NCBI RefSeq assembly: GCF_007625155.1
Contig: NZ_VMNK01000015.1
Span: forward strand, 186,001-250,000
DNA from: Denitromonas halophila
GTDB taxonomy: Bacteria > Pseudomonadota > Gammaproteobacteria > Burkholderiales > Rhodocyclaceae
Direction of reading: 5' to 3'
DNA: 64,000 nucleotides
Part shown: piece after piece, positions 1 through 64,000 of the stretch
Layout of the letters: each line of letters opens with the position of its first letter
How positions within the stretch are numbered: the first letter of the stretch is position 1
Notes under the pieces: generated by a model
What the model saw: the letters and a program-made list of their open reading frames with translations, nothing else
What the model was told of the DNA's origin: nothing
The model's database searches: none
Program-made: the position numbers and the translations under genes

Positions 1-351
1 CACTTGCTCATCCGAGAGAGTGAGACCGTTGCGGTCGCGCTGGTGCTGAACGAGTTGGTGACCAATGCCGTCAAGCATGCGGCGTCGGATACGGCTGGCG
101 CGCAGCCGAGGGTCACCCTGAGTCTCAAGGGGTCCTGCGGTAGTGTGGCCATCGAGAACCCCGGTCGACTGGCGCCGGATTTCGATTTTGAGGCGCGTCA
201 AGGCCTTGGCACCGGCCTTGGGCTGGTGCGTGCGCTGATTCCGGTGCCTGGCATGAAAGTGCACTATCGTCAGAGCGAGACGGGCGTTTTGGTGGAGGTC
301 ACGATCGAACCCCCGGTCGTCACGGCGGTCGGCCAGATCGTCGCCGACTGA
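1..351 (+). CDS. Sensor histidine kinase, C-terminal ATPase domain (5' end outside window)
   Basis: The reading frame is already open at the window edge, so only the last ~116 residues are visible. They form a HATPase_c (GHKL) ATP-binding domain. The N-box reads LNELVTNAVKHA and the G-box GLGTGLGLVRAL. This N-box style is common in HisKA_2/HWE-type kinases, which use a compact dimerisation domain, but the phosphoacceptor histidine lies upstream and cannot be checked. The protein would bind ATP and phosphorylate a partner response regulator. No partner is visible, because the next gene downstream is a chemoreceptor with its own promoter. An anti-sigma-factor-type ATPase is a less likely alternative. 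The domain assignment is secure; the kinase class is not. Confidence 0.75.
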   Translation, partial: HLLIRESETVAVALVLNELVTNAVKHAASDTAGAQPRVTLSLKGSCGSVAIENPGRLAPDFDFEARQGLGTGLGLVRALIPVPGMKVHYRQSETGVLVEVTIEPPVVTAVGQIVAD

Positions 352-354
352 GAT

Positions 355-375
355 CTCGGTGCGTTGTGCACCGGG
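355..375 (+). terminator. Weak hairpin after the kinase gene
   Basis: The arms CGGTGC and GCACCG with a GTTGT loop start 6 bases after the kinase stop codon. There is no T-run, so factor-independent termination is doubtful; the hairpin may only stabilise the transcript end. Confidence 0.3.
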
Positions 376-425
376 ATGTCAAAGACCATCGGAATAGACT
401 TGGCGACAGACGGTAGCGTATGGGC

Positions 426-452
426 TAAAGTAGCGGTCGTAGACGCCGATTG
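426..452 (+). promoter_or_regulatory. Sigma-28 (FliA)-type flagellar promoter
   Basis: TAAAGTAG and GCCGATTG are separated by exactly 11 bases. The FliA consensus is TAAAGTTT-N11-GCCGATAA, so the invariant TAAAG and GCCGAT cores are both perfect. The next gene is a chemoreceptor, the classic FliA target. The expected transcript start near 460 gives a leader of about 200 bases; apart from this promoter I see nothing in the 310-base gap. Confidence 0.75.
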
Positions 453-661
453 ACTATTACCCACGCGCTCTGCTGAGTTCGATTGCATTGGCGTGTGGAT
501 ACCGGGCGGCCCATTCCCCCGCCGTCCCGGTTGTTATTTTGTCGCCTGCGTCATTGCGACAAGCCTCTTTCAGGGCCCAATCCCAGCCCCTTGTTTCGTT
601 TTGCTGGCGCCGTTCACGGCCTTGCCCTGACACGGTCCGCTTGTTGCTGGGGACAATCATC

Positions 662-2284
662 ATGTTTGGACGACTCACTATCGGGTTGCGGTTGACGCTG
701 GGCTTCGGGGCGCTGCTGGGTTTGCTTGTGCTGGCTATCGTGTTGGGGCTCAACCGGCTCGCCTCGGTCGAGGCGATGGTCGAACGCATTGTTGAGGTCG
801 ACTGGCAGAAGACCGAACTGGCCAACGACACCATTGACTTGATGAATGCCAACACGCGGGAGACCTTCCTGCTCTTTCATACGACCGACCCGGCGCCGGT
901 TCGCCAGCGCATCGCCGCCAACGTCAAGGCGATTACCCAGTTGATCGAACAGCTCGACCAGTTGCTCTACCTGCCCGCGGGCAAGGCGATGCTTGGCGAG
1001 ATCCGCAGCAAGCGCAAAATCTATGTGGATTCCTTTGTCGAGGTGTCCAAGCAACTTGAGGCGGGCGCGCGCGACGCGGCCTCCCGTCGTATGGCGGCTG
1101 AGACCGTGCCGGCGCTCGATGCCCTGCTTGCCTCGGTGGCTCGCCTGATTGATCTGCAGGGTGAAATTCTTGTACAGAGCGGGGAGACGGCCAAGGCAAG
1201 TTATGCCAGCGCGCGCACCCAGCTCTTGATGTTTTTGGGGCTGGCGGTGTTGGTGGCGCTGGGTTTAACACGCTGGATCGTCCTGTCGGTGACGCGGCCA
1301 CTTGGCGGTGAGCCGGACGAGGCTCGGGTAGCGGTGGAAACCATCGCGCGTGGCGATCTGAGCGCAGCCATCGCGGTCAGGGCTGGAGACAGTCGCAGCC
1401 TGCTTGCTGCTTTGCACGGCATGCAGGGCAATCTGCGCCATATGATCGGCGAACTCACCGAGAACGCTAACGGCGTGGCCAGCGCCGCGGAGCAGCTGGC
1501 GGCCGCGTCGGCGCAGATCGCCAGTAGCTCGGCCAACCAGAGCGATGCGGCTTCGAGCATGGCCAGCGCTGTCGAACAGATGACCGTGAGCATCAACCAG
1601 GTGACCGACAGCGCGGGCGATGCCCGGCAGGTGACCCGCGACGCCGGCACGCTGTCTCATGCGGGCGGCGATGTGATCGCCCGCACCGTGGCCGAGATGC
1701 AAGGCATTGCCGATACGGTGGCCGATGCGGCACGCACTATCGAGGCGGTGGGTGACAGCTCTCAGCGAATTTCTCATGTGGTGCAGGTCATACGGGAAGT
1801 GGCCGAGCAGACCAACCTGCTGGCGCTCAATGCCGCCATCGAAGCCGCGCGCGCCGGCGAACAGGGGCGCGGCTTTGCGGTGGTGGCCGATGAGGTGCGC
1901 AAACTTGCCGAGCGTACCGCCAAGGCGACGACCGAAATCAGCGACATGATCACCACCATGCAGTCCAGCTCGGGGGCGGCGGTGAACACCATGGAGCGGG
2001 CGGTGACGCGCGTTGGCGAAGGGGTTGCTCTGGCCTCGCGGGCAGGCGAGTCGATGCAGGCGATCAGCGGGGGGACGCAACGGGCAGTGGCCGCAGTCAA
2101 CGAGATTTCCAGCGCCTTGCGTGAGCAGAGCGTGGCCAGCAACGAGATCGCCGCCAACGTCGAGCGTATCGCGCAGATGTCGGAGGAGAACAGTGCATCG
2201 ACTCAGCAAGCGCATGCCACGGCCGCCCAGCTTCAGGTGCTGGCCGAAGGCACTTTGAGTGCGGTGCGCGTCTTTCGACTTTGA
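662..2284 (+). CDS. Methyl-accepting chemotaxis protein
   Basis: A transmembrane chemoreceptor of 540 residues that signals to CheA/CheW and steers flagellar rotation. An N-terminal membrane segment (about residues 10-30) is followed by a periplasmic four-helix-bundle sensor domain (4HB_MCP-like), a second membrane segment (about 190-212), a HAMP linker and a long cytoplasmic coiled coil. The CheA-contact hairpin is unmistakable ([20 protein letters not shown] and the following [14 protein letters not shown]). There is no C-terminal NWE[T/S]F pentapeptide for tethering CheR. The frame stays open upstream to 488, but the ATG at 662 begins a clean membrane segment and follows a GGGGAC stretch. 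It lies behind a sigma-28-type promoter, so it is probably co-expressed with flagella. The ligand cannot be predicted. Confidence 0.93.
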
Positions 2285-2402
2285 GCGTCTGGGTCATGGC
2301 GCAAGCGCTACGATGGACGGTGTTGAGGTTGGTCAAGATGCTTCATCAGTCTTTCCTGTTAGCCTTTAATTGTAGCGATGAATATGGCGTTTCTTGCCAT
2401 CG

Positions 2403-2430
2403 AACCGATCGGAATGCATACCAATCGGTT
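2403..2430. promoter_or_regulatory. Near-perfect inverted repeat upstream of the c-di-GMP protein gene
   Basis: Arms AACCGATCGG and CCAATCGGTT match at 9 of 10 positions with an 8-base centre. It lies about 140 bases before the chosen start of the next gene. It could be an operator, but no regulator gene is adjacent. It would fall inside the coding region if the longest possible frame (from 2394) were used, which argues mildly for the later start. Confidence 0.4.
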
Positions 2431-2567
2431 GGCGCGACGAAGAGATGTTTGGCCGTGTGCGACAGCACCAGTGCCTTTTTGTCGGGGGGAGTCGCGATGT
2501 TTTCATCGTCCAGGTATCGGTTGTTTTGGCTGGGGCAGGCGGGGCTTCGTCTGCGAGCGCTACGCTG

Positions 2568-5500
2568 ATGACACTACGACGTTCGTTCTATGTGATGGCC
2601 TGTCTGGTCGCGCTGTTGTCGGTCGGCGCCGGGTATTGGCAGCTGGACGATAGTCGCGCCAAACTACAGGCGGTCGAGTGGATTCATGATGCCAACCGGC
2701 TCACCGATATGGCGCAGAAGGCCAGCGCCAGTCTGGCGATGGAGCGGGGAATCACCGCGGCCATCCTGGCCAATCCGGCTGATGCCAAAGCGTCGATGCT
2801 GGCCGAGATGCGTCGGACGCGTGCGGAGGTCGATGTCTTTCATGTGCAATTGAGTGCCGTCGCGGACACCCTCGCTCATCGCGACATTGCCCATCCCTTG
2901 TTTTCGAAATTGCGGGAAATGCGGCAAAGCCGCAGTGGCATGGAATCCTTGCGCGCCGATGTCGATGCCTTGGTGAACGGCGAGGACAGGGGGCTTGACG
3001 CTGAGCGCTGGATCGACCTGGTGACCGAGCGCATTGGTGGTTTGCAGGATCTGGCGGCGATCAGCATGCAGCCATTGCGAGACAATCGTTACACACTGGC
3101 CTCGGCGCTGGTGATCAAGGATGTGCTGTTTACGCTCAGTGAATACGCCGGGCGCGAGCGGGCGGCCATCGGCGTTGCCATTGCCCGGAATACGCGGCTG
3201 AGCGCGTACACATGGCGCGTGCTGGAGGATCAACGGGTCGTCGCCGATCGGGCGAGACATCGGGCGGAGGTGATTCTGTCGCATTTGCCGGTCACGCCCG
3301 ATCTGGTGCCGGCGCGTGTTGCCTTCGAGGTCAATTATCTGGGGCGCTACGAGGCCCTGCGCGAACAGATTCTGGCCAGCAGTCTGGCGGGCGAACCGTA
3401 TCCGGTCGATGCTGAACAGTGGTACCGCGAAGCCTCATCGGGGGTTGATTCCATCCTCGGGCTGTCCTCTGCGCTGAGCGCGCAGTTTGATTCGGATATC
3501 GCCGAGCTGCGTCGTCACGCCGTGACTACCCGGGGCTTGCTGGTGGTGCTGTTTCTGGCAATGGCGCTTTTGTTCGGTCTGGCAGTGCAGGGGGTGCGGC
3601 ATCGTGTGCTGCGTCCGCTGCGGACGCTCGAGTCGGCGGCGGCAACCATCGCCGGGGGGGACTTGAGCCAGGCGTTGCCCGCCCAGCGGCAGGACGAGTT
3701 CGGTCGGCTCGGGCAAGCCTTCGAGCGCATGCGACAGACGCTGCAGGACGATCGGCTCCAACGAGAGCGCGACACCGAGGCATTGCGCAAGCTCAATGCC
3801 CTGATCGAGCAAAGCGCCAGCGCAATGATCATTACCGATGCCAATGGCGTCATCGAATACGCGAACACACCGTTCACCGCCATTACCGGCTATACGCAGG
3901 ACGAGACCCTCGGCCGAAAGGCCGGTTTCTGGCGCTCGGGGCGTACCCCCGCGGCGCTGTACCGCCAGATGTGGGACGCCGTGCTTCAGGGCAGGGTGTG
4001 GGAAGGGGAGATGATCAATCAGCGCAAGAACAGCGAGCTGTATTGGGCCTCGACGATTCTCAGCCCGGTTCGCGATGCCACCGGGCGCATCACCCACTTC
4101 ATCAGCATTCAGAGCGACATCAGCGAACGCCGGCGTATCGAAGAGCGACTCAACTTCCTGTCGGCTTACGACGAACTGACCGGCCTGCCCAACCGCAGCC
4201 TGCTCGCCGAGCGTTTTGCCGAGGCCGAGCGCAAGGGCACGATGATCGGCTTCGTCACCATTGGTATTGGTCGATTCAAGCGCATCAATGACAGTCTGGG
4301 TCGCGATGTGGGCGATCAGTTGCTCAAGGTGATTGCCCAACGGCTCGGCGACTGCGTGGATGTGGACGACACAGTATCGCGTCACGGCGGGACAGAGTTT
4401 GTCGTGATGTCGCCCGACCTCGTCCTGCGCGATGCCTTGCACGACAAGGTCACGCGCATCATTGAAACGCTGAATCTGCCGGTTGTCATCCAGGGAGAGC
4501 GTCTGCAGCCGATCATCAACGCCGGTATCAGCCTGATGCCCAATGACGGAGCGCATCTCGATGTGCTGCTGCGCAAGGCCACCATTGCCCTGCATCATGC
4601 CGAGCGCCACGGTCTCGGCGCGTGTCTGTGCACCGATGCGCTCGATCAGGACGCTCAGGAGCGACAGGCGCTGGAAGGGGCGCTGCGCGATTCGCTCGAA
4701 TCGAGCGGACTCGAACTGCACTACCAGCCCAAGGTGGATCTGCTTACCGGTCGCATCGTTGGCGTCGAGGCGCTGGCCCGGTGGACCCATCCGCTCACCC
4801 GCGAACCGGTGTCGCCAGCGCGGTTCATCCCCATCGCCGAAGAAAGCGGCCTGATCCAGCATCTGGGCGCGTGGGCCTTGCGTCAGGCGTGCCGGCAGAA
4901 CAAAGCCTGGCTTGATGCGGGATTGCCACCCATTGTGGTGGCGGTCAACCTCTCCGCAAACCAGCTGCGTCAGCCCAATCTGGTTGAAATCGTGGCCGAG
5001 ATTCTGCGCGACACCGGCCTGCCGCCGTCGCAGCTCGAGCTGGAGCTGACCGAGAGCGCGTTGATGGAGAACCCGGCGCAGGCCAACGAAGTGTTGTACC
5101 GCCTCAAGGCGCTCGGTCTGCGTCTGTCAATCGACGATTTCGGCACCGGCTATTCCAGTCTCGCTTATCTCAGCCAGTTCCCGGTCGACCAGCTCAAGAT
5201 CGATCGCAGCTTCATCAAGCAGATCGTCACCGACGCGGCCTCCGAGGCGATCTCCACGTCAGTGATCGCTCTGGCTCACCGGATGGGGTTGCGCGTCATC
5301 GCCGAAGGCGTCGAGACCGAAGAGCAACTCGCGTTTCTCAGCCGCCATGATTGCGACGAGATTCAGGGTTACTACTACAGCCCACCGATTCCGCCCTCGG
5401 CCTTTGCCGTGTTGCTTGCCAGCGGAAAGGAGCTGGCGCAGTCGGTGGCGCCGGAGCTGGAGCGTACCTTGCTCATCGTCGACGACGAGCCCGCCGTATT

Positions 5501-5948
5501 GGCCATGATGACCATTGCGCTGGATGGGCAGGGTTATCGCGTGCTGACCGCCAAGAGCGCCCGCGAGGCGCTGGCGCTGCTCGCTTGCAACGAGGTGCAG
5601 GTCATCATGACGGATCAGCGCATGCCAGAAATGGACGGTGCCGAACTGCTCAAACGGGTAGGTGTCCGGTACCCCCACACGCTGCGCATCGTGCTCTCAG
5701 GCTATGGTGATATCGAACATCTGCACAAGGCCGTGAGCCGTGGCGAGATCTACAAGTTCTTCACCAAGCCTTGGGATGAAGAAAGCCTGCGCAAGCAGGT
5801 GCTCGATGCTTTCCGTCACCAGGCCGAACGTGTCGCCTCACGCCACGGTGCCAACGCGCCGGTGACATGGCGCCGCTGCGATCCGGTCACGCCTGCATCT
5901 TCTCGTCATTTCACTCTGGTGCAGAATCCAAAGGCGCGTGAGCGATAG
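2568..5948 (+). CDS. HAMP-PAS-GGDEF-EAL-receiver c-di-GMP signalling protein
   Basis: A 1126-residue membrane protein for cyclic-di-GMP turnover. Order: membrane segment (5-25), large periplasmic helical sensor region, second membrane segment (~320-342), HAMP, PAS (~405-530), GGDEF (~540-695), EAL (~700-945) and a C-terminal receiver domain (~965-1085). The GGDEF signature reads GGTEF, so diguanylate cyclase activity is doubtful. The EAL domain keeps EALARW, DDFGTGYSSL, KIDRSFI and AEGVE, so it should hydrolyse c-di-GMP. The receiver has VDDEP and the phosphoacceptor Asp in TDQRMPEMDG, a style typical of RpfG-like regulators. A receiver at the C-terminus of such a chain is unusual. I chose the ATG at 2568 because it starts directly before the first membrane segment; the frame is open from 2394. 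Confidence 0.9.
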   Translation: MTLRRSFYVMACLVALLSVGAGYWQLDDSRAKLQAVEWIHDANRLTDMAQKASASLAMERGITAAILANPADAKASMLAEMRRTRAEVDVFHVQLSAVADTLAHRDIAHPLFSKLREMRQSRSGMESLRADVDALVNGEDRGLDAERWIDLVTERIGGLQDLAAISMQPLRDNRYTLASALVIKDVLFTLSEYAGRERAAIGVAIARNTRLSAYTWRVLEDQRVVADRARHRAEVILSHLPVTPDLVPARVAFEVNYLGRYEALREQILASSLAGEPYPVDAEQWYREASSGVDSILGLSSALSAQFDSDIAELRRHAVTTRGLLVVLFLAMALLFGLAVQGVRHRVLRPLRTLESAAATIAGGDLSQALPAQRQDEFGRLGQAFERMRQTLQDDRLQRERDTEALRKLNALIEQSASAMIITDANGVIEYANTPFTAITGYTQDETLGRKAGFWRSGRTPAALYRQMWDAVLQGRVWEGEMINQRKNSELYWASTILSPVRDATGRITHFISIQSDISERRRIEERLNFLSAYDELTGLPNRSLLAERFAEAERKGTMIGFVTIGIGRFKRINDSLGRDVGDQLLKVIAQRLGDCVDVDDTVSRHGGTEFVVMSPDLVLRDALHDKVTRIIETLNLPVVIQGERLQPIINAGISLMPNDGAHLDVLLRKATIALHHAERHGLGACLCTDALDQDAQERQALEGALRDSLESSGLELHYQPKVDLLTGRIVGVEALARWTHPLTREPVSPARFIPIAEESGLIQHLGAWALRQACRQNKAWLDAGLPPIVVAVNLSANQLRQPNLVEIVAEILRDTGLPPSQLELELTESALMENPAQANEVLYRLKALGLRLSIDDFGTGYSSLAYLSQFPVDQLKIDRSFIKQIVTDAASEAISTSVIALAHRMGLRVIAEGVETEEQLAFLSRHDCDEIQGYYYSPPIPPSAFAVLLASGKELAQSVAPELERTLLIVDDEPAVLAMMTIALDGQGYRVLTAKSAREALALLACNEVQVIMTDQRMPEMDGAELLKRVGVRYPHTLRIVLSGYGDIEHLHKAVSRGEIYKFFTKPWDEESLRKQVLDAFRHQAERVASRHGANAPVTWRRCDPVTPASSRHFTLVQNPKARER

Positions 5949-5970
5949 GCGCGGCGGCCACTTGGACCAC

Positions 5971-6447
5971 TCAGCGCCTTGCCGGAAAATTCTCCCGCAC
6001 CCGCTGCGCGATGCGCTCCAGCACGGCCCGGCCGGCGTCGGCGCCGGGTGAGTGTCCGCCGGGCGGGCGAAAAACGAGATGGATGTGCGCGTCCTCAAGC
6101 GATTCGAGTTGGTACAGGCCGACGGTGAGCGGGCAATAGGCAATGCGTTCGGGCGCTTCGTTGACCAGTAGCGCGGCGACTTGAATGCTGCAGAACGCGA
6201 AGACTTCGGCGTGGCGATAGGGCGTGGCGCCATGGTGCAGGTCGGCGTCGGTGCGTGCGAGCATCTCGCCAAAGTTGCTGACGGAGGCCACGCGCAGGCC
6301 TTCGTCGATGATGGCGTCGGTGACGGCGATGCGTGCGGTCGCGTAGTCGCTGGTGTTGAGGCGTTGATGGACGATATCCTCGGCGTGGGCGACCGGTGTC
6401 AGGTTCAGGGCCAGTGTGATGGTGAGGGCGGTGACGAATCGGGGCAT
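5971..6447 (-). CDS. Exported DUF302 domain protein
   Basis: A 158-residue protein with a signal peptide (cleavage probably after VAHA, near residue 22) followed by a DUF302 domain. The conserved core is recognisable around AEVFAFCSIQVAALL and RIAYCPLTVGLYQL. DUF302 proteins are small single-domain proteins of unknown biochemical function, often found near sulfur or heavy-metal genes. A GGGAGG ribosome-binding site precedes the ATG. The gene converges on the c-di-GMP gene with a 22-base gap and is transcribed away from the porin terminator. I cannot assign a reaction; the family call is firm, the function open. Confidence 0.75.
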   Translation of the reverse strand: MPRFVTALTITLALNLTPVAHAEDIVHQRLNTSDYATARIAVTDAIIDEGLRVASVSNFGEMLARTDADLHHGATPYRHAEVFAFCSIQVAALLVNEAPERIAYCPLTVGLYQLESLEDAHIHLVFRPPGGHSPGADAGRAVLERIAQRVRENFPARR

Positions 6448-6484
6448 GGGCGCCTCCCGGGGGATGTGACCGGATTCTACCGTT

Positions 6485-6510
6485 AAAAAAAACGGCGCCC
6501 GAAGGCGCCG
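6485..6510 (-). terminator. Intrinsic terminator of the porin gene
   Basis: A perfect 7-bp stem, CGGCGCC/GGCGCCG with a 4-base loop at 6493-6510, is followed on the minus strand by eight T residues. It lies about 30 bases after the porin stop codon. Confidence 0.9.
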
Positions 6511-6543
6511 CGCAAGTCGAGGGAGACTGTCTTTTTCGTGCTC

Positions 6544-7716
6544 CTAGAAAAAGACGATGCCCCCGAGGGAGATGGTGCGGGTCTTCAGGTCGCCGTTGCC
6601 GCCCGAGTTGATGGCGTCGGGGCCGCTGGACTTTTCCTGGTTGAATTCGCCAACCAGGGTGATGTACTTGTTGAGCGTGTGGTAGATGCCCAGGGTGGTG
6701 CCACGGAACTTGTTGCTGCCGGTCAGCGTGCCGCCCTTGTCCTTGTTCTCGCCGTAGTTCAGGCCGATCTTGGTGGCGCCGAACTTGTAGGTGCCTTGCA
6801 GGAAGTAGCCCGAGCTGTCGGTTTCACCGTAGGGCGAATGGAACAGTGCGCCGACGGTCGACAGGCCGAGGCCCTTGCCGTTGAAGCCATAAGCCAGTGC
6901 TTCGAATTGGCCAAAGGCCATCTTGGCGCCCAGTTCGAAACCACGGGCACTGAAGGTGTTGGTGTTGCTCAAACCTTCATCGGTGTCCTGATGGATCAGG
7001 CCGCCCCAGACCGAGCCCGGGTTGCTGCCGGTCCAGTCGTAGCTGGCGATGGCTTGCAGACCCGGTGTGGAGGTCTCGCCGCTGCCGATGAAGTCGCTCG
7101 GCTGGAAGATGCCGACCGAGGCCGAGAAGCCGCTCATATTCGGCGTGGTGTAAGTGATCTGCGGCTGGAAGCCGGTGTACATGTAGCCGTGGGCGATCAT
7201 GCCGAAGGTGGTGTTGTACGGGATCGAGGCGCCGGTGGTGCCGCCCAGGCCAAGCAGGGTCATGTCGGACAGAATGACTTTCTGCGCGAACAGACCGATG
7301 TCGCGACCGATCTTGACCGTACCCATGTTCTCGTTACCGAACTGGAAGTACAGGTTGCGAGTATCGATCTGCGAGTACGGGTCCTGGCGGCCGCTTCCGC
7401 TCTTGCTGATCGGCAGACCGACCACGCTGGAGTCGTTGTTCAGGCCCGGGGCAAAGCCGACGTGCGCCTTGATGTCCAGTCCTTCGGCCTTGGTGGTGAA
7501 CACGAAGTTGATCCAGCCCGGCAGCAGGCCGTTGGTGATGCCCGAGTTGTTCACCTTGCCGCGGTCGTCTTCAGTGGTGCGGAAGGCGTAGAAACCGTTG
7601 ACCGTGGTGTTGATGTCCAGCGTCTTGTCGCCGTCGGTAAAGCTGACAGCGCTGGCACCGCCTGACGCGGCGATGAGGGCCACGCCGATGGCGCGGGCGA
7701 TGAGCGTTTTTTGCAT
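6544..7716 (-). CDS. Outer-membrane trimeric porin
   Basis: A 390-residue beta-barrel protein that lets small solutes diffuse across the outer membrane. A signal peptide (about residues 1-23, ending GGASA) precedes alternating hydrophobic strands with short turns. The chain ends in Phe (ISLGGIVFF), the C-terminal signature read by the BAM assembly machinery. Length and the repeated Y/F/G-rich strands fit the Gram-negative (betaproteobacterial) porin family. It is a single gene with its own terminator. The start ATG at 7716 lies about 430 bases from the divergent acyl-AMP ligase gene. Substrate preference cannot be read from sequence. Confidence 0.9.
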   Translation of the reverse strand: MQKTLIARAIGVALIAASGGASAVSFTDGDKTLDINTTVNGFYAFRTTEDDRGKVNNSGITNGLLPGWINFVFTTKAEGLDIKAHVGFAPGLNNDSSVVGLPISKSGSGRQDPYSQIDTRNLYFQFGNENMGTVKIGRDIGLFAQKVILSDMTLLGLGGTTGASIPYNTTFGMIAHGYMYTGFQPQITYTTPNMSGFSASVGIFQPSDFIGSGETSTPGLQAIASYDWTGSNPGSVWGGLIHQDTDEGLSNTNTFSARGFELGAKMAFGQFEALAYGFNGKGLGLSTVGALFHSPYGETDSSGYFLQGTYKFGATKIGLNYGENKDKGGTLTGSNKFRGTTLGIYHTLNKYITLVGEFNQEKSSGPDAINSGGNGDLKTRTISLGGIVFF

Positions 7717-8146
7717 GTGTTTGTCTCCAATGCATGGTCTTTATGGAATGTCCGCGCCAGATGCGCAGTCGCCTCCCTGTGACGGATGTGCTCCACCGTC
7801 GTCACGGCGCAAGTCATAGGTCGCGATCTTCGTGCCCGCGGGGCGCACAAGGCCTTCAAGGCGAGGCGGAGTGGGCGCAAAACGCGCGCCGATGCGGCTT
7901 CCAGCGAAACACGCATGCCGTCGGAATTCGGGGCGGTGACGCGTGGGCTGTACAGCGAATGGACAGTGTTGCTGCGCGATGGGGCAGGTGCCCGGTGGGC
8001 AAGGTGGTCAGTGCCATCACGGCCTACCGTCTGCATCGGTCGGACCGTGTCGCGTGCTGGGGGGCTGTGTCGCAACGGACGTGGCTTGCCCGGTCTTGGG
8101 CGCCGGCGGTAAGGTGGGTCACCCAAGGCCACCCTCCGGAGACGAC
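7717..8146. other. Divergent intergenic region, no gene recognised
   Basis: This 430-base stretch separates the porin and the ligase-acyltransferase gene and must hold both promoters. I found no convincing -35/-10 pair, sigma-54 site or dyad. Open frames crossing it are high-GC shadows without coding features. Confidence 0.5.
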
Positions 8147-10942
<2,796 letters not shown>

Positions 10943-11011
10943 CAGCGTTGCCCGCCGACATGGCAAAGGCCCGCCGAAGCGAGCCTTGTGCCGTCGTTGC
11001 GTCGCTGATGA

Positions 11012-13108
11012 TCAGTCGAAGGCGTAGCGTGCCGACACCCCGGCGAACCAGCCAAAGCCGCTGCCCGGTTCGTAGTAGCGGCCATTGCCGTCGCCGACGA
11101 TGACCGAGCCGACGTAAGTGCGGTCAAACAGGTTGTCGAGGCGGACCATCTCGGTCAGCTTCCATGCGCCCATCTTCTGTTCGGCCGTCAGGCGCAGGTT
11201 GAAAATGGTGTAGGCCGGCGCGGCGCGCTCGGTGTTGGTGTCTTCCACATACACCTTGCTGCGGTACTGCGTTTCCAGCGCGGCCGACAGATCCTGGCGC
11301 GGCTGCCACACGATCTCGCCAAAGGCGCTGGTGGCCGGAATGCCCGGCATGCGCGATCCGTCGGCCACGCTGTTGCTGCCGTTGGTGAAGGCGCCGTCAT
11401 AGATGGCGCGCAGCCAGGTCACGGCCAAGCGGGCGCGCCACTGCTCCGAAAACTCCGAATCCAGCGCGATCTCCATGCCCTGGCGCAGGGTTTTGGCGGC
11501 GTTGGCGTACACGGTGCGCCCGCCGGAGGAGCTGGCCACCACCAGCTCGTCGTCGGTGCGGATCTGGAAAATCGCTGCGTTGAGGCGGGTGTCGTCGCTC
11601 AGGAAGGCCTTGGCGCCCAGTTCGTACTGAATGCTGCGCGCCGGCTTGAGGTCAAAGTTGAAACCGCCGCCCGCGCTGGCGTAGGACATCTCGGTGACGG
11701 TCGGCGTCTCGAAGCCGCGCGCCGCGCTGGCGTAGAGATTGAGTGCCGGGGTGACGGCCCACAGCACGCCCACGGCCGGGGTGGTCTTGCGATAGCTCAC
11801 CTCGCCGCTGCCGTCGGCGTTTGACAGATAGGCGTCGTCGACCTCGTATTCCACATGGCTGTGGCGCAGACCGGCCTGCAGCGTCACGTCGCCGAGCTTC
11901 CAGCTCGCCTGCGCGTAGGGGTCGAGGCTGGTGACGGTATTGATTTCGTCACGGCGCAGATTGCCTTTGACGCCCAGCGTGGTGCCGATGAAGTTTTCGT
12001 AGCCCTTGCGGTCGTCTTCAGAAAAGTCGTAGTCGAGCCCGCCGGTCAGGGTCAGCTCGCCGGGGCCGGCGTTGAGCGTGTGAATCCAGCGCGCACCAAA
12101 GCCGTGGAAACTGCGGTCGAAGTCGACCACGCCGCCGGAGTGCGACGGCGCCGCCTGCACAAAGCTGGGGATGGACAGATACTGAGTGACGCTGCGGGTG
12201 CCGGCGTAGGCGTTGAACTCCAGCCGCCCGGCGCCGAACTGGCGGGCGTACTGCAGGCCGCCTTGCATGTGGTCGATATTTTTACGGGTGTTGTAGGTGG
12301 TGGCGTTGCTCTCGACCGCGCTCGGGTCGGCCTTGAAGGTCGCCCACTTGAGGCCGAGCGGGTCTTGAGTACCATTCTGTTTGAGCGAACTGACGGTGAA
12401 TTTGAGCGTGCTGTCGGCATCGGGCACAAAGCTCAGCTTGCCGAAGACCTGGTCGCGGGTGACCGCGCTGTGGTCGCGGAAACCGTTGCTGTCAAAGCGC
12501 GAGGTGTTGAGGATGTAGCCGGTGTCGCCCACCGCGCCCTCGGCGCCGAGTTCGATCTTGCTGGTACCCCACGAGCCGCCGGTGACGCCGGCTTTGAGGC
12601 TGGGCGCGCCCTTGCCGTCACGCGAGAAGAGCTGGATCACGCCGCCGGAGCTCGCGCCATACACGCTGGAGAAGGGCCCGCGCAGCACTTCGATGCGCTC
12701 GGCCGTGTCGAGGTTGAAGGTTGCCGCCTGGCCCTGACCGTCCGGCGTGCTGGCCGGAATGCCGTCGGTGATCAGCTTGATGCCGCGCACCCCGAAGGCC
12801 GCACGTGTGCCGAAGCCGCGCGACGAAATCTGCAAGTCCTGCGCGTAGTTATTGCGGTTCTGAATCACCAGCCCGGGCACGCCCGCCAAAGCCTCGGAGG
12901 CATTCACGCCCAGTTTGCCCTCGCCGATGGTGCGGCTGTCGACCACGTCGATCGAGTAAGGCAGATCAAAGCTCGCCGCCTCGGCGCGGCTACCGGTGAC
13001 CACCACCGGGTTGAGGACCGTGGCCGTGTCGGCGGCCATCGCGCTGCCGGTAAAGATGGGCAGCAGAGCAAGGAGCAGGGGGCGGGGAGTGAAAGCAGCT
13101 TGGCGCAT
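11012..13108 (-). CDS. pqqU: TonB-dependent receptor of the PqqU (YncD) type, PQQ uptake
   Basis: A 698-residue outer-membrane receptor with signal peptide (ending AMA), plug domain and 22-strand barrel. It matches E. coli YncD/PqqU, as I remember that sequence, along its whole length. Shared landmarks include NYAQDLQ-S-RGFG in the plug, GIPA-TPDGQGQ, the strand with NRMPGI-like text, SSSGGRT-Y-NA-KT-RQG and the C-terminal VGSVIV and GRYYEP. YncD is known to import the redox cofactor pyrroloquinoline quinone (PQQ). That fits this window, which encodes two PQQ-dependent alcohol dehydrogenases. No PQQ biosynthesis gene is present here, so uptake may supplement or replace synthesis. The gene stands alone, 122 bases downstream of yciH on the same strand. 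The substrate is inferred from homology. Confidence 0.85.
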   Translation of the reverse strand: MRQAAFTPRPLLLALLPIFTGSAMAADTATVLNPVVVTGSRAEAASFDLPYSIDVVDSRTIGEGKLGVNASEALAGVPGLVIQNRNNYAQDLQISSRGFGTRAAFGVRGIKLITDGIPASTPDGQGQAATFNLDTAERIEVLRGPFSSVYGASSGGVIQLFSRDGKGAPSLKAGVTGGSWGTSKIELGAEGAVGDTGYILNTSRFDSNGFRDHSAVTRDQVFGKLSFVPDADSTLKFTVSSLKQNGTQDPLGLKWATFKADPSAVESNATTYNTRKNIDHMQGGLQYARQFGAGRLEFNAYAGTRSVTQYLSIPSFVQAAPSHSGGVVDFDRSFHGFGARWIHTLNAGPGELTLTGGLDYDFSEDDRKGYENFIGTTLGVKGNLRRDEINTVTSLDPYAQASWKLGDVTLQAGLRHSHVEYEVDDAYLSNADGSGEVSYRKTTPAVGVLWAVTPALNLYASAARGFETPTVTEMSYASAGGGFNFDLKPARSIQYELGAKAFLSDDTRLNAAIFQIRTDDELVVASSSGGRTVYANAAKTLRQGMEIALDSEFSEQWRARLAVTWLRAIYDGAFTNGSNSVADGSRMPGIPATSAFGEIVWQPRQDLSAALETQYRSKVYVEDTNTERAAPAYTIFNLRLTAEQKMGAWKLTEMVRLDNLFDRTYVGSVIVGDGNGRYYEPGSGFGWFAGVSARYAFD

Positions 13109-13230
13109 GGCGTGGGTCCGTGAGGGTTTCTGTCAGTGGCCTCAGTGTGCCGACGCCTCGGCGCTGCCGCGTCCGTGTGGGGGGCGTGCGCGACTCATGA
13201 AAATCATGATTCGTGCGCGGCGGTGGAACG

Positions 13231-13590
13231 TCAGCCGCCCGCGCGCTTGACCGTGAAGCCATCCTTCTTCAGCGCCTCGATTACCCGCTCGCAGTGATCG
13301 CCCTGCACCTCGATCACGCCGTCCTTGACCGTGCCACCGGTGCCGCAACCGGCGCGCAGCTTCTTGCCCAGCACCGCCAGTTCCATCGCGTTCAACGCTA
13401 CGCCGCGCACTACCGTCACCGCCTTGCCGCCGCGCCCCTTGGTCTCGCGGCTCACCCGCACAATGCCGTCGCCCGCTGGCACGGCTGAGGCGCTTTTGCA
13501 GCGGCAGTCTGTCATTGGCTGGCGGCAGTCCGGGCACATGCGGCCGGTTTCGGTGGAATAGACGAGCCCGCCCGCGCCGGATTTACGCAT
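13231..13590 (-). CDS. yciH: SUI1/eIF1-like translation factor YciH
   Basis: A 119-residue protein of the SUI1 (eIF1) family. An N-terminal segment holds cysteines in CPDCRQPMTDCRC, possibly a metal site. The C-terminal eIF1 fold carries KGRGGKAVTVVRG, GTGGTVKDGVIEVQGDH and the terminal KKDGFTVKRAGG. Bacterial YciH is thought to affect the fidelity of start-codon selection but is not essential. I chose the ATG at 13590 because GAGGAAAC precedes it; the frame also has an earlier start at 13614 without a site. It lies upstream of pqqU on the same strand but 122 bases away. Confidence 0.9.
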   Translation of the reverse strand: MRKSGAGGLVYSTETGRMCPDCRQPMTDCRCKSASAVPAGDGIVRVSRETKGRGGKAVTVVRGVALNAMELAVLGKKLRAGCGTGGTVKDGVIEVQGDHCERVIEALKKDGFTVKRAGG

Positions 13591-13614
13591 GGTGTGTTTC
13601 CTCACTATCAACAA

Positions 13615-14039
13615 TGCCGGCGCAGTCTATTACGTGGCGCGGCACGATTCCAGTGCCGTGGACTTGCCCACAGAAACTGTGGATAAGTGCCTGAGCAAGT
13701 CAGACAAGCCCGGCGCGCGTTGGCGTTGCAGGGGGCGCCACAAATTGAGGCAGTACGACGTTGATGGTCTATGATCCTGAAAACGGCAGTTGACCGCTGG
13801 TGCGTGCAAGCAAAGATTGGCGAAAACGAGCGATTCCGGCGTCGAGCCTGATCATTTGGTGGGCGTAGACGCTACGCACCCGATTGCACGTCTGGCGATC
13901 ACGCTGGCTGCGTTGCTCCTCCTTACAGCGGGCAGGCTGTGCGTCGTCGCGCCTTGCCAGCCTGCCCGCCAGACGCACACTCGGGTGCGTTCAACTACCG
14001 TTTCCAGGATGATTCAAACGAACCGTTTCGAGTGCCGAT
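13615..14039. other. Intergenic region with a DnaA-box-like inverted repeat
   Basis: This 425-base gap between yciH and yajD contains no credible gene. At 13664-13686 the arms CTTGCCCACAG and CTGTGGATAAG flank AAA. The right arm contains the exact complement of the DnaA box TTATCCACA (13678-13686), and the left arm has a two-mismatch version. The rest shows nothing I can name. Confidence 0.45.
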
Positions 14040-14405
14040 ATGAAGACCCCCGACCCCAGCAAACTCGACCGCATCGTCGCCGATGCCCGCCGCGCCGCTG
14101 ACACCCGTAGCCAGGGCTACCGCGAGCGCGCGCTCAAGATCTACCCCTGGATCTGCGGCCGCTGCGCCCGCAGCTTCACCCACGTCAACCTGCGTGAACT
14201 AACGGTCCACCACCGCGACCACAATCACGACAACAACCCCTCCGACGGCAGCAACTGGGAGCTGCTCTGCGTGTATTGCCACGACAACGAACACCAGCGC
14301 CAGGCCGAAGCCCAGGCCGGCACCAGCATGCAAACCGACCGCGGCCCGGTCGCCACGCACTCGCCGTTTGCGAACTTGAAGGGCTTGCTAGGCAAGGGCG
14401 ATTGA
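14040..14405 (+). CDS. yajD: YajD-type HNH nuclease family protein
   Basis: A 121-residue protein closely resembling E. coli YajD. The core reads RERALKIYPWICGRCAR, then LRELTVHHRDHNHDNNPSDG and SNWELLCVYCHDNEH. These give the two CxxC zinc ligand pairs (CGRC and CVYC) and the HH/N/H nuclease motif of the HNH fold. It should be a metal-dependent endonuclease, but the role of YajD in the cell is not established. The end, SPFANLKGLLGK, also matches the family's conserved tail. The ATG at 14040 has only a weak GAG upstream. No operon partner is apparent. Confidence 0.9.
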   Translation: MKTPDPSKLDRIVADARRAADTRSQGYRERALKIYPWICGRCARSFTHVNLRELTVHHRDHNHDNNPSDGSNWELLCVYCHDNEHQRQAEAQAGTSMQTDRGPVATHSPFANLKGLLGKGD

Positions 14406-14508
14406 GAAGCACCGACCGGCGGCTGCGAAGCGGGTTCGGGGAAGCGCTTGATTGACTGTTGAGTCCCCGCGCGAGTTTTCGACCCAGTCCGGTCGTTGCC
14501 GGGGTCAT

Positions 14509-14539
14509 GTAGGTTGGGTTGAGCGCAGCGAAGCCCAAC
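14509..14539. repeat. Copy of the GTAGGTTGGGTTGAGCG dispersed repeat
   Basis: This copy reads GTAGGTTGGGTT-GAGCGCAGCGAAGCCCAAC and contains an imperfect TTGGGTT...AGCCCAA hairpin. The same words appear at both ends of the element at 42664-42774. It lies in the 250-base gap after yajD. It belongs to a class of short palindromic extragenic repeats seen in many proteobacteria. Confidence 0.75.
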
Positions 14540-14657
14540 ATTCAGCCGTGCAATTGTGGAACGCCGAGCGCTGGACTTCCTTCGTCAGCCCAGCCTACGC
14601 TCGCTGTTGTAACATGCCAAACACATTTTATTTTGGCTGTTGCATGAACCTTACGTC

Positions 14658-15059
14658 ATGGGATCAGTATTTTTTCTTTCGGTGGTTTTCCTGTTTGTGG
14701 GTGTCCCACTGCTCATCATCTATGGTTGTTATCGTTCGGATTCCAAACGGCACGATCGATTGGCGAACGAAGCGGGACAGAGCACTGAAGACCGATCGGG
14801 CGAAGGCTGCACGCCACAGCCTGAAGGGCCATTGTTTCGTCGAAGCACCGTTTTATTCGGCGTATCCGTTCTTACGCTTGCCCTCGCCGTCGAAGGCTGG
14901 CTTCATCCAATCCCGCCGTCGACGCATCGCACCCTCTTAGCTTTTGCTCACATGCTCCTTGTCCCGATTTTCGGGAACTACACTGACGCAGCCTTCATGC
15001 TTATGGGGTCGGTATTTTTCTTTGTGATAGCGCAGCGCGGCCGTGCAGCAGGTAAGTAG
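14658..15059 (+). CDS. Small hypothetical membrane protein
   Basis: An unrecognised 133-residue protein. Three or four hydrophobic stretches are visible: residues ~2-22 (SVFFLSVVFLFVGVPLLIIYG), ~62-78, ~88-103 and ~108-124. A charged loop (~25-58) follows the first. I chose the ATG at 14658 because it starts directly before the first membrane segment; the frame also has a TTG at 14640. Base composition is lower in GC than its neighbours, and it sits between two dispersed repeats, suggesting a variable spot in the chromosome. No family or function could be assigned. An overlapping frame (14452-14940) has no such regular pattern. Confidence 0.5.
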   Translation: MGSVFFLSVVFLFVGVPLLIIYGCYRSDSKRHDRLANEAGQSTEDRSGEGCTPQPEGPLFRRSTVLFGVSVLTLALAVEGWLHPIPPSTHRTLLAFAHMLLVPIFGNYTDAAFMLMGSVFFFVIAQRGRAAGK

Positions 15060-15071
15060 CGGTGGGCCCGC

Positions 15072-15159
15072 GTAGGGCGGAAAAGCGAAGCGCCTTCCGC
15101 CGCATTCGGTGATTGGTGCGGAGGCATTCGGCGGATGACGCGTCGCTGATCCGCCCTAC
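15072..15159. repeat. 88-bp palindromic element with GTAGGGCGG ends
   Basis: Perfect 9-bp terminal inverted repeats, GTAGGGCGG and CCGCCCTAC, enclose two internal hairpins (GGCGGAA...TTCCGCC and GGCGGAT...ATCCGCC). The structure is that of a REP-doublet or miniature non-coding mobile element. It lies between the small membrane protein gene and the damaged oxidoreductase gene. Confidence 0.8.
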
Positions 15160-15238
15160 CTACATCCGGGGGCTTCTGGTCGATCGCAATGTTTGCGGAT
15201 ATGCGTTCACGCCTTCTCGAATCACCCCGCGCGCAGGT

Positions 15239-15699
15239 CTATTGAGCATCCTCCCGAATGCTCAACACAATCTTCCCGACATGCTTCTTCTCAAGAAACA
15301 CACGCTGCGCCTCGGCGATCTGCTCGAGCGGAAAGCGGTGCGCGACTACCGGGGCGATTTGGCCTTGCTCGATCCGTTGGATCAGCGCGGCGAACACGTC
15401 GGGGCCGAGCACGGTGCAGCCCAACAGGCTGAGGTCTTTGAGGTAGAGGGTGCGCACATCGAGTTCGACGATGGGGCCGGCGATGGCGCCGGAGACGGCG
15501 TAGCGGCCGCAGGGGCGTAGCACTTCGAGATATTGCGGCCAGTGCGGGCCGGCGACGAGGTCGATGACGACGTCGAGCGGATCAGCACTTCGCCGGGGGC
15601 GGGTGTGGGCACGGGCAGGTCGGCGCTGAACTTCAGCATGTCCATGTCCCCATGGCCGATGAGTTGGATGCCGCGCATGGTGGTGGCTTGGGGGGTCAT
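15239..15699 (-). pseudogene. Zinc-type alcohol dehydrogenase / quinone oxidoreductase, internally deleted and frameshifted
   Basis: The first ~42 codons (from the ATG at 15699) give a normal MDR-family start ending PTPAPGEVLIR. After that the frame turns into Ser/Thr-rich nonsense. In another frame, from about 15585, homology resumes at DPLDVVIDLVAGPHWP and runs to the natural C-terminus (KHVGKIVLSIREDAQ, stop at 15239). About half of a ~320-residue enzyme, including the catalytic and most of the NAD(P)H-binding region, is missing. The two parts meet at GATCCGC, which could be a short repeat used for the deletion. The gene overlaps the TetR stop codon (ATGA), so it was the second gene of a TetR-controlled pair. 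It cannot encode an active enzyme. Confidence 0.85.
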
Positions 15700-16220
15700 G
15701 AGAGGTTTCCTTCGGTGAGTTGAAGTGCGGCGTGTTCCGCCGCGTGAATGGCGTGCTCGCCCATCAAGGGCCAGGCGGCCGAGGCGCCTTCGTGGAGCAG
15801 GAAGAGGGCTGGTGCCACGTCGGGCCGACCGCTGAGTTCGGCGAGGAGCTGGATCATGTCGCGCTTGTGCTGGCTGACCGCATCGACGATGTCAGGATGG
15901 CCGGGGAAGGCGACAAAGGCGCTCATCGACAGGCAACCGTGAGGGGCGTCGTTTTTCATCCACTGCCCGAGGCGCTGAAAAAGGTGCACGAGCGCGGCCT
16001 TGCCGGGGGCGGGCAGGCCCTCGCGCAGGAAATCGAGATAGCGCGCATGGCGGTGGGCCAGCGCGCCGATGACCATGGATTCTTTTGACGGAAAGTGACG
16101 GTACAAGGTGCGCAGGCTGACTTCGGCGGCCGTTTTGAGCTCGGCCACGCTGGGCTCGGCGAAGCCGCGATGGCTGAAGGCCTGCTCGAGGCGCGAGGCG
16201 ATGTCTTGCTGGAGGCTCAT
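15696..16220 (-). CDS. TetR-family transcriptional repressor
   Basis: A 174-residue regulator. The N-terminal helix-turn-helix reads VAELKTAAEVSLRTLYRHFPSKESMVIGAL, a typical TetR recognition region including the conserved LYRHFPSKE. The C-terminal ligand-binding part has GCLSMSAF, like the AcrR/YcdC-type group of small-molecule sensors. It is translationally coupled (ATGA overlap at 15696-15699) to the damaged oxidoreductase, the presumed original target. Two matching operator dyads lie 13 and 38 bases upstream of its start, so it most likely represses its own transcription. With its partner broken, it may be an evolutionary leftover or may control other genes. Confidence 0.88.
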   Translation of the reverse strand: MSLQQDIASRLEQAFSHRGFAEPSVAELKTAAEVSLRTLYRHFPSKESMVIGALAHRHARYLDFLREGLPAPGKAALVHLFQRLGQWMKNDAPHGCLSMSAFVAFPGHPDIVDAVSQHKRDMIQLLAELSGRPDVAPALFLLHEGASAAWPLMGEHAIHAAEHAALQLTEGNLS

Positions 16221-16233
16221 GGCGATGTCGCAG

Positions 16234-16251
16234 GTAGAATGATTGATCTAC
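16234..16251. promoter_or_regulatory. TetR operator, copy 1
   Basis: The dyad GTAGA-N8-TCTAC starts 14 bases upstream of the tetR start codon. A second copy with the same arms and spacer lies 25 bp further on. Confidence 0.75.
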
Positions 16252-16257
16252 TTTTAG

Positions 16258-16277
16258 GGTAGAGCAAACGTTCTACC
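16258..16277. promoter_or_regulatory. TetR operator, copy 2
   Basis: The dyad GGTAGA-N8-TCTACC has perfect 6-bp arms. Its core (GTAGA-N8-TCTAC) is identical in layout to copy 1. It lies in the gap shared by tetR and yheS, so it could also affect yheS. Confidence 0.78.
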
Positions 16278-16485
16278 CCGGTCAACGCCGTGCTGGCTGC
16301 GGGTGTCGTCGCTGCATTGCATCAAAATGATTTCGCTCATCGTGTGCAACCGCCGGTCGGCTTGATTGACGGCAGTTGCCGTGGGCGGGGATACTTCCGC
16401 CCTTGCCGTCCGGACGCTCGCCCGGCACGCTTCTTTTTCCGTCTTGCTGCACGCTGTTGCCAGACCCCGCTGGAGTTTCACCCGC

Positions 16486-18417
<1,932 letters not shown>

Positions 18418-18525
18418 AGCCTGGTGACTCATTGCGTGGGTCCAGCGTTCAGTGATGCCGAGTGAAGCCATTGCAGGCGTCACCGAGTATTGTTTTGCCG
18501 CATGTTGATGAGGGTGAGGGACGCT

Positions 18526-19893
18526 TCAGGATGCCAGTGCGACGGTGTCCGGCTGCGCGGTGTTCATGCGTTCAAGCGCAGCCTTGAGCGATTCGAAACA
18601 GCGTACGTCGATGGCCGTGCCGACGTTCTCGGCCATGATCTCCAGCGTTTTCGGAATCGGGATGGCGCCGCGATAGGGCCGCTCGGCGGTGATCGCGTCG
18701 AAGATGTCGGCGGTGGTGATGATGCGCGTCTCCAGGGTGATCTGTTCGGCGCTCAGGCCGCGTGGGTAGCCGCCGCCGTCGAGTCGTTCGTGATGCGCTG
18801 CGGAGACGCGGGCGAGCTCTTCGAAGGCCGGAATGCGCATCAGAATGGTCTCTGTGTGGGCGGCATGCCGCTTCACCGCGGCCCACTCGGCGTCATCGAG
18901 TTTGCCGGGTTTGTCGAGGATGGCGTTGGACACACCCAGTTTGCCCACGTCGTGCAGCAGCGCGCCGCGTTTGAGCCAGCGCCGGCGCTCGGCGGACAGG
19001 CCCAGCGACTCGGCGATCATGTCGGTGTACAGCGCCACGCGGGCGCTGTGGCCCGAGGTGTAGGGGCTCTTGGCGTCGACCACCTGACCGAAGGCGGCGG
19101 CGATTTCGTCGAGGTAGTCATCGTCGAGCGCCACTTCGGTGCGCCCGGGTTCAAGGGCGAACACCGCAGCGTCGAGCTGCGGGTCGTTCAGCATGGCCCA
19201 GAAGGCCGGATCGGCTGCGATGCGTTTGAGCGCGGCGACCAGCGACGGGTCGAACCAGCTGCCGGCACGCTCTTCCGCCTCGGCCAGTGCGGCGTCGGCG
19301 CCGTCGGCGGTGTGAAACACATCGACAACCTGCGCCAGCAGCGCGATGCGCGCAACCAGTGGAATGTTGTCGCCCGCCAGGCGATCCGGCCGGCCGTTGC
19401 CGTTCCAGTGCTCGTCGAGCGAATGCACGCCCATCGCCACCTGTTCACCAAAGCGCAGCTGGCGGGCGATATCGGCACCGCGCTGGCAACGGGTCTGGAT
19501 CAGCTCCTGGGCGATCTGCTCGCCATCGCGGAAGATTGTCATCATGGCGCGAAAGCGCTCGGCCAGCCCGGTTTTTAGGCCGGTGTGACGCAGCACGAAG
19601 TTGAGCACTTGCGGCAGGCTGCCGTCGATCAGCTTGAAGTCGCGCTTGAACTGACGGTCATCGGCCAGGTACAGCTCGCAGATGCGCGCGGCATTGCTGC
19701 TGCAACCCAGATCCTTGAGCAGCAGCGTGTAATACAGCTCCCACAGATCGGCGTCGTTCATTCCGATCTCGCGGCCAATGTGCGTGCCGATCCAGCAGCA
19801 GCGCACGCAGTGGCCGGGGGGCTGGCCTTCGGTCATGTCGAGCGCGTGACTGAGCGCCCCGATGAGTTCGGACAGTTTGAGTGAATCGGGCAT
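18526..19893 (-). CDS. HD-GYP domain c-di-GMP phosphodiesterase with two HD domains
   Basis: A 455-residue cytoplasmic protein. The C-terminal half carries an intact HD-GYP domain: HSARVALYT, LLHDVGKLGVSNAILDKPGKL, then HHERLDGGGYP. It should hydrolyse c-di-GMP with a bimetal centre. The N-terminal half is a second, degenerate HD-like domain (CVRCCWIGTHIG, LLLKDLGCSSNAA, later LDEHWNGNGRPDRL) that lacks the full metal set. I chose the ATG at 19893 because AGGAG lies just upstream; an earlier ATG at 19911 would overlap that site. The gene lies 61 bases after the NosR-like gene and could be the last member of the long alcohol-relay operon, linking it to biofilm or motility control. Confidence 0.88.
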   Translation of the reverse strand: MPDSLKLSELIGALSHALDMTEGQPPGHCVRCCWIGTHIGREIGMNDADLWELYYTLLLKDLGCSSNAARICELYLADDRQFKRDFKLIDGSLPQVLNFVLRHTGLKTGLAERFRAMMTIFRDGEQIAQELIQTRCQRGADIARQLRFGEQVAMGVHSLDEHWNGNGRPDRLAGDNIPLVARIALLAQVVDVFHTADGADAALAEAEERAGSWFDPSLVAALKRIAADPAFWAMLNDPQLDAAVFALEPGRTEVALDDDYLDEIAAAFGQVVDAKSPYTSGHSARVALYTDMIAESLGLSAERRRWLKRGALLHDVGKLGVSNAILDKPGKLDDAEWAAVKRHAAHTETILMRIPAFEELARVSAAHHERLDGGGYPRGLSAEQITLETRIITTADIFDAITAERPYRGAIPIPKTLEIMAENVGTAIDVRCFESLKAALERMNTAQPDTVALAS

Positions 19894-19954
19894 CCGCTGC
19901 CGCTCCTGCATTGCTTGAGGCGATGGGCCTCCATGCAATGCTTAACGGCGGCGA

Positions 19955-22057
19955 CTAGGATGACTTGATCGTGCCAACCCGTCGGCCCTTGCGCCGATAC
20001 AGCAAGAGCGGCGCACAGCGGGCCTCGTCGTGATAGATGCCGACGCAGTCCAGGCACTGGAAGCAGTCGTTGTAGCGAATGCTGCCGTTTCGGTCGATGG
20101 CGTCGTAGGCGCAGCGGTGGCGGCAGGTTTGGCAGGGTTGGCCGCATTCGGCGCGGCGCGGTAGCCAGTCGAGCAGCCGCAGCTTGCCGCCAATGACCAT
20201 CGCCGCGCCCAGCGGGCACAGATAGCGGCAGAAAAATTTGTAATACACCGCGCCCAGCGCCAGCAGGCCGAGTGCATAGAGCACGAAAGGCCAGGCGCGG
20301 TCGAAGCCGACGGTGATGGCAGTCTTGAAGGGCTCCACCTCGACCAGACGCTCGGCCATGGCGGGCGCGAGTGCGGCACTGAGCACCAGTGCGAGCAGGA
20401 TGCCGTAGCGGCTGCGGTCGAGCGCGAGCGCCAGACGCGGCGGGAGGCGGCGTGCTCGCAGGCCCAGGCGGGCGCCCAGCAGGGCGGCGAATTCCTGCAG
20501 CGCGCCAAAGGGGCACAGCCATCCGCAGAAGCTGCCGCGCCCCCAGATGAAAAAGCTCAGCAATGTGAAAGCCATGATCAGCAGCGACACCGGGTCGTAC
20601 AGAAAACTGGTGAGCGCGTGCCCGGCGGCGAGCGTCTTGATGGCGCCGGTGATCTGCACGATGGACAACTGACCTTGTGCCATCCAGCCGATGTAGATCA
20701 GCGTGAAGGCCAGAAACCCGAGGCGGAAGATACGCAAGCGGCGCGCCGACCGGCTCAGCCAGCGCGGCCGGGCTAGCGCGATGCTGAGGATGAGCAGGGC
20801 GACGCCGATGATCGACAAGTCGACCGCGCGCTCGCGCCAGGCGATCAGCCACTCGGGAGGCGGCGCGGGGGGCAGTCGGAAGTAGTCAGCCGGCGGGGTG
20901 TAGGCCAGGGGGGCGCTGCGGTGGATGCGTTGCGGCAGGATCTGCCCGCGCTGACGGGTGAAGCTCAGTTCAAAAGTCTGGGCGGCCGCCGGGTCCAGCC
21001 CCGACAAGGGCGAGGTGCGCAACACCAGCGCGGCGTTGAGTGCCGGCGCGCCGGGCGGAGGAGTGGGGGCCGTGTCGAAATCGCGCAGCTCGAAGGGCGT
21101 GCCGTGTTGTTGCAGACTCAGCCGCTCGGGGGATGTGCCGCGCACAAAGCGCGCGCCAATGAAGCTGTCGGGCCCGGTGGTGGCGACCCACCAGGCGTGC
21201 TGGCCGGGTTCGAGAAATTCACGCAGATGGGCGTAGCCCGCGTCGCCGAGAATGGCCCGACCGATGGTCGGTGCGTTCAGGTAGGCGACATAGAGTTCGG
21301 TGACGAGGGCGTCGGGGCGCGCGTCCGAGGCGTCCAGCCCGGCGCCATCGGTGCCGGCAAATAAGGCGTCGACATCGGCGTGGGTGAGGCGAAGCCGCGC
21401 GATGCTGCCGTCGGCAAGTAGTTGCGCGAAGCTGCGCACCTCGAAGCGATCTTCACGCACCTCGGCCGGTGGTGTTTGCTGCGCCGGGCCAGCGAAGCCG
21501 AGCTGGGTGCGGGCGACGGCGAGCGCGGCGGTGAGTACGGTCTGGTTGGCGATGCGCACCGAGGCGGTGGCCTTGGTGACGCCGTCGAGCACCACCCGGT
21601 CGGACTGGCTTTGCCGCGTGTTGCTGCGGTCCGAGTAGGCCGTGGACACGGTGATGGACTGGCTCAGATTCAGCCCGGCGTATTGGGCAAGAAAGTCGCG
21701 CAGCGGGGCTTCGCCCAGACCGCTGAGAAACACCGGTTCATGCTGGCGCAGCAGTTGGACGTCGAGCAGTTGGCCGGTGGTGTCGATCTGGATGAGCAGG
21801 TTGTAGGGCGAACCTTCAAAGCCCGGGATAGGCGCGAGGTCGATCGATTCGAACACCCAGCCGACGGGGCCTGCGTCGGGCGTCAGCTCACTGTGGATTG
21901 GCCAGGCCGGGGTGTCGGCCGGTTTTTCGCCGACGACCAGCGGCGGCGAGATGCGCCGTGTGATATCGGCTCGACTCAGTTGGCCGGCCGTGGCTGACGC
22001 GGCGGCGAACAGCCCGACGCACAGGGCCAGCGCGCGCCATGCGTCGTGTCGGATCAC
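19955..22057 (-). CDS. NosR/NirI-like membrane FMN and 4Fe-4S protein
   Basis: A 700-residue protein of the NosR/NirI layout. A signal peptide and periplasmic FMN-binding domain come first, with the flavin-attachment-like stretch DGVTKATAS around residue 165. Six or so membrane helices follow, with two CxxxCP motifs (CGWLCPFG and CRYLCPLG). The C-terminal cytoplasmic part has two Cys clusters (CGQPCQTCRHRC and CFQCLDC) for iron-sulfur centres. NosR itself feeds electrons to nitrous-oxide reductase, but no nos genes are here. The start overlaps the response regulator stop (ATGA), placing it inside the quinoprotein operon. I infer a role in electron exchange or redox sensing across the membrane during alcohol oxidation. 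Confidence 0.82.
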   Translation of the reverse strand: MIRHDAWRALALCVGLFAAASATAGQLSRADITRRISPPLVVGEKPADTPAWPIHSELTPDAGPVGWVFESIDLAPIPGFEGSPYNLLIQIDTTGQLLDVQLLRQHEPVFLSGLGEAPLRDFLAQYAGLNLSQSITVSTAYSDRSNTRQSQSDRVVLDGVTKATASVRIANQTVLTAALAVARTQLGFAGPAQQTPPAEVREDRFEVRSFAQLLADGSIARLRLTHADVDALFAGTDGAGLDASDARPDALVTELYVAYLNAPTIGRAILGDAGYAHLREFLEPGQHAWWVATTGPDSFIGARFVRGTSPERLSLQQHGTPFELRDFDTAPTPPPGAPALNAALVLRTSPLSGLDPAAAQTFELSFTRQRGQILPQRIHRSAPLAYTPPADYFRLPPAPPPEWLIAWRERAVDLSIIGVALLILSIALARPRWLSRSARRLRIFRLGFLAFTLIYIGWMAQGQLSIVQITGAIKTLAAGHALTSFLYDPVSLLIMAFTLLSFFIWGRGSFCGWLCPFGALQEFAALLGARLGLRARRLPPRLALALDRSRYGILLALVLSAALAPAMAERLVEVEPFKTAITVGFDRAWPFVLYALGLLALGAVYYKFFCRYLCPLGAAMVIGGKLRLLDWLPRRAECGQPCQTCRHRCAYDAIDRNGSIRYNDCFQCLDCVGIYHDEARCAPLLLYRRKGRRVGTIKSS

Positions 22058-22701
22058 ACCTCGATCAGCCCGCTGCGCACGGCGATCAGCGCCAGTTCGG
22101 CGGCGTTGCTGGCGTTGAGTTTTTGCTTGATGCGATACAAATGGGTGCCCACCGTGCTCGGCGCGAGGTGGTGGGTGTCGGCCACTTCGGCCACCGAGCG
22201 GCCGAGAGCGAGTTGCTTGAAGACGGTGAATTCCTTGTCCGACAATTGCGCGACCGGGTCGCTGTCGCTGAACTGCGCCAGTGCCAGCCGGGGGGCGAGT
22301 TCAGGGTCGATGTAGCGCTCGCCGCGCGCCACACAGCCCACGGCGCGCACCAGCTCGTCGGGTCGCGCGCGTTTGCACAGGTAGCCGGTGGCGCCGCCCT
22401 TGAGCGCGCGGGCCGGGATCTGCATGTCGTCATGGGCCGAGAGCATCAGCACCCGGGCGCCGCGGTGGTGGGCGGTCAGGCGTTCCAGCGTGGCGAGGCC
22501 GCCCTGGCCGGGCATGGAGACATCCATCACCAGTGCGTCGGGTCGGTGCTCGGCAAACAGCGCGATGGCCTGCTCACCACTTTCTGCTTCGGCTAGGACG
22601 GTGGCGCCAGCGCCTTCGAGCAGGAGTCGAAAACCCATGCGTACGACGGCATGGTCGTCGGCAATGACAAGGCGCAGTCCGGTCAGCGGTTGGGGGTTCA
22701 T
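22054..22701 (-). CDS. NarL/LuxR-type response regulator
   Basis: A 215-residue DNA-binding response regulator. The receiver domain has the acidic pair in IADDHAVV and the phosphoacceptor Asp in VMDVSMPG, with Lys in YLCKRARPDEL. The C-terminal LuxR-type helix-turn-helix begins QLSDKEFTVFKQLALGRSVAE and has the recognition part APSTVGTHLYRIKQKL. It overlaps the upstream kinase stop codon by 4 bases, so the two are a cognate pair. Regulators of this class (ExaE, PedR, AgmR) control PQQ alcohol dehydrogenases in pseudomonads. This one is embedded in the quinoprotein operon, so a similar role is likely. Confidence 0.9.
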   Translation of the reverse strand: MNPQPLTGLRLVIADDHAVVRMGFRLLLEGAGATVLAEAESGEQAIALFAEHRPDALVMDVSMPGQGGLATLERLTAHHRGARVLMLSAHDDMQIPARALKGGATGYLCKRARPDELVRAVGCVARGERYIDPELAPRLALAQFSDSDPVAQLSDKEFTVFKQLALGRSVAEVADTHHLAPSTVGTHLYRIKQKLNASNAAELALIAVRSGLIEV

Positions 22702-24080
22702 GAGGGTTCTCCTGGGGTGAAGGCGTGCTGCGGTATGTTCTGGCCCATGGCGGTGCTCGGCCAGGGGAGGTGGATGCTGAGCGTGGTGCCGGCGCCGGGC
22801 GTGGCGGCAATGTGAAGCCGGCCATGGCGGGCGGCGAGGCGCTCGCGCATGCCGGTAAGACCGAGGCGGCCGGTGGGCGTGGCGGGGTCGAAGCCGCGGC
22901 CGTCGTCGGCAATCGTGAGCGCGAGGCCGGTGGTGCTGGCGTCGAGCCGCACGCTGACGTGATGCGCGTTGGCGTGGCGCGCCACATTGGTGAGCGCCTC
23001 TTGGACCAGGCGCAGCACGGTGAGGCTGAAGCTGGCGTCGAGTGTGGCGGGCAGCGGTGCGAGGCCGAGCTGCAGGTCCACCGCCGGGTAGCAGTTGCGC
23101 CAGTGGGCGCAGTAGGCGGTGAGCGCGTCGTCGAGCCGGGCCGGGGTGTCGGCGCCGGGCTGGCGCAGGCGTTCGAGAATGGCGCGTACGCCGTCCTGCA
23201 TCTGGCCGGTCATGGCCAGAATGGCCTGGGCGTTACCGTGCAGGCCGGCGTCGTCGCGGCTTTTCTGGGCGATGGCGCCGGTGATGGCGCGCACCGCGGT
23301 GATGCCCTGGCCGAACTCGTCATGCAACTCGCGGGCGAGCTGGCGGCGCTCTTCTTCGAGCCGGGCGGTGACTGCGCGGGCAAAGGCCTGGTCTTCTTCG
23401 AGGCGGGCGTTCTGGTCGAGCGAGGCGGCGAGTTGGCTCGCCATCTGGTTGTAGCGCTCGGCGAGGCGATCGAGCTCCAGGCTGCGCTGGCGGGGCAGGC
23501 GAATGTCGAAGCGGCCGTCGCCCGTGTGCGCGAGCGCGGTTTCGAATTCGGTGAGTGGGGCTAGTGCGCGGTCGATGGCACGACGCACGGCCACGCCGAG
23601 CAGGATCAGGATCGCCAGCGCCCAGCCGGCGGCGGCGATGGCGTTGTCCCAGGCGTCGAGCACCGAGCGCGAGGCGTCGGGCAGCAGGCGGATGTGCAAG
23701 TTCGGGCCGGTGATCACGCGCGGCGCGAAGTCGGGGGTGAGCAGGGCGGCGAACCACGCCGGGGCGTCGCGCCCGGCTTTGTAGGTTGGTGCGGGGGAGC
23801 GGTAGCGTAGCGCGCCACTGGCGTCGTGCACCTCTAGCGTATTGGCGCGTACCCGGCCGACCGCCGCCAGTTGCTGCACGATGTGTTCGGGGTCGGCCGC
23901 CGCGTCTTGCGAAATCACGGCAACCCATTGTTCGGCCACCCGCGTGGCCGCCTCGATTTCTTCATGGATGGCGTCGCGCGTGGCGGCCAGCCACAGCGAG
24001 CCGCCGAAGAGCATCAGCACCGCGGCGGCCAGGGTGACCACCAGGCTGACGCGGGTATCGAGGCGGGCGCGGGGGTGCAT
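22698..24080 (-). CDS. NarX/DegS-type sensor histidine kinase
   Basis: A 460-residue inner-membrane kinase. Two membrane segments (about 10-33 and 147-168) bracket a periplasmic sensor region of ~115 residues with no recognised ligand domain. A HAMP linker and coiled coil follow. The HisKA_3 box is EERRQLARELHDEFGQG, with the phosphoacceptor His. The ATPase domain has VQEALTNVARHANA, DDGRGFD and LGLTGMRERLAA. It overlaps the TonB receptor stop codon by one base (TGATG) and the response regulator start by four. The coupling implies equimolar production and a dedicated pair. The signal is unknown; its position suggests an alcohol, PQQ or metal cue. Confidence 0.9.
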   Translation of the reverse strand: MHPRARLDTRVSLVVTLAAAVLMLFGGSLWLAATRDAIHEEIEAATRVAEQWVAVISQDAAADPEHIVQQLAAVGRVRANTLEVHDASGALRYRSPAPTYKAGRDAPAWFAALLTPDFAPRVITGPNLHIRLLPDASRSVLDAWDNAIAAAGWALAILILLGVAVRRAIDRALAPLTEFETALAHTGDGRFDIRLPRQRSLELDRLAERYNQMASQLAASLDQNARLEEDQAFARAVTARLEEERRQLARELHDEFGQGITAVRAITGAIAQKSRDDAGLHGNAQAILAMTGQMQDGVRAILERLRQPGADTPARLDDALTAYCAHWRNCYPAVDLQLGLAPLPATLDASFSLTVLRLVQEALTNVARHANAHHVSVRLDASTTGLALTIADDGRGFDPATPTGRLGLTGMRERLAARHGRLHIAATPGAGTTLSIHLPWPSTAMGQNIPQHAFTPGEPS

Positions 24081-25681
24081 CAGCGGCCATCCCAGGCGTA
24101 GCGCACGCCGATCCAGCCGGCGCGGCCGCGCAGGCCGAATTCGAGGCTGCGCGTGACCACTTGCTCCAGGAAGGGGTCGGCGGCCAGGGCGTTGGGCAGG
24201 GTGCAGGGGTTGTCGGGGTCGGCGCAGCCCAGTTCGATGGGGCTGGGGGCGCGGTTGCTCTGGCTGACGCCGCCATACACGGTCAGCGCCGGGCTGGCTT
24301 GCCAGGTGAGGCCGAGTGCGGGGTTGAGCTTGTTGTAAGTGAAGTCGCCGTCGAGGTTGGGGGCGGTGCGGTTGAGCTTGTCGCGGTTGATGACATGGGT
24401 GTGGTTGTAGCGGGCGGCGGCGGTCAGTTGCACGGTGGGCGCCAGGGCGATGGTGTCGGTCACATACACGCTGGTGGTGAGGGTGCGGCCGGAGAGTTTG
24501 TTTTCCAGTTCGCTGGCTTCGTCGGTGTCCACGCCGCGGTTGTCGGTCAGTTCGCCTTCCTGCGCGGTCTGCGAGAAGCGGGCGTGGCCGCGGTCATGGC
24601 TGACGCCAAGGGCGAATTGGTGGCGTTCGGCGTAATGCGTCCATTGCAGGCCAAGGCCGGCGCCGTTCTGGTCGGTGGCCGTTCGGTTGAGCACGCCGGT
24701 CTCGTCCGGGGCGGCGCCGATCATGCCGCCGGTGACCCAGTTTTCGTAGGCGTCTTCATAGTCGTCGTTGGCGTCGCCGTTGAGGGTGCGCGAACGGGTG
24801 CGGCGCAGGTAGGCGTTGGCGGCGAGGCGGTCGCTGTCGCTCAGCCAGTGGCTGGCCGACAGCGCCAGCAGGGTGCTGCGGTTGCGGGTCTGGTCGGGGT
24901 GGGTGAACACGGTGTTGCGGTCATCGCTCAGCAGGCTGGTGGGCGTCAGCCCGTTGCCGATGAGGTCGGTGTTGGCCTGGGCCAGCGTGAGCGCGATGTC
25001 GGTGGTGGCGGTCGTCCAGGCCAGCTTGCCGAAGAGCTGGCCGGCCTCGGACGGGGAGCGTTCGCGCAGGGCGTCGCCGGCAACGAACCACGACAGTTCG
25101 TCTTTGGAACCGCCGTGTGACAGGCTGGCACGTGTGCGACCGAAGGACCCGCTCGACAGGCTGGCTTCGCCGCCGGGGTGGGTGTCGCCGCGCTTGGTGT
25201 GCAGGCCGATGGCGCCGCCCTGGGTGTTGAGGCCGTAGAGCGGGTTGGCGCCGGGGGCGAGGGTGAGATCGGCAATGGCCGACTGCGGGATCAGGTCCCA
25301 GCTCACCACGTCGCCGAAGGTTTCGTTGAGGCGCACGCCGTCCATGAACACCGACAGGCCCTGCGGCGTGCCGAGCAGCGGGCTGGCGGTGAAGCCGCGG
25401 TAGTTGAGGTCGGCCTGCAGCGGGTTGCCGGTGACTTCGTTGATCGACACGCCGGGCAGGCGGCGCTGGAGATTCTCGGCCAGCGAGGCGCCACCGGCGT
25501 GGCGCAGCGCGCTGTCGTCGAGCGTGCGGATGGCCGAGGGGATGTGGTCGCGCGGGACATCGAGGCCGGGCAGCGGCGCGGTGCCGACGACTTCGACGGT
25601 GCCGAGCGTGGCCGGATCGGCCGCATGGGCGGCGGTGCCGAGGGCGGCTAGCAGGAGGGCGATGGGGGTGTGTTTGATCAT
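24080..25681 (-). CDS. TonB-dependent receptor, short (probable internal loss in the barrel)
   Basis: A 533-residue outer-membrane receptor. It has a signal peptide (ending AAHA), a plug domain (IRTLDDSALRHAGGASLAE, then VFMDGVRLNETFGD and GGAIGLHTK) and part of a barrel. Related receptors usually have about 700-750 residues. Homology-like strand text runs to EFGLRGR and then jumps to AGWIGVRYAWDGR, which looks like the normal last strand of a longer barrel. I infer that some 150-200 residues have been lost in frame. The gene is otherwise open and tightly packed between the metallohydrolase and kinase genes. Candidates for its substrate are PQQ, lanthanide chelates or a metal complex; none can be confirmed. 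Whether it is functional is doubtful. Confidence 0.75.
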   Translation of the reverse strand: MIKHTPIALLLAALGTAAHAADPATLGTVEVVGTAPLPGLDVPRDHIPSAIRTLDDSALRHAGGASLAENLQRRLPGVSINEVTGNPLQADLNYRGFTASPLLGTPQGLSVFMDGVRLNETFGDVVSWDLIPQSAIADLTLAPGANPLYGLNTQGGAIGLHTKRGDTHPGGEASLSSGSFGRTRASLSHGGSKDELSWFVAGDALRERSPSEAGQLFGKLAWTTATTDIALTLAQANTDLIGNGLTPTSLLSDDRNTVFTHPDQTRNRSTLLALSASHWLSDSDRLAANAYLRRTRSRTLNGDANDDYEDAYENWVTGGMIGAAPDETGVLNRTATDQNGAGLGLQWTHYAERHQFALGVSHDRGHARFSQTAQEGELTDNRGVDTDEASELENKLSGRTLTTSVYVTDTIALAPTVQLTAAARYNHTHVINRDKLNRTAPNLDGDFTYNKLNPALGLTWQASPALTVYGGVSQSNRAPSPIELGCADPDNPCTLPNALAADPFLEQVVTRSLEFGLRGRAGWIGVRYAWDGR

Positions 25682-25684
25682 GGG

Positions 25685-26623
25685 TCAGTGCGTGACCGGA
25701 TGGCTGGATACGTGGAGTGCGCCTTCTTCGGCTGCGGGGTAGAGATGGCTCACCGAGCGCGGGAACTCGGCGTCGATCACCGCCAGCTGGCGGAAGATCT
25801 TCGGCAGCGGCAGGCGCATGACTTCGGTCATGTCGAGGCCGGCGGCGGCGCTTTGGGTAAGCAGGCCGTCCAGCCATTTGAGGTAGTCGCGCGTCTGGCG
25901 GATCGGACCGGCGTCGGCGGCGACCGGGCCGTGGCCGGGCACGATGTGTTTGAAGGGCCGGGCTTCGAGCACGTCGAGGCTGTCGAGCCAGCGGGCGATG
26001 GTGGCATGCGGGGTGGTGGGGGTGCGGTCGTGGAAGACGAGGTCGCCGGCAAAGAGCACGCCGGTGGTGTGGTCGAGCACGGCCAAGTCGCCGGCGGTGT
26101 GGCCGTCGAGCGCGAGCAGCTCGAAGCGGTGGCCGCCGATCTCGATGATGCCCGCGACCAGTGCCTCGGTCGGCACCACCACTTCGGTGTCGCGCATGGC
26201 GTCGCCAACCAAACGGAACATGTTTTCGTTGAAGGCTTTGCCGTCGGTTTCGATGTCGGTGAGGGTGCGCGCCAGGGCGCCCAGGGTTTTGGGTGCAAAG
26301 GCCTGGTTGCCAAGGAAGTGGTCGGGGTGGTGGTGGGTGATCCACACCTTGACGATGGGCTGGTCGGTGATGCGTGCGATGGCGGCGACGGTCTGCTCGC
26401 CGTACTGGCGTGAGGGGCCGCTGTCGATGACGACTACGCCGGCGTCGGTAACGACGAAGGCGGTATTGACGATGCGACCGCCGTTGGCGAAGGAGAAGTC
26501 TTCTTGCGCGCCTTCGAGCACCCAGGTGTCGGGCGCGATTTGGCGCGGCGCGAGCGCGTAGTCGAAGCCGGCCGCGGTGGCGTGGACGGCAATGAGGGCG
26601 AGAAGGGCGAGCAGGCGCTTCAT
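25685..26623 (-). CDS. Quinoprotein relay system zinc metallohydrolase (MBL fold, SoxH-like)
   Basis: A 312-residue exported protein: signal peptide (ending ATAA), then a metallo-beta-lactamase fold. Metal ligands are visible in THHHPDHFLGN (HxHxDH), LDGHTAGDLAV, LFAGDLVFHDR and VPGHGPV, so a two-zinc site is intact. It corresponds to the family that NCBI names quinoprotein relay system zinc metallohydrolase, related to SoxH, which occurs beside PQQ dehydrogenases. The actual reaction is not known; a thiol-ester or persulfide hydrolase acting on the SoxYZ-like carrier is a reasonable guess. The start overlaps the carrier gene's stop (ATGA), consistent with a physical pair. Confidence 0.85.
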   Translation of the reverse strand: MKRLLALLALIAVHATAAGFDYALAPRQIAPDTWVLEGAQEDFSFANGGRIVNTAFVVTDAGVVVIDSGPSRQYGEQTVAAIARITDQPIVKVWITHHHPDHFLGNQAFAPKTLGALARTLTDIETDGKAFNENMFRLVGDAMRDTEVVVPTEALVAGIIEIGGHRFELLALDGHTAGDLAVLDHTTGVLFAGDLVFHDRTPTTPHATIARWLDSLDVLEARPFKHIVPGHGPVAADAGPIRQTRDYLKWLDGLLTQSAAAGLDMTEVMRLPLPKIFRQLAVIDAEFPRSVSHLYPAAEEGALHVSSHPVTH

Positions 26624-27384
26624 CGTTCCACCTGCGCGTTGACCTTGTTGCCGTTGTTGTCGCGGCCGGTGATCTGCACCGAGGCCAGGTCGGTCACCGT
26701 TGGCGGCAGGTCGAGTGTGAACAGCGGGTTTTCGCTGACCGGCTCGAAGGCGTCGATCTCCATCAAGACGCGCTGCTGGCCGTCGGTGATGGCCAGTTGC
26801 TCGATGTAGAAGGCGGGGATGCTCGCGGCCAGGCCGGTGTCCATCGGGTGGATGATTCGCAGGCGCACCCGGTTGCCCTCGGGGCGCGACCAGATACGCC
26901 CGCTCACTTCATTGAGCCGGCGCTGCCACTCGGGCGAGGCCGAGCCGGTAGAGGGCACGGTGCAGCCGCCGCCGGTGGTGATGACCCAGGTGCCGCCCAC
27001 ATGCCACACGCCATCGGCGGTGCGGGCCGCGGCGCGCACGGGCGACGACTGCTGCAGCTTGATACGAAAGGCCAGCTCCGGCCGCGCGGTCTTGGGGCGG
27101 AAGGCCAGCACCTTGGTGATCGGGTTGAAGTCGGCAAACACCAGCACCTCGACCACCTCGGGCAACGCGGTGGCGTCGACTGCGATAGGCACGTTCATCG
27201 AGTCTTCGGCGGTGAGTGGGCCAGTGACGCTCACGCGCGGGTCGAACACCACGGTGGCCTCGGCGGCAAAGAGCTGCGCGCGCATGTCGCCCCAGCGGGC
27301 GGAGTCGAGCGGATCGGGCTCGGCGAGAGCCAGCGTGGCCCACAAGGCGAGTCCAATCACGGCAAAGCGCGGCAGTGCGGGCAT
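26620..27384 (-). CDS. Quinoprotein dehydrogenase-associated SoxYZ-like carrier
   Basis: A 254-residue exported fusion of SoxY-like and SoxZ-like domains. A signal peptide (ending LALA) is followed by the SoxY part, which ends in TTGGGCTVPS. The cysteine in that Gly-rich stretch corresponds to the swinging-arm Cys that carries sulfur intermediates in thiosulfate oxidation. The C-terminal SoxZ-like half ends in a typical immunoglobulin-like strand. NCBI describes such fusions as SoxYZ-like carriers associated with quinoprotein dehydrogenases. What it carries here is unknown. It is the first gene of the operon; GGAG precedes the ATG, and a perfect sigma-54-type promoter lies 55 bases upstream. 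Confidence 0.87.
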   Translation of the reverse strand: MPALPRFAVIGLALWATLALAEPDPLDSARWGDMRAQLFAAEATVVFDPRVSVTGPLTAEDSMNVPIAVDATALPEVVEVLVFADFNPITKVLAFRPKTARPELAFRIKLQQSSPVRAAARTADGVWHVGGTWVITTGGGCTVPSTGSASPEWQRRLNEVSGRIWSRPEGNRVRLRIIHPMDTGLAASIPAFYIEQLAITDGQQRVLMEIDAFEPVSENPLFTLDLPPTVTDLASVQITGRDNNGNKVNAQVER

Positions 27385-27438
27385 TCATGTCTCCTGATCG
27401 GCGTGGTGTGCACGCTCTGTTTGATAGCGCTGATAACC

Positions 27439-27453
27439 GCAAGCGGCGTGCCA
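27439..27453 (-). promoter_or_regulatory. Sigma-54 (-24/-12) promoter for the SoxYZ-like operon
   Basis: On the minus strand the site reads TGGCAC-GCCGC-TTGC, a perfect match to TGGCAC-N5-TTGC. The expected transcript start lies near 27427, about 43 bases before the carrier gene's ATG. Confidence 0.85.
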
Positions 27454-27561
27454 GCTCGGCGCGGTCGGGGTCGATGCCGCGCAATCGCTGCCACCCACCG
27501 GGGTTTGGCGTGCATGTGCGTCCGGGCTGTATTGCCGCCTGGCGTGTCATGCCCGCACAGG

Positions 27562-27597
27562 TGTTTCACTTTGGAGCACGTGACGTGTTTCGAAGCA
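27562..27597. promoter_or_regulatory. Bipartite enhancer element, copy A (between SoxYZ operon and pedH)
   Basis: TGTTTC-N5-GGAGCA is followed after 9 bases by TTTCGAAGCA. Two other copies with the same parts and spacing lie at 44760 and 48608, and the first dyad alone occurs at 51657. It sits between two divergent sigma-54 promoters, about 110 bases from one and 145 from the other, as expected for an upstream activator site. The rest of the 450-base gap shows only these promoters. Confidence 0.78.
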
Positions 27598-27741
27598 GCC
27601 CGTGCATCTGCGGCTGATCAGATCGCTGGGCGCGATGGGCGGCGCGATACGTGTTCAGGACTCGATGACGGTGCTGATAGCGAGTGTTGGCGCGCGCTTG
27701 AACGGTGATCGCTCTGCCCAGGTGCGACATGTGTCGCTCAA

Positions 27742-27756
27742 TGGCATGCCTCTTGC
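27742..27756 (+). promoter_or_regulatory. Sigma-54 (-24/-12) promoter for pedH
   Basis: The site reads TGGCAT-GCCTC-TTGC, one mismatch from consensus (TGGCAC) with correct spacing and the invariant GG and GC. The expected start is near 27768, about 68 bases before the ATG. Confidence 0.75.
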
Positions 27757-27835
27757 GGAAGACCCCTGCCATGTCCTGGTTTTGCCCGCCTGGGTGAGCA
27801 CAGGGCAGGACAAGAAAACTCAAGGAGGTTACTCA

Positions 27836-29620
27836 ATGGAAGGCAGGAGCAAATCCAACAAGCACTGGGCCGCCGCAGTCTCGCTGATCGCCGCTTCGGT
27901 GATGGGCATGGGCAGCATCCAGGCAAAAGGCGTGAGCGACGCCGACATCGTGCAGGATGCGGCTACCGCGAACGATGTGGTGTCCTTTGGTATGGGCACG
28001 CAGGGGCAGCGCTATTCGGCGCTGGACAAGATCAACACCGAGTCGGTGAAAGATCTGGTGCCGGTGTGGTCGATGTCCTTTGGCGGGGAGAAGCAGCGCG
28101 GGCAGGAATCGCAGCCGCTGATTCACGACGGCGTGATGTTCGTCACCGCCTCCTACAGCCGCATCTTCGCGCTGGATGTGAAGACCGGCAAGAAACTGTG
28201 GAAATACGAGCATCGCCTGCCCGACGGCATCATGCCGTGTTGTGACGTGGTCAACCGCGGCGCCGCACTGTTTGGTGATCTGGTGATCTTCGGCACGCTC
28301 GACGCGCAACTCGTGGCGCTGAACCGCGAAACCGGCAAGGTGGTGTGGAAAGAGAAGGTCGACGACTACCACGCTGGCTACTCGATGACGGCTGCACCGA
28401 TCATCGTCAAGGGCATGGTCATCTCCGGCGTGTCCGGCGGTGAGTTCGGCGTGATCGGCCGTGTCGAGGCGCGCGACGCCCTGACCGGCAAGATGAAGTG
28501 GGTGCGTCCGGTGGTCGAAGGCCACATGGGCTACACCTACGGCGCCGACGGCAAAGCCAAGGACAATGGCGTCTCCGGCACCACCAACGCCACCTGGCCG
28601 GGCGACCTGTGGAAGACCGGCGGCGCAGCCACCTGGGCCGGCGCCACCTATGACCCGGAAACCAACCTGATCTTCGCCGGCACCGGCAACCCGGCCCCGT
28701 GGAACAGCCACCTGCGCCCGGGCGACAACCTGTTCTCGTCCTCGACCGTGGCGATCAACCCGGAAAACGGCAAGATCGTCTGGCACTATCAAACCACGCC
28801 GCACGACGGCTGGGACTACGACGGGGTGAACGAGTTTGTCTCCTTCGACTACGTCAAGGACGGCAAGACCATCAAGGCCGGTGGCAAGGCCGACCGCAAC
28901 GGCTTCTTCTTCGTGCTCGACCGCACCAACGGCAAGCTGATCAACGCTTTCCCGTTCGTGAACAAGATCACCTGGGCCAAGAGCATCGACCTGAAGACCG
29001 GCCGCCCGGTGTATGACGATGCCAACCGCCCCGGCGACCCGACCAAGGGCGCTGACGGCAAGAAGGGCGAAGTGGTCACCTCCGCACCGTCCTTCCTCGG
29101 TGGCAAGAACCAGCAGCAGATCGCCTACAACCCGAAGACCGGCTACTTCTATGTGCCGGCCAACGAGTGGGCGATGGACATCTGGAACGAGCCCGTGTCG
29201 TACAAGAAAGGCGCCGCTTACCTGGGCGCTGGCTTCACCATCAAGGCCTTGAACGAGGACTACATCGGTGCGCTGCGTGCGGTCGATCCGGTCACCGGCA
29301 AGATCGTGTGGGAAAACAAGAACTACGCCCCGCTGTGGGGTGGTGTGCTCACCACCGCCGGCAACCTCGCCTTCTATGGCACGCCTGAGGGCTACCTGAA
29401 GGCGCTGGACGCCACCACCGGCAAGGAAGTGTGGAGCTTCCAGACCGGCTCCGGCGTGGTCGCACCTCCGGTCACCTGGGAGCAGGACGGCGAGCAGTAC
29501 ATCGCCGTGGTCTCCGGCTGGGGTGGCGCGGTGCCGCTGTGGGGCGGTGATGTCGCCAAGCGGGTGAACTTCCTTGAGCAGGGTGGTTCGGTGTGGGTGT
29601 TCAAGCTCCACAAGAGCTGA
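27836..29620 (+). CDS. pedH: PQQ-dependent alcohol dehydrogenase, lanthanide type (PedH/ExaF-like)
   Basis: A 594-residue periplasmic quinoprotein that oxidises primary alcohols to aldehydes with PQQ and passes electrons to a cytochrome c. The signal peptide ends near SIQAKG. An eight-bladed propeller follows with many DxxTGKxxW blade repeats. The adjacent-cysteine disulfide is Cys135-Cys136 (MPCCD). The catalytic Asp327 is in [11 protein letters not shown], and Asp329, two residues on, is the extra metal ligand that marks lanthanide-dependent enzymes (PedH, ExaF, XoxF). The overall sequence resembles P. putida PedH more than XoxF. A strong AAGGAGG precedes the ATG at 27836; the frame is open from 27602. 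It is transcribed alone from a sigma-54-type promoter and ends at a strong terminator. Confidence 0.93.
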
Positions 29621-29643
29621 TCCACCGCGTTTGACCTTCTCCG

Positions 29644-29685
29644 ACGGGGCGGCATGCGCGAAACGCTGCGCATGCCGCCCCGTTT
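29644..29685 (+). terminator. Strong hairpin terminator between pedH and pedF
   Basis: A perfect 16-bp stem (29644-29659 with 29668-29683) and 8-base loop are followed by a short TTT. It lies between the convergent genes and may serve both strands; on the minus strand the T-run is missing. Confidence 0.85.
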
Positions 29686-29709
29686 GCGTGGACGCTGCGA
29701 CGGGGTGCG

Positions 29710-30195
29710 TCATCGGCGCTGGCCCTGAGCGGTTTCGACGAAGCTGCGGATGGCCCAGATCAGCTCTGTCGGAAGAATGTCTTTCCATGGCGGCATGTGT
29801 TCGATGCCGAGTTTGATCTTGCCTTTTTCGACCGTGCTGCGGAAATACACATCTGCGTCGGTCAGGCAGCGGCGCTTGAGATCCGGCTCGGGCACGCGAG
29901 CACAGATACGGCCGATGCGGCGCAGGTCAGGGGCAGGCGAGCGACTCGCGTCGGCATCGACGCCATGGCAGCTGGCGCAACTTTGATTGAAGGCGTCGCG
30001 GCCGATGGCGATCGCGCGCGGGTCGTTTCGATAGGGGTTGGTCTCGCCCTCAGGGTTGGCGAGCGGAGCGAGTGCCGAGCTGTCGACTTCCGGCGCACGC
30101 GGTGTCGTGGCATGTGCGGGTGCCATCAGCGCGCTGGCGCAGAACAGACCGATGGCGGCGAGGCGGCGGGCGTGGTGGGTTGGTGTGGGTGGCAT
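29710..30195 (-). CDS. pedF: Cytochrome c-550 PedF
   Basis: A 161-residue exported cytochrome c. The signal peptide ends near PAHA. The haem motif is CASCH, within AFNQSCASCHG; the axial Met is likely in EHMPPWKDIL. The text NPYRNDPRAIAIGRDAFNQ is characteristic of PedF, the electron acceptor of the periplasmic alcohol dehydrogenases in P. putida. Two further cysteines (CARVPEPDLKRRC) may form a disulfide. AGGAGA precedes the ATG. It is the third gene of the exaA operon, 24 bases after the pentapeptide gene, which fits its role as electron partner. Confidence 0.9.
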   Translation of the reverse strand: MPPTPTHHARRLAAIGLFCASALMAPAHATTPRAPEVDSSALAPLANPEGETNPYRNDPRAIAIGRDAFNQSCASCHGVDADASRSPAPDLRRIGRICARVPEPDLKRRCLTDADVYFRSTVEKGKIKLGIEHMPPWKDILPTELIWAIRSFVETAQGQRR

Positions 30196-30219
30196 GAGAT
30201 GGTCTCCTGTCGGCGTGCG

Positions 30220-30810
30220 CTACCAGCCGGTTGGGCAACCCTGGCAGTTTTCAAAATCAGCGTCGGGGAAGATGGTGAAGCGGGTCACACAGCCCTCCAT
30301 TCGAGTGCCGCGCAGATTGACCGTCGCAAATTTCGCCTCCTGCAAATTGGCCGAGACCAGTTGAGCGCCTGCGAGCCAGGCGAAGTTCAGCCGCGCGAAC
30401 TCCAGGCTGGCCCCCGTCAGATCGGCGCCGGACAAATCGCTGCGCATCAGTCGTGCGGCTTCCAGATCGGCGCCCACCAGTGTGGCGTGGCGGAAATTGG
30501 CGGCCGGTGCGTTGGCTTTTTGCAGGCGTGCGGCGGTGAGGTTGGCCCCCTCGAGGTTGGCGCCGGCGAGGTTGGCGGCACGCAGGTCGGCCCGCGTCAG
30601 ATTGGCGCCGCGCAGGTCGGCACCCGCGAGGTTCTTGCCGAGCAGATCGGCGTGGCGCAGATCGGCGCCGGGGCAACGGGTATAGGGCCAGATTGGGCAA
30701 CCGTTGATGACCAGCGTTTCCACCGCATCGGTCGATGCGGTATCGGCGGCGCTGGCCTGGCTGATCAACGCTGAGGCGATCAGGGCGATGGGCAATGCAG
30801 ATCGGGTCAT
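30220..30810 (-). CDS. Exported pentapeptide-repeat protein
   Basis: A 196-residue periplasmic protein. After a signal peptide (ending QASAA) and a Cys-containing segment (NGCPIWPYTRCPGADLR), about 20 A(D/N)LXX pentapeptides run from residue ~48 to ~185 (LAGADLRGANLTRADLRAAN and so on). They fold into a right-handed quadrilateral beta-helix. A C-terminal CQGC pair follows. The function of such proteins beside PQQ dehydrogenases is not known; a scaffold or assembly role is a guess. It lies between exaA and pedF on the same strand, with gaps of 56 and 24 bases. Confidence 0.85.
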   Translation of the reverse strand: MTRSALPIALIASALISQASAADTASTDAVETLVINGCPIWPYTRCPGADLRHADLLGKNLAGADLRGANLTRADLRAANLAGANLEGANLTAARLQKANAPAANFRHATLVGADLEAARLMRSDLSGADLTGASLEFARLNFAWLAGAQLVSANLQEAKFATVNLRGTRMEGCVTRFTIFPDADFENCQGCPTGW

Positions 30811-30866
30811 GGTGTGGGTTCCGGGGTGCGCCGGGGCAGCCTGTGGGCCGCCCCAGGCTTTTCGCC

Positions 30867-32750
30867 TTAGTTGGCAGCCAGTTGCTTGGGCAGTTTGAAC
30901 ACCCAGAACGAACCGCCTTGGGTGACCTGGCGGGTCAGCTCAGCCAGATCGCCACCCCACAGCGGTACCGCTCCACCGTAGCCGGACTGGATGCCGACAT
31001 ACTGCTCACCATCCATTTCCCAGGTGATCGGTACCGAGACCACACCCGAGCCGGTCTGGAACTTCCACAGTTCGTCACCCGTCTTCGCGTCAAATGCCTT
31101 GACGTAGCCGTCGGAGGTACCTGAGAACATCAGGCCGCCCGCGGTGGTGAGCGTACCGGCCCACAGCGGGAAGGCTTCCTTGTGTTCCCAGACGATCTTG
31201 CCGGTCTTGGGGTCGATGGCGCGGAACACGCCGACATGCTCGTCATGCAGCTTCTTGATGCGGAAGCCCTGGCCGAGATAGGCCGATCCCGCCTTGTAGG
31301 TGAGATGTTCGGTCCAGTAGTCCATCGCCCATTCGTTGGCCGGGATGTAGAACAGGCCGGTGTCCGGGCTGTAGGACATGGGCATCCAGTTGGTGCCACC
31401 GAGGAAGGGCGGAGAGACGAAGACCGAGTCGCCCTTGTCGGCGCCCTCCTTGGGCTGTGGTGGGCGGTTGTTGTTCTCGATCGGCTTGCCAGTTTTCAGG
31501 TCGAAGCCGGTCGCCCAGGTGATGCCATCAACAAACGGCCACGCGCCGATCAGCGACGTGGGCCTGTTGGGGTAGCCCGCCCCTTTGGCCAGCTTCTCGC
31601 GGTCGGTGACGAAGAAGAAGCCGTTGCGGTCGGCGTGTGCCGAGGCCTTGACCTGGTTGCCGGTCTTCGGATCCTTGTACTCGAAGAGCACCACCGAGTT
31701 GTTGCCCGAGAAATCCCAGGCGTCGTTCGGGGTGTGCTGGTAGAAGCCCTTGAGTTCGCCGGTGCTGGCGTCGACATAGGCCTGGCCGGAGGTGAACAGG
31801 CTGTCCCAGTTGCGCGGATCGTCGCCGGGGGCGGTGCGCTTCCAGGTGTTCCACGGCGCCGGGTTGCCGGCACCGATGACCACCATGTTGTTCTCAATGT
31901 CGAAGCTGGCGGTCTGCCAGGGCGCGCCGCCGCCGTGGCTCCAGGCCTCGACCTTGCCGGTGGGCGACTTCGGGTCATTCGGCCAACTCGGCGCCTTGGC
32001 GTCGCCGGTCGGCGTGCTGTCTTTGCCATTGAGGCGGCCCATGTGGCCCTCGACCATCGGTCGTGCCCACACTTCCTCGCCGGTGTCGGGGTCGCGCGCA
32101 AACAGCCAGCCGACCACGCCGAATTCGTCACCCGAGGAGCCGTGCACGAGCAGGACTTTGCCGCTCTTCTGGTCTTTCACCACAAACGGTGCGCCGGTCA
32201 TCGTGTAGCCCACCTTGTGGTCGGCGAACTTCTTCTTCCACACGACTTTGCCGGTGTCCTTGTTGAGCGCCACCATGGCGGCGTCAAGCGTGCCGAAGAA
32301 CACCTTGTCGCCGTAGATGGCCGGACCCCGGTTAACCACGTCGCAACACGGGCGGATGTCATCGGGCAGACGATGCTCGTATTCCCACAGGCGTTTGCCG
32401 CTTTTGGCATCAATGGCGAAGAAGCGCGAGTACGACGCCGTCACATAGATGACGCCTTCGTGCACCAGCGCCTGGGCTTCCTGACCGCGCTGCTTTTCGC
32501 CACCAAAGGAAAAACTCCAGGCCGGGGCCAGCGCGGCGACCGTTTTCGTGTTGATCTGCTTGAGCGGGCTGTGACGCTGAGCCTTGAGGCCCAGACCGTA
32601 GGACAGAACATCGGTGGTCGTCTGGTGGTCGTTCTGGATGTCTTCCCAGCTCACCAGTTTGGCCGCGGTGGCGGGCATGGCAATGCAGGCCGCGATGGCC
32701 AGCACGAGGGGGCGCATTTGAGGCCGAAATGGCAGGGGGCGTGGTGTCAT
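30867..32750 (-). CDS. exaA: PQQ-dependent ethanol dehydrogenase, calcium type (ExaA/PedE-like)
   Basis: A 627-residue periplasmic quinoprotein alcohol dehydrogenase. The signal peptide ends near PATAA. It shows the eight-bladed propeller repeats, the PCCD disulfide pair and the catalytic Asp346 in NDAWDFSGNN. Two residues on is Ser348, not Asp, so the metal site is of the calcium type seen in ExaA and PedE. It is longer than the pedH product because of extra loops (for example around GAPWQTASFDIEN and RTAPGDDPRNWDS). AAGGAACC precedes the ATG at 32750; the frame is open to 33167. The operon continues with a pentapeptide-repeat protein and pedF. The upstream region carries two dyads but no sigma-54 promoter, so it is regulated differently from pedH. 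Confidence 0.94.
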   Translation of the reverse strand: MTPRPLPFRPQMRPLVLAIAACIAMPATAAKLVSWEDIQNDHQTTTDVLSYGLGLKAQRHSPLKQINTKTVAALAPAWSFSFGGEKQRGQEAQALVHEGVIYVTASYSRFFAIDAKSGKRLWEYEHRLPDDIRPCCDVVNRGPAIYGDKVFFGTLDAAMVALNKDTGKVVWKKKFADHKVGYTMTGAPFVVKDQKSGKVLLVHGSSGDEFGVVGWLFARDPDTGEEVWARPMVEGHMGRLNGKDSTPTGDAKAPSWPNDPKSPTGKVEAWSHGGGAPWQTASFDIENNMVVIGAGNPAPWNTWKRTAPGDDPRNWDSLFTSGQAYVDASTGELKGFYQHTPNDAWDFSGNNSVVLFEYKDPKTGNQVKASAHADRNGFFFVTDREKLAKGAGYPNRPTSLIGAWPFVDGITWATGFDLKTGKPIENNNRPPQPKEGADKGDSVFVSPPFLGGTNWMPMSYSPDTGLFYIPANEWAMDYWTEHLTYKAGSAYLGQGFRIKKLHDEHVGVFRAIDPKTGKIVWEHKEAFPLWAGTLTTAGGLMFSGTSDGYVKAFDAKTGDELWKFQTGSGVVSVPITWEMDGEQYVGIQSGYGGAVPLWGGDLAELTRQVTQGGSFWVFKLPKQLAAN

Positions 32751-32859
32751 GGTGGTTCCTTGTCTCCGGGTGTGAATGCTGTTGATGTGTCCGCCGGCTC
32801 GGGTGTTTGCGGCGCAGCGTTGAGTGACGCACTCAGTATCGGGTCCGGTCTTGGCGACG

Positions 32860-32880
32860 GCGCGGGACGCTTTCCCGCGC
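32860..32880. promoter_or_regulatory. Operator dyad 1 between exaA and the sensor kinase gene
   Basis: Perfect 8-bp arms GCGCGGGA and TCCCGCGC flank CGCTT. The core CGGGA-N5-TCCCG recurs 22 bp away. It is a likely binding site for the LuxR-type regulator encoded next door. Confidence 0.7.
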
Positions 32881-32883
32881 GAA

Positions 32884-32900
32884 CCGGGAAATTTTCCCGG
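32884..32900. promoter_or_regulatory. Operator dyad 2 between exaA and the sensor kinase gene
   Basis: CCGGGAAA-T-TTTCCCGG has perfect 8-bp arms. It contains the same CGGGA-N5-TCCCG core as dyad 1, centred 22 bp (two helical turns) away. Confidence 0.7.
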
Positions 32901-32960
32901 CGACCACGCCGGTGCAGGCACGTCGCTTGCGAAGGAGTCATCCAGAAACGGAGGCGATCC

Positions 32961-34259
32961 ATGGACTTGCGACACAAACTCGTGCTGTACCTCGGCGCTG
33001 CGCTGATGGCCTTGCTGGCGGTCGCCTGTACGCTGGTGCTGACGTCCTTGCGCGAGGATGTGGCCGAGGAAATGGCGGCGTCCTCCCATCTGGCGACCCT
33101 GTTGCTGGCGGTAGCCGAGCGCGGTCCGCAGGCACTGGGCGCCATCGGAACACATGAACTGCGCCATCTGGCGGTGGAGCAGGAGCGTCCCGATATGGAG
33201 CGACCGCTCCAGAATGAATCACTGGCGCTGGTCGATGCCATTGCGGCGTGGTTGCCGGGAGACGACGCCGAGCCCGCCGCCGAGCAGCGTTTTTCCCTCG
33301 GCGCCGACACCTTCGTGATCCGTGCGGATCCGCGCAGCGAAATTGACGAGATCGTTCACGACGCTTCGCGTCTGCTCGCCGCGCTGGCGGCCTTCGGCGT
33401 GCTGTCGTTGCTTTCGGTGTGGTGGGCAGTCGGGCGCGCGTTGTCGCCAGTTCGTGATCTGGAGCGTCGTCTCGAAGCGATTGGCGAGGGGTGTTTCAGC
33501 CACGGTGCTGCCAGTTTTGAGCTGCCTGAGTTCGACCGAATCTCGCGGGCGATCGATCAACTCGCGGCGAAGTTGGCCGCGGCGCAGGCGCGCGAAGGCG
33601 ATCTGACGCGCCGTCTGATCACCGTGCAAGAAGAAGAGCGTCGCGATATCGCCCGCGAGCTGCACGACGAACTGGGTCAGTCGCTGGTGGCTATCGCCGC
33701 GTCGGCCAGCTATATCGAGCGCAACGCCATGCGCGCTGAACCGTCGGCGCTGGCCGAGTCTGCCGCCACGATTCGCGGCGAATCCGGTCGGGTTCAGGCC
33801 CATGTGCGTGAGTTGCTCGCCCGCCTCAAGCCCCACGGACTCGAACACATGGGCGTACTCGCTGCCGTGCGTGAGCATGCCCACGGCTGGGCGGCGCGTG
33901 CCGTTGGCATCACGACGACCATCGATCTCCCCGGCGCCTTGCCGCGGCTGTCGGCCCCTGCTGCGCTGGCGCTCTACCGGACCTTGCAGGAAGCCTTGAC
34001 CAATGTGCTTAAACACAGCGGCGCGACGCAGGTGCGTATTGCACTGGAGGCCGTCGGCCAGCATCTGCGCATGTGCGTGATCGACAACGGTCGGGGCCGT
34101 GCCGCGGCGGTCGCGCGAGATGCCGGCAACGGCATCCGCGGCATGCGTGAGCGCGCCGCCATGGTCGGTGGCCTCCTGCGCATTGAAGACGCGCAAGCGG
34201 CTGGCGTGATGATTGCTTGGGAACTCCCACTCGACGCCACAAAAAGGGAGGGCGCATGA
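32961..34259 (+). CDS. HisKA_3 sensor histidine kinase (PedS/ExaD-like context)
   Basis: A 432-residue kinase with membrane segments at about 8-28 and 138-158 and a ~105-residue periplasmic sensor region without a recognised domain. The HisKA_3 box is EERRDIARELHDELGQSL. The ATPase domain shows LQEALTNVLKHSGA, DNGRG and NGIRGMRERAAM. GGAGG precedes the ATG at 32961; the frame is open far upstream but that part is antisense to exaA. It overlaps the regulator gene by 4 bases (ATGA). Lying divergent to the calcium-type dehydrogenase and close to the lanthanide-type one, it is a natural candidate for the metal or alcohol sensor, by analogy with P. putida PedS2. That role is inference. Confidence 0.88.
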   Translation: MDLRHKLVLYLGAALMALLAVACTLVLTSLREDVAEEMAASSHLATLLLAVAERGPQALGAIGTHELRHLAVEQERPDMERPLQNESLALVDAIAAWLPGDDAEPAAEQRFSLGADTFVIRADPRSEIDEIVHDASRLLAALAAFGVLSLLSVWWAVGRALSPVRDLERRLEAIGEGCFSHGAASFELPEFDRISRAIDQLAAKLAAAQAREGDLTRRLITVQEEERRDIARELHDELGQSLVAIAASASYIERNAMRAEPSALAESAATIRGESGRVQAHVRELLARLKPHGLEHMGVLAAVREHAHGWAARAVGITTTIDLPGALPRLSAPAALALYRTLQEALTNVLKHSGATQVRIALEAVGQHLRMCVIDNGRGRAAAVARDAGNGIRGMRERAAMVGGLLRIEDAQAAGVMIAWELPLDATKREGA

Positions 34260-34909
34260 TCCGTATTCTTCTGCTCGACGACCACAACATTGTGCGGTCC
34301 GGTTATCGGCGCCTGATTGATGCCGAGCCGGACATGTGCGTGGCCGCCGAAGCCGCCACCGTTGATGATGCTTACGCCGCCGCGCGCGATACCGCGCTCG
34401 ATGTCGCCGTTGTCGACCTCAGTCTGCGCGGTGCGAGCGGTATCGAGGCTACGCGGCGCATCCTGGCCCGATCGCCCGGTATTCGGGTGTTGGTGCTCAC
34501 CATGCATGACAGCCCCGGTTTCGTGACCCAGGCCTTTCGTGCCGGTGCCATGGGCTATCTCACCAAGAGCAGCGATCCGGGCGAGCTGATCGGCGGCATC
34601 CGGCAGGTTGCGGCAGGTCGCCGGGTGCTGTCGGCGGATGTTGCGCAAGGGGTGGCCAACGCGGCGCTTGAAGAGGACGACCTGTTCTCGCGACTGACAC
34701 CGCGCGAGTTCGAAGTCCTGCGCATGGCCGCCAGCGGCGAATCGCCCCCGCGCATCGCGCTGCACATGCACCTGAGTCACAAAACCATCCTCAACCATCT
34801 CTCGGCGGTCCGCCAGAAGCTGGACACCGAAACAGATTTCTCGCTTCTCCGGCTGGCGGCACGTCACGGTCTCGTCGAACTTCCGACCCCGTCGTCCGTC
34901 CCGTGCTGA
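34256..34909 (+). CDS. NarL/LuxR-type response regulator (PedR/ExaE-like context)
   Basis: A 217-residue response regulator. The receiver has the acidic pair in LLDDHNIV, the phosphoacceptor Asp in VVDLSLRGASG and Lys in YLTKSSDPGEL. The LuxR helix-turn-helix runs from RLTPREFEVLRMAASGE to HKTILNHLSAVRQKL. GGGAGG precedes the ATG, inside the end of the kinase gene. Its likely targets are the two CGGGA-N5-TCCCG dyads in the exaA/kinase gap, which would allow both dehydrogenase control and self-regulation. It differs in sequence from the regulator at 22.7 kb, so two separate circuits exist. Confidence 0.9.
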   Translation: MIRILLLDDHNIVRSGYRRLIDAEPDMCVAAEAATVDDAYAAARDTALDVAVVDLSLRGASGIEATRRILARSPGIRVLVLTMHDSPGFVTQAFRAGAMGYLTKSSDPGELIGGIRQVAAGRRVLSADVAQGVANAALEEDDLFSRLTPREFEVLRMAASGESPPRIALHMHLSHKTILNHLSAVRQKLDTETDFSLLRLAARHGLVELPTPSSVPC

Positions 34910-34948
34910 TCCAGACGTTATTCAACCAAAAATAGGAAACTGAAAACC

Positions 34949-35806
34949 ATGACCCGCCGTCACTCTTTGAATTGCACCGCTGCCGCGCTCCTTGGCCTGA
35001 GCCTGATGACCGGCGCCTTCGCCGCCGACCGTGGCACCCCGCGCGAAGCGCGCGCCCTGTTCGACCAGGCCGTCAAGTACATGCAGGCCAACGGCCCCGA
35101 GCGTTCCTTTGCTGCCTTCAACAATCAAAAGGGCAAGTTCGTCAGCAAGGATCTCTATGTGTTCGTGATCGACAACAAAGGCACCTACCACGCCAGCGGT
35201 GCCGCACCCGAAACCCTGGTTGGCCTCAACGTGCTCGGCACCACCGACGCCGCCGGCAACCCGCTCTTCCGCGACATGATCGAGACCACCGCCCGCAATG
35301 GCGAAGGCCAGGTGCGTTACATGTGGCTCAACCGCCAAACCAACCATGTCGAGCCGAAGGTGAGCTATGTGAGCAAGGTCAATGATTATGTCGTCGGCGT
35401 CGGCTACTTCGCTCCGCGCTCCACTGCTGCCGATGCGCAAAAAATGCTTACCCGCGCCATCGCCTATGCCAAGACCGAAGGTCTGGACAAAGCCAACGCG
35501 GCCTTCAACGACCGCCATGGCGTGTTTGTGCAGAACGACCTTTACGTTTTCGCCGTCGACCTCGCCAGCGGCAACTTCAGCGCCATGGGCATGAACCCCA
35601 CGCTTACCGGCAAAGACGCCGTCGGCCTCACCGACGCCGAAGGTCACGCCATCGTCAAGGAAATGATCGACAAGACGGCCTCGGGTGAAGAGGCCGTGGT
35701 GGACTACGTGTGGCGCAACCCGGTGACCAATGCCGTCGAGAAAAAGCGCTCGTATGTGCGCCGCGAAGGTGGGGCGCTGATCGGGGTCGGGTATTACCAG
35801 GAGTGA
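34949..35806 (+). CDS. Periplasmic double-Cache protein
   Basis: A 285-residue exported protein without a signalling domain. A signal peptide (ending GAFA) is followed by two tandem single-Cache repeats, each with the pattern F-D-Q/AFND...G-FV-DLYVF-D and ending V-Y-V-N-Y/GVGYY (about 30-150 and 155-285). Cache domains bind small ligands; a free periplasmic version could be a soluble ligand-binding partner of a membrane sensor. AGGAAAC precedes the ATG. It follows the response regulator by 39 bases, probably in the same transcript. The last ~20 codons are repeated, as a broken fragment, at 41.35 kb. Confidence 0.82.
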   Translation: MTRRHSLNCTAAALLGLSLMTGAFAADRGTPREARALFDQAVKYMQANGPERSFAAFNNQKGKFVSKDLYVFVIDNKGTYHASGAAPETLVGLNVLGTTDAAGNPLFRDMIETTARNGEGQVRYMWLNRQTNHVEPKVSYVSKVNDYVVGVGYFAPRSTAADAQKMLTRAIAYAKTEGLDKANAAFNDRHGVFVQNDLYVFAVDLASGNFSAMGMNPTLTGKDAVGLTDAEGHAIVKEMIDKTASGEEAVVDYVWRNPVTNAVEKKRSYVRREGGALIGVGYYQE

Positions 35807-35944
35807 TCGTGGCTGGTGTCGGCCGCCGATGATGGCAAAACCTTGTGCACTAACCGACCTAATCTACTAACATCATTCGCCTCGGTCCGGACAAAAAGGC
35901 ATTCCGATCCGTCCGGGCTATCGATGTCCGGAACGAGGTGATGA

Positions 35945-36937
35945 ATGATGGTTCGGTGGCTCTATGCATGTGGATTCTTGTTGGCGTTGACCGCGTGCGA
36001 CAACGGTAGTGTGCCTGCGGTCCGTACGGTGGCACAGGCGCCGGACAAAGCCATGGCGGACCCCGCACCCGCGCCGGTCAGGAAGCGTGTTGCGCTGGTC
36101 ATGAAAACACTGACCAACCCGTTCTTTGTGCAGATGGAGCAGGGCGCGCGTCGTGCAGAACGGGCGCTCGATGTAGACCTCCTGGTCAGAACAGCGGCTC
36201 AGGAGACGTCCATCGAGCAGCAGATCCAGATCGTCGACGACATGATCGCTGCGAAGGTGGACGCCATTGTTATCGCGCCCGGTGATTCGCAGCGCCTGGT
36301 GCCGGTGTTGAAGACGGCAATTGACGCGGGCATCAAGGTCGTCAATATCGACAATCGGCTCGATCCGGAGGCCATCCGTCAAGCCGGCATGGCGCCGGTG
36401 CCCTTCATCAGTGTCGATAACGAGAAGGGCGCCTATGCGGCAGTACGTTATCTCGTCAAGGGCCTCACCGAGCCCGCAGAGGCCGTCATTCTGGAAGGCA
36501 TCCGCAGCGCTGACAACGCTAGACAACGCTTGATGGGCGCTCAGCGCGCAATGGCAGAGAATCCGCAGGTGACGCTGGTCGCCTCGGAGAGTGCCAACTG
36601 GAAGATAGACGAAGGCTACACCGTGTCCGAGGCGCTGTTTGCCCGGCATCCCGGGGTCACGCTGCTCTTTGCTTCTAATGACATGATGGGACTGGGGGCG
36701 CTGAAATATCTCCAGGACACGGGCAAGACGGGCGTGCGCGTCGGCGGCTTCGACGCCCTGGACGAAGCTGTGGTCGAAGTCGAGGCGGGCCGGTTGGCGG
36801 TGACGGTGGACCAGCAGGCGGCGGAACAGGGCTTTCAGGGCGTTGCCATGGCCATGCGGCTGATCAATGAGGAACCTACTCCGGATGTGGTATTAGTCGA
36901 CACACGATTGGTGACCGCCGACAGTCTTAAAAAATAG
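35945..36937 (+). CDS. Periplasmic sugar-type binding lipoprotein
   Basis: A 330-residue type I periplasmic binding protein (ribose/galactose-binding and LacI-like fold). The N-terminus MMVRWLYACGFLLALTAC contains a lipobox, so it is probably a lipoprotein. The fold begins RVALVMKTLTNPFFVQMEQG and includes DAIVIAPGDS, KVVNIDNRLD, LLFASNDMMGLGAL and VGGFDALDE, all typical of this family. No ABC permease or ATPase is nearby. Instead a double-Cache-type hybrid kinase starts 24 bases downstream, which suggests a sensing role, as with LuxP-LuxQ or TorT-TorS. GAGGTGATGA precedes the start. The ligand is unknown. Confidence 0.87.
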   Translation: MMVRWLYACGFLLALTACDNGSVPAVRTVAQAPDKAMADPAPAPVRKRVALVMKTLTNPFFVQMEQGARRAERALDVDLLVRTAAQETSIEQQIQIVDDMIAAKVDAIVIAPGDSQRLVPVLKTAIDAGIKVVNIDNRLDPEAIRQAGMAPVPFISVDNEKGAYAAVRYLVKGLTEPAEAVILEGIRSADNARQRLMGAQRAMAENPQVTLVASESANWKIDEGYTVSEALFARHPGVTLLFASNDMMGLGALKYLQDTGKTGVRVGGFDALDEAVVEVEAGRLAVTVDQQAAEQGFQGVAMAMRLINEEPTPDVVLVDTRLVTADSLKK

Positions 36938-36961
36938 CGCGGCACTTGCGGGAGGGCTCTG

Positions 36962-39610
36962 GTGAAGCGCAAGCGGCGGATCGGTATTGCCGTCAGTCTT
37001 TTGGGGTATTTGCTGCTGGCCGGCATCGTGCCGCTCACGCTGCTGGCCGTGTCGTCATTCGACATTTCGCGTCGCATCATCATTGAGCAGGCGGGCGAGT
37101 TCCACCACCAGCGCATGACCGATCTGAGCGCCTATCTCACGCTGTATGCCGACCAGATCGAAGACCTTGCCGCCGACGTGGCGGGCAACGAGGCGCTGAG
37201 CGAGGCGCTGGACGAACACACCCTGCCAGCCGGGACCGATACCTTTTCGGTCCTGAAGACCCAGGCGCAGATTGGCTACATTCTGAATAGCTATGTGGGC
37301 ATCAAGGGGCTGGTGTCGATCGACCTGTTCTCGCCGGAAGGCAGGCACTTTCATGTCGGCGATACGCTCGACGCCCGCGATCTCGATCAGGCGCGCGTGC
37401 CGGAGATGCTGCGCGAAGCGCGCCGGAGCGCGACGTCAATCCACTGGCGCGGCATCGAGGATAACCTCAATCGCGCGTCGACCCAGAAGAAAGTGCTGAT
37501 GGCAACACGGGTCGTGCGGCATTTCAGACCGGAGACCGGCACCACGGAGGTGGTCGGCCTGTTGGTCATCAACATCGACACCCGCGTCATCATGAACGAG
37601 TTCCTCGCGGCGGTGAAAACGCCCGATCGGCTCACGCTCATGCTGCTCGACCAGAAAGGACTTTTCGTCTATCACAGCGACTCAGGAATGCTCGGTTTGC
37701 CGGCCGCGACCGGCTTTGCCGATGTGCTGCGAGCGGACGCGCCTGTTCGCGAACTGAGGCTCGACGAGGAAGACGTGATTCTGGCCGCCGTACCGGTAGC
37801 GCGCACCGGGCTGCAGTTGGCGGGGGCGCTGCCGCGCAGCGTGCTGGTCGCGCCGACCAATGCGCTGATTTACGCTGGCGTGGTGCTCTTGCTCATTGGT
37901 ATTGCTGCAATCGGCCTGATTGCCTGGCGTTTCACGCGCCGCGTGGTGGCACCGGTGCGAGATGTGTCGGAGGGGTTCGGCCGCCTCAAGGACCATCCCG
38001 ACGACATTCCGGCGCCCTTGGCGCTGGCCGATACCGAGGACGAGATCAGCGATATGGTGACCGGCTTCAACCGCCACCTCGAGGTGCTCGCGGCACAGCG
38101 AGTTGTCGCCCACGAGCTGTATGAAGCGCAACAGGCCGCCGAGTCTGCCAATCTGGCCAAGAGCCGCTTTCTCGCGACCATGTCGCACGAACTACGCACC
38201 CCGATGAATGCGGTACTGGGCATGGCGCAGCTGTTGCAGTTGCCCGAATTGACTGAAGCCGAGCGCAAGGAATACGCGGGCACCATTCTGAGTTCCGGTC
38301 AGTCGCTGCTGAGCTTGCTCAACGATATCCTCGATTTGTCCAAGATCGAGGCCGGGCGGATGGCGCTGGAGTCTGGCGAGTTCGAACCGGCCCTGTTGCT
38401 CGACGAGGTCGAAACCCTGTTCAGCCGAACAGCCAATGCCAAGAGCATTAAATTGAATGCTGAGTGGAACGGGCGCACCGGGCGGCGCTATTTGGGCGAC
38501 GCGTATCGGGTGCGTCAGATGCTGGTCAATCTGATTGGCAATGCCATCAAATTTACCGCCAAGGGCAGTGTGCGCATCGAAGCCGGTGAAGTGGTAACTG
38601 ACGGCACAAAGGCGGTGCTCGAATTTGCGGTCATCGATACCGGCATCGGCATCCCGGATGCATCGAAGGAAATGGTCTTTGAGGCCTTCTCACAGGCAGA
38701 CGACTCCGTTACGCGCAAGTACGGCGGCTCTGGTCTGGGTTTGTCGATCGTGCGTCGGCTCGCCCGGTTGATGGGGGGGGATGTCGGTGTCGATAGCCGT
38801 TCAGGGGTGGGTTCGCGTTTCTGGTTTCGTATTCAGGTCCAGCGTGTTGATGAGTGTGATGAGGTCGGCGTCGCCACTCGGTCGGTCATGGACGTGGGTG
38901 GGGTGGGCAGTTTGAGCGGCCATGTGTTGGTGGTGGAGGATCAGCCGAGCAATCAGAAGGTCATCAAGGCCTTGCTCGGCCAGCTAGGCGTGTCTGTCAC
39001 CGTGCTGGACGATGGCCAACAGGCGGTGGCGGCGCTTGAGGGTGGCATGGCTGTCGATCTGGTGCTGATGGACATCCAGATGCCGGTGATGAATGGCGAC
39101 GATGCCACCGCCCGAATCCGACAGTGGGAGACACAAGGCCGCCGACCCAGATTGCCGGTGATCGCCCTCACCGCCAATGCTTACGAAGGCGACCGGCAGC
39201 GTGCGCTGGCGGCAGGCATGGATGATTTTCTTGCCAAGCCGGTGTCGATCAGTCTCCTGCGAACCAGCCTCGCCCGGTGGCTGCCCGCCAGGCCCCCCGA
39301 GCCCGCTGCAACGGCGTCATCGATGCTTGCGCCAGACGCCCCAAGGGCACCGCTGGCTGCTCAGGCGCCCGAGTGCGACCCTCGCATCGAGACAATTCTG
39401 GCGCGCCTGTTCCCGCTGCTGGCTGAACGCAAATTCGATGCGCTCGCGGTGTTTCGCGACTTGCAGGCGGCCGTGGTTGGTACCCCACAGGCCGCCGGGG
39501 TGGCCGAGGCCGGAAAGTCACTGTCGGTGTTTCAATTTGCTGACGCGATGCAGCAATTGCGCGAAACCTTTGCTGTGACTGACACACCGGACGATCCATG
39601 CTCACGATGA
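36962..39610 (+). CDS. Hybrid sensor histidine kinase with receiver domain
   Basis: An 882-residue membrane kinase. Order: membrane segment (~10-32), periplasmic Cache-like sensor region (~35-290), membrane segment (~298-320), HAMP, HisKA with [20 protein letters not shown], HATPase (VNLIGNAIKFTAKG, DTGIGIPD, GGSGLGLSIVRRLARLMGG) and a receiver with VVEDQPSNQK, Asp in LMDIQMPVMNG and Lys in FLAKPVS. A final ~80 residues resemble a degenerate output or docking tail. The start is a GTG at 36962 after GGGAGGG. The stop overlaps the next gene. It most likely reads the binding protein encoded just upstream and relays to the following kinase. Confidence 0.9.
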   Translation: MKRKRRIGIAVSLLGYLLLAGIVPLTLLAVSSFDISRRIIIEQAGEFHHQRMTDLSAYLTLYADQIEDLAADVAGNEALSEALDEHTLPAGTDTFSVLKTQAQIGYILNSYVGIKGLVSIDLFSPEGRHFHVGDTLDARDLDQARVPEMLREARRSATSIHWRGIEDNLNRASTQKKVLMATRVVRHFRPETGTTEVVGLLVINIDTRVIMNEFLAAVKTPDRLTLMLLDQKGLFVYHSDSGMLGLPAATGFADVLRADAPVRELRLDEEDVILAAVPVARTGLQLAGALPRSVLVAPTNALIYAGVVLLLIGIAAIGLIAWRFTRRVVAPVRDVSEGFGRLKDHPDDIPAPLALADTEDEISDMVTGFNRHLEVLAAQRVVAHELYEAQQAAESANLAKSRFLATMSHELRTPMNAVLGMAQLLQLPELTEAERKEYAGTILSSGQSLLSLLNDILDLSKIEAGRMALESGEFEPALLLDEVETLFSRTANAKSIKLNAEWNGRTGRRYLGDAYRVRQMLVNLIGNAIKFTAKGSVRIEAGEVVTDGTKAVLEFAVIDTGIGIPDASKEMVFEAFSQADDSVTRKYGGSGLGLSIVRRLARLMGGDVGVDSRSGVGSRFWFRIQVQRVDECDEVGVATRSVMDVGGVGSLSGHVLVVEDQPSNQKVIKALLGQLGVSVTVLDDGQQAVAALEGGMAVDLVLMDIQMPVMNGDDATARIRQWETQGRRPRLPVIALTANAYEGDRQRALAAGMDDFLAKPVSISLLRTSLARWLPARPPEPAATASSMLAPDAPRAPLAAQAPECDPRIETILARLFPLLAERKFDALAVFRDLQAAVVGTPQAAGVAEAGKSLSVFQFADAMQQLRETFAVTDTPDDPCSR

Positions 39611-41262
39611 ACAAGCCAGCCGTTCTGGTGATCGACGATACGCCGAGCAACTTGCATACGCTGTGCGCCGCCCTGGCCAACGAGTTCGACGTGCGGGTGG
39701 CGTTGAGCGGGCCTGAGGGGCTTGCGTTGGCGGTGGCCGCGCCGCCAGACATCATTTTGCTGGACGTGATGATGCCTCAGATGGACGGCTACGAAGTGTG
39801 CCAGCGGCTCAAGGCGCTCCCGTCGCTAGTGCATGTGCCAGTCGTGTTCGTGACTGCCCTGGACGACCTCAGTGCCGAAGTCCGCGGCCTGCATCTGGGC
39901 GCGTCCGACTATTTGAGCAAGCCCGTCAATGTCGACATCGCCCGCTTGCGCATCCGCAATCTGGTGGAGCGCGAGCAGTTGCGCAAGGAAGTCGATGCCC
40001 AGCGCGATGCGCTGACGCAGCATCGCGATCATCTGGAGGCGATGGTCGAAGCACGCACCGCGGACTTGTCGACAGCGCGGGAGGCGGCCGAAGCCGCCAG
40101 CCGGGCCAAGAGCATCTTTCTGTCTAACATAAGCCACGAGCTGCGCACCCCAATGAACGCCATCATGGGCATGACGGCCGTGGCTCAGCGCCGCACCGAC
40201 GACCCGGCGCTGCGTGGTTGCCTGTCTCACGTCGATCGTGCCGCCCGCGATTTGCTGGCACTGCTCAACAACATCCTCGACATCGCCAACATCGAGGCCG
40301 ATCGGCTGACCCTGGCGTGGGTCGATTTCACCTTCGACGAGGTGCTGGACACGCTCCGTGCTCAGGTGCAGCACCCCGCGGCACAAAAGCAACTGGCGCT
40401 GCACTTTGAAGTGGCGCCGACGCTGGCCGCGCTTCCGCTTCGCGGTGACCCGGTGCGCCTTGGCCAGATACTCCTCAACCTGACCGGCAACGCCATCAAA
40501 TTTACCGGCGCCGGTCAGGTAGTCGTGCGGGCGGCGCTATGCACGCAGAATTCCGATGAGGTGAATGTGCGCTTCGAGGTGCAGGACACCGGCCCCGGGA
40601 TGACGGCGGCGGAACGGGATCGCTTGTTTGTCCTGTTCGAACAACTCGATGGTTCAACCACCCGCAGCCATGGAGGCACCGGCCTTGGGCTGGCGCTCAG
40701 CCAGCGTCTTGCACGGATGATGGATGGTCAGATCGGCGCGAGTAGCACGCCAGGCGTCGGTAGCACGTTCTGGCTTACCGTCCGGCTGACGCGGGCGGCG
40801 AAACACACGCCGCCCGCACCGCCGAATGACCCGGTCGATTTAGCGCAAGTCCGCCTCCAGGCCGACTTTGGCGGTGCGCGCATATTGCTGGCGGGCGATG
40901 AGCCGCTCAGCCAGGAATTGTCGCGCGTGCTGCTGGAGGACGTCGGTCTGGTGGTGGCGGTGGCCGAGACCCGGAGCGAGGCGCTGGCGATGGCCGGCCG
41001 TGCCGGCTACGACTTGATCCTGATGGATCTGCATGGATCCCGGATGGACGGTGTGGATACCGCCACCGCGATCCGCGCTTTGCCGGAGCACCGGCAGACC
41101 CCGATTCTCGCACTGACCGCCGACACCGACCTGTCGGATGCCGAGGCCCGTCGTGCCGCCGGGGTGAGTGCGCAGATCCACAAACCCGTCTACCCCGAAC
41201 AACTTTACGATGCTGTGGTGAAGTTGTTGGCACAGTCGCGCCCGTCCGCCTCCGCCAGCTGA
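39598..41262 (+). CDS. Soluble receiver-kinase-receiver hybrid protein
   Basis: A 554-residue cytoplasmic protein, with no membrane segment. Order: receiver (VIDDTPSN, Asp in [11 protein letters not shown], Lys in YLSKPV), short coiled coil, HisKA ([20 protein letters not shown]), HATPase ([39 protein letters not shown]) and a second receiver. That second receiver begins ILLAGDEP, so the usual first acidic residue of the Asp pair is missing; the phosphoacceptor Asp ([11 protein letters not shown]) and Lys (IHKPV) remain. The coding region overlaps the preceding kinase by 13 bases. A start at 39607 would give an ATGA overlap and is equally possible; neither has a clear ribosome site. It probably acts downstream of the hybrid kinase. 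No DNA-binding output is encoded nearby. Confidence 0.87.
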
Positions 41263-41349
41263 GCGGCCGGGTTGCGTGTCACCGTGTGTGGGCTTCGTAC
41301 TCGCCGCGAAACTTCCGCGGTGTGTCACTTCAGCCGAAAGCCCACAGCG

Positions 41350-41406
41350 CGGTCGGTGCGACGCGAAGCCGGTGCGCTGATCGGGGTCGGGTACGACCAG
41401 GAGTAA
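41350..41406 (+). pseudogene. 3' remnant of a Cache-protein gene
   Basis: The frame reads RSVRREAGALIGVGYDQE and then stop. It matches the last residues of the intact Cache protein at 34949-35806 (RSYVRREGGALIGVGYYQE). Twenty bases (gcgctgatcggggtcgggta) are identical between the two. Upstream, the match fades within a few codons, and there is no start or signal peptide. It marks a lost paralogue or the far edge of a duplicated or inserted block. Confidence 0.8.
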
Positions 41407-41539
41407 AGGCGATCCACGCCGCCTGACTCGCCATTAACGGCGCCGTGATCCCAGGGTCTGGATTGAGCAGGGAGCGTCGATGCTGACGTGATGGTTGATG
41501 TGGAACGACATACGGCGGCGCCCTACGCGGGATGTTGAT

Positions 41540-42058
41540 TCAAAGTGAATAAGCCACTTTGTTCTCTTTGACGGTGACCTTGCCGGTTGATTGCAATTGC
41601 TGGAGCAATGAAGCCAACTCTGCTTTTGAGAGACCTTTTGGGTAAAGCGAGGCGATAGTGGTCGTCAGCGTCTTGAGGGTGCGCGGCTTGGAATTGCCTC
41701 GCCGCTTCAGATTGGCAACAACGAAAGCGAATTTGTCGTCTTTTGTTTTGGCGACCGATGGTGCTTTGGGTGGTTTCTTCGATGGCGTTGCTGTTTTGGT
41801 AGAAGTGACGCTGTTCGGGCACTTGAATTGCCCTTTTTGATTGAGAACGACCTGGAATTTCTCTTTGAGTGACATGCTACCGAGCAGGGCATTGACCGAT
41901 TTGCAGCATGCAACGCAGTTCTCGTCGTTGTTGCTTCCACCGTTGGAACTGGCGAACAGATGTTCAACGCTTGCCTCCGCTTTCGGTAATGGTTGCTTGC
42001 AGAAGAAGCACAGTCCTCCTTGGACAAACATCAAGCGGTCAAGTGGTTTTGTGGGCAT
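41540..42058 (-). CDS. HNH-endonuclease-like protein with C-terminal winged-helix-like region
   Basis: A 172-residue protein. The N-terminus has a zinc-type HNH core: CFFCKQPLPKAEASVEHLFA, then NNDENCVACCKSVNALLG, giving CxxC, EH and CxxC. A lysine-rich linker (~90-110, KTATPSKKPPKAPS) leads to a small C-terminal domain of ~60 residues resembling a DNA-binding wing (TLKTLTTTIASLYPKGLSKA). I chose the ATG at 42058; the frame is open to 42169 but upstream text is not domain-like. Two 60-base lines I counted (41581-41640 and 41701-41760) have 47-48% GC, far below the neighbours, which suggests recent transfer. The substrate is unknown; a small nuclease of a mobile or defence element is possible. 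Confidence 0.65.
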   Translation of the reverse strand: MPTKPLDRLMFVQGGLCFFCKQPLPKAEASVEHLFASSNGGSNNDENCVACCKSVNALLGSMSLKEKFQVVLNQKGQFKCPNSVTSTKTATPSKKPPKAPSVAKTKDDKFAFVVANLKRRGNSKPRTLKTLTTTIASLYPKGLSKAELASLLQQLQSTGKVTVKENKVAYSL

Positions 42059-42315
42059 AAGCTTCAAACTACAAGTCGCCTCGTATTTGACGAAAAATAT
42101 CGCGTCAAGGCGTACCTTTGGGTGCTGGCCGAGGTGCCGGCCATCGCCAGCATTGGCGCGTCCTGTCATATCCAGAACGGATTAAACGCGACTTGGTCGA
42201 GAACGGCAAGCGGCACCCGGCGGGAATCGAGGGATTTCCGTCGGGTGCCGCGATCGTTGGTGGCGTCGTTCGCGACGCCGACGTTCGGTGAGGTGTCGGT
42301 GTCTGCGTGGTGGAG

Positions 42316-42636
42316 TCAGCCGCGCTCGACGACGACTTCGCTGATCTGCAGGATGGGCGCGAGGTCGGTGTAGTTGGAGATGTCGGCCATGATCTCGTCG
42401 GCGTGGGGGCCGAAGGCGCTCTGGAAGGCCTCGACGGAGTCGCAGAAGATGTGGCACATGCCGACGTAGGTGGCGGGCTCGTCAGGGGCGCCGCCGGCGA
42501 GTCCTTTGTCGACGGTGTAGTAGCGGCAGGCCGCGCCGAGGCGGGACTTGACCATGGGCATGTGGGTGTCGCGGTAGTAATCGTGGTCGAAGCGGGCGCC
42601 CGGGGTGTTGGGGTACATGACGCTGACTTTGATCAT
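42316..42636 (-). CDS. EthD-family protein
   Basis: A 106-residue ferredoxin-like-fold protein of the EthD family (dimeric alpha-beta barrel). Typical text is MIKVSVMYPNTPGARFDHDY, YRDTHMPMVKSRLG and the C-terminal DLAPILQISEVVVE. EthD itself is needed for ethyl tert-butyl ether breakdown, but most relatives have no proven reaction. AGGAGACA precedes the ATG. It is separated from the AcoR-like gene by the palindromic repeat and shows no operon partner. Confidence 0.85.
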   Translation of the reverse strand: MIKVSVMYPNTPGARFDHDYYRDTHMPMVKSRLGAACRYYTVDKGLAGGAPDEPATYVGMCHIFCDSVEAFQSAFGPHADEIMADISNYTDLAPILQISEVVVERG

Positions 42637-42663
42637 GGGGTGTCTCCTGTCTTTTCAGGCGGG

Positions 42664-42774
42664 GTAGGTTGGGTTGGTTGGGTTGAGCGGAGCGAAGCCC
42701 AACGCGATGGTTCGAATGTTTTTCTCGTGGCGAGGTGGCGGTTGTTGGGCTTCGCTGCGCTTAACCCAACCTAT
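42664..42774. repeat. 111-bp palindromic element with GTAGGTTGGGTT ends
   Basis: The left arm GTAGGTTGGGTT...GAGCGGAGCGAAGCCCAAC is mirrored by the right arm GTTGGGCTTCGCTGCGC-TTAACCCAACCTA. An extra GGTTGGGTT sits in the left arm. The centre is unrelated spacer of ~40 bases. The same arm occurs singly at 14509-14539. It is a non-coding, MITE- or REP-like hairpin between the EthD and AcoR-like genes and may also stop transcription from both sides. Confidence 0.85.
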
Positions 42775-42786
42775 GTGTCCTTTGAT

Positions 42787-44688
42787 TTACGTTGGTTCGT
42801 TGGGCGGGTTGTTTGGTGTGGCATTGTCATCCTGACGCAATTTCCGGTACAGCGTGGTTCGGGTGATGCCGAGCTCTCTTGCTGCGGCCGAAACGTTGCC
42901 GCCGTGGCGTTGCAGGCAGGCGCGGACGAGGCGTTGTTCGCAGCTGCGCAGGTCTTCGGCGGCCGGGGTGTGGGCCGGGGTGTTGGCGATGGCGGTGACG
43001 AGGTCTTCGGGCAGGTGCTTGAGATCGATGACGGTGTCGGTGTCGTCGAGCAGGGCGATCATGACGCGCAGGGCGTTCTTGAGTTGGCGGACGTTGCCGG
43101 GCCAGGGGTAGGCGCGTAGTTGGCTGCGCACGATATCGGCCAGGCGGATGGGGCGGCCGTCGGCGGCGTCGGCGAGCAAGGTGTCGAGGAAGCGGTCGAA
43201 GTCGGCGCGCTCGCGCAAGGCGGGCAGGGTGACGGAGAGGCCGTTGAGCCGAAAGAGCAGGTCGGCACGGAAGGCGCCTTCGGCGACCAGGGTGTGCAGC
43301 GGCCGGTGGCTGGCGCAGACGAGGGCGATGTCGATAGGGGTTTCATCGCTGCTGCCGAGCGGGGTGACGCGTCGGGTTTCGAGCACGCGCAGCAGCACGG
43401 CTTGCAGGGTGAGTGGCATGTCGCCGATTTCGTCGAGAAACAGGGTGCCGCCGTCGGCATCTTGGAGGCGGCCGGGGGCGCCTTTGGCTTTGGCGCCGGT
43501 GAAGGCGCCGGCGGCGTAGCCGAAGAGTTCGGATTCGATCAGCGTGGCGGGAATGGCGGCGCAATTGACGGCGACGAAGGGCGCGTCGCGGCGCGGCCCG
43601 TCGGCGTGGTAGGCGCGGGCAAAGAGTTCTTTGCCGGAGCCGGTTTCGCCCTGGATGAGCAGCGGGATGTCGTGCCCGGCGATGCGTCGGGCGCGGCGGA
43701 TGGCCAGCTGCATGCGCGGGTCGCCGTGGTCGAGCGTGTCGAAGCCGCTTTTTGGCCCGGTGGTTTTATGCAGCACCGTGGGCACCGCCTGGCTGTAATG
43801 CGGGGTCGGTGGCGGCGGGTTGCGCCACTGCAGGCGGGCCGACAGCGCGGGCGGCGGTGAGGTGCGCAGCAGAATCGGGCCGGTGGCACAGGCCTCGACG
43901 AGATGCGGCAGGCGGCGCCAGTCGCGCTGAAAGCAGGTGGTGAAGTCGGGCAGCGCGGTGGGGTCGGCGAGGCCGAGCAGGGCGCGGGCGCGACGGTTGC
44001 AGCCGATCATGCGGCCGGCGTCGTCAAACAGGGCGATGCCTTCGATGGGCGTGCCGAGCATTTCGGCGTGGGGGCTGAAGCGCACGATGACTTTGCCGGT
44101 GTCGAGCGATTCGATCAGCCGGTGTTCGATCATCTCGGCGGTGGAGGTGAGCAGTGCCTGGGCGTGAGGCAGGGTGACGCGGGTGTCGCTCGATAGGTCA
44201 AGGATGCCGAGCATGCCGCCGGTGGGGGCGTGGATGGGCGTGGCGATGCAGGTGAGGAAGCGGTTGCGCTCCAGAAAGTGTTGCTCGCCGCACACGGCAA
44301 TGGTGCGCGATTCATGCGCGACGGTGCCGATGGCATTGGTGCCCATCACCGCTTCGCGCCAGTGGGCGCCGGGGGCGAGGGCGACGCGCTGGGCACGGTC
44401 GACAAAATCGCCGTCGCCCACGGTGCGCAGCACCAACCCGTCACGGTCGGCCAGCAAGACCATGGATGATGACTGGGTGAGCTGACGATGCAGGTATTCC
44501 ATGACCGGCTGGGCAAAGCTCATCAGCCGGGCGTTGGCTTCGAGCCGCTCGGCGAGCAGCGAGCGGCTGGCGATGTCCAGATGCAGCGGATGCTCGGGGC
44601 TGAGGCCGTAGTCGGTCGAGCGCTGCCAGGAGGCGTCGATGTGCGGGGTGTTGGCAGCGGCGGGTTTGGGCGGCGACATGGGTGTCAT
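42787..44688 (-). CDS. AcoR-like sigma-54-dependent activator (GAF-AAA+-Fis)
   Basis: A 633-residue enhancer-binding protein. The N-terminal sensory part has the AcoR opening HIDASWQRS and a GAF domain (MGTNAIGTVAHESRTIAVCG, LTCIATPIHAPTGGMLGILD). A PAS-like segment follows. The AAA+ domain has Walker A GETGSGKE, the sigma-54 contact loop GAFTGAKAKG and Walker B GGTLFLDEIGD. The Fis helix-turn-helix is GNVSAAARELGITRTTLYRKL. The ATG at 44688 is uncertain; starts at 44748 and 44796 are in frame, but the last would overlap the operator. Divergent from the aldehyde dehydrogenase gene, whose promoter is sigma-54-type, it is the obvious activator of that gene. AcoR and AcxR relatives respond to small carbonyls or alcohols. 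Confidence 0.88.
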   Translation of the reverse strand: MTPMSPPKPAAANTPHIDASWQRSTDYGLSPEHPLHLDIASRSLLAERLEANARLMSFAQPVMEYLHRQLTQSSSMVLLADRDGLVLRTVGDGDFVDRAQRVALAPGAHWREAVMGTNAIGTVAHESRTIAVCGEQHFLERNRFLTCIATPIHAPTGGMLGILDLSSDTRVTLPHAQALLTSTAEMIEHRLIESLDTGKVIVRFSPHAEMLGTPIEGIALFDDAGRMIGCNRRARALLGLADPTALPDFTTCFQRDWRRLPHLVEACATGPILLRTSPPPALSARLQWRNPPPPTPHYSQAVPTVLHKTTGPKSGFDTLDHGDPRMQLAIRRARRIAGHDIPLLIQGETGSGKELFARAYHADGPRRDAPFVAVNCAAIPATLIESELFGYAAGAFTGAKAKGAPGRLQDADGGTLFLDEIGDMPLTLQAVLLRVLETRRVTPLGSSDETPIDIALVCASHRPLHTLVAEGAFRADLLFRLNGLSVTLPALRERADFDRFLDTLLADAADGRPIRLADIVRSQLRAYPWPGNVRQLKNALRVMIALLDDTDTVIDLKHLPEDLVTAIANTPAHTPAAEDLRSCEQRLVRACLQRHGGNVSAAARELGITRTTLYRKLRQDDNATPNNPPNEPT

Positions 44689-44759
44689 GTCAGCAGGATT
44701 CGTGCCGCTCGTAGACGGGCGTGAACCGGTGCTTTTCAGGTGTGCCATCTGCCCGGAAG

Positions 44760-44795
44760 CGCTCCATGATGGAACAGGTGTGCTTTTTCGAAGCA
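44760..44795. promoter_or_regulatory. Bipartite enhancer element, copy B (upstream of aldehyde dehydrogenase)
   Basis: CGCTCC-N5-GGAACA is followed after 9 bases by TTTCGAAGCA. Structure and spacing match copies A (27562) and C (48608). It lies about 110-145 bases upstream of the sigma-54 promoter of the aldehyde dehydrogenase gene and next to the start of the AcoR-like gene, so it could also mediate self-control. Confidence 0.8.
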
Positions 44796-44907
44796 TCCCG
44801 TGCGGTGTGCACTTGCCTGCCTGGGCAATGGGCGCGGCGCCGTAGCCGGCGCGTCATGCCTTGTGTGGCGTGGGATTCGATTGGAATTCCGGTTGGTCGG
44901 TGCGGCT

Positions 44908-44922
44908 TGGCACGGTGCCTGC
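44908..44922 (+). promoter_or_regulatory. Sigma-54 (-24/-12) promoter for the aldehyde dehydrogenase gene
   Basis: The site reads TGGCAC-GGTGC-CTGC, one mismatch (CTGC for TTGC) with exact spacing and invariant GG/GC. The expected start near 44934 lies ~50 bases before the ATG. Confidence 0.8.
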
Positions 44923-44982
44923 GATGGTGTTCTGCGACGGACGAGTGTCCGCACCCGAATCGTTCATAACACTGGAGACACC

Positions 44983-46503
<1,521 letters not shown>

Positions 46504-46590
46504 ACAACTTCCAAGCCACACGCGGCCGGGCGCGGATGCTCCCGGTCCGGCCGCACACTGTGTTCTCCCTCCTCGCAGTCAGGAGCTTTT

Positions 46591-46617
46591 CGGGGCGGCT
46601 TCGGTCGCCCCGTTTTT
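46591..46617 (+). terminator. Intrinsic terminator between exaC and DUF779
   Basis: The stem CGGGGCG/CGCCCCG with an 8-base loop is followed by TTTTT. It lies 88 bases after the exaC stop and ~30 before the DUF779 start, so it ends or attenuates the exaC transcript. Confidence 0.85.
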
Positions 46618-46648
46618 CTTGTCTGGCGGCGTGTTAAAGGAGTGTTTC

Positions 46649-47023
46649 ATGATCGACCGAGTGATAGCCACCGACGCCGCCCTGGCGTTGATTGAACGGC
46701 TCAAGGCCAAGCACGGCCCCGATCTATTGTTTCATCAGTCGGGCGGATGCTGTGATGGCAGCGCTGCCAATTGCTACCTGAAGGGCGAGATCACCGTCGA
46801 CAGCGACGTGTTTCTCGGCGAAATCGGCGGTACCCCGTTTTACATCAGCAGTTCGCAGTACGAGTACTGGAAGCACACCCAATTGATCATCGACGTGATA
46901 GAGGCGCGAGGGGGCGGCACTTTCTCGCTGGAGGGGCCCGAAGGCGTGTCCTTTCATACGCGATCCCGTCTGTTTACCGATGCTGAGTGGGCCGAGCTTG
47001 AAGCCTCCGGCCTGGTGAGATAA
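46649..47023 (+). CDS. DUF779 protein, aldehyde dehydrogenase-associated
   Basis: A 124-residue protein of the DUF779 family. Conserved residues include FHQSGGCCDGSAANCY (three cysteines, a likely metal or redox site) and PFYISSSQYEYWKHTQLIIDV. DUF779 genes commonly follow aldehyde dehydrogenases of the ExaC/AcoD type, including here, but their reaction is unknown. AAAGGAGTG precedes the ATG at 46649. The intrinsic terminator before it means it gets only read-through from exaC unless it has its own promoter. Confidence 0.85.
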   Translation: MIDRVIATDAALALIERLKAKHGPDLLFHQSGGCCDGSAANCYLKGEITVDSDVFLGEIGGTPFYISSSQYEYWKHTQLIIDVIEARGGGTFSLEGPEGVSFHTRSRLFTDAEWAELEASGLVR

Positions 47024-47042
47024 TTCATTCAAGGAAATTTTC

Positions 47043-47363
47043 ATGCGTACAAAACTCTTGCTCGTTGCTGCGCTTGCACTCGGGTGTATTCAGCCGGCCT
47101 TGGCCTCATACGATGTGGTTAAAAAGGCGCGCTGCATCAGTTGCCATGCGCTCGACAAGAAAATGGTGGGCCCGGCCTTCCGCGATATCGCCGCCAAATA
47201 CGCCGGTCAGGCCGATGCACAGACCGCCTTGTTTGCCAAGGTGCGTGAGGGCGGAGCCGGTGTCTGGGGGCAGATCCCGATGACGCCGAATGACGAAGCC
47301 AAGATCAGCGACGACAATTTGAAGGTCGCCATCGACTGGATTCTGGCGGGCGCAGAAAAGTAA
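47043..47363 (+). CDS. Small class I cytochrome c (c-551/c-552 type)
   Basis: A 106-residue protein with a signal peptide (ending ALAS) and one haem motif, CISCH. The axial Met is likely in IPMTPN. Length and the text MVGPAFRDIAAKYAG fit the c-551/c-552 family of soluble periplasmic electron carriers. It follows DUF779 by 19 bases and is probably cotranscribed. In this setting it may carry electrons from the alcohol dehydrogenases to the terminal oxidase. Confidence 0.9.
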   Translation: MRTKLLLVAALALGCIQPALASYDVVKKARCISCHALDKKMVGPAFRDIAAKYAGQADAQTALFAKVREGGAGVWGQIPMTPNDEAKISDDNLKVAIDWILAGAEK

Positions 47364-47489
47364 GTCGCGTATTGTCGTCATGTGGTGGGCCGGCCCGCCG
47401 GACTGATGTGAATCAGAGCCGGCTGGCCGGTCTCTTGCGTGGACGCCGCGGCGCGGCTTTTCTATGCTGAAGCGATAGAGGAGAGCGCG

Positions 47490-48080
47490 GTGAGCATGCT
47501 GACAGCCGAGGCGGCGATCGAGTTTGAAACGGAACGTTTGCGTCTGCGCCAGTGGCGGACGACCGACCGCGGGCCGTTCGCGGCGCTCAATGCCGATCCG
47601 GAGGTGATGGCGTTTTTTCCCTCGCCGCTAAGCCGTGCGGCCAGCGACGCCTTGGCAGCACGCTGTGCGGCGCTGATCGAGGCGCGGGGCTGGGGCTTCT
47701 GGGCCTGCGAGCTGAAACGCACCGGCGAGTTCATCGGTTTTGTGGGTTTGCATGAGCCCCCCGCTGCCTTGCCGCTTTCACCTTGCGTGGAGATTGGCTG
47801 GCGCCTGGCGCTGCCGTTCTGGGGGCAGGGCTATGCCAGCGAGGCGGCGCGCGGCGCATTGGCGGTGGGCTTTGAGCAACTGGCACTGTCCGAGATCGTG
47901 TCGTTTACCGCCACCATCAATATTCGCTCCCGCGCGGTCATGTCGCGCCTCGGGATGCGTCAGACGGGGCAGTTCATGCATCCATCGCTGGCCGATGGCA
48001 GCCCCTTGCGTGCGCACTGCTGGTACCGTTTGTCTATCGCGCAGTGGCATGCGCAGGGGCTCAGACCACGGAGGAAATGA
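47490..48080 (+). CDS. GNAT-family N-acetyltransferase (RimJ/RimL-like)
   Basis: A 196-residue acetyltransferase. It begins with the family's FETERLRLRQWRTTD and has the acetyl-CoA region PFWGQGYASEAARGAL, followed by NIRSRAVMSRLGMRQTGQF. This pattern is typical of RimJ/RimL-type enzymes that acetylate protein N-termini or small amines; the substrate cannot be predicted. I chose the GTG at 47490 because GAGGAGAGC lies just before it; the frame is open from 47439. The VOC gene follows after one base. Confidence 0.87.
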   Translation: MSMLTAEAAIEFETERLRLRQWRTTDRGPFAALNADPEVMAFFPSPLSRAASDALAARCAALIEARGWGFWACELKRTGEFIGFVGLHEPPAALPLSPCVEIGWRLALPFWGQGYASEAARGALAVGFEQLALSEIVSFTATINIRSRAVMSRLGMRQTGQFMHPSLADGSPLRAHCWYRLSIAQWHAQGLRPRRK

Positions 48081-48081
48081 C

Positions 48082-48492
48082 ATGAAGCCGCGTATCAGCA
48101 TGATCACCCTGGGGGTGCGCGATCTGGCCGCATCCATCCATTTTTACGAAGAAGGCCTGGATTTTCCGCGTATGGAATCGCCGCCGGGGGTTGCGTTCTT
48201 CACGCTCAATGGCACCTGGCTCGGGCTGTATGGGCGCGATGCGCTGGCCGAGGACGCACAGGTGAGCAAGGAGGGCGAAGGCTTTCCCGGTTTTTCGCTG
48301 GCCCACAATCTGGCATCCGAAGCCGAGGTGGACCAAGTGATGGCGCAGGCGCTGGCTGCGGGTGCGACGCTGGCCAAAGAGCCGCAAAAGGTGTTCTGGG
48401 GTGGGTACAGCGGCTACTTCAAGGACCCGGACGGCTATTTGTGGGAGCTGGCCTACAACCCGTTTGCCTGGATTGGTCCGCACGATGATTGA
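48082..48492 (+). CDS. VOC (glyoxalase/bleomycin-resistance fold) protein
   Basis: A 136-residue vicinal-oxygen-chelate protein. Typical parts are ISMITLGVRDLAASIHFYEE, LGLYGRDALAEDA and the C-terminal GGYSGYFKDPDGYLWELAYN with its metal-ligand Glu. The family includes glyoxalases, dioxygenases and resistance proteins; the reaction here is not predictable. GGAGGAAATGAC precedes the ATG, overlapping the end of the acetyltransferase gene, so the two are cotranscribed. Confidence 0.87.
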   Translation: MKPRISMITLGVRDLAASIHFYEEGLDFPRMESPPGVAFFTLNGTWLGLYGRDALAEDAQVSKEGEGFPGFSLAHNLASEAEVDQVMAQALAAGATLAKEPQKVFWGGYSGYFKDPDGYLWELAYNPFAWIGPHDD

Positions 48493-48607
48493 TCGTCGCG
48501 GGTGCCGGGCGCGATGTTTCTAAGCCGCGGAAGCACTTTTTTGATCGTACTTCGGCCATCGTTGCCAGGCGGTTGACGTAGCGGCCACAAGACTTGCACG
48601 GCACACC

Positions 48608-48643
48608 TGTTCCGAAATGGAGCAGATGTGCCGTTTCGATGCA
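48608..48643. promoter_or_regulatory. Bipartite enhancer element, copy C (no obvious promoter)
   Basis: TGTTCC-N5-GGAGCA is followed after 9 bases by TTTCGATGCA, matching copies A and B. It lies in the gap between the ends of two convergent genes, where no sigma-54 site is visible. Confidence 0.7.
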
Positions 48644-48662
48644 CATGTGTATCGCGAGGTGT

Positions 48663-49187
48663 TCAGCGCCTGGCTGGCAGCATCCGCTGCAAAGTGCCGT
48701 CCCGACGTACGGCGTGACGAATGGCGGCAGCCACATGCAGCACGATCAGCGCGATCAGCGTCCAGGCCAGATACTTGTGGGTGGTGCTGAACAGTGTGTT
48801 AAGGGTGTCGTCCGGCCAGCCGGCTTTTGGAATTTCGACGCCGAAGAACTTGAGCGGGTACTTGGTGAAATTGACCGAGGTCAGCCCCATGCTCGGCACC
48901 ACCACCAGCAGCACATACAGCAGGTGATGTGCGGCGTTGGCCAGGCGTGTTTCGATGGTTGTCAGCGCCTGGTTTGGCGGCGGGCGGTGGCTGATGCGCC
49001 AGCCCAGACGCACAAAAACAAGCATCAAGGCCAGCATCCCGAAGGATTTGTGAATGCCGATCGCCCAGCCGCGCTCCGGCCCTTTGGGCAGGTCGGACAT
49101 CCACAGCCCCCAGCCAATCAGCCCGATCACGAGCACCGCCATGAGCCAGTGCAGACCCATGGCGACGCGGCTGTAACGCGGGTTCAT
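48663..49187 (-). CDS. Cytochrome b561
   Basis: A 174-residue inner-membrane protein with four membrane helices. Haem-ligand histidines are visible in MGLHWLMAVL, IHKSFGMLALML, NAAHHLLYVLL and TTHKYLAWTLIAL. Such proteins shuttle electrons between periplasmic carriers and the quinone pool. The start overlaps the beta-propeller stop codon by 4 bases (ATGA), so it is the fourth gene of the 51.4-48.7 kb operon. Here it could link periplasmic quinoprotein electrons to the membrane. Confidence 0.9.
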   Translation of the reverse strand: MNPRYSRVAMGLHWLMAVLVIGLIGWGLWMSDLPKGPERGWAIGIHKSFGMLALMLVFVRLGWRISHRPPPNQALTTIETRLANAAHHLLYVLLVVVPSMGLTSVNFTKYPLKFFGVEIPKAGWPDDTLNTLFSTTHKYLAWTLIALIVLHVAAAIRHAVRRDGTLQRMLPARR

Positions 49188-50134
49188 CGGATCACCACGC
49201 CCCACGGGAAGCTGCCGACCGGGACATCCTTGATCGCCTTGAGGCTGGCGGTGTCGATCACGGTGACGGTGTCGGAGCGGCCGTTGGCCACGTACAGCTT
49301 GGCGCCGTCGGGCGTGATCGCCATGTTCCACGGGCGCTTGCCGACCGGCACGGTACCCACCACGGTGTTGGTCGCGGTGTCGATGGCCATGACGGTGGCG
49401 TCCTTGCCATTGGAGACATACACCCGCTTGCCGTCTGGGCTGATGGCGATGCCGTTGGAGAACTTGCCGGCGGGGATGCTGGCGATCACGGTGTGAGTGG
49501 CCACGTCGATGGCGAACACGGTGTTGCCGATCTCGCAGGCCACGTAGGCGCGGCTGCCGTCGGGCGTAAAGCCGATGCCGCGCGGACGTTTGGCGACCGG
49601 AATCTGCGCAACCTGCTTCATGGCGGCGACGTCAATCACGTCGACTTGTTCGGCGTCTTCGGCGCTGGCGTAGAGCCATTTTCCGTCGGGGCTGAAGACG
49701 GCGTGCTCGGGGTTTTCACCCTTCACCTTGATGTGCGCCAGCGTCTTGCCGGTGACCGCTTCGAGCAGGGCGACGCTGTTGTCCTCTTCAACTGCCGCGG
49801 CCAGCAGCTTGCCGTCGCGAGAGATGTACAGGCCCTCGGGCGAGTCGCCCAGTTTCCAGCTGGCAACAGGTTTTCCGCTGGCCAGGTCGACCACGATGAG
49901 CGATTCGGTCGGCGAGTCGGTCAGATACAGCCGGCTGCCATCGGGCGCGATGGCGATGCCGCGCGGCCGTTCGCTGATCTTCAGCGTGGTGGTGACGGTG
50001 TCGGTGGCGGTGTCGATAACGCTGACCGTGCCCGATTTTTCGTTGGGTACGTAGGCCAGTGGCGCAGCCAGAACGGCGCCGGCAAAGCCATAGAACGTCA
50101 GGGCTAGCGCCGCTTTAAGCGTTGTTTTACGCAT
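49184..50134 (-). CDS. PQQ-dependent catabolism-associated YVTN beta-propeller protein
   Basis: A 316-residue exported protein with a signal peptide (ending VLAA) and seven or so YVTN-type blades. Repeats such as SVIDTATDTV, IAIAPDGSRLYLTDS, AISPDGKRVYVSNG and AITPDGAKLYVANG are plain. NCBI names this family for its co-occurrence with PQQ-dependent alcohol catabolism. No catalytic residues are evident; a scaffold or sensing role is likely. GAGGAGACACCC precedes the ATG at 50134; the frame is open to 50233. It is the third gene of its operon. Confidence 0.9.
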   Translation of the reverse strand: MRKTTLKAALALTFYGFAGAVLAAPLAYVPNEKSGTVSVIDTATDTVTTTLKISERPRGIAIAPDGSRLYLTDSPTESLIVVDLASGKPVASWKLGDSPEGLYISRDGKLLAAAVEEDNSVALLEAVTGKTLAHIKVKGENPEHAVFSPDGKWLYASAEDAEQVDVIDVAAMKQVAQIPVAKRPRGIGFTPDGSRAYVACEIGNTVFAIDVATHTVIASIPAGKFSNGIAISPDGKRVYVSNGKDATVMAIDTATNTVVGTVPVGKRPWNMAITPDGAKLYVANGRSDTVTVIDTASLKAIKDVPVGSFPWGVVIR

Positions 50135-50174
50135 GGGTGTCTCCTCGCCGATGGTCATGCCATCGATTCTGTGG

Positions 50175-51026
50175 TCAGGGGGTTTGGTGAGTGATGCCGT
50201 GCTCTTTGAAGATGCGTGCCAGTGTGCCATCACGCTGGATGTCGATCATGGCCTGCGAGAGTGCCTCGGCCAGCAGCGTGCTGTCCGCCTTGACGGCCAT
50301 GCCCAGCGACCAGCCCTTGATGCGCAGCTCCGGCATCGAGACGGGGCCGACATCAATGTGCCCCGGCGCACCCAGCGCACCCTCGATCTCGGCGCGTGAG
50401 GCCATCACCGCGGCAATGCTGCCGGCCTTGAGCGCGGCGACGGCGTCATTGACGGTCTTGAAGTGCACCACGTTGTCGCGCAGTCGGCCATTGAGCACGC
50501 CGAGCAGGAAGTCGTCAGCGAGGCTGGCGGTTTCGACGCCGATCTTTTCGCGGGTGAACACCTCCAGCGCGGTGGCGGCCGAGCCTTTGACCGGCGGCAC
50601 GCGCGACGGATCGCGCGCGACGGCAAGTGATTCGAGGTGGTAGGGGGCGAAGATGCGCACCTTGTCATTGAGTTCGGCGAGGCGCTGATCCACCGGGACA
50701 TGGAGCATCACGTCGCCGGGGCGGGTGCCCAGGTAGTGACCTTTCCACACCATGTTGCGCAGGTCGTCGTTCATGTCCTCGTCTGCGGTGACTTCAACCA
50801 CATCGGCGGTCAGCCCCATGCGCTTGGCCAGCTCTCGGCCGATGGCAATGTCGACGCCTTTGCCTTTGGCGGAATAGGGCGGAAAGTCGGCATACACGGC
50901 AATGCGCAGGCGGCCCGGCTGCTGAATTTCCAGCGCGTCGGCGGCGGTGGCGTGGCTCAGGCTGGCCGCCAGGCAGGCGACGGCCGCGATCGAGCCAAGT
51001 GCAATACGGCGTAGATTATTCTTCAT
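50175..51026 (-). CDS. Quinoprotein dehydrogenase-associated solute-binding protein (MxaJ-like)
   Basis: A 283-residue periplasmic protein of the extracellular solute-binding family 3 fold. A signal peptide (ending HATA) is followed by LRIAVYADFPPYSAKGKGVDIAIG, the usual first strand, and VMASRAEIEG near the second lobe. NCBI describes a quinoprotein dehydrogenase-associated putative ABC-transporter binding protein; MxaJ of methanol oxidation belongs to the same broad group. MxaJ may help place metal or mature the enzyme rather than import solute, and no permease is here. It overlaps the cytochrome gene by 11 bases. Confidence 0.87.
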   Translation of the reverse strand: MKNNLRRIALGSIAAVACLAASLSHATAADALEIQQPGRLRIAVYADFPPYSAKGKGVDIAIGRELAKRMGLTADVVEVTADEDMNDDLRNMVWKGHYLGTRPGDVMLHVPVDQRLAELNDKVRIFAPYHLESLAVARDPSRVPPVKGSAATALEVFTREKIGVETASLADDFLLGVLNGRLRDNVVHFKTVNDAVAALKAGSIAAVMASRAEIEGALGAPGHIDVGPVSMPELRIKGWSLGMAVKADSTLLAEALSQAMIDIQRDGTLARIFKEHGITHQTP

Positions 51027-51447
51027 GGACAGTCTCCAGCCAGGCACGAATCGACCACATGGCCTCTTGCTGCAGAATACCTTCGAACGGGGGCATATAG
51101 ACCTTGCCGTTGCGGGTGGCGCCGTTGCGAATGCGCTGCATGAAGATCTCATCGCCTTCCATGCCCTCGGGCAGCATGCGAAGGTCAGGCGCGATACCGC
51201 CGGAGATGCCGCCCAGGCCGTGGCAGCGCGCACAGTTCTGGTTGTAGGCGGAGTCGCCAATGCGGATGGCTTCCTTGTCGCCCCGGTAGGGGTTCTCGGG
51301 CAGCCAGTCGGCACCGAGCGACTTCAATGTGCTGGTATCGACGGCTTGCGGTGTCACGTCACCGTGCGCAAGGGCGTGGCCCGAGACGCCGAGGGCGAGG
51401 ATCACCGCAGCGTGGCGCAAGGGACGGAGAGCGGGGAGGTAAGGCAT
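51016..51447 (-). CDS. Cytochrome c-550 of the alcohol-oxidation type
   Basis: A 143-residue exported cytochrome c: signal peptide (ending ALAH), the haem motif CARCH in YNQNCARCHG, and probable axial Met in VYMPPFEGIL. The text ENPYRGDKEAIRIGDSAYNQ parallels PedF at 30 kb, so it is a second, shorter member of that group. It probably accepts electrons from a PQQ dehydrogenase. GAGGAACC precedes the ATG at 51447; the frame is open to 51516. It is the first gene of the operon, behind a perfect sigma-54-type promoter. Confidence 0.9.
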   Translation of the reverse strand: MPYLPALRPLRHAAVILALGVSGHALAHGDVTPQAVDTSTLKSLGADWLPENPYRGDKEAIRIGDSAYNQNCARCHGLGGISGGIAPDLRMLPEGMEGDEIFMQRIRNGATRNGKVYMPPFEGILQQEAMWSIRAWLETVHEE

Positions 51448-51512
51448 GACTGGTTCCTCTATCTTGGTTGAGTTCGATCCACTGCTCGAGGGCAGGGGGT
51501 GAGCTCTCCCCC

Positions 51513-51527
51513 GCAAAGGCTGTGCCA
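51513..51527 (-). promoter_or_regulatory. Sigma-54 (-24/-12) promoter for the cytochrome/propeller operon
   Basis: On the minus strand it reads TGGCAC-AGCCT-TTGC, a perfect consensus match. The expected start is near 51501, ~54 bases before the cytochrome ATG. Confidence 0.85.
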
Positions 51528-51611
51528 GTTGCTTTCACGGCGCGTTCATCCCGCTCGGAAGCGGCTGATATCGCCCAAGCGACGGATGGTCAGCCATTTG
51601 TCAGTGTTCGC

Positions 51612-51626
51612 TGGCACACTAGTTGC
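51612..51626 (+). promoter_or_regulatory. Sigma-54 (-24/-12) promoter for the second AcoR-like gene
   Basis: The site reads TGGCAC-ACTAG-TTGC, a perfect consensus match, ~85 bases from the divergent promoter. The expected start near 51638 lies ~107 bases before the ATG. Confidence 0.82.
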
Positions 51627-51656
51627 GTGATAGGTGACACAGGGATCTGCCCAGCT

Positions 51657-51673
51657 TGCTCCAGCTTGGAGCA
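51657..51673. promoter_or_regulatory. Enhancer dyad, copy D (perfect palindrome)
   Basis: TGCTCC-AGCTT-GGAGCA has perfect arms and the same 5-base spacer as copies A-C, but the following TTTCGAWGCA block is absent. It lies ~130 bases upstream of the minus-strand promoter and just downstream of the plus-strand one, so it may activate one and restrain the other. Confidence 0.72.
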
Positions 51674-51744
51674 GTTGCTACGTAGAGGAACAGGTCCGCA
51701 TAACTATCAGAAAAATAATAAAAAATAGCTGCATGGAGGAGACG

Positions 51745-53757
51745 ATGGAGAATCCGCTGCAATCAGTGGAGCACCGCGATGTCCGCGTTCGCGACGCTCG
51801 CACGGCGTTTTTTGAGCAAGGCGCACCGGCCGACGCGCTGGTGCCCATGGTGGGGACTGTCGCCAATTCCTGGTCGCGCTGCATACAGGTCGGGCTGGAG
51901 GCGTCGGCGCGTTCTGCTGGCGTGGATCCGGTGACGGACAGCCAGCTGCGCGAGACGCGCGATCGCAATGCGTTTTTGCTCTCCCATGCCCGCGGCGTGC
52001 TCAGTCATCTGTATGAACAAATCCGATCGACTGGCAGTGTGGTGATTTTGTCCGACGGCAACGGACTCGTGCTCGAAGGCATGGGCGATGCCGATTTTGT
52101 CAGCCGTGCCGATCAGGTTGCGCTGAAGGCCGGTGCCCAGTGGGCCGAGGGGCTGCGCGGCACCAATGCCATCGGCACCGCGATTGCCGAGCAACGCCCT
52201 GTCGAGGTGGTGGGTGCCGAACACTTCTTCGATTGCAATGCCTTCCTCACCTGCAGTGCGTCGCCCATTTTTGATGCCGGCGGTCAGTTGATGGGGGTGC
52301 TCGATATCTCCGGCGACTCCCGCTCACACGAACGGCACACGCTTGGCTTGGTCCGCATGTCCGCTCAGCTGCTCGAAAAGCGGTTGTTCGAGGCGGAGTT
52401 CGGACGCGAGATTCTGGTGTTTTTCCATCCGCGCATGGAATACGTCGGCTCCTTGCAAGAGGGGGTGTTGGCCTTCAACCAGGGCGGCGAGTTGCTTGGG
52501 GCCAACCGCTGCGCACTCGAGCTGCTCAAGCTCACACGCAACATGCTGCGCCAGCTCGATTTCGGCCTGTTGTTCGATCAGAATTTTGGTGTTTTTGTGG
52601 ATCGGAGCATGCGTGATCCGCATGCCTTGTCCTCCCTGCCGCGCCGCCATGGCGAGCGTGTGTATGCCCGCATGAACATGCCTGCGGCGCTGATGCCTGC
52701 CGCCCGTTCCGCGCCGCCGCCCGCCCCCACGAAGATTGCCGCGGCACCCGCGCGAACAAGTAAATCGGCCTGCAGCGATGGCCGTGTCAGCTTTGACTGT
52801 CTCGATACCGGTGATGCGCGCATGGGGGCGGCGATTCAACGCGCCACCCGCATGGTCGGCAAAGACATTCCGCTGTTGATTCTCGGTGAGTCCGGTGTGG
52901 GCAAGGAGATGTTCGCCAAGGCCTTTCATGATGTCGGTCCGCGGCGCAGCGCGCCTTTCGTGGCGCTCAATTGCGCGGCCATCCCCGAGAACCTGATCGA
53001 GTCCGAGCTGTTTGGCTACCTCGGCGGCGCATTTACCGGCGCACGCAAGGAAGGCTATACCGGCAAGATCCAGCAAGCCTGTGGCGGCACCTTGTTTCTC
53101 GATGAAATCGGCGACATGCCGCTCAACCTGCAGGCGCGCCTGCTGCGCGTGCTGCAGGACCGGGTCGTGACGCCGCTCGGTGGCGCCAAGCCGGTGCCGG
53201 TGGATGTGTCGCTGGTGTGCGCGACCCACCGAAATCTGGTCGACGCGGTCAAGACGGGCGCCTTCCGTCAAGACTTGTATTACCGGGTCAACGGGCTCAC
53301 GGTGACCCTGCCGTCGTTGAGAGAGCGCACGGATATCCGCGCCATCGTGGCCAATATCATCGCGATTGAAACCGACGGCATGCGCGATATTGCGGTGTCG
53401 GAAGAGGTGCTGACCTTCTTCGAGCGCTATCGCTGGCCGGGCAATATCCGCCAGATGCACAACGCGCTGCGGGTGGCGGTGGCCCTGCTCGATGACGATG
53501 AAGATCTGATCGATTCCACCCACTTGCCTGAAGAGCTTTTCGCCATGGAAAGCGATTCCGACGAACCCGTTGAGCGGGCCGAGCCACGGCCGCGGCGCAT
53601 TGATGTGGCGCCTCTGCAGGGAGCCGAGTCGCTCGAAACAATCGAAAAACGGGCAATCGAGCAGGTGCTCGAAGAGGAAGGCGGCAATGTATCCGCCGCC
53701 GCGCGGCGGCTGGGGATCAGCCGCAATACCTTGTACCGGAAGCTGGGCCGGATGTAA
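51745..53757 (+). CDS. AcoR-like sigma-54-dependent activator (second copy)
   Basis: A 670-residue enhancer-binding protein. The sensory half has VANSWSRCIQVGL, a GAF domain with GTNAIGTAIAEQRPVEVVGA, and a PAS-like part. A Pro/Ala-rich linker (~315-345) follows. The AAA+ domain has GESGVGKE, GAFTGARKEG and GGTLFLDEIGD. The Fis-type helix-turn-helix is GNVSAAARRLGISRNTLYRKL. I chose the ATG at 51745 because GGAGGAGACG directly precedes it; another ATG lies at 51733. It is divergent from the cytochrome/propeller operon and has its own sigma-54 promoter, so it probably activates that operon and itself. Its recognition helix closely resembles that of the first copy, so both may read the same DNA site. 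Confidence 0.9.
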   Translation: MENPLQSVEHRDVRVRDARTAFFEQGAPADALVPMVGTVANSWSRCIQVGLEASARSAGVDPVTDSQLRETRDRNAFLLSHARGVLSHLYEQIRSTGSVVILSDGNGLVLEGMGDADFVSRADQVALKAGAQWAEGLRGTNAIGTAIAEQRPVEVVGAEHFFDCNAFLTCSASPIFDAGGQLMGVLDISGDSRSHERHTLGLVRMSAQLLEKRLFEAEFGREILVFFHPRMEYVGSLQEGVLAFNQGGELLGANRCALELLKLTRNMLRQLDFGLLFDQNFGVFVDRSMRDPHALSSLPRRHGERVYARMNMPAALMPAARSAPPPAPTKIAAAPARTSKSACSDGRVSFDCLDTGDARMGAAIQRATRMVGKDIPLLILGESGVGKEMFAKAFHDVGPRRSAPFVALNCAAIPENLIESELFGYLGGAFTGARKEGYTGKIQQACGGTLFLDEIGDMPLNLQARLLRVLQDRVVTPLGGAKPVPVDVSLVCATHRNLVDAVKTGAFRQDLYYRVNGLTVTLPSLRERTDIRAIVANIIAIETDGMRDIAVSEEVLTFFERYRWPGNIRQMHNALRVAVALLDDDEDLIDSTHLPEELFAMESDSDEPVERAEPRPRRIDVAPLQGAESLETIEKRAIEQVLEEEGGNVSAAARRLGISRNTLYRKLGRM

Positions 53758-54014
53758 GGCTTTGATTTGCGCCGGGTATGGGGCCGCCGGTTGGTTGTGC
53801 CTCGGTGGTCACTGGTGCGATGAGGCCAAGCCCGGCGAGGCCAACGACGTAGCGGGTTTGTGCAACATCGTCAGCCGCATCAAGGTCAGAGCGCGTCATC
53901 CGGTCGAGTGCATCGACTGGCGTGAGTTTAAGGAGTGCCTTTGTCGCCAACCGAGGATTCTCCCTCGCTGGCGCCCCGGATTGGCTTCCACAAGCGCAGT
54001 CCGGTTTTTCCATT

Positions 54015-57000
54015 TCAGTGGCGGCGCAGATCGAGGGTGAAGGGGAACTCCGGATTGGTGTTCACCGGCGGCGGGTTGATCTTGCCGGGGGTGTGACCAA
54101 AGGCGAAGAAGCGCGCCAGCCGGCGGCTTTCGGCCTCAAAAGCGTTGACCGGGAAGGTGTCGAAACTGCGACCGCCGGGGTGCGCCACATGATACTGGCA
54201 GCCACCGAGCGAGCGTTGCGTCCAGGTGTCGACCAGGTCGAACACCAGCGGCGCATGCACCGGAATCAGCGGATGCAGGCAGGACGGTGGCTGCCATGCG
54301 CGGTAGCGCACGCCGGCCACAAACTCGCCGACGGTGCCGGTGTTTTGCAGTGGCACGGTCTCGCCATTGCAGGTGAGGCGGTAGCGATCCGGCGCCATGC
54401 CGGTGAGCTTGACCTGGAGTCGCTCGACCGACGAGTCGACAAAACGCACCGCGCCGCCGGCCGCGCCTTCTTCACCCATGACATGCCAAGGTTCGAGGGC
54501 GTGACGTACTTCGAGCGTCATGCCGCGTACGGTGACATCGCCGTGACGCGGGAAGCGGAACTCGAGGTGCGGGGCGAACCACCCGAATTCGAGCGGGAAG
54601 CCGGCATCGCGGGTCTCTTCGATCACGTCTTTCAGGTCTTGCGCGACGAAGTGCGGGAGCATGAAACGGTCGTGCAGCTCGGTGCCCCAGCGGGCGAGAC
54701 GATCCGGCTGATAAGGCGTTTTCCAGAAGCGCGCGACCAGGGCGCGCAGCAGCAGTTGCTGGGCGAGGCTCATCTGCGCATGCGGCGGCATTTCAAAGGC
54801 ACGCAGTTCCAGCAGGCCAAGGCGGCCGGTCGCACCGTCGGGCGAGTAGAGCTTGTCGATGCAGAACTCGGCCCGGTGGGTGTTGCCGGTGACGTCGATC
54901 AGCAGGTTGCGCAGCAGTCGGTCAACTTGCCAGGGCAGGGATTCCTGGCCTGCGTCGGGCATCTGCTTGAAGGCGAGTTCGAGCTCGTAGAGGCTGTCGT
55001 TGCGCGCTTCATCCACCCGCGGCGCCTGGCTGCTCGGGCCGATGAACAGGCCGGAGAACAGATAGGACAGGCTGGGGTGGTTGTGCCAATAGGCGATCAG
55101 GCTGGCGAGCAGGTCGGGGCGGCGCAGGAAGGGCGAGTCGGCCGGCGTGGCGCCGCCAAGCACGAAGTGGTTGCCGCCGCCGGTGCCGGTGTGACGGCCG
55201 TCGACCATGAACTTTTCGGTGCTGAGCCGGCTGATGCGGGCCGCTTCGTAGAGGTGAACGCTGCGCTCGACCAGCTCGTCCCAAGATTTGGCCGGGTGCA
55301 CGTTGACTTCGATGACGCCGGGGTCGGGGGTGACGCGGAACACCGTGACGCGCGGATCCTTGGGTGGCTCATAACCCTCGAGAATGACCGGCAGCGACAT
55401 GGCGTCGGCGGCATCTTCAACGGCCACCAGCAGTTCGACGTAGTCTTCGAGGCTGCTGGTGGGCGGCATGAACACATACAGCCGGCCGTCTCGCGGTTCG
55501 GCGCACATGGCCAGACGGGTGATGTTGGTGGCCGATTCGCCGTGCGCGGGCGCTGCGCTGCTCAGACCTTGGGCGTTGGCGGTGCCCGCTTCGGCTCCTG
55601 CACCTGCATCTGCACCGGAGGCTGCCGACGCCGCCGGTGAGCCGGATACGGCAGCCTGACGGCGGCTGCGCAGCTGGGTGGCGATCTGCGCGCGCGAGGG
55701 CAGCGGCACGACTGGCTGCATCGGGTCGGGTGGCAGGACGTGCGGGTAGTCGGTTTCCTTGACCCAGGGCTGTGAGTCGATCGGCAGGCGGTAGCCGATG
55801 GGCGAGTCGCCCGGCACCAGATGGCAGCGGCCGGTGCGCATATACCAATCGCTGCTCTCCCAGTGACCCGCGGTGTTCTTGTTCACGGGCAGAACATGAC
55901 CGACCGCGGCGTCCAGGCCCTTGTCGAAAACGCGTCGCAGGCGCTCGCGCTCGAGTGGGTCTTTCAGGCGCGCGTCGAAGGGATCGACGTTCACCGGCAA
56001 GGTGCGCTCGCGCCACAGGTAATAGTAAACGTCCTCGAAAGTCGGGAAGACATGCTTGGGCGCGAGGCCGAGGTTTTCCGCCACCTTGCGCAAGAACTGC
56101 TCAGTGGTGTCGGTGGTGACCTTGTAGTTTTTCTTCTCATCGCCCAGCAGGGCCGGGTTGTGCCATAGCGGCTCGCCATCTTCGCGCCAGAAGCAGTTCA
56201 GGCTCCAGCGCGGCAATTGCTCGCCGGGGTACCACTTGCCCTGACCGAAGTGGGTCAGGCCCTTGGGTGCGTATTTTTCGCGTAGATGCTGGAACACGTC
56301 GGCGGCCAGCAGACGCTTGGTGGGGCCGAGTGCGGCGGTGTTCCATTCGTCGCCATCGGGGTCGTCGATGGACACAAAGGTGGGCTCGCCACCCATGGTC
56401 AGGCGGACATCCTGCGCGACCAGGGCTTCGTCGATGCGGTGGCCGAGCGATTCGATGGCTGACCACTGTTCGTCGGTGTAGGGCTTGGTGACGCGCGGCG
56501 CTTCGTGTACCCGGGTGACTTCCATCGAGTGGGAGAACTCGACTTCGCTCTTGGTGACCGCGCCGGTGATGGGCGCAGCAGAGGAGGGCTCGGGCGTGCA
56601 GGACAGGGGAATGTGCCCTTCGCCGGCGAACAGGCCCGAGGTGGGGTCGAGGCCGATCCAGCCCGCGCCGGGGAGGTAGACCTCGCACCAGGCGTGCAGG
56701 TCGGTGAAGTCGACCTCGGTGCCTTGCGGGCCGTCCAAGCTTTTGACGTCGGGTGTGAGCTGAATCAGATAGCCCGAGACAAAACGGGCGGCCAGCCCGA
56801 GGTGGCGCAACACCTGCACCAGTAACCAGGCCGAATCGCGGCAGGAGCCGAGTCGCTTCTCGAGGGTTTCTTCCGGCGTCTGGACGCCAGGTTCCATGCG
56901 AATCGTGTAGTTGATGTCGTTCTGGATGCGCGTGTTGATGGCGACCAGGAAGTCGACACTGCGGGTCGGCGTCAGATCGACGTCGGCGATGTACTGGGCG

Positions 57001-57392
57001 AACAAGGGCGCGTTGTCTTTGTTCAGGTCCAGGCAGTAAAGATAGGGCGCGAGTTCATGGCGTTGCCACGCCTCGTATTTGAACGGAATCTCCTCCGCGT
57101 GGGGCTCAAGGAAGAAGTCGAAGGGGTTGATGACCGACATTTCGGCGACCAGATCGACCTCTACGCGAAAGCTCGTGGTCGGCTCGGGGAAGACCAGCCG
57201 GGCCAGCCAGTTGGCTTGCGGGTCTTGCTGCCAGTTGATGAAGTAGTTGTCGGGCGTGACTTTCAGGCTGTAGGCGTGAATCGGCGTACGCGAGTGAGCG
57301 CAGGGGCGCAGGCGAATGACTTGCGGACCGAGTTCGACCGGGCGGTCATAGTGGTACTCGGTCACATGGTTCAGGGCAACGTGAATCGACAC
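54015..57392 (-). CDS. Transglutaminase-like protein with DUF2126 domain
   Basis: A 1125-residue cytoplasmic protein. The N-terminus (~1-300) is a transglutaminase-like fold: a beta-rich Bact_transglu_N part (NHVTEYHYDRPV), then catalytic Cys in LGSCRDSAWLLVQVLRHLG, His in DLHAWCEVYLPGAGW and Asp in GLDPTSG. The remainder (~310-1125) is DUF2126, including GGEPTFVSIDD and GGGNHFVLGG. Such fusions often sit near A- and alpha-E (DUF403) domain proteins and are suspected of peptide modification or ATP-grasp-linked ligation. None of those partners is here. A GTG at 57392 has AGGAG eight bases upstream; a TTG at 57398 is too close to that site. The function is not established. Confidence 0.87.
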   Translation of the reverse strand: MSIHVALNHVTEYHYDRPVELGPQVIRLRPCAHSRTPIHAYSLKVTPDNYFINWQQDPQANWLARLVFPEPTTSFRVEVDLVAEMSVINPFDFFLEPHAEEIPFKYEAWQRHELAPYLYCLDLNKDNAPLFAQYIADVDLTPTRSVDFLVAINTRIQNDINYTIRMEPGVQTPEETLEKRLGSCRDSAWLLVQVLRHLGLAARFVSGYLIQLTPDVKSLDGPQGTEVDFTDLHAWCEVYLPGAGWIGLDPTSGLFAGEGHIPLSCTPEPSSAAPITGAVTKSEVEFSHSMEVTRVHEAPRVTKPYTDEQWSAIESLGHRIDEALVAQDVRLTMGGEPTFVSIDDPDGDEWNTAALGPTKRLLAADVFQHLREKYAPKGLTHFGQGKWYPGEQLPRWSLNCFWREDGEPLWHNPALLGDEKKNYKVTTDTTEQFLRKVAENLGLAPKHVFPTFEDVYYYLWRERTLPVNVDPFDARLKDPLERERLRRVFDKGLDAAVGHVLPVNKNTAGHWESSDWYMRTGRCHLVPGDSPIGYRLPIDSQPWVKETDYPHVLPPDPMQPVVPLPSRAQIATQLRSRRQAAVSGSPAASAASGADAGAGAEAGTANAQGLSSAAPAHGESATNITRLAMCAEPRDGRLYVFMPPTSSLEDYVELLVAVEDAADAMSLPVILEGYEPPKDPRVTVFRVTPDPGVIEVNVHPAKSWDELVERSVHLYEAARISRLSTEKFMVDGRHTGTGGGNHFVLGGATPADSPFLRRPDLLASLIAYWHNHPSLSYLFSGLFIGPSSQAPRVDEARNDSLYELELAFKQMPDAGQESLPWQVDRLLRNLLIDVTGNTHRAEFCIDKLYSPDGATGRLGLLELRAFEMPPHAQMSLAQQLLLRALVARFWKTPYQPDRLARWGTELHDRFMLPHFVAQDLKDVIEETRDAGFPLEFGWFAPHLEFRFPRHGDVTVRGMTLEVRHALEPWHVMGEEGAAGGAVRFVDSSVERLQVKLTGMAPDRYRLTCNGETVPLQNTGTVGEFVAGVRYRAWQPPSCLHPLIPVHAPLVFDLVDTWTQRSLGGCQYHVAHPGGRSFDTFPVNAFEAESRRLARFFAFGHTPGKINPPPVNTNPEFPFTLDLRRH

Positions 57393-57654
57393 AGGCAAAC
57401 TCCTGTAGACGGAAAATCGAGAATCGCCACGGCAGCGGGTGCAGGTGCGCGGGAATCACCTGAGTGCTTTGAAAGCCAGCATAACAAGGATTTCTGCATG
57501 TCGGTATGTGGTCGCGAGGGCGTGCTGTACTGGGGTGGAAACGGATGCCAGGGCGCGTGGTTGGCTGCGGGGTGCGATGGATGCATGCGTGACACGCGCT
57601 TTGTTTGAGTGGCTACGGTGCAGGGAGTGCACACTTCGTGCCAAGCGTATTCCG

Positions 57655-57687
57655 GGCTAAACAAGGCGGACGGCGCAGATTCCGCCC
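57655..57687 (-). terminator. Possible terminator after queD
   Basis: The stem GGCGGA/TCCGCC (57665-57670 with 57681-57686) is followed on the minus strand by TTGTTTA. The T-run is weak. The rest of the 366-base gap between queD and the transglutaminase gene (57393-57758) shows nothing else. Confidence 0.4.
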
Positions 57688-57758
57688 GTTTGCGTGGCGT
57701 GAGATGCCGGTGGCGCACCGTTGCGGTGCATCTGGCAGTCGGGCAGACGCGGTAGCGA

Positions 57759-58214
57759 CTAGGCCTGAACCATGTCGCGTGTGGCGTCGGCCCAACAGTT
57801 GGGGGTTTCGTACAGGCGCACGCGCTCGAGGCGGAGGTGGTTGCCGAAGCTGTCGGTGTAGTGCGCGTCGAGAATGCGGAAGGCGATGACGACGAGGTTC
57901 TCGGCGGTCGGGACGGCGTCCAGCAATACGGTCTTGTGATTGGGCAGACTGGCGAGGAAGTCGACGATGGGCGCGTCGCCACGGTAGGCCAGGAAAGCAT
58001 GATCCCACTGATCGACCAGATGCGTTTTGGCGATGCGTTTGATGTCGCCGAAGTCCATCACCATGCCGTTGGCGGGGTTGCCATCGGCCTGGATGATGTC
58101 GCCGGTGAGCGTGATTTCGATGACGTAACGATGCCCGTGCAGGTGTTTGCACTGGCTGGCATGGTCAGGAATTCGGTGGCCGGCGTCGAACTCCAGGCGG
58201 CGGGTGATGCGCAT
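57759..58214 (-). CDS. queD: 6-carboxy-tetrahydropterin synthase QueD
   Basis: A 151-residue enzyme of the PTPS/QueD family, converting dihydroneopterin triphosphate into 6-carboxy-tetrahydropterin in queuosine synthesis. The zinc-binding histidines are visible in FDAGHRIPDHA and CKHLHGHRY, the catalytic Cys in SQCKH, Asp/His in VDQWDHAFLAY and Glu in PTAENLV. Length and motifs are complete. It stands alone and is divergent from the radical SAM gene with 80 bases between. That neighbour is not QueE-like, so no queuosine operon is implied. Confidence 0.9.
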   Translation of the reverse strand: MRITRRLEFDAGHRIPDHASQCKHLHGHRYVIEITLTGDIIQADGNPANGMVMDFGDIKRIAKTHLVDQWDHAFLAYRGDAPIVDFLASLPNHKTVLLDAVPTAENLVVIAFRILDAHYTDSFGNHLRLERVRLYETPNCWADATRDMVQA

Positions 58215-58294
58215 GCGTTTCCCCTAGGTCAGGGGCGCAATTCTATATCATTGGCGCTTCCCATCGCGCTTTTCAGCAGGCAAGGACCACCGTC

Positions 58295-59134
58295 ATGACG
58301 CTATTGAACGTCTCAGATCACAGCCGCGATTTTGCCGGTATGACCTATGTTTATCCGGTGCTGTCACGTCGCGCAGGCGGCGTGTCGGTTGGCATCAACC
58401 TGAATCCGAACAACGCGTGTAATTGGCATTGTGTGTATTGCCAGGTACCCAACCTTGTGCGTGGGGCCGCGCCGCTGATCGACCGCGCTCAGTTGCACCA
58501 GGAGTTGTCCGGTTTTCTGAGTGCACTGGTCGACGGTGATTACATGCAGCAGCATGTGCCGGAGGGGTTGCGAACGATCAAGGACATCGCATTTTCGGGC
58601 AACGGCGAGCCGACCAGTGCGGGCGACTTCGCCGACATCGTCAATGACGTGCTGGCGATACGCGATGCGGCAGGATTGACGGCGGTGCCGGTGCGGCTCA
58701 TCACCAACGGATCTTTGGTCAAGCGACGCGCGGTGCAGGACGGGTTGCGCCGGTTGGCGGCGGGCGGTGGTGAGGTGTGGTTCAAGGTCGACGGCGGGCG
58801 TCGTGAGGATATTGCGCGTATCAACGGCGTGGATCTGGACCCGGCGTCGGTCTCGCGTGCACTGGCAAAGTCGGCCGAATTGTGTCCGACCTGGGTGCAG
58901 ACCTGCATGTTTGCCTGGGATGGCGAGGTGCCCAGTGAGGCGGCGTTGGCAGGCTATCTGAATACGCTCGAGGTGGCCGGGCTGGATGCGCTCGAAGGTG
59001 TTCTTCTCTATGGCGTGGTGCGCGCCTCAATGCAGCCGGAGGCCGTGCGGGTGAGCGCGCTGGATGAAGCGGGCCTGATGCTGATTGCCGAGCGCATCAA
59101 AGAAAAAGGGCTGACGGTTCGCGTCAGCCCTTGA
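58295..59134 (+). CDS. Radical SAM protein
   Basis: A 279-residue radical SAM enzyme. The cluster motif is CNWHCVYCQVP (Cx3Cx2C). It also has IAFSGNGEPTSAGDF (the GGE-like S-adenosylmethionine motif) and the LITNGSL strand. The N-terminal DFAGMTYVYPVLSRRAGGVS and overall size resemble a conserved proteobacterial family of uncertain reaction, distantly like wyosine-type TYW1 enzymes. Substrate is unknown. AAGGACC precedes the ATG. The last ~10 codons also form the terminator hairpin of the convergent XRE gene. Confidence 0.87.
   Translation: MTLLNVSDHSRDFAGMTYVYPVLSRRAGGVSVGINLNPNNACNWHCVYCQVPNLVRGAAPLIDRAQLHQELSGFLSALVDGDYMQQHVPEGLRTIKDIAFSGNGEPTSAGDFADIVNDVLAIRDAAGLTAVPVRLITNGSLVKRRAVQDGLRRLAAGGGEVWFKVDGGRREDIARINGVDLDPASVSRALAKSAELCPTWVQTCMFAWDGEVPSEAALAGYLNTLEVAGLDALEGVLLYGVVRASMQPEAVRVSALDEAGLMLIAERIKEKGLTVRVSP
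59102..59132 (-). terminator. Intrinsic terminator of the XRE gene, inside the radical SAM 3' end
   Basis: An 11-bp stem (59106-59116 with 59122-59132) and 5-base loop are followed on the minus strand by TTTTT. It starts about 20 bases after the XRE stop codon and overlaps the last codons of the opposite gene. Confidence 0.85.
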
Positions 59135-59152
59135 TGTCCGGCGTGAGGCCGG

Positions 59153-59452
59153 TCACGCCTTCTTTGGTTTGCGTGCCGCGCGGGCTTCTTTCTTGAGCGT
59201 CTTGTACAGCTCGGGGTTGGACTTTTTCAGATAGTCGGCCATTTCCATGTCGTCACGTCGCACCTTCTCGATGTCGACTTGTTCGATGTGAACCAGACGC
59301 AGCAGTGCTTGAACCGGGCGGGGGATGTTACGGCCGCTTTCATAGCGCGAGCCACCGCTTTGGGTGACGCCAATGCGCGACCAGAATTGGGACTGGTTGA
59401 GACCGAGCTTGCGACGTACTTCGCGAACGTCAATCTTGTCGTTGGCTTTCAT
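59153..59452 (-). CDS. Small XRE-family DNA-binding regulator
   Basis: A 99-residue protein with a Cro/C1-type helix-turn-helix: VREVRRKLGLNQSQFWSRIGVTQSGGSRYESG. The conserved Q-S-x-F and SRYESG are visible. A helical, lysine-rich tail (KKSNPELYKTLKKEARAARKPKKA) follows. It resembles small chromosomal regulators rather than toxin-antitoxin antitoxins, as no toxin gene is adjacent. The upstream AT-rich region carries inverted repeats (59491-59539) that may be its autoregulatory site. It converges on the radical SAM gene and has its own terminator. Confidence 0.87.
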   Translation of the reverse strand: MKANDKIDVREVRRKLGLNQSQFWSRIGVTQSGGSRYESGRNIPRPVQALLRLVHIEQVDIEKVRRDDMEMADYLKKSNPELYKTLKKEARAARKPKKA

Positions 59453-59490
59453 GATCTTTGCGCTCCATCAATATTGCGTATTTTGTAGGG

Positions 59491-59539
59491 GTATGACCAA
59501 GTTCTTGAACAAGAGTTCGCGTTACTACTTTGGTCATAC
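59491..59539. promoter_or_regulatory. Long inverted repeat upstream of the XRE gene
   Basis: Perfect 10-bp arms GTATGACCAA (59491-59500) and TTGGTCATAC (59530-59539) lie 39 bp apart. Between them is a smaller dyad, TCTTG-AA-CAAGA (59503-59514). The spot is 39-87 bases upstream of the XRE start, where its promoter should be. It is probably an autoregulatory operator. Confidence 0.7.
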
Positions 59540-59941
59540 GATGGTTGGAGTATAGAAAACTCTCTGGAAACCACACAAGCATTTTTTTCGACTTTGTGAG
59601 TAGTTCTTTTGAATATCTATCGAGGGTTTGCGTGGTCGTGGGTATGGGTTGCCCTTGAGATTGTTGCTACCCGGAACGGGCGAAACCGGCGTGGTTGCTG
59701 GGTGTCAGGTTCTTTTAGGATGCCAGGCGATGCGAATTGGGCGTACCGGAGGGCGCGTGAATTTCGGATGGCATTCTGATTTTGCCGTTCGTCGGCGAAA
59801 TCGGCGGCGTGGAATAAATCACACACATGCGCGTCGGTGATGTCCGATGCATCGTGGATCGGCAGGTGATTTCATGTCTATCCCGTTAGGTGAGATGCCT
59901 TGTCATTGGTCAAAAAAAGAAGAGATCGCTCGCCATAAAAT

Positions 59942-59959
59942 ATCGACCGAACGGTCGAT
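59942..59959. promoter_or_regulatory. Palindrome upstream of nqrA
   Basis: ATCGACCG-AA-CGGTCGAT has perfect 8-bp arms, 138 bases before nqrA. It looks like an operator, possibly for a TetR-type factor; no T-run follows. The remaining AT-rich part of the 644-base gap (59453-60096) holds no credible gene. Confidence 0.55.
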
Positions 59960-60096
59960 TCAGCAATGTTTTTCTATAAGACTGGAAGCAGAGCGTTTCA
60001 ATCGGTAACATCGTGGCGTTTTGCTCTGGGGTTGCGATGTCCCATGACGGGATGGCGTGGCTCTGTTGCTCACTCTCTATTGATAGGCACGTTTTC

Positions 60097-61449
60097 ATGC
60101 ATTTCAGGCTACAGAAAGGCTTGGATCTACCCATCAGCGGGGTGCCGGAGCAGCGCATCCATGATGCGGCACCGGTACAGCATGTCGCAGTCGTTGGTGT
60201 TGACTACAACGACCTGAAAGCGACCATGCGGGTTGCCGAGGGAGATCGCGTCAAGCGCGGTCAAGCGTTGTTCGAGCACAAGAAACTACCCGGCGTCTGT
60301 TACACCGCCCCGGGGGCGGGCGAAATCGTCGCCATTCATCGAGGCGCACGCCGCGCCTTGTTGTCGATCGTGATCCGGGTGGATGAGGTCGAGGAAGCCG
60401 TTACGTTCGATACCCATGACGCGGCAAGTCTCGCGACGCTGGATGCGGACCGCGCGGTGGAACAACTCTGTGCTTCGGGTCTGTGGACCAGCTTGCGAAC
60501 CCGCCCGTTCAGCAAGGTGCCCGATCCACAGACGCGACCCAGCGCCATCCTTGTCACTGCGATGGATACCCATCCGCTGGCGGCGGATGTGTCCCTGCTG
60601 ATTGCTCAGCACCCGGATGATTTCCAGAACGGCTTGAAAGTGCTCTCTCGTCTGACCGAGGGCAAGGTCTGGGTATGCGCTGCGCCGGGTGCGAAGATTG
60701 CACTGCCCGATGGCACTGCGCAGATTGCGCGCGCCGATTTTGAAGGCCCGCATCCGGCCGGTTTGCCGGGGACGCATATCCACTTCCTGTCGCCTGTGAG
60801 TGAAAGCCGCACGGCATGGTACGTCGGTGCGCAGGACGTGATCGCGATCGGCAAGCTGTTTACGACCGGCCAGCTTGATGTGAGCCGGGTGGTGTCTCTG
60901 GCAGGGCCCGTGGTCAAGCAGCCGCGTTTGGTGCGCACCCGTGTCGGTGCCAGTTTGGTCGAGCTGACCGAAGGGCAGTTGAACGCGGGCAAGAACCGTC
61001 TGATCTCCGGCTCGGTGTTCGGCGGGCGTACCGGGCGTGAAGCGCTGGCCTATCTCGGGCCATACCACCAGCAGGTGTCTTGTCTGAAAGAAGGCAACGA
61101 CCGCGAGTTCATGCACTTCATGCGTGCGGGCGTGAACAAGCACTCGGTACTCAATATCTTCATCTCCAGGTTGCTGGGCGAAAAACGCCTGGATATGACC
61201 ACCACCACCAACGGGAGCCCGCGGGCCATGGTGCCGGTGGGCAACTACGAACTGGTCATGCCGCTGGACATCCTGCCAACGCAGCTGCTGCGTTATCTGG
61301 TGGTCGGCGATACCGAAATGGCGCAGAAGCTCGGTGCGCTGGAACTGGACGAAGACGATCTGGCGCTGTGCACGTATGTCTGTGCCGGTAAATATGAATA
61401 CGGTCCTATCCTGAGGGATATCCTGGCCCGCATCGAGAAGGAAGGCTGA
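60097..61449 (+). CDS. nqrA: Na+-translocating NADH:quinone reductase subunit A
   Basis: A 450-residue subunit of the six-subunit sodium-pumping NADH:ubiquinone oxidoreductase. The start [17 protein letters not shown] and later [15 protein letters not shown]-like text ([20 protein letters not shown]) and [11 protein letters not shown] match NqrA. It lacks membrane segments and cofactors and is thought to form part of the quinone-binding region. The ATG at 60097 has only a weak ribosome site, but family alignment supports it; the frame is open from 60013. nqrB follows after 2 bases. Confidence 0.94.
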
Positions 61450-61451
61450 TT

Positions 61452-62663
61452 ATGGGGCTTCGTCAATACCTCGATTCGATCGAGCATCATTTCGAAAAGG
61501 GTGGCAGGTACGAGAAGTGGTACGCATTGTTTGAAGCGGCCGATACCTTCTTCTACCGCCCCGGCAGCGTGACCCGAACGACATCGCATGTCCGTGACGG
61601 CCTCGACCTCAAGCGGATGATGATCACGGTCTGGTTGTGTACCTTTCCGGCCATGTTCTTCGGCATGTGGAACGTCGGCTTTCAGGCCAACACGGCACTG
61701 GCTGCAAATGCTGAGCTGATGGCTCTCCAGGAGGGCTGGCGCATCGGGCTGATTCAGTCGATGGCGGGTTTCGATCCCGGCAGCGTCTGGGATAACTTTA
61801 TTCACGGCGCGGCCTACTTTCTGCCCATTTATCTGGTGACCTTCGTGGTCGGCGGTTTCTGGGAGGTGCTGTTCGCCACGATTCGTCGCCACGAGGTGAA
61901 CGAAGGCTTCTTTGTGACCGGCGTGCTTTTTGCGCTGACGCTGCCGCCGTCAATTCCCTTGTGGCAGGTGGCGCTGGGCATCAGCTTCGGCGTAGTGATC
62001 GGCAAGGAAGTGTTTGGTGGCACGGGCAAGAATTTCCTCAACCCGGCGCTGGCGGGGCGGGCGTTCTTGTTCTTTGCCTACCCGGCGCAATTGTCCGGCG
62101 ATGCAGTGTGGACCTCGGTTGACGGCTATACCAGCGCAACGGCGCTGGCCAATGGTGCGGCCGGCGGTGTGGATGCGATCGTGATGGCCGGCGTGACCTG
62201 GACGGATGCGTTTCTGGGTGTCATGCAGGGCTCAATGGGCGAAACCAGCACGCTGGCCATTTTGATCGGAGGCATTGCGTTGCTGATCATGCGGATCGCC
62301 GCCTGGCGAATCGTCGCGGGCGTCATGCTGGGCATGATCGTGATCAGCCTGCTGTTCAACGCTATCGGTTCCGATACCAATCCGATGCTCGCGATGCCGT
62401 GGTACTGGCATCTGGTGCTTGGCGGTTTTGCCTTTGGCATGATGTTCATGGCCACCGACCCGGTGTCGGCATCCATGACCAATACCGGCAAGTGGATCTT
62501 CGGCGCCATCATTGGTGGCATGGCGGTGATGATCCGCGTGGTCAACCCGGCCTTCCCCGAGGGCATGATGCTGGCCATCCTGTTCGGCAACCTGTGTGCG
62601 CCGCTGATCGACCATTTTGTGGTGCAGGCAAACATCAAGCGGAGGCTGGCCCGTAATGTCTAA
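61452..62663 (+). CDS. nqrB: Na+-translocating NADH:quinone reductase subunit B
   Basis: A 403-residue membrane subunit with about ten helices. It carries covalently bound FMN, expected on the Thr in [12 protein letters not shown], plus riboflavin in the full complex. The start [18 protein letters not shown] and the helices ([26 protein letters not shown]-like [15 protein letters not shown]) fit NqrB. It forms the sodium channel with NqrD and NqrE. GAAGGAAGG precedes the ATG. It overlaps nqrC by 8 bases. Confidence 0.95.
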
Positions 62664-63441
62664 TAAGGAAACGACCTCCCGCACGCTGATGGTCGCGTTG
62701 GCGGTCAGTCTGGTGAGCTCGATCTTCGTGGCCGGCGCGGCAGTGTCGCTCAAGCCGATCCAGGTTGAGAATCGCCAGCTCGACAAGCAGCGCAGCATTC
62801 TGGCCATTGCTGGCCTGGGTGAGGCGAAGCTCAGTGGCGCCGAGGTGAAAAAGCTGTTCGGTGAGCGGATTGCCGCCAAGGTGGTGGATCTGAGCTCCGG
62901 CGAGTATGTCGATCAATTCGACCCCACGACCTTCGATCCGCTCAAGGCGGCGCGCGATCCGAAGCTGTCCGCCGAGCTGGCGGGCAACGAAGATATTGCC
63001 CTGATCAAACGGCGCGAGCGTTACACGACCGTTTATACCGTGGAGCAGGACGGCAAGCTCGAATCACTGATCCTGCCGATTCGAGGCTATGGCTTGTGGT
63101 CGACGCTGCACGGCTTCATCGCTGTCAAGGCCGACCTGAACACCGTCGTTGGCCTCGGTTTTTATCAGCATGCCGAAACGCCGGGCCTCGGTGGCGAAGT
63201 CGACAACCCGAAGTGGAAGGGCCTCTGGCCGGGCAAGCAACTCTTTGACGACGCCGGCAAGCCGGTCATTCGTATCGTCAAGGGCGGCGTCGATCCTGCC
63301 AGCGCATCGGCCGTGCATCAGGTTGATGCGCTGGCTGGCGCCACGCTGACCAGCAATGGTGTCGATCGTTTGCTGCAATTCTGGCTGGGTGAGCAGGGCT
63401 TTGGCCCGTATCTGGCAAAACTGCGCGCAGAGGGGGTCTGA
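62656..63441 (+). CDS. nqrC: Na+-translocating NADH:quinone reductase subunit C
   Basis: A 261-residue subunit with one N-terminal membrane helix (~11-31) and a periplasmic FMN domain. The flavin is attached to the Thr in [13 protein letters not shown] (S/T-x-G-A-T motif). The text [19 protein letters not shown] and [15 protein letters not shown] is characteristic. The start lies inside the end of nqrB, so translation is probably coupled. nqrD begins 2 bases after the stop. Confidence 0.95.
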
Positions 63442-63443
63442 TC

Positions 63444-64000
63444 ATGGCGAAGCAAACCATCAAGGAAGTACTGCTCAACCCGATTTTCAACAACAACCCG
63501 ATCGGCCTGCAGATCCTCGGTATCTGTTCGGCGCTGGCGGTGACGTCCAATCTCAAGACCGCATTGGTCATGTCGATTGCGCTCACGCTGGTGACGGCGT
63601 TCTCGAACCTGTTCATCTCGATGATCCGCAAGCAGATCCCCAGCTCGATCCGAATGATCGTGCAGATGGTGATTATCGCCTCGCTGGTGATCGTGGTTGA
63701 CCAGATCCTGCGTGCCTACGCCTTCGGGCTGGCCAAGCAGTTGTCGGTGTTCGTCGGCCTGATCATCACCAACTGTATCGTGATGGGCCGTGCCGAAGCC
63801 TTTGCCATGCAGAACCCGCCGCTGCTGTCGTTCATGGACGGCATCGGCAACGGCCTCGGCTATAGCGTGATGCTGATCGTGCTCGGCGTGATCCGCGAAC
63901 TCTTCGGCGCCGGCAAGCTGCTGGGCTTCGAAGTGCTGGCGCTGGCCAAGGATGGCGGCTGGTATGTGCCCAACGGCCTGCTGCTGCTGCCGCCCTCAGC
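63444..64000 (+). CDS. nqrD: Na+-translocating NADH:quinone reductase subunit D (3' end outside window)
   Basis: An ATG at 63444 opens a frame with no stop up to the window edge (185 codons seen of about 210). The protein is all membrane helices: [54 protein letters not shown] and [21 protein letters not shown]. These match NqrD, which pairs with NqrE around an Fe-S centre in the membrane. nqrE and nqrF should follow. Confidence 0.93.

What the first reader, a model, noticed from the sequence alone, without database searches (positions are those of the whole stretch)
27562..51673. One bipartite DNA element recurs at three distant loci of alcohol oxidation
TGYTYC-N5-GGARCA occurs at 27562, 44760, 48608 and 51657. 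In the first three the second block TTTCGAWGCA follows at exactly 9 bases. Three of the four sites lie near sigma-54 promoters of pedH and the SoxYZ operon, the aldehyde dehydrogenase, and the cytochrome/propeller operon. Exact spacing repeated across 24 kb is hard to explain by chance. Two AcoR-like activators in the window have nearly the same recognition helix (AARELGITRTTLYRKL and AARRLGISRNTLYRKL), so they may share this site. This would define a single regulon for the whole quinoprotein system.
Basis: partly seen in the sequence, partly recalled or inferred. Interest (0 to 1): 0.9.

Follow-up and report, generated by a model that had tools for sequence, protein, structure and literature searches.

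The report
AcoR enhancer regulon for alcohol oxidation
The repeated DNA element is a real set of switches, most likely bound by one activator protein that turns on a cluster of alcohol- and aldehyde-oxidising genes, and one of the switches sits, unusually, where two gene groups end rather than where any gene begins.

Summary
A matrix of 29 sites ranks these four places first in the 4.39-Mb genome (E 2e-6 to 1.6e-5; next place outside the cluster 0.097). Among 101 genomes, hits at E<=0.01 lie beside the same genes or an associated ABC operon; the one far hit precedes a relocated ALDH. Sites 1, 2 and 4 flank sigma-54-like promoters of the PQQ-ADH/SoxYZ relay, ExaC, the SBP/propeller/cytochrome b operon and the activator. 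AcoR2 is the likely binder: it co-occurs with the element, and AcoR1 has lost its HTH and GAFTGA in four genera. The second PQQ dehydrogenase and the pqqE loci are not in the regulon. The surprise is site 3 (48608): a well-kept pair past the 3' ends of convergent operons, without a promoter, fused in some lineages to a covarying hairpin. I read it as a downstream enhancer, as reported for rocG; roadblock/terminator is the main rival. Binding is inferred, not shown.

The parts
27562..27597 (+). Site 1: tandem dyads (27562-27578 and 27581-27597), between divergent soxYZ-like and PQQ-ADH operons
   Evidence: upstream of the PQQ-ADH in 11 genomes in total (window plus 10 relatives), SoxYZ recognised on the other side in 10 of 11 (not G074)
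27438..27454 (-). sigma-54-like promoter CTGGCACGCCGCTTGCG towards the SoxYZ-like carrier operon
   Evidence: similar in relatives
27741..27757 (+). sigma-54-like promoter ATGGCATGCCTCTTGCG towards the PQQ-ADH
26620..27384 (-). quinoprotein dehydrogenase-associated SoxYZ-like carrier
   Evidence: TIGR04557
25685..26623 (-). quinoprotein relay system zinc metallohydrolase 1
   Evidence: TIGR04558
27836..29620 (+).
   Evidence: TIGR03075; sequence
44760..44795 (+). Site 2: tandem dyads (44760-44776 and 44779-44795), between divergent acoR1 and ALDH operon
   Evidence: 9 genomes in total (window plus 8 relatives); acoR1 not recognised in G045, cytochrome c in place of ALDH in G025
44907..44923 (+). 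sigma-54-like promoter TTGGCACGGTGCCTGCG towards ALDH
44983..46503 (+). acetaldehyde dehydrogenase ExaC (then DUF779, cytochrome c, GNAT and glyoxalase, all + strand)
   Evidence: NF050026; Pfam
42787..44679 (-). AcoR1: GAF - AAA+ (GAFTGA) - Fis HTH activator; start codon chosen by alignment
48608..48643 (+). Site 3: tandem dyads (48608-48624 and 48627-48643) in the convergent gap between glyoxalase (+, ends 48492) and cytochrome b561 (-, ends 48663); no sigma-54-like promoter found
48598..48634 (.). Extended hairpin centred on the first dyad of site 3
   Evidence: folds with z -4.9 and -3.7 on the two strands; covariation in the class
48663..51314 (-). Operon SBP (50175-51314), beta-propeller (49184-50233), cytochrome b561 (48663-49331)
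51657..51692 (+). Site 4: tandem dyads (51657-51673 and 51676-51692), between divergent SBP operon and acoR2
   Evidence: 12 genomes in total (window plus 11 relatives)
51512..51528 (-). sigma-54-like promoter CTGGCACAGCCTTTGCG towards the SBP operon
51611..51627 (+). sigma-54-like promoter CTGGCACACTAGTTGCG towards acoR2; site 4 begins 29 bp downstream of it
51745..53757 (+). AcoR2: GAF - AAA+ (GAFTGA) - Fis HTH activator, proposed binder of all four sites; start codon chosen by the ribosome-binding-like GGAGGAG

Best explanation
The element is the operator of a GAF-AAA+-Fis bacterial enhancer-binding protein of the AcoR type, most probably AcoR2. Each copy is two tandem 17-bp dyads in 19-bp register, room for two HTH dimers of the oligomer. 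Sites 1, 2 and 4 are ordinary sigma-54 enhancers: an alcohol- or aldehyde-derived ligand (inferred) relieves the GAF domain, and DNA looping brings the AAA+ ring to E-sigma54 at the PQQ-ADH, SoxYZ/metallohydrolase relay, ExaC and SBP/propeller/cytochrome b promoters. Site 4 also lies just downstream of acoR2's own sigma-54-like promoter at a nearly fixed distance, so AcoR2 very likely regulates itself. Site 3 has no promoter of its own. I think it most likely serves as a downstream enhancer reaching the convergent operons' promoters from behind their 3' ends (about 2.9 and 3.7 kb), as reported for rocG of Bacillus subtilis. In some lineages it has also become the stem of a terminator-like hairpin. 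Shown here: sequence, genome-wide specificity, conservation, co-occurrence with AcoR2, lack of a sigma-54-like promoter at site 3 above background, covariation of the hairpin. Inferred: binding, ligand, looping, function of site 3.
For: Matrix of 29 sites: the four window sites are the top four of the genome, next place outside the cluster E 0.097 (150 of 1471 first-look candidates were scored). In 101 genomes (own included; stricter filters) hits at E<=0.01 fall at the four junctions or beside an ABC-transporter operon (G053 copy 3a, G018 L078), except G008 at 4.14 Mb, 150 bp upstream of an ALDH that moved out of the cluster. Element (<=1 mismatch) in 20 of 150 genomes, close AcoR2 in 24 of 150, both in 17 (Fisher p 3e-14). 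A tandem element (<=3 mismatches) lies upstream of AcoR2 in 20 of 24 and of 0 of 5 more distant AcoR-like genes (L188-L192; L187 is cut at a contig end). AcoR1 lost HTH and GAFTGA in G053, G075, G066 and G035, which keep elements. In 26 AcoR-like loci of named records the dyad (<=1 mismatch) is 15-fold denser in the 700 bp before the gene than elsewhere, hits in 6 of 26, e.g. between AcoR and a divergent ALDH in Paraburkholderia and Bacillus. sigma-54 score >=20 within 300 bp of all 32 sites of classes 1, 2, 4 and of 2 of 13 of class 3, at or below background. Held-out genomes show site 3 again at the end of the SBP operon.
Against: No binding, expression or transcript data. AcoR1 keeps an almost identical HTH in this genus and could bind too. 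Three element-bearing genomes lack a close AcoR2 (G074, G140, G145). Of the 24 AcoR2 genomes, G035, G039, G046 and G007 have no pair at <=3 mismatches before AcoR2, though G035 and G046 have weaker matrix hits there. G018 and G025 have no dyad after the SBP operon. The downstream-enhancer role of site 3 rests on position, conservation and precedent only; sites 2 and 4 already provide near enhancers for both operons, so a third would be redundant. Site 3 has no recognised convergent partner in G058 and L083 and an uncertain one in G070. The hairpin is strong in several genomes but weak or absent in G066, G070 and G085.
Confidence: 0.8

Rival explanations
1. Site 3 is a roadblock or regulated terminator: AcoR2 bound between convergent operons, helped by the hairpin, stops RNA polymerases running into the other operon.
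For: A convergent partner is recognised in 16 of the 19 genomes with the pair. Extended stem with covariation: 8 flank pairs, 83% paired against 28-47% in slid controls, 13 double-changed cells; no shuffle of 500 reaches these two or the covariation score, though 13 of 500 reach the number of pairs with a double change. Eight folds of five class-3 sites, chosen for visible stems, have z -3.7 to -9.0. T-rich tails in G041 and G075. Roadblock termination is reviewed in PMC10310618 (passages).
Against: Hairpin weak or absent in several lineages that keep the dyads; T tracts weak in most; G058 and L083 have no recognised convergent gene; the same review notes that most DNA-binding proteins are poor roadblocks.
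Confidence: 0.3
2. AcoR1, or AcoR1-AcoR2 mixed oligomers, are the real binders of all sites.
For: Very similar recognition helices; acoR1 sits beside site 2; degenerate AcoR1 retained next to ALDH in G053, G075, G066 and G035 suggests a partner role.
Against: Those four homologues have no HTH and no GAFTGA yet elements persist; AcoR2 keeps FTGA and the HTH in all 11 aligned.
Confidence: 0.2
3. Site 3 is the enhancer of an unseen sigma-54 promoter for a small RNA, an antisense transcript or a lost downstream gene.
For: In G002 and G008 a single dyad after cytochrome b stands about 110 bp upstream of a co-directional sigma-54-like promoter, that of ALDH in G002; copy 3a of G053 precedes an ABC-transporter operon, with a weak sigma-54-like match (19.5) between.
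Against: No sigma-54 score above 20.0 in 13 class-3 regions, background being 0.26 per region at >=20; the gap is about 30 bp in G062.
Confidence: 0.12
4. The repeats are chance or a repeat family without function.
For: The single degenerate 17-mer is not enriched in the window.
Against: Genome-wide specificity and conservation across genera.
Confidence: 0.01

Closest known systems
AcoR (acetoin operon activator of Bacillus and others) and its operator
   Same: GAF-AAA+-Fis HTH activator of sigma-54 promoters (a GAF domain in B. thuringiensis AcoR: PMC4428206, passages). The B. thuringiensis AcoR site quoted in PMC12648084 (passages) has a central GAGACA-GA-TGTCTC, the same inner-half geometry as GGARCA-NN-TGYTCC here.
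   Different: Half-site letters differ (GGARCA against GAGACA); targets are PQQ alcohol oxidation and its relay instead of acetoin dehydrogenase.
AdhR of Clostridium beijerinckii
   Same: GAF-containing sigma-54 activator of alcohol dehydrogenase genes with several UAS copies (PMC7017808, passages).
   Different: Alcohol synthesis, three UAS copies, other phylum.
Fis-HTH enhancer sites with TGT and ACA 10-12 bp apart (15 EBP groups, PMC6615313, passages)
   Same: TGY-N11-RCA dyads upstream of sigma-54 promoters.
   Different: Here in strict tandem pairs, and one copy has no promoter.
rocG downstream enhancer (B. subtilis)
   Same: sigma-54 activator site located downstream of the gene it controls (cited in PMC12648084, passages; primary paper not held).
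   Different: There, as I recall, the element also serves as an upstream enhancer of the next operon; site 3 has no downstream promoter and lies between two convergent operons.
ped cluster of Pseudomonas putida
   Same: PQQ alcohol dehydrogenases with associated genes (search listing).
   Different: A passage search of PMC12997753 for sigma-54 and AcoR found only a CbrB table row; control by PedS2/PedR2 is in the abstract start of PMC6115532 (listing).

Membership tests
AcoR-type sigma-54 enhancer-binding protein | GAF sensor, AAA+ with GAFTGA, Fis-type HTH in one protein | tested here: met
   Pfam; GAFTGA and HTH read. No NCBIfam cut-off was reached among the 25 best shown for either protein, so no finer family name is claimed.
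AcoR-type sigma-54 enhancer-binding protein | Responds to acetoin and activates acetoin dehydrogenase | not testable with these tools
   Neighbouring genes are alcohol/aldehyde oxidation, so the ligand probably differs.
sigma-54 upstream activating sequence (sites 1, 2, 4) | Dyad within about 300 bp of a -24/-12 promoter | tested here: met
   Classes 1, 2, 4: sigma-54 score >=20 within 300 bp in 32 of 32 sites
sigma-54 upstream activating sequence (site 3) | Dyad within about 300 bp of a -24/-12 promoter | tested here: not met
   Class 3: 2 of 13 at 20.0, none above; background 0.26 per 636 bp at >=20
sigma-54 downstream activating sequence (rocG-like) | Activator site beyond the gene that is needed for its transcription | not testable with these tools
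   Position fits; need cannot be tested
Intrinsic bidirectional terminator | G+C-rich hairpin between convergent genes with T tracts | tested here: inconclusive
   Hairpin and covariation in part of the lineages; T tract good only in some; not called as a terminator by the scan

The most novel reading that the evidence does not exclude
AcoR2 bound at the start (site 4) and at the end (site 3) of the same operon joins promoter and terminator into a gene loop, and site 3 is a hub shared by two convergent sigma-54 operons. This would be an activator-made bacterial gene loop whose anchor at the 3' end doubles as a terminator hairpin.
Probability: 0.12. Interest if true: 0.85.

Novelty: new variant of a known kind. 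Interest (0 to 1): 0.5.

Why it matters
It gives a sharply defined sigma-54 regulon for periplasmic PQQ alcohol oxidation, with its binding matrix and probable activator. No paper linking AcoR, sigma-54 and PQQ alcohol dehydrogenase was found in the searches made here. It also gives a conserved natural case of an enhancer-type site past the 3' ends of convergent operons. That makes action from behind, roadblocking and gene looping by sigma-54 activators testable with one small deletion.

Tried and rejected
Rejected: an independent second block (it is the right half of dyad two). An RNA element of the ANTAR kind (recalled) for all sites was rejected because site 1 lies upstream of both divergent promoters. 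A sigma-70 start at site 3 was only weakly tested (one search lists none there). A fixed enhancer distance for site 3 was rejected because it stays at the operon end when propeller and cytochrome b are missing (G053, G066, G075). The first tandem pattern was out of register by one base and was replaced. A weak hit before the second PQQ dehydrogenase (33186, 13.1, the maximum seen in 3000 random pieces) is letter for letter the same in G000, G004, G006 and G009 and similar in G001 and G003, but it reads as conserved coding sequence of the + strand kinase gene (coding judged by eye from the alignment). The candidate fifth site in the own genome (C32:191611, L024/L210) was looked at: no sigma-54-like promoter listed near it, left open. 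An unexplained hit of 16.7 in L089 was not followed. The paper search for AcoR and GGAACA was noise, apart from PMC12648084. No structure prediction was run; it would not bear on the site.

Rows dropped or set aside: A3 holds 12 of the 13 class-3 sites (G053a left out because it precedes an operon). A4 holds 29 of the 46 collected sites; near-duplicates and weaker ones were left out. The upstream test used 26 of the 80 loci, those with near full-length matches. The PWM used 45 sites (the G018 site L078:7953 left out). One search folded 5 of 13 class-3 sites, picked for their stems. G046 was not assessable for site 3 because no SBP operon was recognised.

After the one check asked for, I corrected these points: the AcoR1 loss is in four genera, not three; distant AcoR-like controls are 5, not 6; the weak hit near the second PQQ dehydrogenase and the 12 weaker pattern matches are now told; site 3's lead in consensus match is smaller in held-out genomes; the G018 site is annotated.


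Full report
What was claimed and what is there. The first block is exact at 27562, 48608 and 51657 and one base off at 44760. The second block is exact at 27588, 44786 and 48634, always 9 bases on. Laid in register, the second block is the right half of another copy of the first: dyads start at 27562/27581, 44760/44779, 48608/48627 and 51657/51676. In relatives both dyads can fit fully, as in G053. The element is therefore a tandem pair of 17-bp dyads, 19 bp apart.

Chance. The single 17-mer at up to two mismatches is no more common in the window than in shuffles (33 against 31.4). The 36-bp pair is another matter. In the 4.39-Mb genome the four sites are the four best matches. Outside them there are 3 places with two mismatches and 9 with three; the reversed control gives 5 at up to three. 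A sequence model from 29 sites (it includes the four) ranks them first at E 2.0e-6 to 1.6e-5. The only further matches listed under E 0.6 are a shifted match at site 3 (0.011), an unrelated place (0.097) and the reverse of site 4 (0.545); 150 of 1471 first-look candidates were scored.

Relatives. At up to one mismatch 20 of 150 genomes (the window's own included) carry the pair; control matches are 2 in all. Gene maps by tblastn with window proteins place the sites at four kinds of junction: before the PQQ-ADH (class 1, 11 sites; SoxYZ recognised opposite in 10), acoR1/ALDH (class 2, 9; acoR1 not recognised in G045, cytochrome c in place of ALDH in G025), the end of the SBP-propeller-cytochrome b operon (class 3, 13 including two in G053), and SBP/acoR2 (class 4, 12). 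A matrix from these 45 sites was tried on nine loci from genomes not used for it. Class-4 hits of 14 or more came in 8 of 9 (G046 weakest at 15.9; G039 only 10.3), and class-3 hits in G035, G039, G062, G070 and G085 with scores 23.7 to 37.8. Random 300-bp pieces of other loci never exceeded 13.1 in 3000. L083, a named MAG contig, has both (43.9 and 38.2). With the model, hits at E<=0.01 in 101 genomes (stricter filters, so weak matches are lost) lie at these junctions or beside an ABC-transporter operon. The ABC operon is next to copy 3a of G053 and the G018 site L078:7953. The one far hit, in G008, lies 150 bp upstream of an ALDH gene 2.2 Mb from the cluster.

Which protein. Close AcoR2 homologues (E<=1e-200) are in 24 of 150 genomes; 17 of these are among the 20 with the element (Fisher p 3e-14). 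The 7 others all have a matrix hit of at least 14 near AcoR2 or at class 3. The exceptions on the other side are G074, G140 and G145. A pair at up to three mismatches precedes AcoR2 in 20 of 24 (not in G039, G035, G046, G007) and none of 5 more distant AcoR-like genes. The recognition helix GISRNTLYRKL is near constant in AcoR2, and GITRTTLYRKL in intact AcoR1. In G053, G075, G066 and G035 the AcoR1 homologue lacks GAFTGA and stops before the HTH; that is 4 of 12 AcoR1 homologues looked at. All four genomes keep elements. Hence AcoR2 is enough. In named records, 26 loci with full-length AcoR-like proteins have the dyad 15 times more often in the 700 bp before the gene than elsewhere (8 in 17.2 kb against 15 in 484.8 kb; hits in 6 of 26 loci, one of them L083). 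In Paraburkholderia and Bacillus it stands between AcoR and a divergent ALDH. I take this as the ancestral arrangement of an aldehyde-responsive AcoR (inference).

Regulon. Members by sites 1, 2 and 4: PQQ-ADH, SoxYZ-like carrier and zinc metallohydrolase 1 of the quinoprotein relay, acetaldehyde dehydrogenase ExaC with the genes behind it, the SBP/propeller/cytochrome b operon, and acoR2. sigma-54-like sequences of score 20 or more lie within 300 bp of all 32 sites of classes 1, 2 and 4. The two loci over the PqqE cut-off on contigs C11 and C31 have no element at up to three mismatches near them. Before the second PQQ dehydrogenase (30867-33167) only a weak hit stands (33186, 13.1). It is kept in relatives but lies in what reads as coding sequence of the opposite-strand kinase gene, so I do not count it. 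"The whole quinoprotein system" is therefore too wide.

acoR2's own promoter. A sigma-54-like promoter points at acoR2 from 28-33 bp before the element in 14 of 15 genomes where both are seen (the fifteenth, G041, 21 bp; G039 counted with its degenerate element). Gaps were computed by hand; the 9 other AcoR2 genomes lack one or the other. The element would then cover about +20 to +55. A fixed distance next to the start fits autoregulation, repression more easily than activation (inference).

Site 3. It lies between the stop of a + strand glyoxalase gene (48492) and the end of cytochrome b561 on the - strand (48663). In six aligned genomes of the genus it is the block that stays while the rest of the gap changes. 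Its first dyad is on average the closest to consensus (11.92 of 12 against 11.18, 10.22 and 11.00 for classes 1, 2, 4). These sites were picked by a mismatch limit; in held-out sites the lead is small (10.71 against 10.00, 10.20 and 10.11). Near it sigma-54 scores reach 20.0 in 2 of 13 and never more; background would give about 3. A pair follows the SBP operon in 19 genomes: G000, G001, G003, G004, G006, G007, G009, G035, G039, G041, G045, G053, G058, G062, G066, G070, G075, G085 and L083. G044 has a single full dyad there. G002 and G008 have a single dyad about 110 bp upstream of a co-directional sigma-54-like promoter. G018 and G025 have none. That is 19 of 24 with a pair, 3 with one dyad, 2 without; G046 could not be judged. 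A convergent gene is recognised on the other side in 16 of the 19; not in G058 and L083, uncertain in G070.

The hairpin. In 12 class-3 sequences (11 distinct) aligned without gaps, the eight pairs flanking the dyad core are 83% paired, with 13 double-changed cells. No shuffle of 500 reaches these or the covariation score; 13 of 500 reach the number of pairs with a double change, 1 of 500 the number of pair types. Slid controls are 28-47% paired. The sequences are related, so these are not probabilities. Eight folds of five class-3 sites, chosen for their stems, have z from -3.7 to -9.0; window sites 1, 2 and 4 have -2.2, 0.7 and -1.2. Of six held-out sites G035 has a long stem (z -4.2), G039 and G062 are intermediate (-2.8), G070 is weak (-1.9), G066 and G085 have none (simple shuffles). 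The dyads are thus the constant and the hairpin the variable part.

How it may work. A sigma-54 activator site beyond the gene it serves is known for rocG (cited in PMC12648084, passages; primary paper not held). I judge a downstream enhancer for the convergent operons the likeliest reading of site 3 (about 0.45), roadblock or terminator next (about 0.3), and an unseen promoter, a gene loop or a sink for activator the rest. None of this has been tested at the bench.

Known kin. The tandem geometry matches the AcoR site of B. thuringiensis as quoted in PMC12648084, and operators with TGT and ACA 10-12 bp apart are common in Fis-HTH activators (PMC6615313, passages). The operator is therefore a member of a known kind; the promoter-less copy at operon ends, partly fused to a hairpin, is the variant. 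In the library searched I saw no report of this regulon; subscription journals are mostly not held. The contig length of G053 (5,257,030) is one that I recall for Azoarcus sp. CIB, which would make the family Rhodocyclaceae; this is recall, not a result.

Noticed in passing
42787-44679 (-), and L074:4914-6542, L076:12535-14169, L082:2949-4508, L200 from 8400: AcoR1 homologues in G053, G075, G066 and G035 have lost GAFTGA and the whole C-terminal HTH but stay next to ALDH: possibly a partner subunit or anti-activator of AcoR2.
   Followed up: partly
51611-51692: sigma-54-like promoter of acoR2 with the operator 28-33 bp downstream in 14 of 15 genomes where both were seen: looks like fixed-geometry autoregulation.
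   Followed up: partly
44692-44708 (-): A conserved sigma-54-like sequence (GCGGCACGAATCCTGCT, score 19.5) only about a dozen bases before the likely acoR1 start, implying a near-leaderless transcript if real.
   Followed up: no
L024:1501-1536 (own genome C32:191611-191646): A weaker tandem element (matrix 23.4) at the start of an ORF that looks like an MscS-type channel (recalled, not searched); no sigma-54-like promoter listed nearby.
   Followed up: partly
L074:8540-8575 and 8699-15204; L078:7953-7988: In G053 a copy with two full dyads precedes an ABC-transporter operon with a YncE-like propeller; in G018 a copy stands before a similar ABC operon.
   Followed up: partly
own genome C11:12154-13197 and C31:649081-650109: Two loci score above the PqqE cut-off, which suggests two PQQ synthesis loci.
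   Followed up: no
32915-32931 (+): A sigma-54-like sequence (score 21) between the second PQQ dehydrogenase and a + strand kinase gene, with similar ones at that place in G001, G003 and G006; no element beside it.
   Followed up: no
27836-29620: The PQQ-ADH carries WDYDG, which I recall as the extra-aspartate signature of lanthanide-type enzymes (PedH/ExaF/XoxF).
   Followed up: no
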